DNA from: a virus
Length of the DNA: 52,130 nt
IMG/VR virus record: IMGVR_UViG_3300037247_000710
Span: 1-52,130 of that record
Direction: 5' to 3' (one strand)
The stretch's first letter is position 1; each line of letters starts with the position of its first letter. Shown here one piece after another: positions 1-52,130 of this stretch. The position numbers were made by a program, and so were the translations under genes. A model generated the notes under the pieces. The model did no database searches. It saw only the letters and a program-made list of their open reading frames with translations, and was not told where the DNA came from.

Positions 1-2
1 CA

Positions 3-275
3 CAGACTGTTCCACTTGATCAGTATCAGACTCCGTTCAACGTGAGCCTTGGTATCGTCATAACGGGAACGGTGGACGTCACTGTCGAATTTACTTTCGA
101 CGACGTGTTCGGAGACTTTCCCGGACCCCACAGTTGGATCGCTCATCCTGATCTGACTGGAATCACAGCTGACGCAGATGCAACGTTCATCTCCCCTGTC
201 AGCGCCTGTAGACTGCTAACTAACTCTGGTGACGGAGAAGCGGTCCTGAGGATAATCCAAGCCGGTCTCACCTAG
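3..275 (+). CDS. 3' end of a small phage structural-type protein (partial)
   Basis: The reading frame is open from the window edge (first complete codon at base 3) to TAG at 275, so this is the C-terminal part (about 90 residues seen) of a gene starting outside. An internal GTG at 42 is not preceded by a good ribosome-binding site and is unlikely to be the start. The visible protein begins QTVPLDQYQTPFNV and continues with beta-rich text (GIVITGTVDVTVEFTFDDVF), a style I associate with small conserved proteins encoded beside capsid or tail genes in podoviruses. Function is not known. The next gene starts on the G of its stop codon, so the two are probably translationally coupled. Confidence 0.65.
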   Translation, partial: QTVPLDQYQTPFNVSLGIVITGTVDVTVEFTFDDVFGDFPGPHSWIAHPDLTGITADADATFISPVSACRLLTNSGDGEAVLRIIQAGLT

Positions 276-454
276 TGGGCGGCTCAACTGGAAGCGGAGT
301 GACCGCATCGTCGGTCACTTCCCTCCTTGTGACCAGTGACAGAGTCACCGGTCCTCCGGCTGGTGTTACCGGAGATATCCTTCTCATCGACGATGGCGGC
401 GATGCTTTACTCATCGACGACGCCACCTCAGACAATCGACTCATCGAGGACTAG
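275..454 (+). CDS. small phage protein with acidic LLIDDG-type repeats
   Basis: A GTG at 275 overlaps the stop codon of the preceding gene (TAGTG) and opens a 59-residue frame ending at TAG 452-454, four bases before the ATG of fibre 1. The first half is Gly/Ser/Thr-rich. The second half carries a recurring hydrophobic-acidic pattern (ILLIDDGGD, ALLIDDATSD, LIED). Similar short LLxDDG stretches occur in small proteins next to phage tail genes. There is no strong Shine-Dalgarno, so translation probably depends on coupling. Support is the tight fit between neighbours and the non-random composition; the role is unknown. Confidence 0.6.
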   Translation: MGGSTGSGVTASSVTSLLVTSDRVTGPPAGVTGDILLIDDGGDALLIDDATSDNRLIED

Positions 455-457
455 CTC

Positions 458-3400
458 ATGGCTAACTCAACCATCCCCAATCTTGTTGCCGTATCAGTCC
501 CTGCGCTCACGGATTTGTTTGGAGTTCGTCAGAGCGGAGACTCACGGGACAAGAAATTAACTGTCACTCAACTTATTACTCTACTTCCGGGTGGAGGTGA
601 CGTCACGAAAGTCGGCACTCCTGTAGATAATCAAATTGGTGTCTGGACTGGCGACGGTACGATTGAAGGTGATGCGAATTTCACATGGGACGGTCACCTA
701 CGGATACCTCAGGTCAATGAAGCGGCAACGCCGACATTCCAGATAGGTGCAACTAACACAGGACTGTACGGTCCTGTGGCAAACGTAATTTCAGTATCTA
801 TCGCGGGAGTCCAGAAATGGTCTTTCCAAGCAGATCGAATCAACTCTGCTGGTAGTGGCGGCGGCATAGAATTTGCTACTCCGACAGCTACTGATCCTTC
901 TCTCATACCGAATGTCACTGATCTAGATACAGGTATCGGTTGGAATGCTGCAGATCAACTTTCACTCACCGCTGGCGGACAGGAAATGGCTCGCCTCACG
1001 GAAGGTACTGGTGTAAATCAATTTGCAATAAAGCAATCAGGTGCTTCAACAGTTCCTGATCTTACTTCTCTTGGAGATCCTGACACCGGATTTAGATGGA
1101 CAGGTTCCAATGAAATTATAGCCATCCATTCTAATGTTCGATCATGGCATTTCCTCCAAGGCTCATTCTTTGCTGATGCCAGTGATGGACCGATCCTATT
1201 CAATACGTTTGGGTCTTCGACCGTACCAAGTATCTGCGTGGAAAGAGGTGATGCGAACACAGGTCTTGGAGCGGCTGGTTCCGACGCGATGGCGTTGATT
1301 TCTGGTGGTGTTCCGGGACTTATTCTTAAAGAACTGAACTCCGGCGTGATACAAGCTCCTAATGCCGGAGTAGCGATAACAGCGTTTGCTACCGGTGGAC
1401 AGGGAAGTGCAACGCAGTTGAACCAATCCAACAACGTCATCACGACTGTCGCTACGACTGGTGACTCGGTAAAACTTCCCCCGGTCTTTCTTATCAATTC
1501 GGTCATCTTCGTCAAGAACGATGGAGCGAATGCCGCTGATGTCTTTCCGGCAACCGGGGATGATCTCGGTGAAGGTCTGAACACAGCTGTCTCACTCGCG
1601 TCGGGAGCATCTATCTCGTTCATAGCGACTGTTGCGAATGCAACATGGACTCAGTGGATAATAAGCGTTGCTGGCGGAGGAGGTATCGCCGCTGTAGTCG
1701 ATGACCCGTCGCCCCAACTTGGCGGCAATCTGGATACGAATGGCTTCAACATCGTCAATGCGGATACTACTTTAACGTCGGTGAGTATTACTGCTGGCAC
1801 TGACCCTGCTGATGAAGGTGGTGATCTGGACCTGTCCTCAGGTGATTCAGGTGTCGGCGCGACAGGTGACGCTGGCGCTGTGAACATCTTAGCGGGTGAA
1901 TCATTAGCGACGAATGGAGCTGGTGGTGTCCTAAGTATTAAATCAGGTGCGGGTATCGGAACAGGCGCAGGCGGCGACATACTCATAGAAGTCGGCGAAG
2001 GCGGAGCACCCGGTCCCGGCACAAGCGGAAACTTTTTCCTTAACACCTTAACTGGTGCCAATGCTGCCGCCGGGTTGCAAGTTCCTCTTCCCGGTCTCGT
2101 AGCAATGTACGGTGTCGGACGTACTGGTGAAGGACAAGCAGGCAACTTAGAACTCTGGGGCGGATATGCCGCAGGCACCGGAGGCGGGTCGGCAGGCGGC
2201 AATCTTTCGCTCTTTGGCGGCGGGCAAGGCGGCGGCTCCGGCGTAGGTGGCGATGCGAGGCTCATTGGCGGCGAGAGCGATAACAATCCGGGTGATGCCT
2301 CTATGAGAGGCGGCATAGCGACCGTCAGCGGTATCGGTGGATCTGCGTTGATCAATGGTGGTGCTGGTACTACTGGATTCGCTGGCGGCACTGTTGTCAT
2401 CAGAGGTGGTTTCGGAGCCGGAACCGGCAATGGCGGGCAAACCAATCTGATCGGAGGCCAGTCAGGAAACGGCGCAACTGGTGATGGTGGCAATGTAGAA
2501 GTTGTTGGTGGTGGCGGAGTATCAACCGCTGGTGCAGGTGGCGATGCCACAATTGCTTCCGGCGTAGGTATTAGCGCTGGTCCTGATGGAGATATTTTTC
2601 TCAAGATCGGTAATAACAATCAGTTCGAAGTTGATGGCACGCTTGCGCTGGGCTTTCATGCAGTTAATGCCGGTGGACCGTCAATACTTAATGAACTGGC
2701 ATCAGCTACTAATCCGACAGTCGTACCAAACAGGACGGATCTGGATACGGGTATCGGTTGGAACGCAGCCGATATATTGTCACTGATCGCTGGTGGTGAT
2801 GAGATCGCCCGAGCGGTAGAAGTTCCCGGTGCGAACCAGCTCATTCTGTCTCCAACAATCTTGGACAACAATCAGGCGGCTCCGACACTCGCATTCGGTG
2901 ACGGCAACACTGGATTCTTTGAATCTTCTGACAATACATTAGTGGTCACTACTGGAGCAGTACAAAAATTTGAGTGGAATAGTAATTTCTACAGAGGAGT
3001 AACCTCCGGGAGTGGTGCTCTAGCGAACGAGGTAGCATCTACTACTAATCCGACATTACTCCCAAGTAGTTCAGATACCGACACAGGCATCGGCCTCGCC
3101 GCAGCAGATCAGGTCTCGATCATTGGTGGTGGAGTAGAGCTTGCACGAGCAGTTGAAGCGACTGGTGCGAACCAGTTCATCATCTCTCCGGGTGCAACAC
3201 AGAATGCTCCGACAACTCCATCGCTCGCTTTCGGTGACGGGAACACTGGATTCTTCGAGTCCGCTGACAACACCCTGAAAATAGCAGTAGGGAACGCAGC
3301 TAGGTGGCAGTTCCAAGCGAATAACTTCTTGGCTGAAAATTCCGCTGGTCCATTCATGTTCAATGCCGCTGCCACTTCTGGCACGTCTCCGATCATGGGA

Positions 3401-3619
3401 CCAAATCGCGGCGACAACAATACAGGTATCGGGCACGGCGCTGCTGATCAACTGGATCTCATCGCAGGCTCATTGAATTGCATAACGATCAGGACAGTCG
3501 CAGCCGCTCGTCAAATAGGTTTCTACAATGCTACTCCCGTCGCACAACAGACTGGAGTAGCAGTGAGTACCGCAGCGATTCACGCGGCGCTAGTCTCACT
3601 GGGATTGATTACTGCTTAA
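458..3619 (+). CDS. large repetitive tail-fibre-like protein 1
   Basis: 1053 residues, probably a virion fibre or adhesin. A short N-terminal segment (DLFGVRQSGDSRDKKLTVTQ) resembles the start of fibre 2. It is followed by a TKVGTPVDNQIGVWTGDGTI block also found in fibre 2. Several copies of a motif of the form D[T/L]DTGIGWNAADQLSLxAGG occur around residues 155, 275, 765, 880 and 1000, interspersed with TGFFES(A/S)DNTL units. Residues about 480-760 are extremely Gly-rich, with a periodic GG-x3-[LIV]-x-GG pattern suggesting a repetitive solenoid. The C-terminus (IGFYNATPVAQQTG, HAALVSLGLI) is of a type seen at fibre-protein ends. No S74 chaperone domain is visible. It might instead be a capsid decoration or baseplate adhesin. 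Confidence 0.75.
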   Translation: MANSTIPNLVAVSVPALTDLFGVRQSGDSRDKKLTVTQLITLLPGGGDVTKVGTPVDNQIGVWTGDGTIEGDANFTWDGHLRIPQVNEAATPTFQIGATNTGLYGPVANVISVSIAGVQKWSFQADRINSAGSGGGIEFATPTATDPSLIPNVTDLDTGIGWNAADQLSLTAGGQEMARLTEGTGVNQFAIKQSGASTVPDLTSLGDPDTGFRWTGSNEIIAIHSNVRSWHFLQGSFFADASDGPILFNTFGSSTVPSICVERGDANTGLGAAGSDAMALISGGVPGLILKELNSGVIQAPNAGVAITAFATGGQGSATQLNQSNNVITTVATTGDSVKLPPVFLINSVIFVKNDGANAADVFPATGDDLGEGLNTAVSLASGASISFIATVANATWTQWIISVAGGGGIAAVVDDPSPQLGGNLDTNGFNIVNADTTLTSVSITAGTDPADEGGDLDLSSGDSGVGATGDAGAVNILAGESLATNGAGGVLSIKSGAGIGTGAGGDILIEVGEGGAPGPGTSGNFFLNTLTGANAAAGLQVPLPGLVAMYGVGRTGEGQAGNLELWGGYAAGTGGGSAGGNLSLFGGGQGGGSGVGGDARLIGGESDNNPGDASMRGGIATVSGIGGSALINGGAGTTGFAGGTVVIRGGFGAGTGNGGQTNLIGGQSGNGATGDGGNVEVVGGGGVSTAGAGGDATIASGVGISAGPDGDIFLKIGNNNQFEVDGTLALGFHAVNAGGPSILNELASATNPTVVPNRTDLDTGIGWNAADILSLIAGGDEIARAVEVPGANQLILSPTILDNNQAAPTLAFGDGNTGFFESSDNTLVVTTGAVQKFEWNSNFYRGVTSGSGALANEVASTTNPTLLPSSSDTDTGIGLAAADQVSIIGGGVELARAVEATGANQFIISPGATQNAPTTPSLAFGDGNTGFFESADNTLKIAVGNAARWQFQANNFLAENSAGPFMFNAAATSGTSPIMGPNRGDNNTGIGHGAADQLDLIAGSLNCITIRTVAAARQIGFYNATPVAQQTGVAVSTAAIHAALVSLGLITA

Positions 3620-3632
3620 CAGGAGAGAGAAC

Positions 3633-4478
3633 ATGGGTAAGAACGTAGGACTGACATACGGAGAGTTCAAGTTCCCGGCGGAACAAGGCTTCACCGGCTC
3701 AGCTGGCGTGAATAAGGTGAAGGGCTACATGCGCGGCGGACACGTGAAGAAAACCGGTACCGCTAACGCCAAGCATGGCGGCTACATGGAGGGTGGATTA
3801 CACCCGAGTGCATCTCGGCGTGCAGTGGGTACGACACGCTCTGCGAAGGGTGGCAAGGTCATGAAGTACGCTGAGGGCGGCTACTACGGCAAGCCCGGTG
3901 ACAAGTATCCGACACTGAAGTCTGGTCCGAAGGGGAAACAGGGCAGCAGCCTGCCGAAGAACGTTAAGAAGCATGGTGGCAAGGTGTCGATGCACGACAA
4001 GCTCAAGCACGAAGGCGGCAAGATGGGTTATGCCTACGGTGGTCAGGTGAAAGACACCTCCAGCGAGTTCCTAGCGACACGTGGCAAGCAGGACACGATG
4101 GACCACGGTGTGCAGCCTGCACAGACAGGTCGCAATCAAGCAGAAGTCGAGGCTGGTGGCAACAAGCGTCTGAAGGCTGGGTATAGGAAAGGTGGCGTTA
4201 TCAAAGGACCGAAAAAAGGTGTGCATCGCGTGCGTGGTGTATTAGGTAAGCAAGTGCTTAGCGGTCTGAAGAAATTGAGAGGCGTCATGTCGGAGGGCGA
4301 CCGTGCTGCATCTCGGCGTATAGCTTCCGGTAAGAACATGCCGAAAAACGTTAAGGCGCATGGTGGACTCGCGAAGTACGCACACGGTGGTGCCGCTCGA
4401 AAACCGTACACCGGTTACAACAAACAGCCGGGAGGTAGTGGCAACGAAGACGCGAGGTATATGCAAGCAAAAAAATAG
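3633..4478 (+). CDS. Gly/Lys-rich basic virion-type protein with GG repeats
   Basis: 281 residues starting at an ATG with an AGGAGAGAGAAC ribosome-binding region, 13 bases after fibre 1. The protein is strongly basic and low in complexity. It carries about ten copies of a short unit of the form Y-x-x-G-G-x-V or H-G-G-K-V (YMRGGHVKK, AKGGKVMKYA, YAEGGYY, KHGGKVSM, YAYGGQVK, YRKGGVIKG, YAHGGAARK). The same unit recurs in several putative internal virion proteins further down the window, so this may be a DNA-associated or internal head protein. No catalytic domain is recognised. The function is an inference from composition and position only. Confidence 0.65.
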   Translation: MGKNVGLTYGEFKFPAEQGFTGSAGVNKVKGYMRGGHVKKTGTANAKHGGYMEGGLHPSASRRAVGTTRSAKGGKVMKYAEGGYYGKPGDKYPTLKSGPKGKQGSSLPKNVKKHGGKVSMHDKLKHEGGKMGYAYGGQVKDTSSEFLATRGKQDTMDHGVQPAQTGRNQAEVEAGGNKRLKAGYRKGGVIKGPKKGVHRVRGVLGKQVLSGLKKLRGVMSEGDRAASRRIASGKNMPKNVKAHGGLAKYAHGGAARKPYTGYNKQPGGSGNEDARYMQAKK

Positions 4479-4480
4479 GA

Positions 4481-4624
4481 ATGGCGCGAGGGGGCTCCGT
4501 TGAAAAGGTAGCCCGTCGCGTCGCGGAAAAGGTAATGGATCGTCACATCAGGTCCCCGAGACCAAAAGGTCACGGGACGAAACCCCGTGGTGGTCGTAGC
4601 AGGGTGAGAGGAGGCGGCTACTAA
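4481..4624 (+). CDS. small Arg-rich basic protein
   Basis: ATG at 4481 follows the previous stop by two bases, with purine-rich sequence (AAAAAATAGGA) just upstream. The TAA at 4622-4624 overlaps the ATG of the next gene (TAATG). The 47-residue product begins MARGGSVEKVARRVAEKV and ends in a run of Gly and Arg (RGGRSRVRGGGY). It is very basic and shares the RGG style of the preceding protein, so it could bind DNA or accompany it in the virion. Support is the exact overlap with both neighbours and biased composition. Confidence 0.6.
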   Translation: MARGGSVEKVARRVAEKVMDRHIRSPRPKGHGTKPRGGRSRVRGGGY

Positions 4625-5700
4625 TGCCAACAACTGGGACAGTCGGTTCGACCATCTTTACGAATCAGCAGATCATTGATCATGCTTTTCGTCGCTGCAA
4701 GATGGTTGAGCAAGAGATCACGGGCGAACACATAACGATTGCTCTCGATCTGCTGTGGTTGTACACGCAGACGCTGGTTAACAGAGGTATCAAGCTCTGG
4801 AACCTCGTACCTCTCCTTGAGCCGATCTACCATCGGCAGCAAACTCTTCCACTTCCTATCGGTACCGAAGATACGTACACCATCAACCTGCGTAATCAGC
4901 AGGTGCTTGGTGGACAGGCGAGTGCCACGGAAGGAGTTGCTGACAATGCATTCGACAGGGATCTGACTACTGCGTGTACGCAGGTGTCGGCTGCGGGATC
5001 GATCACTCTGCTAATAGAGAGCGCTACTTATGTGTCCACTTTCGGCATCTTGCCGAACGTCACCGACACGTGGGACTACGTGATCGAGGGATCGAACGAC
5101 AACTTTGTGTCGCAGACAGTGACGCTTCTTACGCGGACAGCTCAAGCAGTCGTTGCAAATCAGTGGCTCTGGGTTGACGTCCAAGGACCATTCGCGACTG
5201 GTGTCACAGATTTCATTTCGTACCGACTGCGAGCAACAGGTACTACGGTGCTTGATGTAATTGAGTTGGAGTTTCAGCATACGCCCAACGAAATTCCAAT
5301 GTACAAACTCAATCGGAACGATTACGTGAACCTGCCTGACAAGATCAGCACGGGAAGACCGACACAGTTCTGGTATGACAGACAACGCACGATCCCAGAG
5401 CTGGAGTTGTGGCCTAATCCCGGAGCTGAGTTTACGTTTCAGCAGGTGACAGGTTACGTGCAGAGACAATTGCAAGACGTCGGTGAGATGGTGGATGAAC
5501 TGGAGGTCCCTGACCGCTGGTACCTTGCCATCGTATGTAACTTGGCGGCAGAATTGGGCAGGGAATTGAGAGAGGTGGACGAGATAATTGTTCCCCGACT
5601 GGACCTCGACGCCCAAAAGTATTTGAGCGACGCATGGACAGGAGAGACCGACGAGTCTGAAGTGTACTTGCGTCCTAACATATCGCCATACACGAGGTAG
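4624..5700 (+). CDS. head-completion (P22 gp4-like) protein with an inserted beta domain
   Basis: 358 residues. The N-terminal helical part (FTNQQIIDHAFRRCKMVEQE to WNLVPLLEPI, about residues 11-65) and the C-terminal part (LPDKISTGRPTQFWYDRQ, LELWPNPG, QLQDVGEMVDELEVPDRW, about 235-320) resemble the P22 gp4 packaged-DNA stabilisation family, which seals the portal after packaging. Between them, about residues 95-215, is a beta-rich insertion (DNAFDRDLTTACTQ, TWDYVIEGSNDNF, YRLRATGTTVLDVIELEFQ) that looks like a discoidin or galactose-binding fold. The insertion could be surface-exposed on the neck. Start codon overlaps the upstream stop. Family assignment is by remembered pattern; the domain insertion is inference. 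Confidence 0.7.
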   Translation: MPTTGTVGSTIFTNQQIIDHAFRRCKMVEQEITGEHITIALDLLWLYTQTLVNRGIKLWNLVPLLEPIYHRQQTLPLPIGTEDTYTINLRNQQVLGGQASATEGVADNAFDRDLTTACTQVSAAGSITLLIESATYVSTFGILPNVTDTWDYVIEGSNDNFVSQTVTLLTRTAQAVVANQWLWVDVQGPFATGVTDFISYRLRATGTTVLDVIELEFQHTPNEIPMYKLNRNDYVNLPDKISTGRPTQFWYDRQRTIPELELWPNPGAEFTFQQVTGYVQRQLQDVGEMVDELEVPDRWYLAIVCNLAAELGRELREVDEIIVPRLDLDAQKYLSDAWTGETDESEVYLRPNISPYTR

Positions 5701-5702
5701 TC

Positions 5703-6068
5703 ATGCCTATCTTTTTAGATCCAACTGGGAACACGACTTACGGAATAGGTATCTGTGCTCGATGTAGCTGTAAGTTTTTCCTGCACGAGTTGCACTCTGA
5801 TCCGAACACACCGGGGTTGAAAGTTTGCATCGACGATCTCGATGATTACGATCCGTATCGTTTAGCTCCGAGGCAAGCAGATCGAATTACGTTACCGTTC
5901 TATCGACCTGATGAAGATCTGACGCCGGGAGGACCGAATCCGAATCCGATTTCCTTGTTTGGTGTTCGGGACGCTTTTGGCGCGAGCCCACGTGAATCGG
6001 AAGACGGAAGACTGCGAGTGCTTGAGGACGCTACTGTGAACGAGAACGAGGTAGATCTCGATGCCTAA
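5703..6068 (+). CDS. conserved phage protein with Cys cluster
   Basis: 121 residues. An N-terminal block (DPTGNTTYGIGICARCSCKF) contains C-x2-C followed about 20 residues later by Cys in GLKVCIDDLDDYDPYRL, suggesting a small zinc-binding fold. The second half is Pro/Asp-rich and probably flexible. I recognise the style (YGIGICARCS ... DDYDPYRLxxRQ) as a conserved protein beside gp4-like genes in podoviruses, but its job is unknown. The gene overlaps the start of fibre 2 by eight bases, consistent with coupled expression of neck and fibre genes. Confidence 0.65.
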   Translation: MPIFLDPTGNTTYGIGICARCSCKFFLHELHSDPNTPGLKVCIDDLDDYDPYRLAPRQADRITLPFYRPDEDLTPGGPNPNPISLFGVRDAFGASPRESEDGRLRVLEDATVNENEVDLDA

Positions 6069-9000
6069 TATAAAAATCTCCGATCTGCCTCCTATTACGT
6101 TGCCCGCTGTTGGAGATGAAAGTTTCTTCGAGGTGCAGACAGTTGAAGCGGGACAAGATGTCAGCCGAAAGATTTCGTTAGACGAGATCGTAAGTACCAC
6201 GGGGTTGGATGCATCCTTCCTCACGGTGTCTGCGAACGCGCAGCTGCCGAACGAACGAGTGCTGACTGAAGGGACTGGCATCTCCTTCGTTGACACTGGG
6301 CCGAACGGTACGCTGACGATCAATGCATCTGGAGTTACGTTCCCGCTGCTAGCTCCTTCCGGTTCTGCCGCTGCTCCATCATATGCGTTTACTGATGGTG
6401 ATTCAGGGTTCTTCGAACCTCTAGATGACAACATCCAAATTTCGCTGGTAGGTACAGCCCGATTCTTCTGGGAGTTGGATACATACAATGCTGAGGTAGG
6501 AACTGGTCCTGCGATGATAAACGTCGCTGCAAGTGCCACGGTTCCGGGATTTGTTCCAAGAAGGTCTGATCCAAATACAGGTTTGGGCTCCGCTGGTAAT
6601 GACATCTTGTCACTCATCGTAGGCGGAGTGTCAATAGCTCAAGCTACAAGCGTCGGCAATAATCAATTCGCGATAGCTCAATCAGGTTCATCATCCGTTC
6701 CTGAACTTACTTCTCTTGCAGACCCTGACACAGGATTCAGGTGGACAGGGGCTAATCAACTTACCTTCATCGGCAGTGGAAGTCGTGCGTGGCACTTCAC
6801 CAGTGCGAGGTTCTTCTCGGAGTTCAGTCAAGGTCCAGCTCTTCTAAACGTCACAGCGGACAATGATGTTCCCACTGTTCTAGCTGATCAATCAGATGCG
6901 AATACTGGTATCGGCTCGTCTGGAAACGATGAGATGTCATTGATTGCGGGTGGAGTTGAAGCTATCCGTATTGATGAAACGGCTGGAGCGATCCAAGTCA
7001 TCGTCGATCCCGGTCTCACCAATACAAGCGACGCTACTCCACCGTTAGCATTTGGAGGAGGCACAGTAGGATTCAGGTCTCCAGACAGTGATCAGATCTT
7101 CGCCATTCTCAGTGGGGCAGCGCAATGGAGATTTAGTACAGCAGATTTCAATGCAAACATTACAGATGGACCCGCACTTCGGTTCGTAACTCCGAGTGGC
7201 ATAGTCCCATCCCTTCTCCCCAATCAAAACGACACTGATACAGGTATCGGACAGAATGCAGCCGATGACCTATCCCTCATCGGTGGTGGTGTTGAATTGG
7301 CGAGAACGATCACTGCCGCAACAGGTGGAATGCTCGTTAACAATACGTTGACAGGTGCAGGATTGGAACGAGTCCTGACAGTATCTGATATAACTACTCC
7401 TGATCCGATACTACTTTCAGATGGTTCTGCCGCTGCTCCATCGTACAGTTTCGCTTCTGACACTGACATCGGTATGTTCCGTGTCGGTGCTGACATTTTA
7501 GGATTGTCAGCCAATTCGACGTTGATAGCTCAGGTCGTCGGTTCTCCCGGAGCCGATCAATTCGTTGTTGCTCCCGGAGCCGTTCAGAATAATGTTTCTG
7601 CTCCAGATCTTGGGTTCGGTGATGGTGACACTGGCGTCATGGAGACTGTGGACGACACTATCGCGCTCGTCACGGGAGCTGTTCTAGCAGTTCGGTACGC
7701 GAGATCAGGTTCTGGAATAACCCAAGTCAATGCCAGCGCAACTGGATTAGTTGCAAGCGTCACGCAGACCCAAGCTGGAGGTCTTGCGCTACTCAGTTCG
7801 TATAACGAAATTGCGACGGTAGCCAATTCAGGTGATGCGCTGACTGCCTTCCCTGTTCTTGAAGGTTCTCGTCTTATTGTTATCAACAACGGAGCCAATG
7901 ATCTTCAGTTATTCCCAGACGTCGGTGACGACTTTGGAGCAGGAGTTGACACGGCGATAACAATCGCGGCGGGAGAGATTGGAATATTCCTCGGTCAAAG
8001 CTCTACAGTTTGGGACACGCTGAAGAACGCTCCTGCTACAGGAGGTGGTGATGTAATCAAGGTCGGCACGCCTGTTGATAATCAGGTTGGAGTATGGACC
8101 GGAGACGGTACTATCGAGGGAACTACCGGGCTCACCTATGATGGGTCTGATCTAGATATCACGGGCAACATCACACTCACGGGTACTGTTGACGGCATCG
8201 ACATTGCAGTGGATGTCGCAGCTAACACCCTCAAAATCACGAACGCAACGCATACTGGGCAAGTCACAGGTGCCACGGCACTTGCCCTTGATGTCACCGC
8301 GATCACGGCTCAACCTGCTGCTGGCATACTGATCGGTGCGGATACATTTATCGTCAATGACGGTGGTGTTCTGTCCGAGATCACAGCTACCCAGATGGCT
8401 ACGTTCTTTGGAAATGCTATCCCCGGAACTGTCACGAATTCCATGCTTCGGTTTGACGGGGCGGATTTCATTGAAGAAACGCAAGTTCAAGTCACAGCTG
8501 CCGGTGTCTTCTCTGTCCTCGATGCTACTCTTGCAGACTCTGTATCTATCAGTCATAACGGAGCAGCAGGAACGATTGCTTCGGTTGGTTCAACATCATT
8601 GTCCTTTACTGGAGTCGCTACTCAGTATTCATTCGACAATAACGTCGTAGTCGCAGGTGACATCACAGTTGCTGGAGGCAATCGACTCATCGTTCTTGAT
8701 GCAATTGCTACTGATTCAGTAGTAATTGATCACGATGGTACAGACGGCAATATCGTTTCCACGTTGACCGCAGACCTGAACTTCACTGGTGTGAGCGTCG
8801 GCTACAAATTCGACGAGAGCATCTACATCACAGAGAAGACGACTGCCAACGCTGACTTCGCTGGTCTAGGACAGTTCTGGACTCGCGATGACGTACCTAA
8901 TATCCCGATGTTCACGAACGATGTTGGGATAGATTTCAAACTCGGTGTTGCGAGTGACGCTGTTCAGGCGCGACGCACGACATCCTTCACGATCACTACA

Positions 9001-9408
9001 GCATTTACAGATGTGACGTTGGACACGACTGACATAGAGACTGATGACCAGATCATCGAGCATAGCGGCACCACCGATAACATCGAGGCTTTGGTGGCAG
9101 GCACCTACGAAGTTACTTACGGTGCAGACATCAGTCCCGCTGCCGCAGGTAACGATAATATAAGAGCTTTCGGTCGGGTCCGCTTGAATGACGCAGGAGT
9201 TGATCTTCCCGGATCACTTGCATCTCAGAGTGCGTTTGAGGATGCGTCAACTATTGGTAATCAGGTCTTTGGTCGCTTGCAGTGTTCATTCATTGTTGTG
9301 TTGGCAGTATCCGATTTTCTGACGCTGCAAATGATGAAAGTCGAGATAGGTGGAACTGGAACATTCTCCGCTGACGAAGTCACTGTCACTGTTAAGAGGT
9401 TACTGTAA
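6061..9408 (+). CDS. large repetitive tail-fibre-like protein 2
   Basis: 1115 residues, paralogous in modules to fibre 1. The N-terminus (IKISDLPPITLPAVGDESFFEVQ) looks like an attachment domain. The body has repeated blocks of the form DTGIGxNAADxLSLIGGG, DTGFRWTGANQL and GDTGVMETVDDT. The KVGTPVDNQVGVWTGDGTIEG block found near the fibre 1 N-terminus occurs here near residue 665, so modules have been shuffled between the two genes. The last ~150 residues (TTSFTITTAFTDVTLDTTD, VAGTYEVTYGADIS) resemble a C1q/TNF-like trimeric head, a plausible receptor-binding tip. No catalytic depolymerase motif is obvious. The gene overlaps both neighbours slightly. Confidence 0.75.
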   Translation: MPNIKISDLPPITLPAVGDESFFEVQTVEAGQDVSRKISLDEIVSTTGLDASFLTVSANAQLPNERVLTEGTGISFVDTGPNGTLTINASGVTFPLLAPSGSAAAPSYAFTDGDSGFFEPLDDNIQISLVGTARFFWELDTYNAEVGTGPAMINVAASATVPGFVPRRSDPNTGLGSAGNDILSLIVGGVSIAQATSVGNNQFAIAQSGSSSVPELTSLADPDTGFRWTGANQLTFIGSGSRAWHFTSARFFSEFSQGPALLNVTADNDVPTVLADQSDANTGIGSSGNDEMSLIAGGVEAIRIDETAGAIQVIVDPGLTNTSDATPPLAFGGGTVGFRSPDSDQIFAILSGAAQWRFSTADFNANITDGPALRFVTPSGIVPSLLPNQNDTDTGIGQNAADDLSLIGGGVELARTITAATGGMLVNNTLTGAGLERVLTVSDITTPDPILLSDGSAAAPSYSFASDTDIGMFRVGADILGLSANSTLIAQVVGSPGADQFVVAPGAVQNNVSAPDLGFGDGDTGVMETVDDTIALVTGAVLAVRYARSGSGITQVNASATGLVASVTQTQAGGLALLSSYNEIATVANSGDALTAFPVLEGSRLIVINNGANDLQLFPDVGDDFGAGVDTAITIAAGEIGIFLGQSSTVWDTLKNAPATGGGDVIKVGTPVDNQVGVWTGDGTIEGTTGLTYDGSDLDITGNITLTGTVDGIDIAVDVAANTLKITNATHTGQVTGATALALDVTAITAQPAAGILIGADTFIVNDGGVLSEITATQMATFFGNAIPGTVTNSMLRFDGADFIEETQVQVTAAGVFSVLDATLADSVSISHNGAAGTIASVGSTSLSFTGVATQYSFDNNVVVAGDITVAGGNRLIVLDAIATDSVVIDHDGTDGNIVSTLTADLNFTGVSVGYKFDESIYITEKTTANADFAGLGQFWTRDDVPNIPMFTNDVGIDFKLGVASDAVQARRTTSFTITTAFTDVTLDTTDIETDDQIIEHSGTTDNIEALVAGTYEVTYGADISPAAAGNDNIRAFGRVRLNDAGVDLPGSLASQSAFEDASTIGNQVFGRLQCSFIVVLAVSDFLTLQMMKVEIGGTGTFSADEVTVTVKRLL

Positions 9409-9785
9409 TGGGATTCAAAGTAGTGGCAACACTTTCTCACGATTGGATAAAGATTGCCGAGTTAGCAGGAGCCGAGCCGTTCCTCAACGTCTGGCATCCA
9501 GATACCACTGAATTAGAAGTTGAGAGTGTAGATCAAGCGACTCTCGACACGGCATTCGCTGATTACGTAGCCGACCAGACGAACATCGACGCCGCGACTC
9601 AGGCAGCAAGAAATACAGTTGGTAGAGATTTCGATAAGGATTTGTATGACAACAAACGTCTCTGGAGGGCAGTCGTTGAACTCCTGATCGACGAGATGAA
9701 CATACTCAGAACAATAGAAGGTTTACCCGACCGGACGATAGCGCAAGCTCGTTCGGCAATCCGCAACAAGATAGATAACTTATAG
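9408..9785 (+). CDS. small fibre-partner protein, copy A
   Basis: 125 residues, starting on the last base of the fibre 2 stop (TAATG). It is clearly paralogous to the protein at 15041-15433: both share a Leu-Glu-Val-x-x-(D/S)-x-x-x-L-D-T-A-F-A-D-Y block, a helical middle and a C-terminal stretch L-N/D-I-L-R-x-I-E-G-L-P-x-R-T. Both sit directly after a fibre gene, so a fibre-assembly chaperone or a small structural subunit tied to each fibre is the best inference. The family is not one I can name. No signal peptide, membrane segment or catalytic motif is seen. Confidence 0.65.
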   Translation: MGFKVVATLSHDWIKIAELAGAEPFLNVWHPDTTELEVESVDQATLDTAFADYVADQTNIDAATQAARNTVGRDFDKDLYDNKRLWRAVVELLIDEMNILRTIEGLPDRTIAQARSAIRNKIDNL

Positions 9786-9795
9786 GGCGAAGACA

Positions 9796-10113
9796 ATGGA
9801 ACAACCAAGAGTAGATCTCAACCCCCAGCAGGTTCAAATGGCCGCTAACGCGGGACTCTCATTATTGAACACCCCCGGAGCTGTGAATGTTCCGGGTCCG
9901 ATGGCTGTCAGTGGAGTGATAAAAACACTGGCGCAGCTGTTGACGGCTATCGTCAATCAAGAGGTGATGGTAGTTAACGTCCCGGTGCAATTGAAAGATG
10001 CGCCAAAACCTGCTGAGCCAGAAAATAAGGAGGTGGCAAAAGCAGTTGCAGCTGCCGTGGAATCGTCAGGAAATTCTGAGGAGTCTCCGGCTGCAAAGGT
10101 ATCGGAGAGATAA
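9796..10113 (+). CDS. hypothetical protein upstream of lysis genes
   Basis: 105 residues beginning MEQPRVDLNPQQVQMAANAG. The N-terminal two thirds is moderately hydrophobic and helical (SGVIKTLAQLLTAIVNQEV), and the tail is Glu/Lys/Ala/Ser-rich and likely disordered. The stop is followed within two bases by the ATG of the membrane protein at 10115, so it appears co-transcribed with the lysis block. No known domain is recognised. It may be a small structural protein rather than a lysis factor. Confidence 0.6.
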   Translation: MEQPRVDLNPQQVQMAANAGLSLLNTPGAVNVPGPMAVSGVIKTLAQLLTAIVNQEVMVVNVPVQLKDAPKPAEPENKEVAKAVAAAVESSGNSEESPAAKVSER

Positions 10114-10114
10114 A

Positions 10115-10495
10115 ATGGCAAGCAAAGCTGAAGTCAAAGAGGCAGGGATTCGTATAGGTGTCAATCAGCTCGTCACTTACGCGAGTCTCGTGCCCATCTT
10201 CTGGTTCATCCTTCAACCTATCCTTGTGGATGCACTGGCTGAAGAGATGCAGGAGTCGATCAAGCAGACCGTCGCAACTGAGGTTGCTCCGATCAACAAT
10301 GCATTCGTGGCACTGCTTCAACGGGACATCAATGCAACTAGAAAGGACATGGCGGCGTTGAGATTTCGTCGGGATAATCCACCGGATGATGACTGGACTG
10401 CTGAGGATGCAGCGTATTTAGCAGACTTAGAAATTCAAATGGATGCACTCGAAGAAGCGAAGGCCGCACTTCAGGCAAACACAGATACGAGCTGA
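10115..10495 (+). CDS. single-pass membrane protein with coiled coil, candidate i-spanin
   Basis: 126 residues. The ATG at 10115 is chosen over the open frame extending upstream because GGAGAGATAAA precedes it and the upstream extension lies inside the previous gene. There is one transmembrane segment at about residues 18-40 (SLVPIFWFILQPILVDAL), then a charged helical region (EEMQESIKQ, MDALEEAKAALQ). This N-in, coiled-coil layout is what inner-membrane spanins (Rz type) look like, and it sits immediately before the endolysin. It could equally be a small structural membrane protein. The stop overlaps the endolysin start (TGATG). Confidence 0.6.
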   Translation: MASKAEVKEAGIRIGVNQLVTYASLVPIFWFILQPILVDALAEEMQESIKQTVATEVAPINNAFVALLQRDINATRKDMAALRFRRDNPPDDDWTAEDAAYLADLEIQMDALEEAKAALQANTDTS

Positions 10496-10962
10496 TGGAC
10501 GCGACGCAGCTACGGAAATTGATCGTTCGACCTTCTCTGGAGGAGGTCGGACTTCATTCCGCTGCTGCCGAAGATCTTGTCATGGGGACTGCGGCTCAAG
10601 AGTCGCACCTCATGTACGTTAAGCAGCTGGGAGGTGGTCCCGCGTTGTCGTTGTTTCAGATTGAACCGGCGACGTATAAAGATTACTGGGATAACTATCT
10701 CAATCATCGTGTGGACTTGATTACAGAGATACAAAAAGCCTGTGGATTCCAAGGAGTGCCTGAACCTTCACGGTTGGTTTGGGACCTTAAATTTGCGTCC
10801 ATCATGTGTCGCATTCACTACAGAAGGATCAGTAGTCCTCTTCCAGAACACGGTGACATTGCAGGTTACGCCGCGTACTGGAAGAAGTATTACAACACCG
10901 TCCACGGGGCGGGAACTGAAGAAGAGTTCGTGCAGAATTATGAGTTAGTGGAGGAGAATTAA
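10495..10962 (+). CDS. endolysin, lysozyme/transglycosylase-like
   Basis: 155 residues. The core GTAAQESHLMYVKQLGGGPA followed by LSLFQIEPATYKDY is the pattern of lysozyme-fold muramidases and lytic transglycosylases. A catalytic Glu lies in AAQES (Glu36), and the FQIEPATY segment forms part of the substrate groove. It would cleave peptidoglycan at the end of infection. There is no signal peptide, so it depends on the holin encoded two bases downstream. Short length is normal for a single-domain phage enzyme. The start overlaps the upstream stop. Confidence 0.75.
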   Translation: MDATQLRKLIVRPSLEEVGLHSAAAEDLVMGTAAQESHLMYVKQLGGGPALSLFQIEPATYKDYWDNYLNHRVDLITEIQKACGFQGVPEPSRLVWDLKFASIMCRIHYRRISSPLPEHGDIAGYAAYWKKYYNTVHGAGTEEEFVQNYELVEEN

Positions 10963-10963
10963 A

Positions 10964-11197
10964 ATGAACACAATCATTGGAGCGTTTATCGCGACCCTCA
11001 TTGCCATGGCGACAGCAGCATTGGCGCTGCTGAGCGGAGCCAACGTCGATTCGTTGAGTGACATCTCCGGTCTCCAGTGGACCATTCTGTTCATCGGTGG
11101 GTTGATCACATTCGGTAAAGACTTCCAAGCGATTTCCGCCCGTCGTTTGGTAAACAGGGTCACAGGATCGGGTGATGGAGGAGGTACCGTAGGATGA
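10964..11197 (+). CDS. holin-like two-helix membrane protein
   Basis: 77 residues with two hydrophobic segments (about 3-24, IIGAFIATLIAMATAALALL, and about 38-52, LQWTILFIGGLITFG) and a short basic C-terminal tail (ISARRLVNR). This is the topology of class II holins, which form lesions in the inner membrane and release the endolysin. Position directly after the endolysin supports the call. The ribosome-binding site is GGAGGAG, spaced from the ATG by about seven bases. The stop overlaps the next start (GGATGAACC). Confidence 0.7.
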   Translation: MNTIIGAFIATLIAMATAALALLSGANVDSLSDISGLQWTILFIGGLITFGKDFQAISARRLVNRVTGSGDGGGTVG

Positions 11198-11616
11198 ACC
11201 ACGTAACCGTAGGAGTACGTCAGTTTCAGACGTTCTATCTACTCGCAATCGTGCTCTTGCTGCAAGCATGTGCAGGAGCGAATCCGATTTCGAAGGCAGA
11301 AACGACTGAACAGAGAGCGTTCGCAACGTACGGCACGTTTGTGATCATCGAGGAGCAAGCTGCGAAGCTGGTCTCCAGCGGACAGATCCCGGACAGTGCT
11401 GTGCGTGCTATTGCACGTGCAGATGCACAAGCGAAACCAGTAGCAGATTCCCTGCTAGATGCGACGCTCGAATTCATAGTAATTAGATCAGAGTACGAAG
11501 CAGGCGAGACAGCGGAGCGCCGATTTGTATCAGCCATGGACAGCCTAAATAATTGGGTAGAACGGGTGAGACCTCTGATCGCTAACTTAATAACCGCTGT
11601 GAGAGGAGCTGAGTAA
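11194..11616 (+). CDS. lipoprotein, candidate outer-membrane lysis or exclusion protein
   Basis: 140 residues with a signal peptide ending in a lipobox: hydrophobic TFYLLAIVLL then LLQACAG, with Cys26 as the predicted lipidated residue. The remainder is helical and charged. Its place at the end of the lysis block would suit an outer-membrane spanin, although it is longer than typical o-spanins and not Pro-rich. Alternatives are a superinfection-exclusion lipoprotein or a virion-associated lipoprotein. The lipobox argues for a Gram-negative-type envelope. Confidence 0.65.
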   Translation: MNHVTVGVRQFQTFYLLAIVLLLQACAGANPISKAETTEQRAFATYGTFVIIEEQAAKLVSSGQIPDSAVRAIARADAQAKPVADSLLDATLEFIVIRSEYEAGETAERRFVSAMDSLNNWVERVRPLIANLITAVRGAE

Positions 11617-12053
11617 TGGGAATTATAGAACTCGCCTTAGTGGCGATAAAAGGTCTGTCCGTGGTTCTGAACAACCCGGCACTTGGCGGAGGCAGCAGTG
11701 TAAAACTGAACGAAGCTTCCGATTTACTTGCGTTGTTAGGCGAACTGTTGACGCGTGGTGATGAGGCTCACGAGGAGCTTGTTGCGTTCACGAAGGTCGT
11801 GGAAGAAATGGCAGCGCAGGGACGGCAACCGACTACTGCAGAGTGGAACACACTCCGTGGTCGAAGTGACGCTGCGCATGATGTCATTCAGGCGGCAGCG
11901 GCAGCTACCGAAGAAGAGGAGACGGAGCAAGTCTTCCTTGAGGACCTGACCAAGGCTGAGCTGTTAGAGCAGGCTGCAAAGGATGGGGTCTCGGTTCCTT
12001 CTTCCGCAACAAAGGCTGACATCATCGCACTGTTAGAGGCTGTCGAGGAGTAA
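11616..12053 (+). CDS. phage protein with C-terminal HeH/Rho-N-like motif
   Basis: 145 residues. The N-terminal ~100 residues are helical with no domain I can name. An acidic linker (TEEEETEQVF) precedes a C-terminal segment, LTKAELLEQAAKDGVSV then SATKADIIALLEA, matching the helix-extension-helix pattern of HeH/LEM/SAP-like and Rho N-terminal motifs, which often bind nucleic acid. Such tails are common on phage capsid and neck proteins. Lies between the lipoprotein and the adaptor, so a neck or internal role is plausible but unproven. Confidence 0.6.
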   Translation: MGIIELALVAIKGLSVVLNNPALGGGSSVKLNEASDLLALLGELLTRGDEAHEELVAFTKVVEEMAAQGRQPTTAEWNTLRGRSDAAHDVIQAAAAATEEEETEQVFLEDLTKAELLEQAAKDGVSVPSSATKADIIALLEAVEE

Positions 12054-12056
12054 TCC

Positions 12057-12701
12057 ATGGCTGTCTCGATGACATTCAACTCGCTCCTTGAAGATATGCG
12101 TAAGTATCTGGAGCGAGGCACGGCTGTCGATCCCTCTGTGTTCGAACAGCTCCCGAGCCTGATTAATCTGGCTGAACGGGAGCTGGCGAACCGGTTGAAA
12201 ATACTGGGATTTGTACGGGTCGTTACGGATACGTTGGGTGTCGGACAGTCTGTGGTACCTAAGCCTGATCGCTGGCGCGACACGATCTCGATCAACATCG
12301 GTGTAGGAACAGAACAGGTACGCACGCAAATATTTGCACGTTCCTATGAATACTGTCGGACTTTTCATCCAGATGAAGATGTCACTGCTCAACCGAAGTT
12401 CTACGCTGATTACGATTACTTCAATTGGTTGTTTGCGCCGTCAGCTAATTTTGCGTATCCATTTGAAGTTAACTACTGGGAGTTGCCTGCACTGCTGGAC
12501 GACACGAACCAGACGAATTGGACGACAGACTTCGCCCCCAATAGTTTGCTTCATGGTGCACTGTTGCAGGCGACTCCCTTTTTGAAGAACGATGAACGCA
12601 TTCCCATATGGGAAGCAATTTACGAGAAAGACGTTGCAATACTTGAGGCGCAAGACATGAAACGCATTATTGATAGAAACGTTACGAGGGAGTCTGTCTA
12701 A
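12057..12701 (+). CDS. SU10-like head-tail adaptor protein
   Basis: 214 residues beginning MAVSMTFNSLLEDMRKYLER, continuing VFEQLPSLINLAERELANRL then KILGFVRVVTD. This pattern matches the adaptor protein of phage SU10 and relatives, a ring connecting portal and tail. The C-terminal half (EVNYWELPALLDDTNQTNWT, NSLLHGALLQATPFLK, ERIPIWEAIYEKDVAILE) is also typical. The window therefore encodes both this adaptor and a gp4-like protein, which may occupy successive rings of the neck. The stop overlaps the ATG of fibre 3 by one base. Confidence 0.75.
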   Translation: MAVSMTFNSLLEDMRKYLERGTAVDPSVFEQLPSLINLAERELANRLKILGFVRVVTDTLGVGQSVVPKPDRWRDTISINIGVGTEQVRTQIFARSYEYCRTFHPDEDVTAQPKFYADYDYFNWLFAPSANFAYPFEVNYWELPALLDDTNQTNWTTDFAPNSLLHGALLQATPFLKNDERIPIWEAIYEKDVAILEAQDMKRIIDRNVTRESV

Positions 12702-15031
12702 TGGCATTCACTGACGTCTTTGGCGGAGATCTAATCTTCCCGTCGCAGCTTAGTTATCTAAAAATTACTACTGCAGTAGACATCACGCTGCAGTGGCCGC
12801 GAGAGCAACAGATTGAAGGTACGAATGTTGTTGCTGACTTCTTGGACATCGACGCTACTGTTGCTTCGATTAATATCAGCATGCCGTCTGCCAGTGTTAC
12901 GAGTACAGGCAATAAAACCACGATCAATAACGTGGGCTCCAATGACTTCGACGTAGTTGATAACACCGGGGGATCGATTCAGACCATCATGCCCGGTCAG
13001 CAATGGGTCATTGTTCTTACCGACAACACGACACAAGCTGGCTTATGGTTAACTTTCCAGATGGGCGCTACCGTTTCTAATGCGTCAGCTGCTGCACTGG
13101 CAGGTGCAGGTATCAAAGCTGTTTCTAACACACTGAATCAAAAGATCGATTCTGACATCAAAGCTTTATCACCGATTACCGTTGTCGATGGCGACCGAGC
13201 GAAGTGTTTAATCTGGGTAGGTGGCGCAGGACAAGCTGATCTGCCTGATCCGGGAGCAGTTGGTGACGACTGGTTCTTCATGATCCGTAACTCTGGCACC
13301 GGTACACTGACCATCGTTCCTCCGTCAGGAACGATTGATGGTGCTTCAGAGATTACTATTGAGCCTAATGGCAGTACGTTCATCTTCACGGATGGCACGG
13401 ACTTTTTCACCGTCGGGCTCACTACTTCTTCGACTATCGGGTTTGATTTTGTTTCACTTCCTGTTCCGGGGTCGGGTGACTTTATCCTCTCTGGGGCAAA
13501 TACAGATCGTATCTCGTATCGCTTCACAGGTGCACTTACTGGTAACCGACGCATCGTCGTGCCGAATACCACGCAGCAATACTGGGTGGAGAATCAGACA
13601 ACAGGTGCATTCCAGTTAACTGTCTCGACATCTGCACAGGTATCACCCCCAGAGGTGGAACAGGGTCAGACTGTAATTTTCTCCTGTGACGCTGTCAATG
13701 TGATCAATGCAGTAAATGCCACGTCCATCTCGCTTCCGCTTTCGGTCGTACAAGGTGGTACCGGGGCAAACAATCCTACCGATGCACGAAATAATCTGGA
13801 AGCTGCACACGACGAATTAGACATGATTGCAGGAGATGGTCTGGTTGGTGGTGGTCTCCTCCAAGCAGACGTGACGTTTCAGGTCGCGCCGGGGATAGGT
13901 GTTGGAGTCAATCCCGACGATGTCTTCCTTGACTTTACTACCCTCACGGAAGAGGTCCCGGCTGCGGGTGACTTCATCGCATTCCAAGATCTCGATGACT
14001 CGGACATCACAAAGAAGGTGGCTGTTAGCGACCTTATTAACCCAACACCTCAGCAACTATTCGACAGTGCAGCAAATGTCCGCGTAAGTGCAGAGCTTCT
14101 CGGAGTAATGGAGTTACGGAGTGATGGAAATGTAGACGCTGAAATTCGTGCACTCGTTGGAACTCATGCAGATCAGACGGTCGTCTGGGGACTTGGTCAA
14201 CCTACTGCGTCAACTGACCTTATCCTTGAGAACCTCATACACGGTGGTTTTGTCACAATAGCTGCCGAAAATGCTGTTGGTGTAAGCACGCTACTTGTTA
14301 GAGGTGATCCCGATGGGATCACAGAGTTATTCGCCGCAGGCGTCTGTCGTTTTGAAGCACAGTCACTCGGCAAGATTGCCGTAAGAAGTGATGGCAATAC
14401 CGACACCGAAGATCGTCAATTAGTGTTTGATCATCAGGACCTCTCGGATCGTGGGCGAATAGGATATTTAGGCAATGATGTTTTCATAATCAGAAATGAA
14501 ATTCATGGCGGCAACGTAAACCTTCAAGCTGAAGATGTTGGAGGCACGTTACAGCAAATTCTTCAAGGTAATCCAGACAATGACGTCGCACTGTTTGATG
14601 AAGGAGTGGAAGTTTTTCAAACACGAACTCCCGCGCAAGGTGGCGCTCGCATTAACAATCTTAATACCGGAGCAGGATTTGAACGAGTACTGACCACGGC
14701 AGATCTTGGTGGCGGAGCGGTCATCTTTACTGGATATATACCAGCAAATGGATTTGGAGCAGTTGTACCAGCAGGTTGGTCTGTGGCTAGAACTGGTCTT
14801 GGTGATTACACAGTCACGCATAACCTTGGTTTAAGTGATGTCAATGACCTTATTATCATGTTAACACCCATAGGAACCATCGCTAATGAAGCCAATCAGC
14901 TTATAGCAACCGTAATATTTCGCGCAACTAACGTGTTTACGGTACAACTTGGCAACCCTGACATGGGTTTTGCAGGGGGCGCAGGTAATGTAGATAAAGA
15001 GTGGCAGTTTATGATAGTTGATAATTCATAA
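12701..15031 (+). CDS. tail-fibre-like protein 3
   Basis: 776 residues. The N-terminus (FGGDLIFPSQLSYLKIT, DITLQWPREQQIEGTNVVAD) looks like a virion-anchoring domain and differs from fibres 1 and 2. Near residue 350 is the fibre motif GGTGANNPTDARNNLEA, seen in many phage tail fibres, followed by repeats with GDPDGITELF, GNPDNDVALF and two LRSDGN/VRSDGNTD units. The C-terminus (GVVPAGWSVARTGLGDYTVT-like, then VNDLIIMLTPIGT) resembles a small terminal beta domain. Likely a host-recognition fibre mounted next to the adaptor and nozzle. The receptor is unknown. Confidence 0.72.
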   Translation: MAFTDVFGGDLIFPSQLSYLKITTAVDITLQWPREQQIEGTNVVADFLDIDATVASINISMPSASVTSTGNKTTINNVGSNDFDVVDNTGGSIQTIMPGQQWVIVLTDNTTQAGLWLTFQMGATVSNASAAALAGAGIKAVSNTLNQKIDSDIKALSPITVVDGDRAKCLIWVGGAGQADLPDPGAVGDDWFFMIRNSGTGTLTIVPPSGTIDGASEITIEPNGSTFIFTDGTDFFTVGLTTSSTIGFDFVSLPVPGSGDFILSGANTDRISYRFTGALTGNRRIVVPNTTQQYWVENQTTGAFQLTVSTSAQVSPPEVEQGQTVIFSCDAVNVINAVNATSISLPLSVVQGGTGANNPTDARNNLEAAHDELDMIAGDGLVGGGLLQADVTFQVAPGIGVGVNPDDVFLDFTTLTEEVPAAGDFIAFQDLDDSDITKKVAVSDLINPTPQQLFDSAANVRVSAELLGVMELRSDGNVDAEIRALVGTHADQTVVWGLGQPTASTDLILENLIHGGFVTIAAENAVGVSTLLVRGDPDGITELFAAGVCRFEAQSLGKIAVRSDGNTDTEDRQLVFDHQDLSDRGRIGYLGNDVFIIRNEIHGGNVNLQAEDVGGTLQQILQGNPDNDVALFDEGVEVFQTRTPAQGGARINNLNTGAGFERVLTTADLGGGAVIFTGYIPANGFGAVVPAGWSVARTGLGDYTVTHNLGLSDVNDLIIMLTPIGTIANEANQLIATVIFRATNVFTVQLGNPDMGFAGGAGNVDKEWQFMIVDNS

Positions 15032-15040
15032 GGGAATACG

Positions 15041-15433
15041 ATGGCTAAAGTTATTGTAACGAGTGCTCACAATTTCGCGGCTATTGCTGATTTGGCAGGT
15101 TCGGCTCTGGAAAATGTTCCGTACCACAAAACGACTGAATTCAGGTTAGATACCGGTGAACTTGAAGTGCCCGATGTTAGTCAGGCAGATCTCGACACGG
15201 CGTTCGCAGATTATACCGCGAATCAAGTAGCGAGAGATGCAGCATGGGCAGTGAAAGAAGCAGACTTGAAAACAGCGAGTGGACAAGCTGAGTTCGACGA
15301 CCGCGAAGTTCTCCGAGCGTTTGCCAAGCTGTTGGTGAGCGAGTTGAATATCCTGCGAGCCATCGAAGGTCTTCCACCACGAACGTTCGCTCAGCTGCGT
15401 ACTGCGATCAGGGATGAGATAGCGAATCCGTAA
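15041..15433 (+). CDS. small fibre-partner protein, copy B
   Basis: 130 residues, paralogous to the protein at 9408-9785 and likewise directly after a fibre gene. Shared features are the LEVPDVSQADLDTAFADY block and the C-terminal SELNILRAIEGLPPRTFAQL. Between them is a charged helix that differs between the two copies. A role in folding or attachment of the preceding fibre is the simplest explanation, and the pairing of each copy with a different fibre suggests specificity. The stop codon overlaps the ATG of the nozzle gene (TAATG). Confidence 0.65.
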   Translation: MAKVIVTSAHNFAAIADLAGSALENVPYHKTTEFRLDTGELEVPDVSQADLDTAFADYTANQVARDAAWAVKEADLKTASGQAEFDDREVLRAFAKLLVSELNILRAIEGLPPRTFAQLRTAIRDEIANP

Positions 15434-16998
15434 TGGCTAAGCAACCTGCACTCATCGCGTCGCAGCCCGGTATCAAACGGGACGGTACGCGTTTCGACAG
15501 CGAGAACTATATCGACGGTCGATGGTGCAGGTTTCAACGTGGCAAGCCAAAGAAGATGGGTGGTTACCAACAGGTGACTGACACCGTGCCGGAGATTACA
15601 CGCGGCATGACCAGTTTCTCCGAAAACAACATCCAGTTCCTGCATCTTGGACATCCCATGACTATCGGGCAGTACCAAGTTTCGAACGGCTCACTGGGTC
15701 TCTTTACTGATCGTACACCTACACCTTTCAATGACGATATTAATAACCTGTGGCAGTTCGATGTCTTCGCCGACACGGAAGGCACAGGTAATCATATTCT
15801 GGTTGCGCATGCAGCGCCAAACGCATTGGACATTGACAACTCAATTGGTGGTGACATCTACATTGACACGCTGACTGCCACAGCTCCGCTGAGCATAACG
15901 GGATTAAGTACTGATCCGGTTACTGGGTGGAACACCGGTACATTTGGACCCGTCAGCGGCGGCATCGTAGTCAGTGGTCAGTATCTGTTTGCGTTCGGTA
16001 GCAATGGACTGATCAAACAGTCAGCGATCAATAACGTGACGGATGCGCCCGTAGAGTTTAATCTCGGTACACAAAAGATCATCAAGGGATTTCCTCTTCG
16101 AGGTGCAGGCACTGGTCCTGCTGTTTTACTTTGGGGTCTCGACATACTCATTCGAGGTACGTTCCTTGCAGGTGGTCCACCGGACTTTGCATGGGACATC
16201 ATTTCCAGAGGTATCACAGTTTTAAGTTCACAGAGCATCGTTGAGCTAGATGGTATTTACTATTGGCCCGGTGTTGATCGTTGGATGCTGTTCAATGGTG
16301 TCGTACGAGAAATGCCCAACGATATGAACCAGAATTTTTTCTTTGACAATCTCAACTTCACGCATCGGAATAAAGTTTTTGGCTTTAAAATACCCCGCTA
16401 CGGTGAAATCTGGTGGTGCTATCCGCGTGGCAATGCAACCGAGTGTACCCACGCAGTGATCTTCAATACACGCGAAGGTTACTGGTACGACACTCCGTTA
16501 CCTGATTCCGACAGCACCAATCAGGGGCGGACAGCTGGTATCTACGCCGACGTGTACCAGCGTCCGTTCATGGTGGACAACGAGAAGACCTTCAACGGTC
16601 GCACACTCTGGCAACACGAGACGGCATTCGACAAGATCCGCACGTCGCAGATCAGTGCTGTCCAGTCGTTTTTCGAGACCCACGAATTGAACCTGTTAGA
16701 TACCGGTCAGAGCACCAAGTCAATTAGTTGTTCCTACTTGGAACCTGACTTCGTGCAGATAGGTGACATGACTGTGACAATGAAGGGGCGTGCGAACGCG
16801 AAGGCTCCCGTGACGGAAGTGACTCCGGCAAGAACCATCTTCGAGACTCCTGCCACGAGCGATGAAGAGACCGTGAAGTTCAAAGACATAAAGCGATTAA
16901 TGAGCTTCAGGTTTGAGTCGAACGTAGGTGGAGGGAATTACGAACTGGGCAAGACTTACGCACACATCGAGCCTGCCGATGGAAGGGTAGAGTCATGA
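15433..16998 (+). CDS. tail nozzle / P22 gp10-like beta-propeller protein
   Basis: 521 residues beginning MAKQPALIASQPGIKRDGTR then SENYIDGRWCRFQRGKPKK. The central sequence (RGTFLAGGPPDFAWDIISRG, YYWPGVDRWMLFNGVVREM, NQNFFFDNLNF, GEIWWCYPRG, AVIFNTREGYWYDTPLP) is the beta-propeller pattern of short-tail hub proteins such as P22 gp10 and the SU10 nozzle. It would form the distal channel of the tail through which DNA leaves. It follows the adaptor/fibre module and precedes the ejection proteins, the usual order. The stop overlaps the next start. Confidence 0.72.
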   Translation: MAKQPALIASQPGIKRDGTRFDSENYIDGRWCRFQRGKPKKMGGYQQVTDTVPEITRGMTSFSENNIQFLHLGHPMTIGQYQVSNGSLGLFTDRTPTPFNDDINNLWQFDVFADTEGTGNHILVAHAAPNALDIDNSIGGDIYIDTLTATAPLSITGLSTDPVTGWNTGTFGPVSGGIVVSGQYLFAFGSNGLIKQSAINNVTDAPVEFNLGTQKIIKGFPLRGAGTGPAVLLWGLDILIRGTFLAGGPPDFAWDIISRGITVLSSQSIVELDGIYYWPGVDRWMLFNGVVREMPNDMNQNFFFDNLNFTHRNKVFGFKIPRYGEIWWCYPRGNATECTHAVIFNTREGYWYDTPLPDSDSTNQGRTAGIYADVYQRPFMVDNEKTFNGRTLWQHETAFDKIRTSQISAVQSFFETHELNLLDTGQSTKSISCSYLEPDFVQIGDMTVTMKGRANAKAPVTEVTPARTIFETPATSDEETVKFKDIKRLMSFRFESNVGGGNYELGKTYAHIEPADGRVES

Positions 16999-17261
16999 GC
17001 ATCATCAATCCCCAAGGTTTCGACAATGTCATCGAGTGGGCGGACTTCATGACAGGTTCACTGGGGTTCTTCTCAGATCAGATATGTGGGTCAGACCCTA
17101 ATTACGAACGCTTGGACGACCCTGATCGGTGGCAGAGCTGGGCTATGGGTGTGTTCGGTGGAGTAGATGCGCTTGGACAGGACGCGCCCGATCCATACGC
17201 ATATGATGACTGGCGCGAGTGGGCAGCAAGACTTTTTTCAACTTCGAATTTTACGGGATAG
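16995..17261 (+). CDS. small conserved phage protein after the nozzle
   Basis: 88 residues, starting with ATGA overlap with the nozzle stop. Trp- and Asp-rich (VIEWADFMTGSLGFF, RWQSWAMGVFGG, YAYDDWREWAARLF). No recognised motif, Cys cluster or membrane segment. The tight coupling and the position between nozzle and ejection-type proteins suggest a minor tail component or chaperone. The frame of the following gene is open upstream through the end of this gene, but its real start lies after this stop. Confidence 0.6.
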   Translation: MSIINPQGFDNVIEWADFMTGSLGFFSDQICGSDPNYERLDDPDRWQSWAMGVFGGVDALGQDAPDPYAYDDWREWAARLFSTSNFTG

Positions 17262-17265
17262 AGCT

Positions 17266-19353
17266 ATGCCATTACTTAAGGGTGAGATGGAAAAAGGTAA
17301 GGAACTTGTGGGGCAGGGTCGTCTTCTTGCGCAAGCGGCACGCGGAGAGAACTGGTCGAATGTACTTGATACGAATCAGGACAGACTCCGAGCTGGGAGA
17401 GGATCAGCTAAACGTCTTATGAAAGGTACACGTATGCAAAACCTAGCTCAGAGACAACAGCAAGCTGCGGAGACGATGCAGCCCAAAGGTGGTCTGGCTC
17501 AGCTGATGGCACAGCAGGGCGCTTCGAAATCCATGGTCGAGGATGTGCAGAAGATCGAGGACACACCGGGAGGCAAGGAGTTGCTCTACACGCAGGCAGC
17601 TCAGGGACTGATGAAGAAGCAGGGTGTGCCGGAGAAAGATACCAAGAAGGTCCGTCTCTACCGGTACGGGGGTGCAGTCGAGCGAGCTTATGCTAAAGGT
17701 GGTGACGTCAAGGCTGCAGCAGCGAAGGCACAGGGCGCAGGACGTGGCGAAGACGAGATGCTGGTTCACATGACCGGAGAAGAGTTCGGTGTTATCAAAG
17801 GCATGTGGGGTGAACCTGATATCAACCCGAACACCGGACTACCTGAGTACGGATTCCTCAGCAAGATCTGGAAGAAGGTCAAGAAAGTTGTGAAGAAGGT
17901 CGTCCAATCAAAGATCTTTCAGGTCCTCGCACCTATCGCGTTGTCAATCTTTGTACCGGGTCTCGGTGCTGCCATCGGTGGCATGCTGGGAGCGAGTGGT
18001 ACTACTGCTAGTGTGATCGGTAACGCTCTGGTTCGAGGTGGACTGAGTGCAGCCGGTGGTGGTGACTTTGCAACTGGAGCAATTTCCGGGGCTATCTCTG
18101 GGGGGCTTGGTTCTCTGGCTGGTGAACAGGTTGGGAAACTAGGTCTCGGTCTGTCCGACCGTACCGCAGAAATCGTTGGCTCCAGCTTGGCAAGTGGCGC
18201 AGGTTCCTCACTGACTGGTGGCGACTTCGTTACAGGTGCCCTTGCCGGAGCTACCGGGGAGATGATGCGTCCGATGATGGAAGGCGTCACCGCGAAAGGA
18301 CAGGCGATGTTAGGTCTTCAAGATCCAGCTGGTGGTGGCATTCTGGCTGAGAGAATTCCCGAAGGGACTGGTGCCCTTGAGGATGTAGCTGGTCTGGGAG
18401 CTGAAGGTCTGGCACCGGGTGAAATAGGTCCGCCTGAGACGCCCCCAGTGGTAGGTCCAACACGTGAGGAGATGGGAGCTGTTGGTGGAGGTAAACTAGC
18501 AACACAGCAGGTAACTCCAGATACTGGTGCTCCGCAAGATCCAAGCTTCCTGCAGCAATACGGTATGCCTGCGCTATTGGCGGCAGGTGCACTCGGTGGT
18601 GGCGAATACGAAGAAGGCGAGCCTCCTCCGTTGCCGGAAGGTTGGAATGATCCGTTGCCGCTTTACGAAATGAATCGACAGTTCCAAGGCATGGACCCCG
18701 ATGCGTACTACACGTACGGACAGGCAGGTGCACCTCAATCTGGACAGCATCTGTTCATGCAGCCTGAGCCCTTCGCCGGAGTGCCCACCGACCCGACGAC
18801 CCCAACTCCGGGAGCTGGAGGCAACATGCAGGCTATGATCGCAGCTGGTCAGCCAGTGCCTGCCAACATGGTAGGTGTCGCTGGATCAGCACCTTTGACG
18901 CAGGCTGGTTACACGCAAGATCCCAACACAGGTAACTGGAATCCACCACAGCAGCTGGGGCAGGGCATGCCGCAGGCTCGTGGTGGCTACCAGCGTGGAG
19001 GTGAGTTCGACTACTGGTCTCAGAATGCAGACGTTCCTCGTGTAGCGCCCACTGTGAGCGCTCAGGGACGTTATGTTAAAGGGCAGGGCACTGGCAGGTC
19101 TGATGACATCCCGGCTCGACTGAGCGACGGTGAGTACGTCATGGACGCAGAAACGGTGGCGCTCTTGGGTGACGGATCGGGAAGTGCCGGGGCTAAACGG
19201 CTCGACGAGATGCGCCGGAATCTGCGTAAGCACAAAGCTCAGAACCTCAAGAAGGGGGGCTTCAGCCACAAGGCGAAGACACCCCACCAGTACATGGCGC
19301 GAGGCGGCATGGCAAAACTCCGCCGAGCAATGACCGAGTCAGGGAGAATATAA
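17266..19353 (+). CDS. putative internal virion / DNA-ejection protein 1
   Basis: 695 residues from ATG 17266, chosen because an upstream extension would run through the previous gene and a GGGATAGAG stretch precedes this ATG. Order: helical N-terminus; LYRYGGAVERAYAKGGDVK (about 131-149) with the YxxGG motif; a Lys-rich amphipathic stretch (about 200-216, KIWKKVKKVVKKVVQSK) leading into a Gly-rich hydrophobic region (about 218-300) suited to membrane insertion; a Pro-rich linker; and a C-terminal block DDIPARLSDGEYVMDAETVA that I associate with podoviral internal or ejection proteins. Likely released with the DNA. The exact role in the ejection channel cannot be assigned. Confidence 0.62.
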   Translation: MPLLKGEMEKGKELVGQGRLLAQAARGENWSNVLDTNQDRLRAGRGSAKRLMKGTRMQNLAQRQQQAAETMQPKGGLAQLMAQQGASKSMVEDVQKIEDTPGGKELLYTQAAQGLMKKQGVPEKDTKKVRLYRYGGAVERAYAKGGDVKAAAAKAQGAGRGEDEMLVHMTGEEFGVIKGMWGEPDINPNTGLPEYGFLSKIWKKVKKVVKKVVQSKIFQVLAPIALSIFVPGLGAAIGGMLGASGTTASVIGNALVRGGLSAAGGGDFATGAISGAISGGLGSLAGEQVGKLGLGLSDRTAEIVGSSLASGAGSSLTGGDFVTGALAGATGEMMRPMMEGVTAKGQAMLGLQDPAGGGILAERIPEGTGALEDVAGLGAEGLAPGEIGPPETPPVVGPTREEMGAVGGGKLATQQVTPDTGAPQDPSFLQQYGMPALLAAGALGGGEYEEGEPPPLPEGWNDPLPLYEMNRQFQGMDPDAYYTYGQAGAPQSGQHLFMQPEPFAGVPTDPTTPTPGAGGNMQAMIAAGQPVPANMVGVAGSAPLTQAGYTQDPNTGNWNPPQQLGQGMPQARGGYQRGGEFDYWSQNADVPRVAPTVSAQGRYVKGQGTGRSDDIPARLSDGEYVMDAETVALLGDGSGSAGAKRLDEMRRNLRKHKAQNLKKGGFSHKAKTPHQYMARGGMAKLRRAMTESGRI

Positions 19354-20574
19354 ATGGGCAGTGCCACAGACTTTCTATTTGAGGGCAAACCTCCACAGTC
19401 GGTCACGACCTATGGGACGACTGTAGAAGGCACCCCGAAATGGATGTCCGACTACACGCAGGGGCTGATCGCACGTGCGAACGCAGCGGCAGCTGAGCCT
19501 TACATTCCGTACGGTGGACCGAGGATTGCAGGATTCGATCCTGCACAAGAAGCTGCGTTTGGGATGACTGAGGAGAATGTTGGTGCGTATCAGCCGTACC
19601 TCGAAGCAGGTGCTCAGGGCTATACCGGAGGCTTAGAAGCTGCGGGGGGTATGCGGGAGAGAGCGCAGCCGTACATTGATGCGGCAACCGGGAAGTGGAC
19701 TGATCCCGGCGTCTCTGAGTCCTACATGAACCCGTACATCAGTGGCGTGCTCGACCGGCAGGAACAACTTGCCACGCGTACGTTAGAAGATAAGTTTCTA
19801 CCGGGGTTGCAAAGAGCTTTCGCAGGAGCTGGACAACTAGGCTCTCGTGGTGGCGAGGGTTCGATGGAAACCATGGGCATCCGTGGTATGAGGGATATTC
19901 AAGAAGGACTCGAAGCGCAACGTCTTGAAGCACTCTCTGGAGCCTACGGTCAGGGAGCTGACATCTATGGGCGAGACATTACGAGTGCGCGAGAACTGGC
20001 ACGTGTGTCGGGTGCCCTCGATGAGGCTCAGGCTGGTGCTATGTACCAAGGTGCTGAGGGACTGGGTCGCATGGGTGAAGCAGCTCAGCGGATGGGTCTC
20101 ACAGATGCCGCAGCGATGGAAGCTATCGGTGCACAGAGACGTGGGCTTGAACAGGGAAGTATGGATCTTGCGTATCAGGATTTCTTGGAACAACGCGATC
20201 TGCCATGGCAGCGCATCGGACAGATGTCGGAAGTCATCCGAGGCTTGCCGCCATCGTTTGTACCGAGAGCAACGCAGCGTACTGATGTAGGACCGGCGTC
20301 GGTTTACCAGCCGTCACCGCTGTCACAAATCATCGGTGGCTATGGTGTGTATCGTGGTATGCAGGGAGCCGAAGGTGGTTACATCGAGCCGGGAGGGCTG
20401 GAAGACTACGGACTAGGAGGGATGGTGCGTGATACCGGAGCGAGGTTATTTGGCTTGGGAAAACAGGGAGCGGGCGCGTTGAGTAGGTGGGCGCGCTCGC
20501 TATACCCAGATTCAAGCAGGAGTGTTGGTGTCGCAGGAGGAAAACTCCTGAAGCTGAAACACAAGCAGGATTAA
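19354..20574 (+). CDS. putative internal virion protein 2
   Basis: 406 residues, starting directly after the preceding stop with an AGGGAGAATATAA ribosome-binding region. The segment YIPYGGPRIAGFDPAQEAAF and the later YMNPYISGVLDRQEQLATR, followed by long Ala/Gln/Glu-rich helices with many ALSGAYGQ-like units, match a conserved phage family placed among ejection or head-vertex proteins. A C-terminal EGGYIEPGG carries the GG motif shared with neighbours. Mostly helical; no enzyme motif seen. Confidence 0.6.
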   Translation: MGSATDFLFEGKPPQSVTTYGTTVEGTPKWMSDYTQGLIARANAAAAEPYIPYGGPRIAGFDPAQEAAFGMTEENVGAYQPYLEAGAQGYTGGLEAAGGMRERAQPYIDAATGKWTDPGVSESYMNPYISGVLDRQEQLATRTLEDKFLPGLQRAFAGAGQLGSRGGEGSMETMGIRGMRDIQEGLEAQRLEALSGAYGQGADIYGRDITSARELARVSGALDEAQAGAMYQGAEGLGRMGEAAQRMGLTDAAAMEAIGAQRRGLEQGSMDLAYQDFLEQRDLPWQRIGQMSEVIRGLPPSFVPRATQRTDVGPASVYQPSPLSQIIGGYGVYRGMQGAEGGYIEPGGLEDYGLGGMVRDTGARLFGLGKQGAGALSRWARSLYPDSSRSVGVAGGKLLKLKHKQD

Positions 20575-20578
20575 TGTC

Positions 20579-22006
20579 ATGAGAGCAGAAGTGGAACGTG
20601 CATATCAAACTGGTGGTGACGTTTATGGTCCTCCAGAGGAAGAGATCATCACCACGGTTGACCAATTGATCCCGGATCCGATGCCGCGAACGAAGCCTAC
20701 TACTACGCGTGAGCTGATTGACATACACCGTGAGCAGCAGGTACAGAAACTCAAAGGTGGTCAGGAACGAATTGCAGCAAGACGTGCGGAGATGGAAAAG
20801 AAAGATAAGCAAGCCAGATGGTTTGCACTTGCGCAGGGTATGTTGGCACCGACAAAGACTGGCGGCTTTGGTGAATCGCTGGGTGCAACTGCGGGGCTGC
20901 TGCGGCAGGAACAGGAAATGTCTCGTCAGGGAATGAGCGATCTCTTAGCCGAAGAAACGCTGCTTGCGAATCAGGAAAGTGATGTTGGAGCAGACTACAT
21001 TTCTCAACTTCAAGCTCAAGAACGGATAGAAAAAACAGGCGCGGAAAGATTGGGACGTTTCGCGAAACGTACTCCGGTAGGTGTAGCTGGTCTGTTTGCC
21101 CATCCCGACAATCCCGACAGGGATGCACGTGCTCAGCCGATGTGGGATCCCGACCTAGAGGAACCGCAATTTAATGAAGATGGAACTCCTCTGCTTGACG
21201 AAAACGGGGAGCAAGTAATTAAACTCGGTGGCATGGAGCTGGATTATTTGGACACTCCCGGTCCCGACGGTAGCATTCCATATGCCACATCTCAGTTCGA
21301 TGTACATCGGCAGGCGGAATTGTCGAAAGTTAAAGAATTTTCACAGGACTACATAGCACGAGCCAGCAATGACATTGAAGGTGCGCGGGAAGCATGGATA
21401 ATGATCCCGAAACTTGAAAGGACAATGACATTACTGGAGGACGTGGGGGAAGGAGGACCCGGCACAAGTGGGTGGGTAGCATTAGTACAGGGACTGCAGG
21501 AATGGTTTGGTGTTGATACCAGAGATGTCACTAACATAGGCGTGCTACGTCACAAGTTAGGTCAGAACGTCCTTGACGGTCTCAAACATTTTCCGGGACA
21601 AATTTCAGAGGGTGAACGGAAGTACATGGAGAGACTGGAAACTTCCATTTCGAAATCAACCAGCATAAACATAGAGCTTATTAGAGAGGGTCTGAGACTG
21701 CAGAAAGAACGATGGAAGAGAGGAAAAACTTCCGCTGTAGAATTGGCAACAAACCCCAACCTTGCATCCATGATGAGGATGGACTTTTTAGCCATGGGAC
21801 TTGATCCAGATAACTTAGATAAAGACCCTATCGGTTCATACGGATCAATTGAAAAAGACGAGGTGGGATCGACTCGTCATAATCCATTACCTGTTGGACC
21901 GAATACTCCTCGTCCTGCAGTTGGGACATGGGTACAGTTCACGGACCCTGCAACCGGCGAGTTAATAACGAAAAGGATAGGGGCACCTGCACCGGTGCCG
22001 GAGTAA
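20579..22006 (+). CDS. putative internal virion protein 3
   Basis: 475 residues starting MRAEVERAYQTGGDVYGPPE, again with a YxTGGDV motif at the N-terminus. A long charged coiled-coil region follows (ELIDIHREQQVQKLKGGQER, ARRAEMEKKDKQARW), then WFALAQGMLAPTKTGGFGE and a helical C-terminal half. The composition and position in the ejection block suggest a long helical internal protein, possibly forming part of the trans-envelope channel. No catalytic domain is recognised. Confidence 0.58.
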   Translation: MRAEVERAYQTGGDVYGPPEEEIITTVDQLIPDPMPRTKPTTTRELIDIHREQQVQKLKGGQERIAARRAEMEKKDKQARWFALAQGMLAPTKTGGFGESLGATAGLLRQEQEMSRQGMSDLLAEETLLANQESDVGADYISQLQAQERIEKTGAERLGRFAKRTPVGVAGLFAHPDNPDRDARAQPMWDPDLEEPQFNEDGTPLLDENGEQVIKLGGMELDYLDTPGPDGSIPYATSQFDVHRQAELSKVKEFSQDYIARASNDIEGAREAWIMIPKLERTMTLLEDVGEGGPGTSGWVALVQGLQEWFGVDTRDVTNIGVLRHKLGQNVLDGLKHFPGQISEGERKYMERLETSISKSTSINIELIREGLRLQKERWKRGKTSAVELATNPNLASMMRMDFLAMGLDPDNLDKDPIGSYGSIEKDEVGSTRHNPLPVGPNTPRPAVGTWVQFTDPATGELITKRIGAPAPVPE

Positions 22007-22010
22007 GAAC

Positions 22011-24071
22011 ATGGCTGACGAAGAAACACTTGCACCAGTACCGTGGTATTTAGATGAATCTATTTATGAACCTGAACCTGAGAAGGGACCGGGTACTGTC
22101 AATGACTGGATGAATCAACCCGACGTAACGGGTAAGAGATTTCCCATCGATCCGCAAATGACTGCGGAGCAACTCGACGTGCTGCCGGAGATGACGGATA
22201 CCGCAAAAATGATCGAAGGGTTTTCCGAACCGGGAGAGGGAGTAGACGGACCTATCATGGGAACGTTGAGGCGCATCGGTACCGAGTTGAAACAAGGATG
22301 GATGCAGATGTCAACGTCAGATCCCATGGAACTGGGGTCGCAACTACAGAATCGATTCCCGGACGTCGTTGAGGTACGACTTGCAATTAACCCTTCAGGC
22401 GACGGTTCCTACATCGCAGTTGCCAAAAATAAACTCACTGGTTACGAGGCTGTGATCAACAAACCGGGAATGAGCATGCAAGATGTGCTGCAGACTATCG
22501 GTCTGGTGGGTCAGTACTTGCCTGCTGCAAAAGTCACAACTGCAGTCAAAGCACTAGTCCCACGGATAGCTGTCGCAGCTACTGCCTCAGGAGCTACGGA
22601 GACTGCAATACAAGCGGGGCAGGCTGCTCTTGGAGGTGAGTTCGATCCTGAAGATGTCGCACTGGCTACAGCGTTCGCTGCGGTCCCGGAAATAATAGCT
22701 AAACCCGCAGTAGGATTAGCATTGAAAAGCAAAGAACTGCTTTCTAGACATATGCCTGAAGCAGTCCCGGCGTCGATTCGTAGTGCATTGACATGGGCGG
22801 AGAAGCAGGGATACAAAATTACATCATCAGATGCACTGAACGAATTTCTCACAGCCCCACAGAGAATCTTTCTCAAGATTACTGAACGTATTCCCGTGTT
22901 CGGTACGCAACGAATTAAAAATGCGCAGAAGGCACAACGTGCTGACGCTCTGAAGAGGATGGCAGACAAGTTTGATATTGATATCGAGAGTGATCTTGGA
23001 CAGGAAATTGCTGAAAGTTTTATAGATCGGATGAAGAATTGGCGTTTCTTTGGTAAGCACGCAGACCCAACAGATGAAATGCTAGATCGTGCTTTTAAGA
23101 AGGAGGCAGCAGGCATTATTGACAACACTCTCAAAAGAAAAATTAAGACTGCAACAGTAGAAAACGGGAACATCGATGATGGGTTGGTCGATATGGTTTT
23201 CAAAGGCAACAAGCCTCAGATTGTCAGGGACTTCATGAGAAAATTAACTCCTGAAGGGCAGGACGCAGCACGCCGAAGATTTATACAGGAAGGATTGGAG
23301 CGGACAGGGTACAAACCGGGACAACAAGTCGGCATCGCTAATCCGGGAGCCTTTGTAAAGTATCTCGATGAGCATGACAAGATAATAAAGGAACTCTTCC
23401 CCGACGTGATACACGATCCTAAGGCGTCGCATCTTTTTGCAGAGATGACTGGTGGACCCGGAATGGTACCGGCTCCAGCTTTGAAAGCGCAGCGGGAATA
23501 CCTAGAAGGGTTCAAAGAATTCCTCAGGATTACCGATGATGCAGAGAAAGCAAGTGCAGGTGCAGGCATGACTGCAGCGATGGCAGCGGGTGGAGGATTT
23601 TATCTCTTCGACATCATGGGAGGTGCGCTAGCCGGATTCGGTACTGCAATGGCAGGTCATGCAATGCAAAGTAGATTGGCTCGCAATTTGTTTCTACGTC
23701 TGAAACATTCCAAAGGCAATCCTGAGTTGCAGCAACAGATCATGAAGGAATTACGCCCGTTAATATTAGGAACGGGTAATAAGGCACTGCAGGAAGGCGT
23801 GGACATGCCCATGCTGAACATGTCTATGAGCCCTGACATGATACAGGAGGGGGCAGCAACTGGCGCGTCAGCGGCGATGCAGATACTGAGAGCAACCATG
23901 GGGACTGTCGGCGAAACTATTGGAGGTGTTCTGGGTAGCTCCCGTGGAGATCTAACGGAAGGTGGTATAAGTCCTACCGACATAGGTAGAGGTTCTCTTG
24001 TACAAGGTCCCGGAATGGAAATGCTGCGACGAGCTGCGGAATCTGCGCAGGGAATACCCCCGGAGGAATAA
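22011..24071 (+). CDS. putative DNA-transfer / internal virion protein 4
   Basis: 686 residues. The acidic N-terminus (EETLAPVPWYLDESIYEPEP) is followed by an alpha/beta portion, then Ala/Val-rich segments (IAVAATASGATETAIQAGQA), a basic helical middle, and near residues 520-555 a Gly/Ala-rich hydrophobic stretch (AAMAAGGGFYLFDIMGGALA) suited to membrane association. Such alternation of helices and membrane-active segments is typical of pilot/ejection proteins of podoviruses. The stop overlaps the ATG of the terminase small subunit by one base. Confidence 0.6.
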   Translation: MADEETLAPVPWYLDESIYEPEPEKGPGTVNDWMNQPDVTGKRFPIDPQMTAEQLDVLPEMTDTAKMIEGFSEPGEGVDGPIMGTLRRIGTELKQGWMQMSTSDPMELGSQLQNRFPDVVEVRLAINPSGDGSYIAVAKNKLTGYEAVINKPGMSMQDVLQTIGLVGQYLPAAKVTTAVKALVPRIAVAATASGATETAIQAGQAALGGEFDPEDVALATAFAAVPEIIAKPAVGLALKSKELLSRHMPEAVPASIRSALTWAEKQGYKITSSDALNEFLTAPQRIFLKITERIPVFGTQRIKNAQKAQRADALKRMADKFDIDIESDLGQEIAESFIDRMKNWRFFGKHADPTDEMLDRAFKKEAAGIIDNTLKRKIKTATVENGNIDDGLVDMVFKGNKPQIVRDFMRKLTPEGQDAARRRFIQEGLERTGYKPGQQVGIANPGAFVKYLDEHDKIIKELFPDVIHDPKASHLFAEMTGGPGMVPAPALKAQREYLEGFKEFLRITDDAEKASAGAGMTAAMAAGGGFYLFDIMGGALAGFGTAMAGHAMQSRLARNLFLRLKHSKGNPELQQQIMKELRPLILGTGNKALQEGVDMPMLNMSMSPDMIQEGAATGASAAMQILRATMGTVGETIGGVLGSSRGDLTEGGISPTDIGRGSLVQGPGMEMLRRAAESAQGIPPEE

Positions 24072-24652
24072 TGCCTGCACGACGACTGACAAACGGGAGA
24101 GGACGGAAGTTTGTGCGTAACACCGCAGGTCAGCTGCTGGCTGAGCAACATCGTCTGTTCCTCCCTGATCACCTCGACCAAGTGCGAGCGATTGCAATGC
24201 GAGGTATCAAAGAAGAACAGATGTCCGAGATCTTCGACATCAGTCGCAAGCAAATGGGTCTGTGGAAAGCACAGTACCCGTTGTTCAAGGATGCACTCGA
24301 AGCAGGTTACACCGACGCTGATGCTGCTGTCCTTGGTGCTCTGTACCAGAGTGCCGTCGGTTACATGCACGAGGAAGAGAAAATTTTTCAGTGGGACGGA
24401 GAAATTATCCGTGCCGATACAGTTAAGCATTACAAGCCAGACACTGCAGCGATCAAGCTATGGATAACCAACCGGCAGAAGGAACACTGGAAGGATCGTC
24501 ATCACACGAACGTGTCGGGCACGGATGACAAGTCACCCATTGGTATCCGCGACGAGACGAAGCTGGAAGTCATGGCGAGTATTCTTTCACTGATCAAACC
24601 GAAACCAGACAACGCAGTCATTGATGGTCGCACTGGGACGGTGGACAAATAA
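24071..24652 (+). CDS. terminase small subunit-like protein
   Basis: 193 residues. An N-terminal helix-turn-helix-like segment (VRAIAMRGIKEEQMSEIFDI then SRKQMGLWKAQYPLFKDALE) would recognise the packaging site. A central helical part (DAAVLGALYQSAVGYMHEEE) would oligomerise. The C-terminal AAIKLWITNRQKEHWKDRHH is the hallmark I associate with this terminase small-subunit family. It would recruit phage DNA for the large subunit, which is not in this window. An alternative is a phage DNA-binding regulator. The product ends four bases before the next stop-start junction. Confidence 0.7.
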   Translation: MPARRLTNGRGRKFVRNTAGQLLAEQHRLFLPDHLDQVRAIAMRGIKEEQMSEIFDISRKQMGLWKAQYPLFKDALEAGYTDADAAVLGALYQSAVGYMHEEEKIFQWDGEIIRADTVKHYKPDTAAIKLWITNRQKEHWKDRHHTNVSGTDDKSPIGIRDETKLEVMASILSLIKPKPDNAVIDGRTGTVDK

Positions 24653-24653
24653 C

Positions 24654-26903
24654 ATGCCATCGAAAACTCCGAAGCAGGCAAAATTTATGCGTGCCATTGC
24701 ACACGGTTGGACACCGAGTCGTGCGAAGAATCCACCGTCGCGTGCAGTGGCGCAGGAGTTCGTGAACGCTGACCGAAAATACTCCGGTGGCTTTGCAGAG
24801 AACCGGTACTGGGTAGGTGGACTCGCAGCTATGGACCAAGTGAACGCTGGACTTAAGGGATCTCTTGACACTCCGTTCCAAGCGTTCGAAGAAGGTGGTG
24901 ACGTTGTTACTGATGAGGCTCTTCAAAAAGCACGTGCCGTTGCTGATGCAAGACTGGGCAATTACAAGGCAGCGAGATTTACACTCGGTAAAGATCATTC
25001 AGCTACGAAAAAACTTAAGGAATCTTATCTGGAAGCGAAACATAAGGCTGTGGATATGGCAAATCGTGTAGGTGCTGGTGCAGGTGGAGGTGGAGGTGCG
25101 GGTTATCAAAGGGGCGGCAGAGCAGGTCGTCGAGGTGGACGAAGAACGAATGGCGGAGCAGGAACATCTACAACGACGAACGTACCTACTGTTACAGCTC
25201 CAGATGTTTCCCCTTACGGGACTGAGGCTGGTACAACTCAACAAATGTTTGACCGAATGGGGTATAGCGGTCCTATAGGTTACCTCCGTACCGTCTCTGA
25301 CTTACGGCAAGCAGGGTGGACTCCGGCTAGTGGAGGCTCCGATGATCTGCGAAACAGAATGTGGTATCCCCCCGAGCAGACGCTCACAGGAGAAGATGCC
25401 CCTCCACCGAGAATTATCCCGACGGACCCTGCAAGTTATATAGGGGGGGCCGCACTTGGTACCTCAGATGGTGAAGGTGGAGGTGGTGGCTCAGGTGAAG
25501 GAAGCGAACACCGAGAACAGTTACGTAAACATCAAATGAAAATTGCAGCAATACTAGGCAGTGCCCGAGGAGGTCACGTGAATTACTACGACGAAGGGGG
25601 AGCAGTACGTCCCGGTCATGCAGAAGGACCCAACCCTCACAATAAGGCTAAGACACCGGGGATGTGGGCAACGTGGGAAAGGAAATATCACATTGATCCT
25701 CCCCCTCCGCCTGAAGTTGCAGAAGAAGTAGCAGAAGAGGGGGGCGTAGCAAACTGGTTACGAAGTTTGTTCACTCCTGATCCCGAAACAGCCATCGGCT
25801 CTGGCGAGGCACGGGGGACAATCGAGGAGCAGATGGAAGCAGAGGGTCAAGCTTACGGTGGTCGCGTCCGCTATCAGGCTGGTGGTCTTGCGATAGCCGC
25901 ACCCGCTGGAGGTGTACCCCCGTGGATAGCACCTACCGGATCCGGTCCCGGCTACATGGATGAACCTCCTCCGGGATATCAGTTCGGTGGAATTGCCGAC
26001 AGGTTTAACCCTCCACCTGCAGCAGCACCTGCAGCTGCCGTTGCACCACCGCAGGGGCAGATAATGAACCGGGCACAGTCAGAGTTCAACGCTCAAACGG
26101 GTGGACCGAGAGGCGGAGTGATGGGTGGTCCTCCGGGTGGCTTAGCTGCGATGCAGCAGCAGGCAGAGCAGCAGCGAGCCGGAGTAGCAGGTCGTTTACC
26201 TCCGGGCATTGATCCCCGAGCTGTCGCTGCAAATCCAGAAGGATGGGCACGCCAGCAGGCAGAAATGCAGCGAATGCAGAGTAACGCTGGAGGCGCACCG
26301 GGATTTGCACCGGGCGAGGGAGATTTGATGCGACAACAGGAAGGTGCGAGAAGCATCATGGACCGGATAGGTGGAGGTGGTGGACGCTTCGGTGCAGAGA
26401 TGCGACGAGCACGTGGCATGCAAACATATCAAGACGTCGTTAACCGAGGTGAGGGTGGAATCAATCCCCGCTTACCCGGTGGTGGTCGAATGTACGGTGG
26501 TGATGGAGAGGTAGGTATCAATCCACCTCCTAGTGGACCTTTCCAACCCCCACCGGGACGAAGAGTCATAGGAGGGTCAGGAAAGTTTGGTGACCCCTAT
26601 CAGTATGGTCGGGGATCAGGTGGCAAACCGAGACCGGGACCGGGAATGATGCCGCCGGGTGAAGAGGGTGGAGGTATTCCGGGTGGACCTAGAGTGCCAC
26701 CTAACATGCGAGGCTACTTGCAGAAGCAACGGATGATGAACCGTCCTCCAGCTAACGTGGGAGGAGGCGCGAACCGTGTCGGGATGCAGGACCAACAAGG
26801 CGCACTTTCGAGGGCGATGCAGAGAGGGACTGGTCGTGCACCACCGTCACGCCGGTTTGGTCGCGGGCGCGCAGGTGCGGGTCGCGGATTCCAGCAGCGG
26901 TAG
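24654..26903 (+). CDS. Gly/Pro-rich virion-type protein with N-terminal conserved domain
   Basis: 749 residues from ATG 24654, two bases after the terminase stop. The N-terminal ~65 residues (TPKQAKFMRAIAHGWTPSRA then AVAQEFVNADRKYSGG) are a short domain found in many phage proteins. The rest is low-complexity: Gly/Arg-rich, Pro-rich and Met-rich, with repeated GG units (FEEGGDVV, YQRGGRAG, ARGGHVNYYDEGGAVRPGH, AYGGRVRYQAGGL). This looks like a flexible internal or scaffolding-like protein, or one bearing docking motifs. It is the last gene of the plus-strand structural block. A 53-base gap separates it from the convergent HAD gene, with no clear terminator hairpin. Confidence 0.6.
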   Translation: MPSKTPKQAKFMRAIAHGWTPSRAKNPPSRAVAQEFVNADRKYSGGFAENRYWVGGLAAMDQVNAGLKGSLDTPFQAFEEGGDVVTDEALQKARAVADARLGNYKAARFTLGKDHSATKKLKESYLEAKHKAVDMANRVGAGAGGGGGAGYQRGGRAGRRGGRRTNGGAGTSTTTNVPTVTAPDVSPYGTEAGTTQQMFDRMGYSGPIGYLRTVSDLRQAGWTPASGGSDDLRNRMWYPPEQTLTGEDAPPPRIIPTDPASYIGGAALGTSDGEGGGGGSGEGSEHREQLRKHQMKIAAILGSARGGHVNYYDEGGAVRPGHAEGPNPHNKAKTPGMWATWERKYHIDPPPPPEVAEEVAEEGGVANWLRSLFTPDPETAIGSGEARGTIEEQMEAEGQAYGGRVRYQAGGLAIAAPAGGVPPWIAPTGSGPGYMDEPPPGYQFGGIADRFNPPPAAAPAAAVAPPQGQIMNRAQSEFNAQTGGPRGGVMGGPPGGLAAMQQQAEQQRAGVAGRLPPGIDPRAVAANPEGWARQQAEMQRMQSNAGGAPGFAPGEGDLMRQQEGARSIMDRIGGGGGRFGAEMRRARGMQTYQDVVNRGEGGINPRLPGGGRMYGGDGEVGINPPPSGPFQPPPGRRVIGGSGKFGDPYQYGRGSGGKPRPGPGMMPPGEEGGGIPGGPRVPPNMRGYLQKQRMMNRPPANVGGGANRVGMQDQQGALSRAMQRGTGRAPPSRRFGRGRAGAGRGFQQR

Positions 26904-26956
26904 CACCGCAACCTCGAATGCATTTACCGTCGGTGTCCCACTCGTGAAATAGCCAA

Positions 26957-27445
26957 TTATTCTTGCAGCGGATGTTCATCAGACTCTCCATCTATCTGGA
27001 GGAAAGCGTTTGGACCGTACACCATAGTGCTACGTGCGGCATTACGGAGTAACTCACGGACATCATCGCGGTCATCGATCACGACGTCTGGATCATACCT
27101 GCGTACCCACTGAAGAACTAGGTCCGGTCCCTTGATTTTTGTCTCTGTTTTGAGACGCTGGATAAGATCGACGTAGTTCCAGAGGTCGTGTGTCCTGAGC
27201 CACTCTTCTTCGTGGTTGTACTTGTTGATGAAGCGGGTGCTGTACACGAGCGGCCTGATGCCCTCTGCGATGTAGTCCCGCGTGAGATCCATGATGTGCG
27301 GACGTGGCTTGTCTTCGATGAGTCCCTTGTAGTAGATCTTCCACGCAGCGGGATCGCGGTTGAGATACTTCTTCTGATCATCTTGAAGGAGGGCTAAGCG
27401 GTCGGTGTGATCGCTCAGCGTCCCCTCCAGATCGATCATGATCAC
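26957..27445 (-). CDS. HAD-superfamily phosphatase (3'-phosphatase-like)
   Basis: 162 residues starting at GTG 27445 (an ATG at 27439 is possible). Motif I is IMIDLEGTL (Asp5 nucleophile, with Glu7 where Asp is usual). Motif II is VYSTR (about 68-71), and motif IV is DPDVVIDDRDDV (about 118-129). This layout resembles the phosphatase domain of phage T4-type polynucleotide kinase and related HAD nucleotidases, so 3'-phosphate removal from DNA or RNA ends, or nucleotide dephosphorylation, are candidate activities. There is no kinase domain. The start overlaps the end of the upstream gene by four bases, as the distal gene of a three-gene unit. Confidence 0.65.
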   Translation of the reverse strand: MIMIDLEGTLSDHTDRLALLQDDQKKYLNRDPAAWKIYYKGLIEDKPRPHIMDLTRDYIAEGIRPLVYSTRFINKYNHEEEWLRTHDLWNYVDLIQRLKTETKIKGPDLVLQWVRRYDPDVVIDDRDDVRELLRNAARSTMVYGPNAFLQIDGESDEHPLQE

Positions 27446-27636
27446 TTGCGTCTGATTTTCTTCATCTTCTTTTTCTTTGCCGGGTTGAACTTCAACAGTT
27501 GCTTGCGTATCTCACTGATGAATTCAGTGATCATCTCACGGTCGCCCTGATTGGTCAGGCTCACGTCAAAGTTACCCTTCAGCTTTCTACCCTCAACTTC
27601 AAGGGTGCCCTTGCGATGCTGCTTCAAAAATGACAT
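27442..27636 (-). CDS. small basic hypothetical protein
   Basis: 64 residues, ending in a strongly basic tail (KFNPAKKKKMKKIRRK). The middle, TLEVEGRKLKGNFDVSLTNQ, looks like a beta hairpin followed by a helix. The basic tail suggests nucleic-acid contact. It overlaps the HAD gene by four bases (GTGA) and lies three bases after the zinc-finger protein gene, so it is expressed with them. No family recognised. Confidence 0.5.
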   Translation of the reverse strand: MSFLKQHRKGTLEVEGRKLKGNFDVSLTNQGDREMITEFISEIRKQLLKFNPAKKKKMKKIRRK

Positions 27637-27639
27637 GTC

Positions 27640-27825
27640 TTATTTCCTTTTTGTACGACGTAAGTAAGCTGCTCTGAAACGACATTCATCAGAGCAGTAG
27701 TTTGTGATAGCAAGACCTTCAAACCTCCTGCCACACTCATCATTAGCGCACGTTTTCTTGCTACGTTTACGCATCATTGCCAGCTGTGCGCCGACGCTGT
27801 CAGTTGGTGCTCTTACAGCCGCCAT
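27640..27825 (-). CDS. small zinc-binding basic protein
   Basis: 61 residues from ATG 27825, chosen over an upstream in-frame ATG because TGGAGATCAACC precedes it and the upstream extension would begin within the predicted promoter. Two Cys pairs (C-x4-C in TCANDECGRRF and C-x3-C in YCSDECRF) can bind one zinc, and the C-terminus is basic (AYLRRTKRK). It is likely a small nucleic-acid-binding or adaptor protein. First gene behind the minus-strand promoter at 27856-27883, and so a candidate for the most highly expressed member of that unit. Confidence 0.6.
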   Translation of the reverse strand: MAAVRAPTDSVGAQLAMMRKRSKKTCANDECGRRFEGLAITNYCSDECRFRAAYLRRTKRK

Positions 27826-27855
27826 GGTTGATCTCCAGTGAGTTTCAATGGGTAC

Positions 27856-27883
27856 AGTATACACAGATCCGCTCTCGTGTAAA
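27856..27883 (-). promoter_or_regulatory. sigma70-like promoter with embedded operator-like element
   Basis: On the minus strand: -35 TTTACA (27883-27878), 16-base spacer, -10 TATACT (27861-27856). The spacer contains CACGAGAGCGGATCTGTG (27879-27862), matching CACGNNAGCGCTNNCGTG at 11 of its 14 defined positions and in the same position as in the plus-strand promoters at 37852, 42527, 46283 and 48544. It would drive the genes from 27825 down to 26957. Confidence 0.65.
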
Positions 27884-27888
27884 GAGAG

Positions 27889-28083
27889 CTACGTCCCATT
27901 TCCACGCTTCATGTTTTCAGCCTCAATAGCGTGCTTTTTCAGGGCTTTAGCCAGACCTCTTGCGGCCTTAGGAGAGTAGCCCACGACAGTTAATTTCTCA
28001 GAGAACATGATCAGTACCTTGCCATTCTCCACGCCTACTTTAGTGCCTACTCCTTCATTCGTTGCTACTTTTTCGTCAGTCAT
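27889..28083 (-). CDS. small hypothetical protein
   Basis: 64 residues. The central part (GKVLIMFSEKLTVVGYSPKA then ARGLAKALKKHAIEAENM) predicts two strands and an amphipathic helix. Short phage proteins of this style, with a V-L-(I/M)-x-F-x-x-P/K core, often accompany replication genes, but I cannot name the family. It overlaps the end of the MazG-like gene by eight bases. The stop lies just upstream of the minus-strand promoter for the next unit. Confidence 0.55.
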   Translation of the reverse strand: MTDEKVATNEGVGTKVGVENGKVLIMFSEKLTVVGYSPKAARGLAKALKKHAIEAENMKRGNGT

Positions 28084-28501
28084 ATTGTCTGCTCACTGGA
28101 CCTCGTGGGAGTTCGTCTTCAACCACAGGAAAGTTGTACAAGAAATTGTCATCACCCTCGACTGCAACTCGGACAGCCATCGAAGCTACCTGCACTGCTT
28201 CACGCAACACTTCGTGTACGCTGGTACCCTGCTTGCGGTCGTGTTGCATGATAGCTTGAGCAAGTTCACCTACCTCTTCGACCAGTGCACACAGCATGTG
28301 CGTGGTACCGGGGAATGCCTCACGTGCAGCAGCTAACTCATCGGTGACCATCTTAATGACCAAGCCATCAGGACTGGTCAATCGCTCTTGAGCTTGTACG
28401 TCAGGTGATGGGCACTGGCAAATAGTTATGTCGCTGCCGCATTCAGTGCAGCATGGTGTGTTGTGTTTGTCTCGGTAGGTGCAGGTGCGTTCAGTCATCA
28501 T
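28076..28501 (-). CDS. MazG-like protein with N-terminal Cys-rich segment
   Basis: 141 residues. The C-terminal domain has LVEEVGELAQAIM (about 73-85), matching the metal-binding E-E-x-x-E helix of MazG-type nucleotide pyrophosphohydrolases, and a second helix, LREAVQVASMAVRVA (about 99-113). In the second motif the usual ExxD appears as E101-x-x-Gln, so catalysis is uncertain. The N-terminal 30 residues carry seven Cys (CTYRDKH, CCTECGSD, CQCP) and could bind zinc, an unusual addition. Possible roles are dNTP pool cleaning or alarmone hydrolysis. Starts with an ATGATG overlap with the nuclease gene. Confidence 0.6.
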   Translation of the reverse strand: MMTERTCTYRDKHNTPCCTECGSDITICQCPSPDVQAQERLTSPDGLVIKMVTDELAAAREAFPGTTHMLCALVEEVGELAQAIMQHDRKQGTSVHEVLREAVQVASMAVRVAVEGDDNFLYNFPVVEDELPRGPVSRQYD

Positions 28502-28953
28502 GGATACTCCGTGAAAAGTCTAAAGTTACCGGGAGTTCTGAGTGCAGAGTCCAGCATACTAGCAGCCTCTTTAGGTGCAGCGCGATGCATAATCTGCCAT
28601 GCCATTTCAATCAGTTCTTCGTGCGTCGCACCGTTGAATCGTTCAGCATCCTTGCCGTGGATAATGTAGATAGCTCCCGGTGTCTCGGCAATGATCCAGA
28701 CGATGCCACCACATACCATATTCGATCTGATCCACCTCAACTGAGACTTATGCAGCCCCTTCTCTTCGTCAGGGAAAGGTACTTTCGCTGGTCGGTGGTT
28801 GGCTTTAAGTTCTATCGTGCCGCAACCACCCTCACTTACCTGAAAATGAACGTCAGGAAATCCCGGCGCAGTATCCGGCGATTCAATTCTGGAGTAATGC
28901 CCTGTGGGCAGACCAACGTCCCGCAGCCACTCCCATAAATTCGATTCGTTCAT
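28498..28953 (-). CDS. PD-(D/E)XK nuclease (VRR-NUC/resolvase-like)
   Basis: 151 residues. The core RIESPDTAPGFPDVHFQVSE then GTIELKANHRP gives the PD-(D/E)XK triad: Asp34 in GFPDVHF, and Glu48 with Lys50 in IELKA. A following strand-helix (SQLRWIRSNMVCGGIVWIIA) is typical of VRR-NUC and small phage endonucleases. It could cut branched DNA, host DNA or replication intermediates. In the same operon as helicase, Sak4-like and Cas4-like genes, which supports a recombination role. A 50-base gap to the helicase gene holds a possible weak minus-strand promoter (TTGACA at 28985-28980). Confidence 0.65.
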   Translation of the reverse strand: MNESNLWEWLRDVGLPTGHYSRIESPDTAPGFPDVHFQVSEGGCGTIELKANHRPAKVPFPDEEKGLHKSQLRWIRSNMVCGGIVWIIAETPGAIYIIHGKDAERFNGATHEELIEMAWQIMHRAAPKEAASMLDSALRTPGNFRLFTEYP

Positions 28954-29003
28954 AAAACCAAAATCCCGGCCAAAATTTTTGTCAACTTTTCTCAGATGCG
29001 CCT

Positions 29004-30419
29004 TTAGGCAATAAGCGCACTGGTTTTTCGAATTCTTCTCGCACCTTTGCGAGCTGTTCTTCGACGGTGCCGTACCTTTTTCTTGCGGTACCTGTCGAGG
29101 ACGAGCGTCGAGAACTCTTTCTTTTTCGCAATCGCTTCATAATACTCCTCTTCGATTGTGTCGCGTGCCAGCAGGAAGAAGTACTTCACCCAGACGGTAT
29201 TCTCCATGTGCAAGATGCGGAAGCGCGACTGTTCAAACGTAATGTGGCTGTGGTCCCAGCTGTACATCACGTAGGTATTTGCTGCGGACAGATCAAAACC
29301 AATTCCACTCTTCACTTGTAGCAGGACGAAGTCCACGTCGAACTGTCCGTCCCACTCGTGCTTGCCAGAGATTATTTTGTACGACCAGTTGAACTCGTCG
29401 AACTTCTCAGAGATGGATTCGATCTCGTGGGTAAAACGACAGCAGATGACTGCTTTTTCATTACCGAAACCTGACAGGAGCCCCATGAGCCTGTCCAGCT
29501 TCTCCGTACCGACGGGAATGACGATGCGTTTGCGTTTCTTCTCACCGGGAATGCGCTCCTGATGCAGGAGATGACCCCCGCACACTTGTTGTAGTTTTTG
29601 TATTAGGTGCATGGGTAGCGGCACATCAACTGTAATGTCTTCGAGGGTGACTTCCAGATCCTTTTTCAGCGTGTCGTAGATGTGCTGAGTGTTACGTTTA
29701 AGATCAAAGTACACTTTCTTCCTGCGTACCTTCACGGGCTTCTTGCCCATGGATATTCGTGCCTCATTGAACGTGATGCGGTAGCTATACGTGTGAATCT
29801 TCTCCATGATCTCATCGTCAAACCGGTAACCGACGATCACAGGATACGTTCGACCATCTCGACGCTGATGTTCTTCGTAAATGAGGTAACGCTCTTTGAA
29901 GTTGCCGTACGTCCCGAAGATTTCGTTCTTGCCAATGAAATCGAAAGTTGCCCAGTACTGCTCGAAACCTTGATCGATTGGTGTGCCTGTGAGTGCGAGC
30001 TTCCAATGGGCACGTTTGCCCAGCGTCCTGACGAATCGGGACTGGGCTGATCCCGGTTTCTTAATGTAGTGTGCTTCATCAGCGATCACCATCAGCGTGC
30101 CACCGTCCTTGACCCAATCCAGCGACCACTTGTACCACTGCTTGCGTAGCTGCAGATTCTTCACTGGCTCCTGATAGGTGACGATGTAGATGTCACAGTC
30201 CCAGTCGTTATCGAGATGCTCCTCGATCTGCTCCTCCCACGTGAGAACAGCTTTCTTCGGACAGATGATGACTAATACCTCCGGCTTGTGGTGATCCACC
30301 ACAGCCAGAGATATCAGACATTTCCCCGTGCGTTGTTCAGGAAAAAAAGCGAAGCCGCTGTGGGGGACTGCAGCAGCAACGGCTTCACTCTGATACGGAC
30401 GAAGTTCCGTCCGAATCAC
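29004..30419 (-). CDS. SNF2-type superfamily 2 helicase/ATPase
   Basis: 471 residues. Motif Q/I: LRPYQSEAV then FPEQRTGKCL, a Walker A with GKC in place of the common GKT. Motif II: VIADEAHYIKK (about 111-121). Motif III: LALTGTPIDQ (about 141-150). C-terminal RecA domain with VICCRFTHEIESI, GIGFDLSAANTYVMY and QSRFRILHM (motif VI). The very basic C-terminus (YRKKKVRHRRRTARKGARRI) may bind DNA. Such compact SNF2-like helicases in phages probably remodel forks or support recombination. The stop and start positions overlap the neighbouring genes by at most a base, indicating an operon. Confidence 0.78.
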   Translation of the reverse strand: MIRTELRPYQSEAVAAAVPHSGFAFFPEQRTGKCLISLAVVDHHKPEVLVIICPKKAVLTWEEQIEEHLDNDWDCDIYIVTYQEPVKNLQLRKQWYKWSLDWVKDGGTLMVIADEAHYIKKPGSAQSRFVRTLGKRAHWKLALTGTPIDQGFEQYWATFDFIGKNEIFGTYGNFKERYLIYEEHQRRDGRTYPVIVGYRFDDEIMEKIHTYSYRITFNEARISMGKKPVKVRRKKVYFDLKRNTQHIYDTLKKDLEVTLEDITVDVPLPMHLIQKLQQVCGGHLLHQERIPGEKKRKRIVIPVGTEKLDRLMGLLSGFGNEKAVICCRFTHEIESISEKFDEFNWSYKIISGKHEWDGQFDVDFVLLQVKSGIGFDLSAANTYVMYSWDHSHITFEQSRFRILHMENTVWVKYFFLLARDTIEEEYYEAIAKKKEFSTLVLDRYRKKKVRHRRRTARKGARRIRKTSALIA

Positions 30420-31183
30420 TACGCTTTCTTCAGCTCATCAAGCGGAATTTCCCACTCACCTTCTTCGTCATCAACAACGACTGCCAGATCGTCCTCGATG
30501 CCTTCGATGACACCCTGAATCTCGTCGCCTTCTTCGTCCTCGAAGACAACACGAGCGCCGGGGCGCAGAGCCTTTCCAGTCTTTTTCTTAGCTGCTTTCT
30601 TTTTGGCAGCTTTCTTCTTTTTAGCGCGGGCAGGCGGAGCTTCCTCTTCCTCTTCGCCCTCCTCTTCGCCTTCTTCTTCGCCTTCTTCTTCTTCGCTTTG
30701 AGGTACAGTGCCACCTTGCTCTTCGATGTACTGCTCCGCCACTTCTTCGGTGAGGTAACCAGTCACACGCGGCTGATCTTTCTCGTCGTACTCCTCGTTA
30801 ACGATCTCCAGACCGCAACGCTCGCCGACCAAGGAATCGACATCCAGATCGAAGGGACCGTCCGGTGTTTCGAAGCCCATGCAGTCCAGTGCGGTGCGAA
30901 GCACCCACAGGGACTGTGGCAGTAACACGAAGCGGTCGAACACTGTTGAACCCGTCTGGGTCTTCCAACGTACAGTGATCATGTCATTACCAGCCTGACT
31001 GACTTCCTGTTCAGCGCTCAGAATCTCAGCGACGTAGAAACCATCAGGTGTTGGCATTCCACCTCCGGCTTCGACATCGGTGAAATCAACTGTGATGACG
31101 TTTGTGCTTCTGCCTCGTCGTCCCCCACGTGCGGCTTTTTTCTTGCCGCCCTTTTTTCTTGTTGGTCCTTTTCGTGTAGCCAT
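30419..31183 (-). CDS. DUF669-like ssDNA-binding-type protein with acidic and KA-rich linkers
   Basis: 254 residues. Basic N-terminus (1-26), then a DUF669-like core (about 30-150: PDGFYVAEILSAEQE, MITVRWKTQTGS, VLRTALDCMGFE), a family that sits next to Sak4-type recombinases and is thought to act like a single-strand-binding partner. After this come a Glu-rich stretch (about 164-181), a Lys/Ala-rich histone-H1-like stretch (about 187-203), and a C-terminal KOW/Tudor-like beta domain (RPGARVVFEDEEGDE, GVIEGIEDDLAVVVDDE). The tail order acidic-basic-beta is unusual and may regulate DNA or partner binding. Start and stop are shared by one base with both neighbours. Confidence 0.65.
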   Translation of the reverse strand: MATRKGPTRKKGGKKKAARGGRRGRSTNVITVDFTDVEAGGGMPTPDGFYVAEILSAEQEVSQAGNDMITVRWKTQTGSTVFDRFVLLPQSLWVLRTALDCMGFETPDGPFDLDVDSLVGERCGLEIVNEEYDEKDQPRVTGYLTEEVAEQYIEEQGGTVPQSEEEEGEEEGEEEGEEEEEAPPARAKKKKAAKKKAAKKKTGKALRPGARVVFEDEEGDEIQGVIEGIEDDLAVVVDDEEGEWEIPLDELKKA

Positions 31184-32040
31184 TAATTTGATCTCCTAGC
31201 TTTTCGTCTTGGTTTTTGTTTGCCCGAAGTCAGGTCCCGGATTTTCTTGAACGTCGGGTTGACGATCAGTTCCGGGATAGGACCAGCGGACACCGGTCTG
31301 CGAATCTTTGTTGAGTAAAACGCGTGGGGACCGATTCGCATACAGTAGTCCACATGGCGCACTTCTTCTTTGTCTTCTGTTTCCCAACGCTCTTTAATAA
31401 ACGTGGACCCGATGGAGTCAACTGCACCATCGAGGAATGCACTGACTGAGGGCATAACGCGTGCTCCGATACTGGGCTCGATGCTGTCTTCGTCTTCGTC
31501 ACCACCGTCGTCCACACGCTCGTGGGCAATCATGAGCAGGTTGTAATTGTCGGATAGATCCCGGAAGTCGCTGATGAATTGTTTGAGCATGCCGGAGAGT
31601 TGTCCCCAGTTGCGCTGAGTAAACTGCTCGTCCCTCCCCTTGCGTGCCTTACGCAGCACCTCAGCCATGCCGATGTCTTGCAGGTTGGACACCTGATCGA
31701 TGACGATACTTTTGTAATCCATGCCGTCGCTCAGTGCCCAGAGTAGCTCGTCGATTTCTGCCCACTCAGTGACACGCACGACATCGATCTCTTCTTCCAG
31801 TGCGATGGTCTCAGTGCCACGTTCATTCGTGTCGATGAACAGAACGGGTTTCGGAAACGTTGAACCAAAGTGAGTCTTGCCCGTGCCGGAGCGACCGTAT
31901 ACCATCATCACCAGATTGGTCTTCAGTTCAGTGACCGGTTGAATCCTGTCGAGGATCGATGTCGGTTTCGCTGCCTTCGTCTTTTTTGCGAGCCGTTTCT
32001 TTTTTGCTTTAACTGCTCTGCCTCTCTTTTTAGCTACCAT
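31183..32040 (-). CDS. Sak4-like RecA-family ATPase (phage recombinase)
   Basis: 285 residues from ATG 32040, preceded by GAGGAAAGAAAA. An upstream in-frame ATG at 32067 lacks a comparable site. Lys-rich N-terminus (AKKRGRAVKAKKKRLAKKTK), then Walker A VYGRSGTGKTHFG (about 48-58), Walker B YKSIVIDQVSNL (Asp115), and the motif LLMIAHERVDDGGDEDED with a following beta region. This is the AAA_24/Sak4 architecture: single-strand annealing or strand-exchange ATPases that work with an SSB-like partner, here the DUF669-like gene downstream. Overlaps the Cas4-like gene by eleven bases. Confidence 0.75.
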   Translation of the reverse strand: MVAKKRGRAVKAKKKRLAKKTKAAKPTSILDRIQPVTELKTNLVMMVYGRSGTGKTHFGSTFPKPVLFIDTNERGTETIALEEEIDVVRVTEWAEIDELLWALSDGMDYKSIVIDQVSNLQDIGMAEVLRKARKGRDEQFTQRNWGQLSGMLKQFISDFRDLSDNYNLLMIAHERVDDGGDEDEDSIEPSIGARVMPSVSAFLDGAVDSIGSTFIKERWETEDKEEVRHVDYCMRIGPHAFYSTKIRRPVSAGPIPELIVNPTFKKIRDLTSGKQKPRRKARRSN

Positions 32041-33040
32041 TTTTCTTTCCTCGTGGTACGTATTCACTCTTCATTATGAAATCAGCATCGAGTCCGCGAA
32101 CTTCGGCCTCGCACAATGTACGAAACTCACAGGTGTTGCAATTAAAAGATGACATGCTGCGTGCGCAGCGTCCGTCCTCCCGCTTAGCCAGAATCTCCCC
32201 CGTGGTCTGCAGGAAATCATTGACTACCTCGATGATCATGTTGGTGCTGGGCTTGGGCAGGAACACGCGCTCGAAGAACGTGTCTTCCTTCCCTTCGAGC
32301 AACTCCAGCATGTCCACATATTTCTTATCGTCGAGACCTTCTCGTCGGACTACCTTTAAATAAGTGTACGGATCGCAATCCAAATTCTTGCGCTTCGATA
32401 GCTCACCACTCTTCAGTATCTCTGGTTCGGTAGGTGCCTTCGCACGTGCGTAGTCCCAGCACACACCATCGAGTGCCTCTTTCGGATTCTCCATGCCGTA
32501 CACCCACACGTACAACAGCAGCTGCAGTTCGGAGAACCGATCATCCGCAGTTGGAATAGCCTTCAGAAATTTATGGTCCACAATCCATCGACGGTCCTGC
32601 GGGTCGCGTGCAATTTTGTCGATGAAGCCAATGAATTTGACAGGTAACGCACCGCTGCCGAGTTTACTCAGATCGAACTCGACCTTGATCTCACTTGCTT
32701 CGTACGTCAGGGTGTCCCTGCGGTATTTGCGCAGGTAACCCTCGAAGATTTTGCCGCAGTCACCGATGATGTCCCCGTGCATGTCTTTCTCTTCTTCAAA
32801 GTATGCACCGAACTTATCAGCATACTCGTCGAGCACATCCCACGGATCATTGCCGTCGTAGCCTTTGATGATTTTCGAATTCACGTACGCATTGAGCATC
32901 TCGTGCAGGATTTCACCTCGCAACAGGCGCACGCCTTTGAACTTGCGCTTGATGCGTTTCTTGTACCTGTACTCCCACGCTTTCGGACAACGTCGGTAAG
33001 AACTAACTTCACTGAAACTAATATGGTCAAGCTGCGGCAC
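32030..33040 (-). CDS. Cas4/RecB-like PD-(D/E)XK exonuclease with Cys cluster
   Basis: 336 residues from GTG 33040, preceded by GGGGAG nine bases upstream; an ATG at 33082 would extend into the polymerase gene. N-terminal HISFSEVSSYRRCPKAWEYR carries the first Cys. The nuclease core is FIGFIDKIARD then RRWIVDHKFLK (Asp and D-H-K), and SELQLLLYVWVYGMENP is the conserved QxxxY helix. Three further Cys near the C-terminus (FNCNTCEFRTLCEA) complete a likely 4Fe-4S cluster. No adaptation genes are present, so this is a phage recombination or end-processing nuclease, not a CRISPR gene. Confidence 0.75.
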   Translation of the reverse strand: MPQLDHISFSEVSSYRRCPKAWEYRYKKRIKRKFKGVRLLRGEILHEMLNAYVNSKIIKGYDGNDPWDVLDEYADKFGAYFEEEKDMHGDIIGDCGKIFEGYLRKYRRDTLTYEASEIKVEFDLSKLGSGALPVKFIGFIDKIARDPQDRRWIVDHKFLKAIPTADDRFSELQLLLYVWVYGMENPKEALDGVCWDYARAKAPTEPEILKSGELSKRKNLDCDPYTYLKVVRREGLDDKKYVDMLELLEGKEDTFFERVFLPKPSTNMIIEVVNDFLQTTGEILAKREDGRCARSMSSFNCNTCEFRTLCEAEVRGLDADFIMKSEYVPRGKKNGS

Positions 33041-35531
33041 TGTACTTCTCCCCTTTGCCCCATGGTCCCAGCTCTGCTTCACCCTCCATGGGCACGCTGA
33101 GTTTGATTTTGAATGTGTCCATCAGCTTCGGTCGCTCTGCCATCTTCAGCATCTGTGGCACACACTCATCGATGTGTTCGTTCTTCACGATGGTCAGTAC
33201 TGAGTCGTGATGTTCGCCGACCAGTCGTACTTTCTTGCGCGAAAAAGTCTGGTGGATTTCGATCAGGATCATGGCTTTGTAGTCCCCGATCATTGCCTGC
33301 ACACCTGAGTTGATTGCCTGTCGCTCAGATTCCGACCGTACCTTCCTGTCCTTAGCATGGATGCCGGGGAGCCTACGCAACCGACCAGTCAGGCAACGCA
33401 CGTGACCATTTGCACGTGCAAGTTTTCTAGTTTTGCTGTGCCAGTCTTCCAGTCGGGAGTACAGTCGGAAGTATGCACGACGTGCATTCTTAGCCTCTTC
33501 CCTGCTGGGCTCCCAGCCATAATCCTTACGCGCCTGCTCGATGAATTTCTTCTCGTACATGCCGTAGATGAAACCGAAGTTAATAGCCTTGGCTCGCGTG
33601 CGTCCTTCATACCACCGTTTGTCCAATTCGATGCAAGCTGTGTGTCCTGCTTTCAACATCTCTTCTAATGCTATCGAGTAGGGCAACCACTTACTGGTCA
33701 GTTCCTCTGCTGTATTTTGCACGAGCATGGCGAATGCTCCTTGCGTACCAACTGCCAGTGTCTCGATCAGAGTGCGCCAGTGCACGTCAATACCGTCGGT
33801 GAAACAACGTCGCATTTCAGGGTCACGAGATAGATGTGCAGCGACCCTCATCTCTGCGGTGGCAATATCCAGTGCGCAGAGGGTCCAACCTGCGGGAGCA
33901 GTAACGAGGTTCCGAATCGATCCGTCCCGTGGAATAGGATGTAGAGGCGAAGAATATCTACCGGTGACAGTCCCGTGGATTTTGTAGTCGAAGTAGTACT
34001 TGTCTTCAATACGATACTTCTGCCATCCTTTAATATATGTGTTGAAAAATTTTCCTGCATTGCGATACTCCAAAATCTTCCTGACCACAGGTTTGCCGCT
34101 GATGCTAAGGAGCGCTTCTTCAGATGTGGAGGGTTTCTTTTTCTTGGTAAGAATTTTGCAGCGATATCCCAGCTCTTCATATAGGAGTTTTGCAATCTGC
34201 GCAGGACTGTCCCAGTTCAATTCGTAACCTGCGATCTCGTTCAGCTCTTCGCGCACTGTGATCTTCTTTGAGAGCAGCTCCATACCGACCTCTTTACGTG
34301 CTGCCGGATCGATGGTCAGACCCTCCATCTCGGCATCCTCCATCGCACGGGCTCCCGGCATCGTGAGCTTCCAGTAGAGACGATGGAGACCGGGCTGCTC
34401 CCGAAGCATCTTCTCGAAGAGTATGCCCAGCCTGAGTGTGTAGGTGGCATCCTTCCCGCAGTATTTGTAGTTCAGCATGGGCTTCTTGCTCTTGCCGATC
34501 TTCTCTTCCAGCGGGATGTCGTACTCAGGTTCATCGAGGTAAGTACGGCACAGACTGGTCAGGTCGTGGTGAAGGTTCTCATCGAGCACATGATGTGCGA
34601 GCATAGTGTCGAAGTGCAGGTGGAACGAGCCCCCAAACTGGCACCGCATCCACTTGTTATCAAACTTTCCATTCTGTGCGTACGTACGTTTGTTATCCCG
34701 ATGAGCAAGAAAAAACAGCAACTGCATCAGCCGACGCAAAGCATTACCGTGAGCGAAGGGGCTACTGGAAAATTGTTGATACTCAGGATGCATAAGACCG
34801 GGTATGACCCATGTTCTGTGGTCAAGAGCAATCCCAATTGCAGTGATGTAGCCATTCGGATCGAATGGGAAAAGCCCCGCTGTCTCGCAGTCAAATGCGA
34901 ATCTGGATGCTGCCTCAAACTCTCGGATAAAGGTGTCGAGGTTACCTTTGCGCACCACCGACCAGTTGACTGTGTCATCTCGCAAGCCGCTGTCTATGAG
35001 TCGAGCGAGTCGGGAGATATCGTCCTGAAGGCCGGGGAGCTTCGACGGATCGCGAAGAGTGTACGCTGGATGAAATATTGGCATCCCGATGTACGGGACT
35101 TTCGGATTATTAATGATCTCGCCATGGAATTGGTTGATCTTCGCTTTTCCACGAAACAACGTCTTCGTCGCAGGCACACCAGCAGTGACGACGTAACTGG
35201 GATTTAGTTCTGCGATTTCTTCATCGAGATAGTGACGGCACGCTTTGATTTCTGCTGCCGTGGGAGTTCTGTTATTCGGTGGGCGACATTTGACGAGGTT
35301 GGTAATGTAGGTGTTGTCGATCAGGTCGTTGCGTTTTAATTCGTGACGAAGTATTCGACCTGACTCACCGATGAAGGGGACACCCTTCCGATCTTCGTTA
35401 GCGCCCGGAGCTTCACCGATTACCATCACCTTAACGTCCTTCGGTTTGCGCGGCCCGTCACCTGCCATGCAGACCGTCCTCGCATTAGCGTGGAGACCGC
35501 AGTCGGTACAGTGGGGGTTTATACTCGCCAC
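33027..35531 (-). CDS. family-4 uracil-DNA glycosylase fused to DNA polymerase I
   Basis: 834 residues, GTG start. Residues 1-185: family-4 UDG, with 4Fe-4S Cys at 8, 11, 82 and 98, GEAPGANEDRKGVPFIGESG (39-58) and HPAY (154-157). Residues 205-380: 3'-5' exonuclease with FDCE (Asp214, Glu216), Asp291 and Y-x3-D (357-361). Polymerase motif A is LDIATAEMR (Asp555), B is R644-x3-K648 to YG (656-657), and C is EHHDSVL (Asp776, with Ser777 where bacterial Pol I has Glu). This should be the replicative polymerase, with uracil detection built in. No 5'-3' nuclease domain. No strong ribosome-binding site precedes the GTG. Confidence 0.85.
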   Translation of the reverse strand: MASINPHCTDCGLHANARTVCMAGDGPRKPKDVKVMVIGEAPGANEDRKGVPFIGESGRILRHELKRNDLIDNTYITNLVKCRPPNNRTPTAAEIKACRHYLDEEIAELNPSYVVTAGVPATKTLFRGKAKINQFHGEIINNPKVPYIGMPIFHPAYTLRDPSKLPGLQDDISRLARLIDSGLRDDTVNWSVVRKGNLDTFIREFEAASRFAFDCETAGLFPFDPNGYITAIGIALDHRTWVIPGLMHPEYQQFSSSPFAHGNALRRLMQLLFFLAHRDNKRTYAQNGKFDNKWMRCQFGGSFHLHFDTMLAHHVLDENLHHDLTSLCRTYLDEPEYDIPLEEKIGKSKKPMLNYKYCGKDATYTLRLGILFEKMLREQPGLHRLYWKLTMPGARAMEDAEMEGLTIDPAARKEVGMELLSKKITVREELNEIAGYELNWDSPAQIAKLLYEELGYRCKILTKKKKPSTSEEALLSISGKPVVRKILEYRNAGKFFNTYIKGWQKYRIEDKYYFDYKIHGTVTGRYSSPLHPIPRDGSIRNLVTAPAGWTLCALDIATAEMRVAAHLSRDPEMRRCFTDGIDVHWRTLIETLAVGTQGAFAMLVQNTAEELTSKWLPYSIALEEMLKAGHTACIELDKRWYEGRTRAKAINFGFIYGMYEKKFIEQARKDYGWEPSREEAKNARRAYFRLYSRLEDWHSKTRKLARANGHVRCLTGRLRRLPGIHAKDRKVRSESERQAINSGVQAMIGDYKAMILIEIHQTFSRKKVRLVGEHHDSVLTIVKNEHIDECVPQMLKMAERPKLMDTFKIKLSVPMEGEAELGPWGKGEKYSAAA

Positions 35532-35691
35532 GAGTCGCTGTCGCTCAAGACCATTTCCAGTGCTCCGGTTGTGCTGTTAGGATGGTCCGCCCCGACAGAC
35601 AATAAACACTCAGTGAAGTGGAAAAGAGGAGGTCCAAGAGAGACAGGACCCCCTCCCTTCCGGTTCTCGCATCAGCGCTAGAAGAGACGAG
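35532..35691. promoter_or_regulatory. divergent intergenic region with hairpin
   Basis: 160 bases between the divergent polymerase and primase genes; expected to hold promoters for both directions, but none is convincing by eye. The clearest structure is a hairpin at 35626-35655: GAGGAGGTCC pairs with GGACCCCCTC around a 10-base loop, with one A-C mismatch. It has no U-tract, so a regulatory leader rather than a terminator is likely. Confidence 0.4.
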
Positions 35692-37797
35692 ATGGCACAG
35701 AATAAAGCAGGGTTTGATCCAACGCAAACTGCGAAGTACTGGTTGGAAAAGAAAGTCTACACGGTACCGCTGAGAAGCAGATCAAAACGTCCAAAAACAA
35801 CGAATTGGCCCCACCTCCGACTGGTCGAGGACGACCTCAATAACGGTGCTTTCAAACCCGGAGACAACATCGGTGCGCTCTGGGGCGATGCTTCTGACCA
35901 TGCTACAGACGTTGATCTGGACATGGAGGAGGCGATCTGGGTAGCTGATTACATCCTCCCTGAGACCTTCATTTACGGGCGTACAGGCAAGGAACGTTCG
36001 CACTATGTATACAAGGTCATGGGTGCGCAAACGCGCAAGTGGCAGGTCCAAGAGCTGGGCACCATCATCGAGATCAGGTCCACGGGAGCCCAGTCAGTTA
36101 TCCCTCCATCCCGGCATCCTGAAGGTGGCATCTATTGCACTGACGAAGATGAAGACTTCACGCAGCTGACCAAGCTGGACCTTGAACGGTACGCTGAAGA
36201 AATTGCAGTCGCTGCAGTCTTCACTCGTCATTACCCGTCGGCAGGTTCGCGCCACGATTACGTGCACGCATGCACAGGTGCGCTCTGTCATCAGGAGTGG
36301 CCTGACGAAAAGATCGGGCGCGTCATGGAGGCAGTGCTCAACGTCATCCAAGATGAAGAAGACGAGATCAGTGATCGAGTGAATGCGGTGCGTAACACCG
36401 TCGAGCATCACAAGCTGGGCGACCGCACAAAAGGATTCACGTCACTCGAAGCATGGATGAGCATGCCGGTGATCGCAGCACTGCGCAGGTGGACGACCTC
36501 AGGCAAGATGGAAGGCAAGCTTGTGATGGCTCCGCCTAACCTGAAACCTGAACCATCACGGCTGACGTTCGATGAGTCTCTCTTAAAGGTGCCGGGACTG
36601 GTAGGTGAGATCACAACGTGGGCGAATCGCGAATCGTTTATTGACCAGCCTCTTTTCGGATTAGCGACCGGGCTCACATGCACTGCACTGGCAACATGCA
36701 ATCACTATCTCGTGGAAAGTTGGGACACACCGTTGCAACCATACTTAATGGTTACCGCACCGACCGGCGGAGGGAAAGACACTTGTCATCGTTCAGTTGC
36801 AAAGTTTGCAATTAAACTTGGTCTCGATGAAGCAGTGATCCAGCACTTCCAATCTTACTACGCGATGCTCGATCACTTAGGTGAAGAAGGAATAGGATGT
36901 TGGTTATGGGATGAAGCAGCTCGCTACATGTCCAGTGCGAAGAAACCCAGCTCGACAGATTTTCAAACGCTCAGTCACGTCATCTCACTTTACGGTGCAG
37001 CTAACAAATTTGTTCCCGGCGCACCGGGACGCAACCGAGCTATCCCTCCCCTTGATCATCCTTTCCTTGTAGTTCTCGCCACCGCTCAACCTGACATGCT
37101 GATGGACGCACTTACCAGCACAGCGCAGGAGACGGGCTTCGTAAATCGCTTCATACTTTTCGACACAGGCATCGAATACCGTGGTGTCAATCAGAGACGC
37201 AGTCACGTCTTCCCTTCTGCGATCAGTAAGCATGCGAAGCAGCTACGTGATCACGAACCGATGGACGGTGACTTCACCGACGTTAAGTTTGCAGACACGC
37301 GAACGTACAGTGCATTCCAAGAGTTCGAAGAAGTCTCGCGCCGTCGAGCGATGGGAGGTCAAGCGACATGGAGCCGAGCGAATCAGAACGCACTGATTAT
37401 GGCAGGCATTGCAGCGGTCGGTGCTGATGCACAGCGTCCTGTCATTGATTTCAATTTGTGCAAGTGGGCGATTCAACTCGTGTCATGGAGCAATGATTGC
37501 TGGGATGAAAAGCTACGCATGACTGCTGCGACTGACAGTTACACCGAGAAGGATTCATTCAAGATCGAACGCATCATCAACAACTCGCAAAAGTATGCCG
37601 AACAAAAAGCTAACTCCATCCCGCAACGTATGTTGTTACAACAAGGCTTCACCCCGCACAGTGTGATCACTCGAAACACACGAGGCATCGACCCGAAAAG
37701 ACGCACGCAAATTCTCGATGACCTGCACGAGGGCGGACTGATCGGTTCGACTGAAAAGAACGATCAGGTCGTCTACTTCCCGCACAAACCCAAATAG
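35692..37797 (+). CDS. primase-polymerase / DUF3987-type helicase fusion
   Basis: 701 residues. N-terminal AEP-type prim-pol domain: YTVPLRSRSKRPKTTNWPHL, then DNIGALWGDASDHATDVDLD (metal-binding Asp73/75/77 region), RSHYVYKV and GTIIEIRSTGAQSVIPPS. C-terminal helicase-type ATPase of the DUF3987 style: Walker A TAPTGGGKDTCH (about 355-366), a Walker B-like GCWLWDEAARYM and LVVLATAQPD. Together these would prime and unwind at the fork, complementing the polymerase encoded divergently. The last part (IPQRMLLQQGFTPHSVI, IDPKRRTQILDDL) resembles a winged helix. ATG is preceded by AGAAGAGACGAG. Confidence 0.75.
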   Translation: MAQNKAGFDPTQTAKYWLEKKVYTVPLRSRSKRPKTTNWPHLRLVEDDLNNGAFKPGDNIGALWGDASDHATDVDLDMEEAIWVADYILPETFIYGRTGKERSHYVYKVMGAQTRKWQVQELGTIIEIRSTGAQSVIPPSRHPEGGIYCTDEDEDFTQLTKLDLERYAEEIAVAAVFTRHYPSAGSRHDYVHACTGALCHQEWPDEKIGRVMEAVLNVIQDEEDEISDRVNAVRNTVEHHKLGDRTKGFTSLEAWMSMPVIAALRRWTTSGKMEGKLVMAPPNLKPEPSRLTFDESLLKVPGLVGEITTWANRESFIDQPLFGLATGLTCTALATCNHYLVESWDTPLQPYLMVTAPTGGGKDTCHRSVAKFAIKLGLDEAVIQHFQSYYAMLDHLGEEGIGCWLWDEAARYMSSAKKPSSTDFQTLSHVISLYGAANKFVPGAPGRNRAIPPLDHPFLVVLATAQPDMLMDALTSTAQETGFVNRFILFDTGIEYRGVNQRRSHVFPSAISKHAKQLRDHEPMDGDFTDVKFADTRTYSAFQEFEEVSRRRAMGGQATWSRANQNALIMAGIAAVGADAQRPVIDFNLCKWAIQLVSWSNDCWDEKLRMTAATDSYTEKDSFKIERIINNSQKYAEQKANSIPQRMLLQQGFTPHSVITRNTRGIDPKRRTQILDDLHEGGLIGSTEKNDQVVYFPHKPK

Positions 37798-37803
37798 CCC
37801 CGC

Positions 37804-37813
37804 ATTATGTTAA
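37804..37813 (-). repeat. TTAACATAAT element, reverse orientation
   Basis: Single copy of the intergenic TTNACATAAT element just after the primase stop codon. Bases 37805-37815 read TTATGTTAAAT, identical to the 11-base XerD-binding arm of E. coli dif. A weak hairpin (ATAAG/CTTAT, around 37831-37850) lies between it and the next promoter. Confidence 0.55.
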
Positions 37814-37851
37814 ATACTAAGTGATTGATTTATAAGGCTTTTTGGCTTATT

Positions 37852-37880
37852 TTTACACGGTATCGCTCCTGTGATACAAT
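37852..37880 (+). promoter_or_regulatory. sigma70-like promoter with embedded operator-like element
   Basis: -35 TTTACA (37852-37857), 17-base spacer, -10 TACAAT (37875-37880) with an extended TGA before it. The spacer element CACGGTATCGCTCCTGTG (37856-37873) matches CACGNNAGCGCTNNCGTG with two differences. Transcription would begin near 37887 and run into the small-gene block starting at 37923, whose ATG has AAGGAG upstream. Confidence 0.72.
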
Positions 37881-37922
37881 GAGTTTCATTCATTACATAG
37901 GCACACACATAAGGAGCCTGCT

Positions 37923-38222
37923 ATGACAAAGAAAGCAAACGTAACTGGACTCGCCGACGAACTCGGCATCATCCGCGCCAAGATGGCGGACCTGAAAGTT
38001 CGCGAGACTGAGATTCGCGAGGTCATGATCGATGCTGGCATCAAAGCATTCGAGGATCGGAAGTTCCGCGCAGTCGTTGTTGAGTCACTGCGTACTTACA
38101 TCGACTGGAAGTCAGTTGCTGCGAAACTGAAACCTTCGCACCAGTTGGTCACGGCGCACACGACCGAGAAGGATGTCATTTCCATCCGAGTCAGCGCCCG
38201 CATCGGAGCACTCCTGTCATGA
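37923..38222 (+). CDS. conserved phage protein with N-terminal coiled coil
   Basis: 99 residues. First half is a coiled coil (LADELGIIRAKMADLKVRET then EIREVMIDAG). The second half, FRAVVVESLRTYIDWKSVAA then KLKPSHQLVTAHTTEKDV and ISIRVSARIG, is a pattern I recognise from small phage proteins of unknown function in early regions. First gene behind the promoter at 37852. The stop overlaps the next ATG (ATGA). Confidence 0.65.
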   Translation: MTKKANVTGLADELGIIRAKMADLKVRETEIREVMIDAGIKAFEDRKFRAVVVESLRTYIDWKSVAAKLKPSHQLVTAHTTEKDVISIRVSARIGALLS

Positions 38223-38482
38223 GGATTGCTCTCGCCTTCACAGGCAAGACACGAGATGTGGCTCAGTACCTGCCGAGTAACTTCCGGGTACTGGGTCGCA
38301 GCTTGGACAACTCCAAGACCATTATCATAGGTGTCGATGACCACGGTTGGTCACTCGACGCTTACGTCATTCCCCGTCTTGGATCGGCACTCATCCACTG
38401 CGAAGAGGTCTTCGAGATCAACGGTCTCAACATCACGCAGCTGGAACTCAATCTGAAGCTGGAACAGGAGCACAGCATATGA
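38219..38482 (+). CDS. small hypothetical early protein
   Basis: 87 residues starting MRIALAFTGKTRDVAQYLPS, with an alternating strand-helix pattern (FRVLGRSLDNSKTIIIGVDD, YVIPRLGSALIHCEEVF). Could be a compact alpha/beta fold. No known motif. Coupled at both ends: ATGA overlap with the preceding gene and ATGAA at the next start. Two thirds of the neighbouring genes in this run are under 100 residues, typical of phage accessory early genes acting on the host. Confidence 0.55.
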   Translation: MRIALAFTGKTRDVAQYLPSNFRVLGRSLDNSKTIIIGVDDHGWSLDAYVIPRLGSALIHCEEVFEINGLNITQLELNLKLEQEHSI

Positions 38483-38778
38483 AGTACAACTTAGAAAGCG
38501 CCCAAGGGATGGCATCACAACATCCCGACTCGTTCGAGGTGGCATCCATCGATAAGCTGCGCGAAGTCGTGCAACCCGGAGTGTTCGCAAAGATCTGCGT
38601 ACTCGACGATGGAGGTGAGCGCATCTGGACCAAGGTCGTCAAGGTCAATGGTGTCAGGGTCACGGCGACATTCGCCAACACTCCCTTCGATATCGATGCC
38701 GCGCACGGTGACCGAGTCTATTATCAACTGCACAACATCTACAACGTCACGGACGAAGACGGGGAGGAACTCGCATGA
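38479..38778 (+). CDS. small hypothetical early protein
   Basis: 99 residues from ATG 38479, preceded by ACAGGAGCACAGCAT. A longer frame upstream exists but would overlap the previous gene entirely. Content is acidic and beta-rich (RIWTKVVKVNGVRVTATFAN then AAHGDRVYYQLHNIYNV), suggesting a small beta-barrel such as an OB or SH3-like fold, unverified. Stop overlaps the next start (ATGAGG). Confidence 0.55.
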   Translation: MKYNLESAQGMASQHPDSFEVASIDKLREVVQPGVFAKICVLDDGGERIWTKVVKVNGVRVTATFANTPFDIDAAHGDRVYYQLHNIYNVTDEDGEELA

Positions 38779-39023
38779 GGCTCTCAACAGTCATGTACAT
38801 GAACGGTCGCGTCGTCGGTTACCAATACCAATTGAAGGTGACCATCACGCCTGCCGAAGAAGAGAACCGGGGCACGATGATTGTGTTCGACGCTCACGGT
38901 CTGTTAGTGGACGAGTTCACCCGCAAGTATCACCACGGCTATCACCGGGAGTACATCAAGAAGTCGATGCGCGACTGGGCGAAGCACCGTGACGAGATGC
39001 CTGAGATCAAGGATGCGTCATGA
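38775..39023 (+). CDS. small hypothetical early protein
   Basis: 82 residues. Beta-rich first half (RVVGYQYQLKVTITPAEEEN, TMIVFDAHGLLVDEF) and a basic helical second half (YHHGYHREYIKKSMRDWAKH). No recognised family. ATGA overlap at both ends keeps it in the chain of coupled small genes behind the 37852 promoter. Confidence 0.5.
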   Translation: MRLSTVMYMNGRVVGYQYQLKVTITPAEEENRGTMIVFDAHGLLVDEFTRKYHHGYHREYIKKSMRDWAKHRDEMPEIKDAS

Positions 39024-39190
39024 GTAGGAGTGACAATCCGTTCAAGGTAGGTGAGACGGTCAGCATCAAACGTGGTGCTGGCTGGCTCACCGGCACTGTC
39101 ATCAAGACGATACTGGCACGAGTGCACATCCAGATCGACGACATGGTGTACGTCGAAGACTGGCACGAGTGCAAACGAGGAACAGAGTAA
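39020..39190 (+). CDS. 56-residue KOW-like small protein
   Basis: ATG at 39020 overlaps the preceding stop (ATGA) and TAA at 39188-39190 overlaps the next ATG (TAATG). The sequence NPFKVGETVSIKRGAGWLTG then TVIKTILARVHIQIDDMVYV has the spacing of a KOW or SH3-like barrel, as found in proteins contacting RNA, ribosomes or RNA polymerase. Position and coupling make it a real gene. A role in host transcription or translation takeover is only a hypothesis. Confidence 0.6.
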   Translation: MSRSDNPFKVGETVSIKRGAGWLTGTVIKTILARVHIQIDDMVYVEDWHECKRGTE

Positions 39191-39423
39191 TGCTAACCCA
39201 AGACATGATTGATGAGATGGGCCTCGCGGTGTACGAACAGGCGCAGGAGATATTCAAAGACTGCGGTGCTGCCGACGACTTCTGTCATCAAACCGGATTG
39301 GTATTCGGCAGCACTAACCGAATCAAATTAACGATACGCGGATGGGATGTGGAGGCATCCCACTGCACCGAAAAATTCCTAGATGCATTTGACCGCATCG
39401 CATACACGAGGATGTGTTCGTAA
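39190..39423 (+). CDS. small hypothetical early protein
   Basis: 77 residues from ATG 39190 (the frame is open a little further upstream, but TAATG coupling and a GGAACAGAG site favour this start). Helical N-terminus (TQDMIDEMGLAVYEQAQEIF), two Cys in DCGAADDFCHQ, then RIKLTIRGWDVEASHCTEKF. No known motif. Stop overlaps the next gene's ATG (TAATG). Confidence 0.5.
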   Translation: MLTQDMIDEMGLAVYEQAQEIFKDCGAADDFCHQTGLVFGSTNRIKLTIRGWDVEASHCTEKFLDAFDRIAYTRMCS

Positions 39424-40445
39424 TGACCAGACAACGCACCAACAAACCCGGCTCGCTGGGTCCTGCATTCCACACATGGTTGGAGTGGTTGGAGCACATC
39501 GAGTACGTCCTGCTTGGCACGGGACCGATGAAGGGCAAGCCCAAGTACATGGCAATGAACGACACACTGTTCCAGCAGGAAAGTGATGAGTCATTCAATG
39601 CGATGATGAAGGAGTGCATGCCGGTCGATGCCTACAACGCACGCGTCGTTCGCTCATCAACGAAGTACAAGATGGACGTCAGTGTGATGATGGACATGAT
39701 CGGCAAGTACCGGGCCGAGCTGGATTACATCCGCAACACGCGCCCCATTAACCTGCCATTCGAATGGTGCACGCTCGTGATCACTGGCTACGGTGATGAC
39801 GACATCCTAGTGTGCCTGACCGAGACCGACCCCCGTGATGGCAACGACTATCCCGAACTGAACATCGGGGCAGGCGACAAGTTCATCGACTGCAACATCG
39901 CATTCTACCGACAGACCGGCATCGAGATGCTGGACGGTAAGATCGACAAGGGTCAGCGGCTGAGCTACTGCCCGGTCGAGCTACACTTTAATAAGGGACT
40001 GCTTGAAGAGGATTCAGTGTTCCTGCATGCAGTCGCCAAGGGTGTCACCGTCACTCCAAAGGGCAAGGCTGTCGTTGATTTGATACGCACCATGGTCCTG
40101 ATCTGGATCAACTCATTCCACTTGGCAGCGATGCTGCGACACAAGCAGGTCGGACTGCCTGCCGCACACGGTCACAGGATCAAGCGCAAGCGACTGCGCA
40201 AGAAAAGGAATCACCCACACTTCGAACACTTCATCGTTGAGATGGAAGTCGATGAACCTGACGCTCAGCAAACAGGGGTGTCGATGTATCAACCACGCAA
40301 GAGGCTGCATCAGGTGCGCGGATTCTTCCGACACTACAAGACAGGCAAGGTGTCATGGGTCCGGGCGCACTGGCGCGGAGACGAGGCTATAGGCGTCGTG
40401 AAGAAGGATTACGAACTAACACTACACGAGGAGCAAAGCACATGA
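39423..40445 (+). CDS. phage hypothetical protein with conserved basic C-terminal domain
   Basis: 340 residues. N-terminal helical part (LGPAFHTWLEWLEHIEYVLL), a mixed central region (EWCTLVITGYGDDDILVCLT, LSYCPVELHFNKG), and a C-terminal segment with a Lys/Arg cluster (GHRIKRKRLRKKRNHPHFEH) followed by RKRLHQVRGFFRHYKTGKVS then WVRAHWRGDEAIGVV. The last motif is one I recognise from other phage proteins of unknown function. A nucleic-acid-binding role is plausible given the charge. Start chosen at ATG 39423 for the TAATG coupling. Confidence 0.6.
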   Translation: MTRQRTNKPGSLGPAFHTWLEWLEHIEYVLLGTGPMKGKPKYMAMNDTLFQQESDESFNAMMKECMPVDAYNARVVRSSTKYKMDVSVMMDMIGKYRAELDYIRNTRPINLPFEWCTLVITGYGDDDILVCLTETDPRDGNDYPELNIGAGDKFIDCNIAFYRQTGIEMLDGKIDKGQRLSYCPVELHFNKGLLEEDSVFLHAVAKGVTVTPKGKAVVDLIRTMVLIWINSFHLAAMLRHKQVGLPAAHGHRIKRKRLRKKRNHPHFEHFIVEMEVDEPDAQQTGVSMYQPRKRLHQVRGFFRHYKTGKVSWVRAHWRGDEAIGVVKKDYELTLHEEQST

Positions 40446-40699
40446 GTAAGACACTGAAAGAAGAACGCGACAGCTGGGAAAGCAACGAGAGCAAGACACA
40501 GATTACGCATTTCGAAATAAAACACCGGGAGGCGTACGTCACCATACTGGTCGAAGGAGTCTCAGGTGCGAATGATGATACGACCCTGTACTACGACATG
40601 ATCCGCTACTTCAAGATCGGCGACGACTGGGTCACCAGTTGTGATGTCCGGTCGGGCAGTGCACACGACATCATGCGCAAGTTCGCAGATATTATTTAA
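40442..40699 (+). CDS. small hypothetical protein
   Basis: 85 residues from ATG 40442, preceded by GAGGAGCAAAGCAC. Charged N-terminus (KTLKEERDSWESNESKT) then beta-rich HFEIKHREAYVTILVEGVSG and YFKIGDDWVTSCDVRSGS. Unknown function. Overlaps the preceding stop by four bases. Confidence 0.5.
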   Translation: MSKTLKEERDSWESNESKTQITHFEIKHREAYVTILVEGVSGANDDTTLYYDMIRYFKIGDDWVTSCDVRSGSAHDIMRKFADII

Positions 40700-40723
40700 C
40701 GCAAGCAAAAAAGGAGCAAGACA

Positions 40724-40876
40724 ATGGGTAATGAACTGACAATCAGAGTAAACGAAGGCGACGAAGAGTTCGACAACGAAGCAATCGATAAGATCCTGCA
40801 GGTGTTGCAGGATGCCGAAGAAGAAGGCGTGCTTGACTTCGCCTTCAACGTAACCCGCAACCAGTACCCGAGGTGA
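40724..40876 (+). CDS. 50-residue acidic hypothetical protein
   Basis: ATG at 40724 is preceded by AAAAAAGGAGCAAGACA, one of the best ribosome-binding cassettes in the window. The product (MGNELTIRVNEGDEEFDNEA, then a helix with KILQVLQDAEEEG and a final strand) is strongly acidic. No family known. Acidic small phage proteins often mimic DNA or bind basic host factors, but nothing here proves that. Its TGA at 40874-40876 lies six bases before the next ATG. Confidence 0.55.
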   Translation: MGNELTIRVNEGDEEFDNEAIDKILQVLQDAEEEGVLDFAFNVTRNQYPR

Positions 40877-40881
40877 CTGAC

Positions 40882-41070
40882 ATGCCAACTTTACAAGTAC
40901 GAGTTTCGACCGTAGTCGTGAAGGAGTACACGTACGAAGGTATTTCATTCGATGAGGAAGAAGACTACTGCGAAGACGCGAAGGAGCAGATGCAAGCTGA
41001 TCTCCAAAGCGACGATTGGGATACCTCGCACTCGGACGTACGCATACACTGGGAAGGAGAAGAAGGATGA
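40882..41070 (+). CDS. 62-residue acidic hypothetical protein
   Basis: ATG at 40882 (a GTG at 40873 in the same frame overlaps the previous stop and is possible). Beta-rich start (PTLQVRVSTVVVKEYTYEG) and very acidic helical part (DEEEDYCEDAKEQMQADLQS) ending in a Trp-containing strand (VRIHWEGEEG). Function unknown. Stop overlaps the next ATG (ATGA). Confidence 0.5.
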   Translation: MPTLQVRVSTVVVKEYTYEGISFDEEEDYCEDAKEQMQADLQSDDWDTSHSDVRIHWEGEEG

Positions 41071-41285
41071 AGAGACTAACGATGTTAGTGGTGCTGTTCG
41101 CACTAGCTGCATCAGCGGCGACAGAACAGCCGTACACACTCGTGCTCATAACACCGGGCAAACACTTCAAAGCACAACTATGGAAGTACGAGACTCTGAG
41201 AGAGTGTACGAACGACGGTGCCAGAGTCCTGACTGATCAGGATATCTACATCGGTTTCGGTTGCATCATAGAGGAGGATTTGTAA
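41067..41285 (+). CDS. small secreted or periplasmic protein
   Basis: 72 residues from ATG 41067, preceded by AAGGAGAAGAAGG. A clear signal peptide (MKRLTMLVVLFALAASA, predicted cut near residue 18) is followed by a short mature part with two Cys (ECTNDG, GFGCIIE) that could form a disulphide in the periplasm. An early phage protein exported to the periplasm might modify the envelope or block superinfection; that is inference. Stop and next start overlap (TAATG). Confidence 0.6.
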   Translation: MKRLTMLVVLFALAASAATEQPYTLVLITPGKHFKAQLWKYETLRECTNDGARVLTDQDIYIGFGCIIEEDL

Positions 41286-41446
41286 TGGCATTCGTACCGT
41301 TCACCAGTCTGATCATCTACATGCTCATAGCACTGGGGTGCGTGCTGATTGCAACACGCTACCTGATGCTGGGGATTGCAGGACTGTTGTTGCTCCTGAT
41401 CCCCATCGAGGTGCTGGTCAGGATAGGTACCATGGTCCTCAGTTGA
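41285..41446 (+). CDS. 53-residue membrane protein
   Basis: ATG at 41285 with GAGGAGGATTTGTA upstream. Almost wholly hydrophobic with two segments (SLIIYMLIALGCVLIATRY and LMLGIAGLLLLLIPIEVLV). Paired by TAATG overlap with the exported protein just upstream, so the two may act together at the envelope, for example in superinfection exclusion. No family recognised. Confidence 0.55.
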   Translation: MAFVPFTSLIIYMLIALGCVLIATRYLMLGIAGLLLLLIPIEVLVRIGTMVLS

Positions 41447-41471
41447 CACAGGAGCGCAGATGTGCAACAAT
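41443..41471 (+). promoter_or_regulatory. possible promoter of the operator-containing family
   Basis: -35 TTGACA (41443-41448), 17-base spacer, AACAAT (41466-41471). The spacer element CACAGGAGCGCAGATGTG (41447-41464) matches the shared operator with four differences. However AGGAG here also serves as the ribosome-binding site of the 41460 gene and TTGACA spans the previous stop codon, so part of the match may be coincidental. Confidence 0.35.
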
Positions 41472-41618
41472 GAAAATGAGTGGTGGGGTAGCTATCAGAA
41501 CCCTGCCGTTGATCCCGCGAGAGAAGCGGAGCTACTGACCCTTAATGGCGAGGCACCGAAGATTGATGACCGGGGTAGGAACAACAGGAGCGTTGATCCC
41601 ACCACTCACGTTTTTTAA
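41460..41618 (+). CDS. 52-residue hypothetical protein
   Basis: ATG 41460 follows AGGAGCGCAG and ends at TAA 41616-41618. The product is hydrophilic (MCNNENEWWGSYQNPAVDPA then LLTLNGEAPKIDDRGRNNRS). Its composition looks protein-like, and gene spacing fits the operon. Unusually, bases 41477-41487 (encoding Glu-Trp-Trp) are complementary over 11 bases to 41598-41608, followed by a T-run, so the transcript could fold end to end. Coding is preferred over a non-coding RNA reading. Confidence 0.55.
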   Translation: MCNNENEWWGSYQNPAVDPAREAELLTLNGEAPKIDDRGRNNRSVDPTTHVF

Positions 41619-41641
41619 CCGTAAGAAAAGGAGTACTACCA

Positions 41642-42391
41642 ATGTTAATGTTTACAAATGACGACAACGTCGTAACCCGGCAGTCCCTGTCGAACTTCGA
41701 TGACAAAGCACTCGCACTGCATACCCGCTCGCACAAGCCCGTACCTTTCTCGCAAGGCATCGACCTCGTACAGGACGTTGCTGAGAAGCAGGGTTTCCGC
41801 TTCGGCGAAGAGCAGTACGTACTGGCTCGCAACGACACGCAGTTGTTCGGCCTGATCGAGATCGTGAACTTCACCAGTGACGAGAGCAAGTTCTGCCTTG
41901 GTATTCGCAGCGCACTCAACAAGTCGCTGAGCTGGCAGGCTTGCCTTGGTGAGGCGCTTTCGATCTGCACCAACCTTGACCTGTTCGGCAGCGTCGTGTT
42001 GAAGCGCAAGCAGACCACGTTCATCATGAATGATCTGCGCGCCATGCTCAGTAACTTCATGGGCGGAGTCACGCAGTCAATCGAAGACCGGGCTGTACAG
42101 GTTGCACGGTACAAGCAGGCGCAGCTGCAGGATTCGACAGCGAATCACACTATCATCCAGATGCTGCGAACTGGTATCATCAACACGCAACGAGTCGAGA
42201 AAGTTGTTAACGAATATTACGAGCCGACTCATGCAGAGCACCTGAACGAGGATGGCGAACGTACTAACTGGACGCTGTTCAACGCTGCCACCGAAGCGTT
42301 CAAAGGCTCACCGATCAGCACCTATACCGAGCGGTCACAGAAGCTTCACGACCTCATCGGTAAGGCAACGGACTACGCACTGGCAGCATAG
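41642..42391 (+). CDS. DUF932-like phage/plasmid protein
   Basis: 249 residues. The central part QLFGLIEIVNFTSDESKFCL then GIRSALNKSLSWQACLGEAL, SICTNLDLFGSVVLKRKQTT, matches the DUF932/TIGR03299-type family found on phages and plasmids, with the typical R-x-S/A-x-(D/N)-x-S core and C-x-N-L element. Biochemical role is not established for the family. It is strongly built: AAAAGGAG ribosome site, and a stable intrinsic terminator right after it. Likely an abundantly made early protein. Confidence 0.65.
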   Translation: MLMFTNDDNVVTRQSLSNFDDKALALHTRSHKPVPFSQGIDLVQDVAEKQGFRFGEEQYVLARNDTQLFGLIEIVNFTSDESKFCLGIRSALNKSLSWQACLGEALSICTNLDLFGSVVLKRKQTTFIMNDLRAMLSNFMGGVTQSIEDRAVQVARYKQAQLQDSTANHTIIQMLRTGIINTQRVEKVVNEYYEPTHAEHLNEDGERTNWTLFNAATEAFKGSPISTYTERSQKLHDLIGKATDYALAA

Positions 42392-42407
42392 TGTTGTAGT
42401 GCTCCTG

Positions 42408-42444
42408 CCCCCCGGATCTCGCGAGAGTGATGGGGGGTTTTTTT
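42408..42444 (+). terminator. intrinsic terminator after the DUF932-like gene
   Basis: CCCCCC (42408-42413) pairs with GGGGGG (42432-42437), with an inner palindrome (TCTCGCGAGA), followed by seven T. Ends the transcript begun at 37852. Confidence 0.85.
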
Positions 42445-42481
42445 ATTCCCCGGCTGTGTGATCGAGCAGGGATCCCCCCAT

Positions 42482-42507
42482 TTAACATAATCCTGACTTT
42501 ACATAAT
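42482..42507 (+). repeat. two TTNACATAAT elements
   Basis: TTAACATAAT at 42482-42491 and TTTACATAAT at 42498-42507, 16 bases apart start to start, between a terminator and a promoter. Bases 42480-42490 (ATTTAACATAA) equal the reverse complement of the XerD arm of dif. Confidence 0.6.
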
Positions 42508-42526
42508 GTCCCCAAAATGCCCCGAT

Positions 42527-42555
42527 TTGACACGGGAGCGCTTTTGCTGTAAAGT
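42527..42555 (+). promoter_or_regulatory. promoter of the UvrD-like helicase gene with operator-like element
   Basis: -35 TTGACA (42527-42532), 17-base spacer, -10 TAAAGT (42550-42555). Operator-like CACGGGAGCGCTTTTGCT (42531-42548): the left half and centre match, the right half is degenerate. The predicted transcript starts near 42562, within the motif ACTCCTTATATACGA (42559-42573), which also follows the promoter at 46462. Confidence 0.7.
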
Positions 42556-42605
42556 GGTACTCCTTATATACGAACGGCGAAATCGCCCACAAACAGGAGC
42601 AAGAC

Positions 42606-44090
42606 ATGGTCACACTTTCCCCCTTCCAACAAGCGGTCATCGACTGGGTCACGGCGCACATCACCGTCCCCGGTGCCTTGGTCGTTGAAGCAGTCGCTGG
42701 CAGCGGCAAGACCTTCACCATCGTAAAGGCAGCGCAGCTGATCCCCGCATCGGCGAAGGCTGTCTTCCTCGCCTTCAATAAAAAGATCGCCACCGAGCTG
42801 GGCACCAAGCTGCCCGACCACGTCGAGAGCAAGACGCTCAACGCGCTGGGCTGGGCACTGTGCCGTTACCGTCTCGGCAAGCACATCACCGTCGAACGCA
42901 ACAAGACTCGCGACCTCATCCAGAAGCACCTGCCCGAAGAGGCGCGTGAGGTGATGGCGGAACTCCTGAATATCATCGCTAAGGCAAAGTCGCACGGGCT
43001 CATCCCGCCGCGCATGAAGACTCCCCGTGGCACGTACGAGGCAACCGACGAGAAGTGGCGCAACCTGATGGACCGCTACGACGTTGACCCCAACGGCTGC
43101 GGGGAGCCCACCTTCCTTACATGGGCGAACCTGATCCTCCGCAAGGGGCTCGAAGAGCAGAACGTCTTCGACTTCGATGACCAGCTGTACATGCCGGTCG
43201 CACTGGACCTGCCCGCATGGGGCTACGAGTGGATCATCATCGATGAGGCGCAAGACGTCAGCCACGTACAGCGCACCCTGCTTCGCAAGTTCCTGAAGAG
43301 CAACGGTAAGCTGATCGCAGTCGGCGATTCGCATCAAGCCATCTACGGATTCCGGGGCGCTGACTCCCAGTCGCTCGCCAACATTGGCCGAGTGTTCAAG
43401 GCCGATACGCTGCCGCTCTCGATCAGCTACCGGTGCCCGCGCAAGGTCGTTGAGATCGCACAGCAGTTCGTGCCGCACATCACCTGCAGCGACACTGCCG
43501 AAGACGGCGAGATCCTGAACCCCACTGACTGGGCAGTCGAATCCTTCAGCGACGACGACCTCGTCGTATCGCGCACGACCGCACCGCTGATCGAGCTTGC
43601 ATACAAGTGCATCAGCGAAGGCAAGAAGGTCCACGTCTTAGGCCGGGAGATCGGCAAAGGTCTGATCAACGTCATCAAGAAGGCAGGCGGCAAACGCATC
43701 TCGACAATCGAAGAGCTGCGCCCGAAGCTGGACCGCTGGCAGGATCGCATGGTCCGCAAGGCCGAGAAGGATGAGGCGAAGATCGCAGCGATTCAGGACA
43801 AGGTGGATTGCATCAACATCCTGAGCGCAGGGCTCGACACGATCAAGCAGCTGATCGATGCCATCGAAGCGATCTTCAGCAACGATGCATCGGGAACCAT
43901 ACTGGCAACCATCCACAAGGCCAAAGGTCTTGAGGCACCGCGAGTATTCATCCTGAACCCGGACAGCATGCCCTCACGTTGGGCACGGCAAGAATGGCAG
44001 ATGGAACAGGAGCGCAACCTGCAGTACGTCGCAGTGACCCGAGCGCTTGAGACTCTCGTTTACTTACCACTGGAGGTGGTCGGGGCATAA
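42606..44090 (+). CDS. UvrD/PcrA-like superfamily 1 helicase
   Basis: 494 residues with all SF1A motifs: I EAVAGSGKTFT (about 28-38), II WIIIDEAQDVS, III AVGDSHQAIYGFRGAD, IV LSISYRCP, V ATIHKAKGLE, VI LQYVAVTRALE. It lacks the large 1B/2B insertions of full-length UvrD (about 700 residues) and so is a compact phage helicase. Base composition looks more GC-rich than the neighbouring genes, suggesting separate acquisition. Ribosome-binding cassette is AACAGGAGCAAGAC. Likely roles are fork restart or recombination. Confidence 0.85.
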   Translation: MVTLSPFQQAVIDWVTAHITVPGALVVEAVAGSGKTFTIVKAAQLIPASAKAVFLAFNKKIATELGTKLPDHVESKTLNALGWALCRYRLGKHITVERNKTRDLIQKHLPEEAREVMAELLNIIAKAKSHGLIPPRMKTPRGTYEATDEKWRNLMDRYDVDPNGCGEPTFLTWANLILRKGLEEQNVFDFDDQLYMPVALDLPAWGYEWIIIDEAQDVSHVQRTLLRKFLKSNGKLIAVGDSHQAIYGFRGADSQSLANIGRVFKADTLPLSISYRCPRKVVEIAQQFVPHITCSDTAEDGEILNPTDWAVESFSDDDLVVSRTTAPLIELAYKCISEGKKVHVLGREIGKGLINVIKKAGGKRISTIEELRPKLDRWQDRMVRKAEKDEAKIAAIQDKVDCINILSAGLDTIKQLIDAIEAIFSNDASGTILATIHKAKGLEAPRVFILNPDSMPSRWARQEWQMEQERNLQYVAVTRALETLVYLPLEVVGA

Positions 44091-44119
44091 GCCTCGACTC
44101 CCCGCAAAGGAGCACGACA

Positions 44120-44287
44120 ATGCCCGAACTGAAAGTAACGCACGTCAGCACGCGACCGCTCACTGATCGCGAGATCAAGGATCTGCAGTACCAGCAGGAT
44201 CACTGCTACAGCTGCGACACACCGTACGAAGGCAAGTATCAGATCTGCCCTCGTCCGACATGCAACAGTCACCAAGAGATTGGATAG
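44120..44287 (+). CDS. 55-residue zinc-ribbon-like protein
   Basis: ATG 44120 preceded by AAAGGAGCACGACA. The C-terminal half has C-Y-S-C (CYSCDTPYEGKYQ) and CPRPTC, a two-pair Cys arrangement of a zinc ribbon. N-terminal half is beta/helix with DREIKDLQYQQD. Small zinc ribbons often bind nucleic acid or host polymerases. The gene is too short for most gene finders, but the ribosome-binding cassette is excellent. Confidence 0.6.
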   Translation: MPELKVTHVSTRPLTDREIKDLQYQQDHCYSCDTPYEGKYQICPRPTCNSHQEIG

Positions 44288-44297
44288 GAGCACGACA

Positions 44298-44489
44298 ATG
44301 CCAAAAGCAAAAGTAATCAAGACAGTGAAATGCATCCCGACGTGGAAGGCTGCAGCCAGCATCTACATCACGGCGATAGTTAACGGTACCCCTGAGGGTC
44401 AACAGGCCGGGATCGCAGGTGTCCACGAGATGGCGGAGCACCTTGACCGCATCAACGAGGAAAACAAGAGTGACACTGACGAAGGCTGA
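44298..44489 (+). CDS. small hypothetical protein
   Basis: 63 residues from ATG 44298, preceded by ATAGGAGCACGACA. Basic N-terminus (PKAKVIKTVKCIPTWKAAAS), then YITAIVNGTPEGQQAGIAGV and an acidic C-terminal helix (EHLDRINEENKSDTDEG). Function unknown. Followed by a small hairpin (AGCGCC/GGCGCT with GAGG loop, 44499-44514) in the gap before the next gene. Confidence 0.55.
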   Translation: MPKAKVIKTVKCIPTWKAAASIYITAIVNGTPEGQQAGIAGVHEMAEHLDRINEENKSDTDEG

Positions 44490-44498
44490 ATGCCCGAA

Positions 44499-44514
44499 AG
44501 CGCCGAGGGGCGCT
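44499..44514 (+). other. short perfect hairpin between small genes
   Basis: AGCGCC, loop GAGG, GGCGCT; six perfect pairs lying in the gap before the ribosome-binding site of the 44541 gene. It may protect RNA ends or influence translation; no U-tract. Confidence 0.35.
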
Positions 44515-44540
44515 ATGTCACAAAAGCAAAGGAGCACGAC

Positions 44541-44996
44541 ATGTTAAAAGTTTATCACTATGCAGGACTGACCGACGACGAGCGCAAGCAAGTCAACGGC
44601 AACAACGGTGGCTGGGATTGTAGCCCGCGCATTCGGCGCTATGCCGCAATCACGATGTCCGCCAAACCTGAAGCAGTAATCGATGGACTGATCGAGCGCG
44701 AGTATCACCTCGTCGCAGTTGTCGATTCTGGTGACCTCGAAGATGGTTTCCGGTACACCAATCACATCGATATGGACTGGACTTTGAATAGTCTGGTTAC
44801 CCCGGTCCCCGGTGCAAGCAAGCGCAGCACCTCAGTCGGCGACATCATCGTACGTGACGGTGCTACTTACATCGTCGCAGGTAGCGGGTTCACACTGCTG
44901 GGCGAGATCCCGAAGCCACGACCGCTGGGGCGTATCGAGTATCTGAAAATTGTTCCCGGCTACGACGGCGAACCTGACATCGAGGTGCAAACATGA
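44541..44996 (+). CDS. hypothetical protein, beta-rich
   Basis: 151 residues from ATG 44541, chosen over an in-frame ATG at 44490 because AAAGGAGCACGAC immediately precedes it. Contains KVYHYAGLTDDERKQVNGNN, RRYAAITMSAKPEAVIDGLI and a C-terminal beta block (SVGDIIVRDGATYIVAGSGF, GRIEYLKIVPGYDGEPD). The last part resembles a small domain placed at the end of several phage proteins. No catalytic residues recognised. Confidence 0.55.
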   Translation: MLKVYHYAGLTDDERKQVNGNNGGWDCSPRIRRYAAITMSAKPEAVIDGLIEREYHLVAVVDSGDLEDGFRYTNHIDMDWTLNSLVTPVPGASKRSTSVGDIIVRDGATYIVAGSGFTLLGEIPKPRPLGRIEYLKIVPGYDGEPDIEVQT

Positions 44997-45259
44997 ATGA
45001 GGAAATCCAAGTCGAAGTGTTGACCGCTGACTATCAGCGAAACGGCGTCGGTGGTGAGGGATTTTACGCGGCAACGATACGCTGCGACAACGAATCCCTG
45101 CTGGCGACGATAGCCTACAAGAATGACGGCGAGACGTTCGATGACTGCAGCTGCAGAGTAGTTGACCCGCTGGACCTGACCTGCCACTACCGTGGTGACC
45201 GCATCGGAGCGGCACTAATTCCGAAACTTACGAAGTATCTAGAGGAGCACAACAAATGA
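44993..45259 (+). CDS. hypothetical protein
   Basis: 88 residues beginning MNEEIQVEVLTADYQRNGVG then GEGFYAATIRCDNESLLATI. Beta-rich with four Cys (RCDNE, DDCSCRV, TCHYRG) and a C-terminal helix (GAALIPKLTKYLEEH). Could be a small metal-binding protein. ATGA overlaps at both ends place it in the same operon as its neighbours. Function unknown. Confidence 0.5.
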   Translation: MNEEIQVEVLTADYQRNGVGGEGFYAATIRCDNESLLATIAYKNDGETFDDCSCRVVDPLDLTCHYRGDRIGAALIPKLTKYLEEHNK

Positions 45260-45696
45260 AACGCTACAGCGTAAAGTTAGTCCGCAGGCTGGATCAGTCT
45301 GCAGTCGTGTCGGTTGACGCCGATAACGCGAGTGATGCCGCGCACAAGGGCATCGAAATGACCCCGCTATTCTGGCGAACGGACGTAACCGAATCGACGT
45401 ACTACGAGTCGGTCAAAGAGATCGTCGAACCGACGCCCGAGCCCGAGTCGAAAGAGAAAAACATCACGACTAAGATCTACACTTACGACGTGGAACTGGA
45501 CGTGAGTTACGACGGTGGTGACCTCGTGTCATCGTGTTTTGTCAGCAAGCAAAGAGGGCGCACAAAGTACTGCAGCTCGCTGGCATTGCTGGATGATCAA
45601 GGTACGATTGAAGGCGACAACTGGGGCGACGTGATCCAAGTGCCGGATAAAGTAGTTAAGAAAATCTACGCATGGGCGGAGGAAAACGGCTACTGA
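45256..45696 (+). CDS. hypothetical protein
   Basis: 146 residues, ribosome-binding site AGAGGAGCACAACAA. The first 60 residues (RYSVKLVRRLDQSAVVSVDA then ASDAAHKGIEM) look like a small ferredoxin-like fold. A Pro/Glu-rich linker (EPTPEPESKEK) follows, then a beta-rich second domain (YDVELDVSYDGGDLVSSCFV). Last gene before the long non-coding region; its transcript ends at the terminator at 45725. Function unknown. Confidence 0.55.
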   Translation: MKRYSVKLVRRLDQSAVVSVDADNASDAAHKGIEMTPLFWRTDVTESTYYESVKEIVEPTPEPESKEKNITTKIYTYDVELDVSYDGGDLVSSCFVSKQRGRTKYCSSLALLDDQGTIEGDNWGDVIQVPDKVVKKIYAWAEENGY

Positions 45697-45724
45697 TAAA
45701 TCCGCGCAGACTTTGGGCAATTGG

Positions 45725-45754
45725 AGACGCGTGCAAGTTGGCGCGTCTTTTTTT
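45725..45754 (+). terminator. intrinsic terminator
   Basis: AGACGCG (45725-45731) pairs with CGCGTCT (45742-45748), followed by seven T (45748-45754). Ends the operon begun at 42527. Confidence 0.85.
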
Positions 45755-45813
45755 GTGCATGCTACATGTACACGGCAGCACGAAATCCGCGCATCGGTGC
45801 ACGGGAGCGGCAC

Positions 45814-46022
45814 GATTGCAGCACGATTGCAGATGGATTGCAGAATAAGTATTTGAAAACATTCGCGATTGCAGGATTGCAGGATTGTTGTATTAAAAGA
45901 GGGTAGGAGGGGAGGAGGGAAAGAGAGTACACGCGTGAAACTACTACTACTCTATAACAATCCTACAATCTACAATCCATCCACTTAACTAACTGATACT
46001 TATACTCGCATTGCGATTGCAG
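45814..46022 (+). repeat. GATTGCAG iterons
   Basis: Exact GATTGCAG at 45814, 45825, 45836 (11-base steps), 45867, 45875 (8-base step) and 46015, plus GATTGTTG at 45883. Inverted CAATC copies lie at 45958, 45966 and 45973. Three copies in helical phase and others tandem resemble initiator-binding iterons. Confidence 0.65.
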
Positions 46023-46222
46023 GAATTGCAATTCAAAAACAACCCGCATAGGTAAGCCGTTCCCGCGTGTTGCGTAGCCGTGGAATGCACGCGTGCAAAA
46101 CAGATCACGAGAGCTGCCGCGATGCATCGGCGCTGTCAATACTTGTGCAGCGGTATATGCATATCCACCGCACCGCTACCGTGGAATGCCTAGCACAGTC
46201 GCGGACGTCAGTCAAGCTGGTG

Positions 46223-46458
46223 TTAACATAATGCACCCCGGACTGGGCACCATCCGACTTCACATAATCTGGGATTTAGTTCTTGACACGGTAGCGCTAA
46301 CGTGCTAAAATCCATGGGCGGGTCTGGGGCCGTATCCGTTTTTCCTCCTATTTGACATAATACCTGCCCTGCTGGGCTGGAGCCCGCACGGGCATTGGCT
46401 ACTTAACATAATGCCTATTTGACATAATACGCAAATGAATTCGGAGATTTGACATAAT
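46223..46458 (+). repeat. dense cluster of six TTNACATAAT elements
   Basis: Copies at 46223-46232, 46259-46268, 46352-46361, 46403-46412, 46419-46428 and 46449-46458, all in the same orientation. They surround the promoter at 46283 and precede that at 46462. Third base is A, G or C. Confidence 0.65.
46283..46311 (+). promoter_or_regulatory. near-consensus promoter with best operator copy
   Basis: -35 TTGACA (46283-46288), 17-base spacer, -10 TAAAAT (46306-46311). The spacer element CACGGTAGCGCTAACGTG (46287-46304) is nearly a perfect palindrome. Transcription would start near 46318, over 200 bases before any gene, so it may make a leader or an origin-priming RNA. Confidence 0.75.
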
Positions 46459-46461
46459 GAC

Positions 46462-46490
46462 TTGACAAGCGCTCCCGTGTATGATATGCT
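46462..46490 (+). promoter_or_regulatory. promoter for the 46537 gene with operator half-site
   Basis: -35 TTGACA (46462-46467), 17-base spacer, extended -10 TGA-TATGCT (46482-46490). The spacer holds AGCGCTCCCGTG (46468-46479), the right two thirds of the operator shifted by four bases. The downstream leader shares ACTCCTTATATACGA (46493-46507) with the promoter at 42527. Confidence 0.65.
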
Positions 46491-46536
46491 GGACTCCTTA
46501 TATACGACGAAAACGAAAATCCAAAAGGAGCACGAC

Positions 46537-46794
46537 ATGATTAGAACGATAACTTTAAAGACCGGCGGCAAATGCGCGAAGTGCGGACACGAGTTACATG
46601 CAGGCGGACGGGCTCGCTGGACACCTCACAAAATCTTTTGTCTTTCCAATGCGCATCACGGACACGCGACCGCTGGCGAGTACCGGGCGCGAATCAATAT
46701 CGCCACCGGCACCGTCCACTTCGAATTCGCCATGGGGAAAATTACCGACGACGAACGCGACGCCAGACTGGCTGATTTGCTAGGAGGAAAATAA
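46537..46794 (+). CDS. small zinc-binding-type protein
   Basis: 85 residues from ATG 46537, preceded by AAAAGGAGCACGAC. GGKCAKCGHELHAGGRARW then FCLSNAHHGHA gives a C-x2-C followed by Cys/His ligands, a possible zinc knuckle. C-terminal helix is DDERDARLADLLGGK. The gene has a promoter of its own with the shared leader and overlaps the next gene's ATG by one base, suggesting the two work together. Confidence 0.6.
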   Translation: MIRTITLKTGGKCAKCGHELHAGGRARWTPHKIFCLSNAHHGHATAGEYRARINIATGTVHFEFAMGKITDDERDARLADLLGGK

Positions 46795-47552
46795 TGAGAG
46801 TATCAAGCTTGATTCTTTATCAGGGTCCGTCCGAACTGGACGGTGCCCCGATTGTTGTCATCGCGACCGGCATCGCGAACCGTTCGAAGAATTCCAAAAC
46901 GGGCGGCATGATTCAGACCCACATCATAAGGGCGGACATGCTGCCAATGCAGGCGATTTGGTCTGGCGCGGATGCGAGCATATGCGGGGACTGTATCCAC
47001 CGGGGAGACGGTACCGGCAAAGGGCGGACATGCTACGTTAAAGTTTTTCAGGGAACGACGGTAGTCTATAAAACGTTCGCACGCGGCGGCTATCCGGTCG
47101 CGACGGAATCGGACTGGCAACTGTTTAAAGACCGGGGCGTTCGGTTCGGCACCTACGGTGATCCAGCTGCCGCGCCAATAGAGTTATGGCAGCGCCTGCA
47201 GGATCTCGCGAGCTTCACGACGGGCTATACACATCAATGGAAACGGATCTCGCCAGACTGGGCGAAACTCTGCATGGCGAGCGCGGACACGGAGGCCGAT
47301 GCAATCAATGCCCAGCGCGTAGGGTACCGGACATTTCGCGTAACTCTTGACGGTGCGGATCCGCTGAAAAATGAAGTGCTATGTCCTGCCAGCGAAGAGG
47401 CCGGTCGCAAGCTTCAATGCGAACAGTGCAAAGCATGCAACGGTGCGAACGGACGTCGCGGTTCAATCTACATTCCAATGCACGGACCCAATAGTGCCGC
47501 CAAGGGTCAATCGGAATTGTTATCACGTATCACAGTCACGGTAGTAAACTAA
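46794..47552 (+). CDS. conserved phage/plasmid protein of unknown function with Cys clusters
   Basis: 252 residues. GAPIVVIATGIANRSKNSKT then MQAIWSGADASICGDCIHRG, CYVKVFQGTTVVYKTFARGG, and a C-terminal CEQCKACNGANGRRGSIYIP. I recognise this combination from proteins found on phages and plasmids but cannot assign a function. Two Cys pairs likely bind metal. Beta-rich, with a KDRGVRFGTYGDPAAAPIEL segment that is also conserved in such proteins. Sits directly downstream of the putative origin, so involvement in replication is possible. Confidence 0.6.
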   Translation: MRVSSLILYQGPSELDGAPIVVIATGIANRSKNSKTGGMIQTHIIRADMLPMQAIWSGADASICGDCIHRGDGTGKGRTCYVKVFQGTTVVYKTFARGGYPVATESDWQLFKDRGVRFGTYGDPAAAPIELWQRLQDLASFTTGYTHQWKRISPDWAKLCMASADTEADAINAQRVGYRTFRVTLDGADPLKNEVLCPASEEAGRKLQCEQCKACNGANGRRGSIYIPMHGPNSAAKGQSELLSRITVTVVN

Positions 47553-47564
47553 AGGAGCACGACA

Positions 47565-47765
47565 ATGCAACAACCCATGATAGTTAGAGCAGTGGCAAAG
47601 AAAAATACACAAGCCATGATTCGCGCTTTGCGCAGTGCAAAGCTTACAGTCACAAAAGATTCGAACGGGTTCTACCTCTGCAAGTTAGACGGTAAAACTT
47701 TGTTCGCGGCGATGCCCGGTCGGTTGAACTATTTGGTTCGCATGCAACCCGATCTGTTCTCGTAA
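47565..47765 (+). CDS. small basic hypothetical protein
   Basis: 66 residues, with AAAGGAGCACGACA directly before the ATG. Basic N-terminus (MIVRAVAKKNTQAMIRALRS), then KLTVTKDSNGFYLCKLDGKT and LNYLVRMQPDLF. The two-strand/helix layout resembles a small dsRNA- or DNA-binding-like fold, not verified. Ends just before the terminator at 47782. Confidence 0.55.
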   Translation: MQQPMIVRAVAKKNTQAMIRALRSAKLTVTKDSNGFYLCKLDGKTLFAAMPGRLNYLVRMQPDLFS

Positions 47766-47781
47766 TCGCGTAACACGGAAG

Positions 47782-47815
47782 CGCTCGCGTGTCAAGCACG
47801 CGGGCGTTTTTTTTT
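47782..47815 (+). terminator. intrinsic terminator overlapping an operator copy
   Basis: CGCTCGCGTG (47782-47791) pairs with CACGCGGGCG (47797-47806), followed by nine T. The upstream arm is part of CACGGAAGCGCTCGCGTG (47774-47791), a full match to the shared operator. Confidence 0.85.
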
Positions 47816-47828
47816 GTGCGCGCCCGAC

Positions 47829-47941
47829 TTAACATAATCTGGAGCGGGGGCTGCAGTCACAGACCGTGCCATGTTACATAACGTGGGCAGGCGCGACTTG
47901 ACATAAGGTGGCACCCCGCACCAGATCCGACTTAACATAAC
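47829..47941 (+). repeat. four TTNACATAAT-type elements
   Basis: TTAACATAAT (47829), degenerate GTTACATAAC (47873), TTGACATAAG (47898) and TTAACATAAC (47932), between a terminator and the promoter at 48007. Downstream copies are more degenerate at the last base. Confidence 0.55.
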
Positions 47942-48006
47942 GCAAAATTCGCCTCCCACATGAATATTTTTTCCAAGATCTCTAGGATCCCTATCGCACG
48001 GCAGCG

Positions 48007-48033
48007 TTGACGTGCACTCTCGTGTGCTACACT
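48007..48033 (+). promoter_or_regulatory. extended -10 promoter giving a leaderless transcript
   Basis: TTGACG (48007-48012), short 15-base spacer, TGC-TACACT (48025-48033). The -10 ends six bases before ATG 48040, so the predicted first base is the start codon itself. The spacer has CTCGTG, a weak relative of the operator right half. Confidence 0.5.
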
Positions 48034-48039
48034 GCGCCG

Positions 48040-48258
48040 ATGACTATTAGAGTGAAGAAATCAGACCCACCGGAGTCTACCGAGATACTGGCTGACTCCA
48101 TTGTCCGCATCAGCGAGTCGCTCGACAAACTGAGCGAGTCCGGGCTGAATCACAAGGCAATCGTTATCCTGATTCAGGCTGCAACCAAGTTGTCCCGCCG
48201 GGACATTGAAGCTGTGCTCGATGCGCAGAAGCGATTGGCTGGGTGGTATTGCAAATGA
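48040..48258 (+). CDS. small helical protein, probably leaderless
   Basis: 72 residues with no ribosome-binding site. The promoter predicted at 48007-48033 would start the mRNA at this ATG. The product is helical (STEILADSIVRISESLDKLS then SGLNHKAIVILIQAATKLSR, RDIEAVLDAQKRLAGWY), with a NHKAIVILI-TKLSRRDI arrangement resembling helix-turn-helix spacing. I recognise similar small phage proteins but not their function. A leaderless start recalls lambda cI, and regulation of the promoter family is one possible role. The stop overlaps the next ATG. Confidence 0.6.
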   Translation: MTIRVKKSDPPESTEILADSIVRISESLDKLSESGLNHKAIVILIQAATKLSRRDIEAVLDAQKRLAGWYCK

Positions 48259-48470
48259 GTATCCAGTTCGATCTGTTCGTGCCGCCTGATTTGTATCGCG
48301 ACAAAGTGATCAGCGAAGAGCCCTACGTGAAGGTTTTGGGGGACATCGGTTGGTCCCACGACTATCAGTGTCTCACCGCGCTGGCGCAAGTAGAGTCGTG
48401 CCTGTGCATCGTTTCTTTCAAGATGAGTGAGAGCCCCTCTCCCGCACGCAAACTAGCCTACCCTGCCTGA
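48255..48470 (+). CDS. small hypothetical protein
   Basis: 71 residues from ATG 48255, overlapping the previous stop (ATGA). Begins MSIQFDLFVPPDLYRDKVIS, with a later CLTALAQVESCLCIVSFKMS. Three Cys and a hydrophobic middle. The ILFxxPPDLY-like opening is seen in other small phage proteins. Function unknown. Followed by possible weak termination hairpins. Confidence 0.5.
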   Translation: MSIQFDLFVPPDLYRDKVISEEPYVKVLGDIGWSHDYQCLTALAQVESCLCIVSFKMSESPSPARKLAYPA

Positions 48471-48514
48471 CCCCTCACCGGGGTTAAGCCATTTTCGGCC
48501 TTTTCCCAAATATT

Positions 48515-48524
48515 ATTATGTTAA
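48515..48524 (-). repeat. TTAACATAAT element, reverse orientation
   Basis: ATTATGTTAA on the plus strand, the last copy of the element in the window, 20 bases before the promoter at 48544. Confidence 0.5.
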
Positions 48525-48543
48525 AAACCCAGTGTTTCCGTGC

Positions 48544-48572
48544 TGTACACGTCAGCGGAGCAGTGGTACGAT
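48544..48572 (+). promoter_or_regulatory. promoter with operator-like element
   Basis: -35 TGTACA (48544-48549), 17-base spacer, extended TGG-TACGAT (48565-48572). Spacer element CACGTCAGCGGAGCAGTG (48548-48565) matches CACGNNAGCGCTNNCGTG except at three positions. Predicted start near 48579. Confidence 0.55.
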
Positions 48573-48627
48573 TGTCGCGAGTTTGCCGTCTCGCTTGCAT
48601 CATCCCGAGACACGGCGAGCTGATTGC

Positions 48628-48750
48628 GGGGTGGAACCCCCGGTAACGGTTTAGGTGTTTGGGCTTTGAGGCCCGCAAAGGTTAAACCTCAACATGCACC
48701 CTGCCGTCGCCTTAGTCCGACACGGAGTTCGGCGTAAAACCGGGGGCTCC
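48628..48750 (+). ncRNA. candidate structured 5' leader with competing hairpins
   Basis: Local hairpin GGGGT/ACCCC (48628-48640) competes with a long-range helix CCCCCGG (48637-48643) to CCGGGGG (48740-48746), extended by GG/CC. Between them lie GGGC/GCCC (48661-48674), AGGT/ACCT (48679-48689) and CCGA/TCGG (48717-48732). Mutually exclusive pairings upstream of a gene suggest a regulatory RNA; ligand or effector unknown. Confidence 0.4.
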
Positions 48751-48784
48751 ATTTAGCACCTTACAACAACAACAAGGAGCTTTC

Positions 48785-49366
48785 ATGTTCTCAGTCCAAC
48801 AGAAGCGCGAGATTTCCGATGCAGTGCAGAAGATCCTGCGTTCAACCATGCATCCCGAACTGCCTCCGACCGGGGAAGTTTCTTTCTCACTGAACGTCGC
48901 TGGGGCCGAATCTTGGTCGTATGCGACTATCGTAAACAACGGTGCAGTCGGTGATCCCGGCGTTAACCCGCACAACGAATTAATGGCATCTATGCCAGAG
49001 GAGAAAGCGCGGGAACTGATCGAGGAGGCGCAGCAACCCTATGCACCCGATGATCGCGTCCACCCGGACGAGATGATGCAGGAGATGCTGAAGCAGCAAA
49101 TTTCAAAGCTGACCCAGCGTGTATATAAGGCGGAAGCGATCATCATCGATTACAACAAGCGTCTTACGCGATTGCAGGATCGGGATGAAATCCACCGCAA
49201 ACTGTATTCTGAGCTGAGATTCGGGCTCGATAAGTTGCAGGAGTACCTCCTACCGATCATGGAAGATAATTTGATCGCGCATCACGATGACCAGATTCGC
49301 AACATGATGACTGCGATGAAACAGTTGGGTAATCCGCAAGTTCAAAAATCTCTTGAAGGTAAATAA
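48785..49366 (+). CDS. hypothetical protein with coiled coil
   Basis: 193 residues, ribosome-binding site AACAAGGAGCTTTC. N-terminus MFSVQQKREISDAVQKILRS then ELPPTGEVSFSLNVAGAESW, a small beta segment; the C-terminal half is a long coiled coil (MLKQQISKLTQRVYKAEAII then YNKRLTRLQDRDEIHRKLYS, DKLQEYLLPIMED). Unknown function. First gene behind the structured leader and the 48544 promoter, heading an operon of about ten small genes. Confidence 0.6.
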   Translation: MFSVQQKREISDAVQKILRSTMHPELPPTGEVSFSLNVAGAESWSYATIVNNGAVGDPGVNPHNELMASMPEEKARELIEEAQQPYAPDDRVHPDEMMQEMLKQQISKLTQRVYKAEAIIIDYNKRLTRLQDRDEIHRKLYSELRFGLDKLQEYLLPIMEDNLIAHHDDQIRNMMTAMKQLGNPQVQKSLEGK

Positions 49367-49609
49367 ATGGCGATCATATATGGAGGCGCAAAAGGCACCT
49401 GTGTCATACCTGATTGCGAAGAAGATGTCCGGTACATTCATCTCGAAGTGTGTGCGGCTTGCTATTCAGGACTTGCCCGCTGGCGTGGACGCTCTGTTGT
49501 CGAAAAGCGTCATCGCATGGGTATTAATCGGCGACTGGTTTCACGGATGGATTTCATCATGGCAAACCCACGACACCACCCGAAAAGAACGCCCAGAGCG
49601 CGACGCTGA
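49367..49609 (+). CDS. small zinc-binding basic protein
   Basis: 80 residues, ATG immediately after the previous stop. TCVIPDCEEDVRYIHLEVCA then ACYSGLARWRGRSVVEKRHR gives two Cys pairs for zinc and a basic C-terminal half (HHPKRTPRARR). An alternative frame (49353-49616) overlaps it but lacks such a pattern and has no ribosome-binding site. The TGATG overlap with the next gene supports this frame. Probably binds nucleic acid. Confidence 0.55.
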   Translation: MAIIYGGAKGTCVIPDCEEDVRYIHLEVCAACYSGLARWRGRSVVEKRHRMGINRRLVSRMDFIMANPRHHPKRTPRARR

Positions 49610-49767
49610 TGGCTGAAGGGTGCCCCGGAGCTGATGGACTTGTGTGTGTTGACGGGTATCTGTATTCCCAGTTCAAGACCCGGATGATGATCTTTCCGGC
49701 CAATAAAAAGTGTCCGGTTTGTAATCCGCCAAAGGAAGACGATGAGAACTGTAATCACGACGCATGA
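49609..49767 (+). CDS. 52-residue Cys-containing small protein
   Basis: ATG 49609 overlaps the preceding TGA. The product, MAEGCPGADGLVCVDGYLYS then KTRMMIFPANKKCPVCNPPK, has a CPVC pair plus other Cys, so a zinc-binding small protein is likely. It overlaps the next gene by 26 bases, more than usual here, so one of the two starts could be wrong. Confidence rests on frame continuity and the Cys pattern. Confidence 0.5.
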   Translation: MAEGCPGADGLVCVDGYLYSQFKTRMMIFPANKKCPVCNPPKEDDENCNHDA

Positions 49768-49963
49768 TCTACACCAGCTCGCGACTATGTGTCACGACCG
49801 GGCAGAGGAATATCGTGCGCCCTATGTCGAGACTGACGAGGAAAATCGGTTCGTCGGGAGTACCAGCTACCCGATCTACGCGATGCTGCAGGAAATGTGG
49901 CTACTGCTGAACAAATTTGCGGACAATCTGGACGAAGCAACGACAAAAGGGGAAGAAGGATGA
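49742..49963 (+). CDS. small hypothetical protein
   Basis: 73 residues from ATG 49742, with AAAGGAAGACG upstream. Helical with HDLHQLATMCHDRAEEYRAP then SYPIYAMLQEMWLLLNKFAD. Resembles a small helical bundle. Function unknown. Stop overlaps the next start (GGATGAG). Confidence 0.5.
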   Translation: MRTVITTHDLHQLATMCHDRAEEYRAPYVETDEENRFVGSTSYPIYAMLQEMWLLLNKFADNLDEATTKGEEG

Positions 49964-50313
49964 GTAACGGTGGATTGCAACAAGGTCCCGGAGGACCACT
50001 GGCAACACAACAAATGGCACAAGCAGCAACGGAATCAGCAAGGGAAGTAAGTCTCAACGCAGTGCGCGATGACGTGAATAACATGTCGGATGGTCTTTCG
50101 ACGCTCGACGATACGGTACAACGCTTGCAGATGCATTTGATGGGTGAGCAGCCTTCGCTCAAAGGCGAGGAAGATGTCCAACGTGCAGAGAGACCGACGC
50201 CTAGCGGGACACTTCCGATGCTCTGCAATATGGGTTCGACTAACATCCGGCACCTGCAACGGATTCAGGAGCGACTGAACCAACTCTGCTACGAGTTGGG
50301 TGAAGGTAGGTGA
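49960..50313 (+). CDS. hypothetical helical protein
   Basis: 117 residues from ATG 49960, preceded by GGGGAAGAAGG. Gln/Gly-rich start (GGLQQGPGGPLATQQMAQAA), then helices with heptad-like spacing (VRDDVNNMSDGLSTLDDTVQ, HLQRIQERLNQLCYELGEG). A small coiled-coil protein, maybe structural or regulatory. Unknown. Stop overlaps the following GTG start (GGTGA). Confidence 0.5.
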   Translation: MSNGGLQQGPGGPLATQQMAQAATESAREVSLNAVRDDVNNMSDGLSTLDDTVQRLQMHLMGEQPSLKGEEDVQRAERPTPSGTLPMLCNMGSTNIRHLQRIQERLNQLCYELGEGR

Positions 50314-50693
50314 AAAAAAACTACGTCACCTTCTACAGTCCCGGCACCATGGTCGCAGAGACGACCAGACGGGAAGTAGCGTCGTGGAATGTCGATAAGG
50401 CGCTAAAAATGTCAGAAGATATCAAGGAGCGCCACGGTGCCCGACCGTACGGATTTTGCTTCACTACCATGAAGCGCGGTCTGCGCGAGTTTACGCCGAG
50501 AGAGGTTGATCGCAGCGGCATGTACTACATCAACTGCATGGTGCTGACATTAGTTGAGATGGAAGCGAGGAGTGATCCTAAGGAATCGATACTGCTGCAG
50601 AATATGCGGAGTAACGGCTGGGATAAGATCGTCACTACAAAGAGCGGGTGGGCATGGTCACAACCGTTGGAAGACACGGACATAGTGCTGTGA
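50310..50693 (+). CDS. hypothetical protein
   Basis: 127 residues with GTG start overlapping the previous stop. MKKNYVTFYSPGTMVAETTR then ARPYGFCFTTMKRGLREFTP, SGMYYINCMVLTLVEMEARS. Three Cys and many aromatic residues; a repeated strand-helix rhythm. Such phage proteins (YVTFYSPGTFVAE opening) exist in other genomes but have no assigned function. Coupled to both neighbours. Confidence 0.5.
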   Translation: MKKNYVTFYSPGTMVAETTRREVASWNVDKALKMSEDIKERHGARPYGFCFTTMKRGLREFTPREVDRSGMYYINCMVLTLVEMEARSDPKESILLQNMRSNGWDKIVTTKSGWAWSQPLEDTDIVL

Positions 50694-50869
50694 TATTAGT
50701 TAAAGTTTTGTACGGCAATAAAGATGGGCACGTCATCGATGCGCGTGTCTCGCAGGCGACGTTCGACAAGATCGAAGAATATAACCTGACTCATCCTTCG
50801 CCGCTCAGCGAAGAAGATGTTGCCTACATCAAAAAATTAATCGCAGAAGACCCGGATGCTATTACCTAA
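50690..50869 (+). CDS. 59-residue hypothetical protein
   Basis: GTG at 50690 overlaps the preceding TGA (CTGTGA). An in-frame ATG further upstream lies inside the previous gene. MILVKVLYGNKDGHVIDARV then EEYNLTHPSPLSEEDVAYIK; acidic and helical at the C-terminus. Unknown function. Overlaps the following zinc-ribbon gene by 14 bases. Confidence 0.5.
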   Translation: MILVKVLYGNKDGHVIDARVSQATFDKIEEYNLTHPSPLSEEDVAYIKKLIAEDPDAIT

Positions 50870-51167
50870 AACATGTCCCGGTTGCGCTCGTAAACTCCAG
50901 CGAAAAGCGGCTCAATATGCTTGGCACGGAGTCGTGATGCACGGTTGGGTTTGCCCATCCTGCAACTCCCTGTGGGACATCGGTGGTGCGTTCATACGTT
51001 ACGTCACAAAGGTAGCGAAAAAAGAAAACAAGAAACGTGATCCTGATACCGACCCGGACTGGACAGGCAGCTGCGAGAATTGCGGCGAAAGTCCCATCGT
51101 CCCTGCAACAGGGATGTGCGGTCCTTGTACGTTCGGAGAAGCAGACACTATAGGAGGTAACTGGTGA
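50856..51167 (+). CDS. protein with two zinc ribbons
   Basis: 103 residues. First ribbon: CPGCARK (near residue 7) with CPSCNSLWD (near residue 33). Second: CENCGESP with CGPCTFGE at the C-terminus. Between them is a basic helix (FIRYVTKVAKKENKKRDPDT). Two ribbons spaced by a basic linker suggest RNA or DNA binding, or bridging to a polymerase. Starts within the end of the previous gene; its stop overlaps the next GTG start. Confidence 0.6.
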   Translation: MLLPKTCPGCARKLQRKAAQYAWHGVVMHGWVCPSCNSLWDIGGAFIRYVTKVAKKENKKRDPDTDPDWTGSCENCGESPIVPATGMCGPCTFGEADTIGGNW

Positions 51168-51379
51168 TTACATTACCCGGCGGCGAGAAAGCCCATGCCG
51201 ATTCGACAGGCAGACAGATTTCGATTGGCGACAAGATCCGATTTCGTGGGACGAACTACACGCTCAAGGACTTTGGACCTAACGAGGAACACTACGGAGT
51301 AGCGACGTTAATTTTCGAGGAAGAAGTGCATACCGACGAGGTACCGCACGAATGCAACGTGGATAAGGTGATGACATGA
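51164..51379 (+). CDS. small hypothetical protein, possible KOW/SH3-like barrel
   Basis: 71 residues from GTG 51164 (overlaps previous stop). RQISIGDKIRFRGTNYTLKD then FGPNEEHYGVATLIFEEEVH is a barrel-like beta pattern, similar in style to the protein at 39020. Ribosome-binding site AGGAGGTAACTG. Stop overlaps the next ATG (ATGAC/ATGAG). Function unknown. Confidence 0.5.
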   Translation: MITLPGGEKAHADSTGRQISIGDKIRFRGTNYTLKDFGPNEEHYGVATLIFEEEVHTDEVPHECNVDKVMT

Positions 51380-51741
51380 GTTTTAAATTGACAATCGAAA
51401 TACCCGACAGCAAATTAATAGCGACACTTCGAACGCTGACTGCTCACAAAGTGACTGTCGAATCAACGGAGAAGTACAAGCCCGGTTGGGATGATCCGCG
51501 AAAGAAGAACGGTGATGCCCGACCGCATGGACGTGCTGATTCCCGGTTAACAATGACCGGAAAAACGGCGCAGCCCCAGTCGAAGATTGCGGTAGCTATG
51601 ACCCTGTTCGAGAAGCTCGAAGCCCGCAACGGGATCGGTCAGGTCACAGTGCAGGCTTTTCGCGAACATCTTGTGAAGAATGACCAGCCCAAGGGGCTAG
51701 CTCAGCGAGTCGTTACTGAAAAATTCATGACTTACCTGTAA
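51376..51741 (+). CDS. hypothetical protein
   Basis: 121 residues. N-terminus MSFKLTIEIPDSKLIATLRT; a basic flexible middle (KYKPGWDDPRKKNGDARPHG); a helical C-terminus (KIAVAMTLFEKLEARNGIGQ then VTVQAFREHLVKNDQPKGLA) that may be a winged helix. Shares the opening FKLTIEIPD with the next gene's FTVEIPDDIL, so they may be distant relatives. Unknown function. Confidence 0.5.
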   Translation: MSFKLTIEIPDSKLIATLRTLTAHKVTVESTEKYKPGWDDPRKKNGDARPHGRADSRLTMTGKTAQPQSKIAVAMTLFEKLEARNGIGQVTVQAFREHLVKNDQPKGLAQRVVTEKFMTYL

Positions 51742-51773
51742 ACTCCGCACATCCCAGCTGCGGGGGGGAGTTT
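51740..51773 (+). promoter_or_regulatory. hairpin covering the ribosome-binding site of the next gene
   Basis: AAACTCC (51740-51746) pairs with GGAGTTT (51767-51773), so the GGGGGGGAG ribosome-binding site and the bases up to the ATG at 51774 are inside the stem. Pairing with GC (51747-51748) may extend it around a bulge. Confidence 0.5.
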
Positions 51774-52040
51774 ATGAAGTTCACCGTTGAAATCCCCGAC
51801 GACATTCTCCAGTGGGCGAATGCCGAAGGGGTCAACCGACAAATGATTGCCAAGTTCATGCGCGAGGAGCTACGCATGGTCTCGTCTCGTCACGGGCACT
51901 CACCCACGCTCAATCGAGCGCAGGTCCCCGGCGAGAGTCATGAATGGAGAGGCTTTATTTTCAATGAAGTACGGGTGCGTGTGACCACCAAAGTCATCGA
52001 TAGGATATTCAAAGTAGACACGGCAGCACATGGGCGGTAA
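51774..52040 (+). CDS. small hypothetical protein with FTVEIPDDI opening
   Basis: 88 residues. MKFTVEIPDDILQWANAEGV then NRQMIAKFMREELRMVSSRH looks like the helix-loop-helix of small regulators, followed by basic, strand-rich VRVRVTTKVIDRIFKV. The opening resembles antitoxin-like or Arc-type sequences but no toxin partner is seen. Its ribosome-binding site is probably sequestered in the hairpin just upstream, so translation may be regulated. Last complete gene in the window. Confidence 0.5.
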   Translation: MKFTVEIPDDILQWANAEGVNRQMIAKFMREELRMVSSRHGHSPTLNRAQVPGESHEWRGFIFNEVRVRVTTKVIDRIFKVDTAAHGR

Positions 52041-52130
52041 ATTGCATTAGAGCCTGCCTGTACTTCATTGAACTCCGGGGTAGGAGCCGGAGGGAATCCA
52101 AGGGAGAATCCAGAGGCTCACTTCTGTCAC
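52041..52130. other. right-edge non-coding stretch with nested hairpin
   Basis: GAGCCT (52050-52055) can pair with AGGCTC (52114-52119) around an inner hairpin CTCCGG/CCGGAG (52073-52092). No gene, promoter or U-tract is visible before the window ends. It could be the leader of the next gene. Confidence 0.3.

Follow-up and report, generated by a model that had tools for sequence, protein, structure and literature searches.

A YxxGGxV peptide recurs in tape-measure-like, ejection-type and other proteins of an IMG/VR phage and its relatives

Introduction

The IMG/VR virus record IMGVR_UViG_3300037247_000710 (52,130 nucleotides; this whole stretch is referred to below as the window) encodes several mutually dissimilar proteins in which a short peptide, YxxGGxV, keeps returning, which raises the question of what such a peptide does and for which proteins. 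A first-pass annotation had read it as a shared docking, cleavage or packaging tag that directs proteins into the head. Encapsulin cargo-loading peptides and phage capsid-targeting peptides are likewise short, often terminal and carried by unrelated cargo proteins; the peptide described here resembles them in these respects, but has a different sequence, is found on carriers that include tail-lumen proteins and is known, for the present, from sequence. The motif itself is new, whereas docking peptides are a known kind; no description of it was found in the literature searched (open-licence papers). Neither a large terminase nor a major head protein was recognized among the window ORFs scanned (1-52130), and related phages have genomes of 62-65 kb with the head genes upstream; the record is therefore probably an incomplete genome lacking about 10 kb.

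Results

Strict copies of the motif, [YF]xxGGx[VIALMF], that is, [YF]xxGGx followed by a hydrophobic residue, were counted in translated long ORFs. The window contains 15 of them over five proteins, designated here by their start positions (four in 3633, three in 17266, one each in 19354 and 20579, six in 24654), against 0.04-0.3 copies per protein expected from residue shuffles. The other 53 window ORFs contain none, which confirms the claimed absence from replication proteins, and 22011, a member of the same ejection cluster, is also devoid of strict copies. Around 70 isolated GG pairs in the window, Tyr at position -3 is enriched 8.3-fold and Val at +3 3.6-fold, and the codons of the motif vary between copies. 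The strong enrichment over shuffles bears out the recurrence noticed in the first-pass annotation, in five proteins rather than at least six, but several of the copies then listed had to be revised: 3633 holds not about ten copies but four strict ones, six YxxGG and 13 GG in all; YRYGGAV and YAKGGDV of 17266 stand, whereas YMARGGMA is offset by one residue; EGGYIEPGG of 19354 is not strict, the true copy being YGLGGMV; the single YQTGGDV of 20579 is as reported; and FEEGGDV, YQRGGRA and YDEGGAV of 24654 are joined by YWVGGLA, YQAGGLA and YQFGGIA, which had been overlooked.

Table 1. Motif-carrying proteins of the window and their motif copies (proteins are designated by start position).
Feature	Position	Strand	Similarity or evidence
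281-aa basic Gly-rich protein 3633, six YxxGG copies (four strict)	3633..4478	+	motif present in every homologue from relatives
YMRGGHV (in 3633)	3726..3746	+	orthologous copies in relatives
YMEGGLH, non-strict (in 3633)	3783..3803	+	
YAEGGYY, non-strict (in 3633)	3867..3887	+	
YAYGGQV (in 3633)	4029..4049	+	orthologous copies in relatives
YRKGGVI (in 3633)	4182..4202	+	orthologous copies in relatives
YAHGGAA (in 3633)	4377..4397	+	orthologous copies in relatives
695-aa protein 17266, tape-measure-like C-terminal module, ejection/internal-protein type	17266..19353	+	PHROG tape measure matches; profile match to Douge tape measure protein, PDB 8zdo
YRYGGAV, first of conserved twin (in 17266)	17659..17679	+	
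YAKGGDV, second of twin (in 17266)	17689..17709	+	orthologous copies in relatives
YQRGGEF (in 17266)	18988..19008	+	orthologous copies; segment with pLDDT under 50
GxGTGRSDDIPARLSDGEYV module, common to tape measure proteins (in 17266)	19051..19179	+	
YMARGGMA, offset variant near C-terminus (in 17266)	19291..19314	+	
406-aa ejection-type protein 19354, conserved helical core and variable C-terminal tail	19354..20574	+	DNA ejection protein phrog_4287; similar to phiM5 gene 27
YGLGGMV in variable tail, residue 352 (in 19354)	20407..20427	+	
475-aa protein 20579, after 19354 in ejection cluster	20579..22006	+	synteny with phiM5 internal virion proteins (putative)
YQTGGDV at residue 9 (in 20579)	20603..20623	+	
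749-aa Gly/Pro-rich protein 24654, downstream of small terminase gene	24654..26903	+	open frame listed from 24621
YWVGGLA (in 24654)	24807..24827	+	
FEEGGDV (in 24654)	24885..24905	+	
YQRGGRA (in 24654)	25104..25124	+	
YDEGGAV (in 24654)	25587..25607	+	
YQAGGLA (in 24654)	25872..25892	+	
YQFGGIA (in 24654)	25977..25997	+	

What kind of proteins carry the motif is clearest in the middle of the window. Protein 17266 matches PHROGs tape measure proteins through its C-terminal module only, and no tape measure core domain was found in it in Pfam, PHROGs or NCBIfam. In the mycobacteriophage Douge, gp16 (PDB 8zdo) has a C-terminal module of the form YxxGGx[VL]xGPGTGxSDSIxARLSxGEFV, to which the GxGTG/DGEYV module of 17266 corresponds; Douge gp16 contains two such modules, with YAGGGFL and YANGGFL immediately ahead of them, and several IMG/VR tape measure proteins show the same arrangement, with tandem YxxGGxV ahead of the module. 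Unlike these, most motif proteins are devoid of the module, which a simple pattern detects in 9 of the 32 large carriers and in none of the 48 small ones. Residues 1658-1699 of the Douge tape measure protein have been assigned in the baseplate, the remaining density being too diffuse, so that its motif copies are not visible (PMC13033339).

Protein 19354 matches the DNA ejection protein family phrog_4287 (E=1.5e-8) and resembles phiM5 gene 27, the record of which notes detection of the product in the particle proteome, whereas the motif-free 22011 matches the DNA transfer protein family phrog_770 (E=4.8e-5); both are related by sequence to proteins annotated as ejection or internal virion components. 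A fold search with the 19354 model returned generic helical bundles from the PDB and, among viral matches, proteins of uncultured phages, a few of which include an auto-processing chaperone domain. The ejection proteins of podoviruses (T7 gp14-gp16, P22 gp7/gp16/gp20) are of the same kind as the carriers and are encoded in the same type of gene cluster; the passages searched in a review of them describe no such motif (PMC8954989). Proteins 3633, 20579 and 24654 are putative virion components. A homologue of 3633 comes after the head genes in a relative (L079), and all 29 sequences homologous to 24654 contain the motif; among annotated phages, no homologue of either protein was found. At its start, 24654 has a short domain, PSKTPKQAKFMRAIAHGWTPSRA, with a match to phrog_16759, a family of unknown function.

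The motif is located in tails at the protein ends or in linkers modelled with low confidence. Aligned members of the 19354 family share a conserved core up to about residue 340, beyond which a tail of variable length carries one to three copies; of 29 homologues of 20579, 22 have their first copy beginning at residue 4-15. In two of these homologues (L087 10246-12177 and L022 11295-13115) about 185 residues have been added at the N-terminus, and motif copies flank the added region, one at the new N-terminus and others retained at the old junction. An L048 protein with an N-terminal motif was considered as an independent case and ruled out, an 80-residue segment being common to it and 20579. 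The AlphaFold models are weak, with a mean pLDDT of 58 for 19354 and 57 for 17266, and the copies lie in or beside segments with pLDDT under 50, such as residues 329-377 around the copy in 19354; at this low overall confidence, the models suggest disorder around the motif.

To follow the motif in relatives, IMG/VR was scanned with 19354, 3633 and 15433, yielding 106 loci. Observed copies exceed the shuffled expectation in homologues of all five proteins (52 vs 1.4 for 3633, 88 vs 11.5 for 17266, 62 vs 11.6 for 19354, 30 vs 1.7 for 20579 and 75 vs 6.3 for 24654), with 0, 38, 9, 1 and 4 copies of the reversed motif, respectively, the orthologues behind these counts not being independent of one another. 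The reversed motif is thus rare, the 38 copies being those of the Gly-rich 17266 family. Terminase, the DNA-transfer protein (22011) and other structural genes of relatives show the motif at or near chance. In a count that covers six whole records, with no gene-by-gene selection, the five families contain 72 copies vs 10 of the reversed motif, 57 of the 72 being further copies from the five relatives alone, and ORFs outside the five families contain 11 copies vs 14.7 shuffled. Glycine richness alone was accordingly ruled out as the source by the shuffles and the reversed motif, less clearly so for 17266.

The consensus in relatives is Y or F, often A or Q, any residue, G, G, and often L, V or A; in all five families Y, G, G and V are fixed and the x positions variable, as is characteristic of short linear motifs. 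At the best site, YRYGGAV of 17266, 25 distinct DNA sequences all encode Y, G, G and V, with all four Gly codons in use at both glycines and 5-7 different residues at the x positions. Although this set was gathered with a motif-shaped pattern, the 17266 alignment, made without it, gives the same columns (Y132, G135, G136 and V138 conserved in at least 90%, those between them not). Fixed anchors, variable x positions and the use of all four Gly codons indicate that selection acts on the peptide, and a DNA-level repeat was ruled out as its origin, codons differing among copies and among orthologues. Copy number turns over among orthologues.

The phenomenon is wider than the first-pass annotation had noticed. 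A two-copy pattern detected at least 120 loci in IMG/VR, where all 120 of those listed have the pattern in an open frame and all 129 matches listed are in phase, and at least 117 in bacterial genomes, where the matches listed fall into phases 90:26:18 and 63 of the 117 listed loci have a match in an open frame; these in-frame fractions can be compared, whereas the locus densities cannot, and choosing loci by the motif inflates the IMG/VR copy counts but not the frame statistics. The bacterial matches listed are mostly chance, low-complexity or prophage-like, some being tape-measure-like, and the motif is in this sense phage-specific. Four IMG/VR scans with a pattern one base short, i.e. out of frame, gave 1, 1, 2 and 8 loci with no in-frame double motif, a rough negative control with an unmatched spacing range.

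When the motif was masked, proteins of the viral loci and of the window formed 46 clusters; 41 of these contain no window protein, and three window families are each alone in a cluster, so the carriers are dissimilar, although small low-complexity proteins are probably over-split. Several of the carriers listed are named tape measure proteins in PHROGs and NCBIfam, including those of long-tailed phages, and one has a lytic transglycosylase domain related to internal virion proteins. Small Lys/Gly-rich carriers are unnamed in both collections; they bear five to six copies in 78 residues, one every 10-12 residues, and in one lineage adjoin terminase and portal genes. The small YAKGG proteins are accompanied in about 45 loci (e.g. 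L155 11791-12462, L138 1859-2533) by the ‘ferredoxin’ of phrog_3704, which is conserved and about 225 residues long; that name may be wrong, as its sequence has no obvious ferredoxin cysteine pattern. This neighbour was considered as a partner of the motif and set aside, the association being common to one lineage.

The motif is not universal to ejection proteins, since it does not exceed chance in phiM5, LUZ24, P-SSP7 and the pelagiphages HTVC010P and HTVC019P; unlike the window phage, the T7-like records tested are without it. A few copies are present in MinM2 and Caulobacter phage RW. The ejection cluster of MinM2 ends in a 2803-aa gene labelled RelA/SpoT (L116 15886-24297).

Discussion

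Which of the roles proposed for the motif agrees with these observations? A shared docking tag fits a peptide that is short and degenerate, conserved at the protein level, located at apparently flexible termini, subject to copy turnover and found on dissimilar proteins. The notion that the tag directs proteins into the head found no support, as the carriers include tape measure proteins, which in long-tailed phages occupy the tail; a description as cargo that departs together with the DNA suits the carriers better than one as head cargo. We thus favour, tentatively and as a reading with a real if less than even claim, a short linear motif by which tail-lumen and ejection cargo would dock to a putative common partner. 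[YF]xxGGx[V/A] would be an exposed peptide in the flexible tails and linkers of proteins of the tail lumen or head interior that are expelled with the DNA, namely, tape measure and ejection proteins, and also of small multi-copy Lys/Gly-rich proteins encoded among the late genes. Tyr and Val/Ala may serve as two anchoring side chains, with Gly-Gly forming a tight turn between them; the motif would dock into a groove of the common partner, during either assembly or ejection, and several copies per protein would raise avidity. Binding itself, a partner common to all carriers and the time of action are the parts that we infer.

Alternatively, the copies might associate with one another, forming a loose network that holds cargo in the particle until ejection and needs no separate receptor. 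Multiple copies, the combination of an aromatic residue with Gly-Gly, low-complexity surroundings and small proteins consisting of little besides the motif are all reminiscent of such stickers; yet several proteins have a single copy only, and Val/Ala conserved at a fixed spacing is more specific than stickers usually are, which leaves self-association unlikely. It is rather unlikely that the motif is a partner-free structural element, giving shape to the linkers of Gly-rich proteins as a helix stop or an aromatic-turn-hydrophobic clip: Y(i), GG(i+3, i+4) and V(i+6) could make a turn and some copies come after predicted helices, but others begin at residue 4, with no room for a preceding helix, the motif is limited to few protein families per phage and, among the matches listed, few in-frame cellular proteins have a double motif. 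A role on the host side, with the motif binding a conserved envelope or cytoplasmic factor during DNA entry, would account for its presence in phages of different kinds and for the delivery into the cell that many carriers share; it appears improbable, the small proteins not being known as ejected and no host factor being indicated.

Adenovirus-type and ubiquitin-like proteases cut at xxGG sites, but cleavage of the motif by a maturation protease at or after its invariant GG, one of the roles first proposed and compatible with trimming of the terminal copies in the 19354 and 20579 families, is very improbable: conserved anchors flank GG on both sides, the small proteins are densely packed with tandem copies, no protease was recognized in the head module of L079 (an insensitive search and weak evidence), and Pro follows GG in 7 of the 25 distinct sequences of the most conserved 17266 site (in relatives as a whole, this holds for 9 of 236 copies, 7 of them from that one site), an argument against cleavage after GG at this site, though not against cleavage between the two glycines.

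A broader version of the docking reading, which we consider doubtful, is that the motif represents one general address of phage ejection cargo, convergent in short- and long-tailed phages; a conserved component of the virion or of the host would read it and thereby gather, or let go, the proteins that depart with the DNA. Little is understood of the way in which tape measure and ejection proteins are brought together in the particle and then released in order. The motif marks many such proteins and thereby predicts cargo among unnamed phage genes, and for the small YAKGG-type proteins encoded beside terminase genes it provides a first functional lead.

What the first reader, a model, noticed from the sequence alone, without database searches (positions are those of the whole stretch)
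45811..46034. GATTGCAG iterons in 11-bp phase: candidate replication origin
Seen: three exact GATTGCAG copies at 11-base steps (45814, 45825, 45836), two more in tandem (45867, 45875), another at 46015, a variant at 45883 and inverted CAATC copies at 45958-45977. They are joined by a purine tract and a 12-base palindrome. Established: phased iterons mark initiator binding in plasmid and phage origins. Inference: this is the origin for the phage polymerase/prim-pol machinery.
Basis: partly seen in the sequence, partly recalled or inferred. Interest (0 to 1): 0.7.

Follow-up and report, generated by a model that had tools for sequence, protein, structure and literature searches.

The report
Optional iteron cassette in a phage
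Between two gene blocks of an uncultured bacterial virus lies a short stretch of DNA carrying repeated copies of an 8-base word arranged around a purine-rich core; it looks like a docking site for a DNA-replication starter protein, but close relatives with the same copying enzymes do without it, so it is probably an exchangeable module and its function is unproven.

Summary
Six exact GATTGCAG copies, all on one strand, lie in 45814-46022 of an 840-bp non-coding gap. No other 8-mer in the window reaches this density, and none of 200 shuffled sequences exceeded 3 copies. The array has structure: three sites at 11-bp steps, three at 8-bp steps, the most purine-dense 33 nt of the window, then three inverted sites. 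The inner groups form an inverted repeat with a 60-nt loop.

Site order and nearly exact spacing recur in IMG/VR contig 3300024059_000013. A looser version recurs in 3300038678_000107, with a pyrimidine tract in place of the purine tract.

The layout resembles origins with two iteron sets (PICIs) or a large stem-loop (pRN1, BIP-1), and the phage encodes a PrimPol with an AAA+-like domain and C-terminal winged helix. But four relatives with the same polymerase, PrimPol and helicase lack the module where it should be. Two of them (51 and 55 kb) show no such array anywhere. It also lies 8 kb from the PrimPol gene, and no cognate initiator was identified. The best reading is an exchangeable, untranscribed protein-binding cassette, most likely an accessory replication origin (about 40%).

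The parts
45697..46536 (.). 840-bp non-coding gap that contains the module
   Evidence: Between the ORFs 45256-45696 and 46537-46794; indels relative to G001 are not multiples of three
45723..45757 (+). intrinsic terminator of the upstream operon
   Evidence: 10-bp stem plus T run; T run conserved in G001
45814..45843 (+). iteron group A: three GATTGCAG at 11-bp steps
   Evidence: G001 has the same 11, 11 spacing, third site degenerate
45867..45890 (+). iteron group B: GATTGCAG GATTGCAG GATTGTTG at 8-bp steps
   Evidence: the best conserved part of the array in G001; GCGATTGCAGRATTGCA also twice in G005
45895..45927 (+). purine tract, 32 of 33 purines
   Evidence: densest 33-nt purine stretch of the window; purine-rich in G001, pyrimidine-rich in G005
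45930..45937 (.). palindrome CACGCGTG in the loop
   Evidence: not conserved in G001
45954..45977 (-). iteron group C: inverted sites (AACAATC, TACAATC, TACAATC) at 7-8 bp steps
   Evidence: same 8, 8 steps in G001
45875..45970 (.). B/C inverted repeat, 18-nt arms (89% complementary), 60-nt loop
   Evidence: I1; found again by an unbiased stem-loop scan, where it is one of two in the window and the G001 module is the only one in G001
45987..46022 (+). conserved TAACTAACTGATA..TATACTCGCATTGCGATTGCA, ending in the last direct iteron
   Evidence: ACTGATA followed by GCGATTGCA also in G005
46023..46034 (.). 12-bp palindrome GAATTGCAATTC
   Evidence: not conserved in G001
46045..46110 (.). strongly conserved non-coding block (CCGCATAGGTAAGCC..GTTGCGTAGCCGTG..)
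   Evidence: near-identical in G001 up to about 46107, just short of that contig's end
46283..46311 (+). sigma-70 promoter P1, downstream of the module
   Evidence: 11 of 12 matches, 17-bp spacer
46462..46490 (+). sigma-70 promoter P2 of the early operon
   Evidence: 10 of 12 matches, 17-bp spacer; the same cassette in relatives
35692..37797 (+). PrimPol + AAA+-like + C-terminal winged-helix protein, candidate (unproven) initiator
   Evidence: PF09250 Prim-Pol; alignment of 18 homologues; model; fold matches to MCM, SaPI PriRep1, AAV Rep, papilloma E1, all weak
42606..44090 (+). UvrD/Rep-type SF1 helicase, nearest replication gene to the module
   Evidence: PF00580 and PF13361

Best explanation
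The segment is an exchangeable, untranscribed cis-acting DNA cassette that binds a protein at GATTGYA sites. The most likely function is an accessory or alternative replication origin. Model: an initiator, best guess the phage PrimPol/AAA+-like protein through its C-terminal winged helix, binds the direct sites (groups A and B) and the inverted sites (group C) on either side of the purine core. It assembles there, opens the core or the AT-richer flank (about 45985-46010) and primes. Shown: the sites, their near-exact spacing in one relative and looser architecture in another, the inverted B/C layout, the lack of consensus promoters, the presence of the PrimPol protein, and the absence of the cassette from four relatives. 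Inferred: that a protein binds the sites, which protein, that opening occurs there, and that replication starts there.
For: Non-random array. Site order and near-exact spacing (11, 11, 31, 8, 8 against 11, 11, 31, 8, 9; inverted group 8, 7 against 8, 8) kept in G001 across about 80% identical DNA. Looser architecture kept in G005: two or more direct sites, the GCGATTGCAGRATTGCA pair, an R/Y tract, ACTGATA, GCGATTGCA, then a perfect inverted 14-mer. Module GC 41-45% against 52-55% for its surroundings. Terminator before it, promoters after it, no consensus promoter within it. Literature: PICI origins always have two iteron sets flanking an AT-rich region (PMC6092414). PrimPol + SF3 + winged-helix proteins of pRN1 and phage BIP-1 are proposed to use a large stem-loop, with a 21-nt stem and 58-nt loop in pRN1 (PMC4234260); the B/C arms here are 18 nt with a 60-nt loop. 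The PrimPol gene has the matching domains.
Against: Absent at the syntenic site in G002, G003, G004 and G006, and no GATTGCAG array in near-full-length G003 and G004, although all share the polymerase, PrimPol and helicase. About 8 kb from the PrimPol gene, whereas the pRN1, BIP-1 and PICI origins lie directly 3' of the initiator gene. The core is purine-rich rather than AT-rich. No skew inflection. No co-occurring initiator identified: the neighbouring phrog_2554 gene is a common gene of many unrelated phages. AAA+ fold matches are weak.
Confidence: 0.4

Rival explanations
1. A protein-binding array with a non-replicative job: a regulatory array for the early promoters, or a centromere-like or DNA-organising site.
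For: It sits just upstream of the early promoters P1 and P2. Partition sites can be arrays of 8-bp direct repeats, as in mycobacteriophage RedRock (PMC7157519). Optional cassettes are more typical of accessory functions than of the only origin.
Against: Relatives keep the same promoter cassette without the array, and the array is 250-470 bp upstream of the P1 -35 box. No ParA, ParB, integrase or repressor was seen among the proteins scanned, but not every small ORF was scanned.
Confidence: 0.33
2. DNA packaging or terminus signal (pac/cos or concatemer junction).
For: phrog_2554 homologues sit near the genome end in T7-like phages, e.g. Caulobacter phage S2B with its annotated terminal repeat. 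Contig G001 ends about 100 bp past the module.
Against: The window and G005 contigs run straight through the module. Four other relatives end at different places, 1-3.5 kb beyond the helicase. The terminase small-subunit match is at 24071-24652, and in relatives the large subunit lies beyond the early region.
Confidence: 0.12
3. A transcribed structured RNA (sRNA or antisense primer RNA).
For: Strong predicted folding on both strands in all three copies, z from -2.4 to -5.2.
Against: Folding on both strands follows automatically from direct plus inverted copies of one word. No consensus sigma-70 promoter on either strand inside the module, no Rfam match, and no homologue set large enough for a covariation test.
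Confidence: 0.1
4. A small non-autonomous mobile element with subterminal transposase-binding repeats.
For: Patchy distribution, slightly different position in G005, and outer perfect 14-bp inverted repeats there (I1).
Against: No target-site duplication seen on inspection, one copy per genome in G001 and G005 and one array in the window, and no match in phage or plasmid collections.
Confidence: 0.05

Closest known systems
PICI/SaPI replication origins (Rep or PriRep iterons)
   Same: Two sets of short iterons flanking a central region; recognised by a helicase-initiator with a C-terminal DNA-binding domain (PMC6092414; PMC7581432).
   Different: There the origin lies directly 3' of rep and the core is AT-rich; here it is 8 kb from the PrimPol gene with a purine core, and it is optional within the family.
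pRN1/BIP-1 stem-loop origins of PrimPol + SF3 + winged-helix proteins
   Same: Very similar stem and loop lengths (21/58 nt in pRN1, 18/60 nt here); matching protein domain order.
   Different: pRN1 has no iterons, its stem-loop is directly 3' of the replication gene, and the structure is kept across its relatives; here most relatives lack it and the region 3' of PrimPol is only a promoter cassette.
Satellite phage P4 ori bound by alpha protein
   Same: Repeats bound by a winged-helix domain of a primase-helicase (PMC4234260).
   Different: P4 alpha has a Toprim primase, and its repeats are of another sequence (own knowledge).
Iteron arrays of theta plasmids and RepA_N satellites such as PLE
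   Same: Direct repeats in a non-coding gap (PMC7145576).
   Different: No Rep/RepA_N initiator gene was found next to the array; plasmid iterons are usually longer (own knowledge).

Membership tests
Iteron-type replication origin | Multiple short direct repeats clustered in non-coding DNA beyond chance | tested here: met
Iteron-type replication origin | Repeat spacing maintained by selection | tested here: met
   Near-exact in G001; order only, not exact spacing, in G005
Iteron-type replication origin | Cognate initiator gene, usually adjacent | tested here: inconclusive
   PrimPol with winged helix 8 kb away; adjacent genes have no known initiator family
Iteron-type replication origin | Adjacent AT-rich unwinding region | tested here: inconclusive
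   Module 41% GC against 52% for the window, but the core is a purine tract
Iteron-type replication origin | Initiation of DNA synthesis at the site | not testable with these tools
   Needs read depth or a replication assay
Single origin of this PrimPol/polymerase family | Present in relatives with the same replication proteins | tested here: not met
   Missing in G002, G003, G004 and G006
pRN1/BIP-1-type stem-loop origin | Large stem-loop directly 3' of the PrimPol gene | tested here: not met
   The 3' gap in the window and its close relatives is a TTTRACATAAT-plus-promoter cassette; the module's stem-loop is 8 kb away
PICI-type origin | Two iteron sets flanking an AT-rich region | tested here: inconclusive
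   Two iteron sets met (groups B and C); the core is purine-rich, not AT-rich
ParS/centromere array | parA and parB genes in the genome | tested here: inconclusive
   None among the proteins scanned; not every ORF was scanned and about 10 kb of the genome is missing

The most novel reading that the evidence does not exclude
The cassette is a swappable replication-origin (or origin-enhancer) module that some members of a PrimPol-encoding phage family acquire and others lack, so that closely related phages with the same replisome start replication in different ways.
Probability: 0.2. Interest if true: 0.55.

Novelty: new member of a known kind. Interest (0 to 1): 0.36.

Why it matters
Origins of lytic phages that carry their own PrimPol and family-A polymerase are almost unmapped. 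If this module is an origin, comparing iteron-bearing and iteron-free relatives with nearly the same replisome would show whether origins in such phages are exchangeable parts, and it offers a defined 200-bp target with predicted binding sites. If it is not, it is still a conserved, well-delimited protein-binding cassette of unknown use.

Tried and rejected
1) phrog_2554 product (46794-47552) as cognate initiator: homologues in 148 phage records, often near genome ends and early genes; no iteron link shown, so dropped. 2) Gene 39414-40445, found only in the window, G001 and G007: no known family apart from a weak phrog_10678 match; left open. 3) Origin at the pol/PrimPol divergent gap 35531-35692: conserved start regions but no repeats. 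4) Stem-loop 3' of PrimPol, as in BIP-1: only promoter cassettes. 5) A stem-loop shared by G002, G006, G013 and G017 is conserved polymerase coding sequence. 6) Other iteron-bearing genomes: pattern scans of viral and genome collections gave only unrelated tandem or coding repeats besides G001 and G005; one search used a 4-base spacer by mistake instead of 3, so it is only a rough background. 7) Rfam, tRNA, phage and plasmid DNA searches: nothing. 8) Covariation of the B/C stem: too few sequences, and both arms are copies of one word, so no claim.

Full report
WHAT IS THERE. The window is one IMG/VR virus record of 52,130 bp. The finding lies in an 840-bp non-coding gap (45697-46536) between the end of one operon, with a clear terminator at 45723-45757, and sigma-70 promoters at 46283-46311 and 46462-46490 that lead into the next operon. 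Six exact GATTGCAG copies lie at 45814, 45825, 45836, 45867, 45875 and 46015, all on the + strand. Six of the ten copies in the whole window fall within 210 bp, whereas 200 locally composition-matched random sequences never had an 8-mer with more than three copies in such a span. With the degenerate copy at 45883 and the inverted copies at 45958-45977 the layout is: group A (three direct sites, 11-bp steps), 31 bp, group B (three direct sites, 8-bp steps), a purine tract (32 of 33 nt, the densest in the window), group C (three inverted sites, 7-8 bp steps), a conserved TAACTAACTGATA..TATACTCGCAT stretch, and a last direct site followed by the palindrome GAATTGCAATTC. Groups B and C form an inverted repeat with 18-nt arms and a 60-nt loop. 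Only group A is strictly 11-bp phased.

CONSERVATION. The same module occurs in contig 3300024059_000013 (G001, locus L029): about 80% DNA identity, with direct sites at 11, 11, 31, 8, 9 and inverted sites at 8, 8. The block 46045-46110 just after it is conserved still more strongly. A more distant relative, 3300038678_000107 (G005, locus L033), has the order direct sites - GCGATTGCAGAATTGCA - R/Y tract (pyrimidine-rich on this strand) - ACTGATA - GCGATTGCA - inverted site, in the same neighbourhood between the helicase gene and the early region. Spacing in G005 is not identical. DNA searches of 50,697 phage and 72,556 plasmid records found nothing.

THE DECISIVE COMPARISON. Relatives G002, G003, G004 and G006 carry the same polymerase, PrimPol and helicase at 62-83% identity. 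At the matching site their terminator is followed directly by a TTTAACATAAT box and a TTGACA-17-TATAAT promoter, with no iterons. G003 (51.4 kb) and G004 (55.4 kb) have no GATTGCAG array anywhere and no other dense non-coding 8-mer array. G005 has the module although its helicase (73%) is further from the window's than theirs. The module is therefore an optional cassette inserted between terminator and promoters, and cannot be the only origin of this replication system across the family.

WHY AN ORIGIN IS STILL THE LEADING READING. It has no coding capacity and no consensus promoter, so a DNA-level role is likely. The predicted RNA folding on both strands follows from having direct and inverted copies of one word. 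Two iteron sets facing a central tract is the published layout of PICI origins (PMC6092414). A stem of about 20 nt with a loop of about 60 nt is the published layout of the pRN1 origin, proposed also for phage BIP-1, whose replication proteins are PrimPol + SF3 helicase + winged helix (PMC4234260). The window's 701-aa replication protein has the Prim-Pol domain (PF09250), a P-loop region (TAPTGGGK), an AAA+-like fold that matches MCM, SaPI PriRep1, AAV Rep and papilloma E1 weakly, and a C-terminal helix-helix-strand-strand element that fits a winged helix. SaPI and SCCmec initiators bind iterons through C-terminal domains (PMC7581432). That the PrimPol binds GATTGCAG is inference.

AGAINST. 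The module is about 8 kb from PrimPol, whereas pRN1, BIP-1 and PICI origins are directly 3' of the initiator gene. The gap 3' of PrimPol in the window and close relatives holds only another promoter cassette. The GC skew follows gene direction and does not turn at 46 kb.

VERDICT. Observation confirmed; interpretation partly supported. Most likely an exchangeable initiator-binding cassette acting as an accessory or alternative origin (0.4), with a non-replicative protein-binding array close behind (0.33), then packaging (0.12), RNA (0.1) and a small mobile element (0.05).

Noticed in passing
window 42482, 46223-46460, 47829; relatives G002-G004, G006, G007, G011, G014, G017: A recurring box YATTTRACATAAT sits upstream of strong TTGACA-17-TATAAT promoters, most often with the -35 about 18-19 bp after the box start; many promoter spacers contain CGCTMMCGTG. 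It looks like a family-wide phage regulon; the box is identical to a XerD-type half-site but no XerC half was seen.
   Followed up: partly
window 1 and 52130 (ends): The record is incomplete: relatives carry about 10 kb with terminase large subunit and major head protein between the early region and the window's first gene.
   Followed up: partly
window 46045-46110; L029 to 13503: A non-coding block of about 65 bp is conserved more strongly than the iterons in G001, function unknown; absent from the iteron-free relatives inspected at this site.
   Followed up: partly
L028 5200-5700: Another unrelated array of direct and inverted CCGTTCCA/TGGAACGG repeats in AT-rich non-coding DNA, about 1.2 kb upstream of a phrog_2554 homologue.
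   Followed up: no
window 44101, 44279, 44523, 46519, 47546: The ribosome-binding region is an unusually uniform extended word, (A)AGGAGCACGAC(A), also common in relatives.
   Followed up: no
window 46794-47552: phrog_2554 / DUF7227-like gene: uncharacterised, with homologues in 148 phage records of Autographiviridae, mycobacteriophages and others, often near genome ends; iteron-free relatives G003, G004 and G006 carry a different conserved gene at the corresponding place.
   Followed up: partly
window 35531-35692: Conserved divergent gap between polymerase and PrimPol with a GACCAT...ATGGTC inverted element shared by many of the 14 genomes compared.
   Followed up: no
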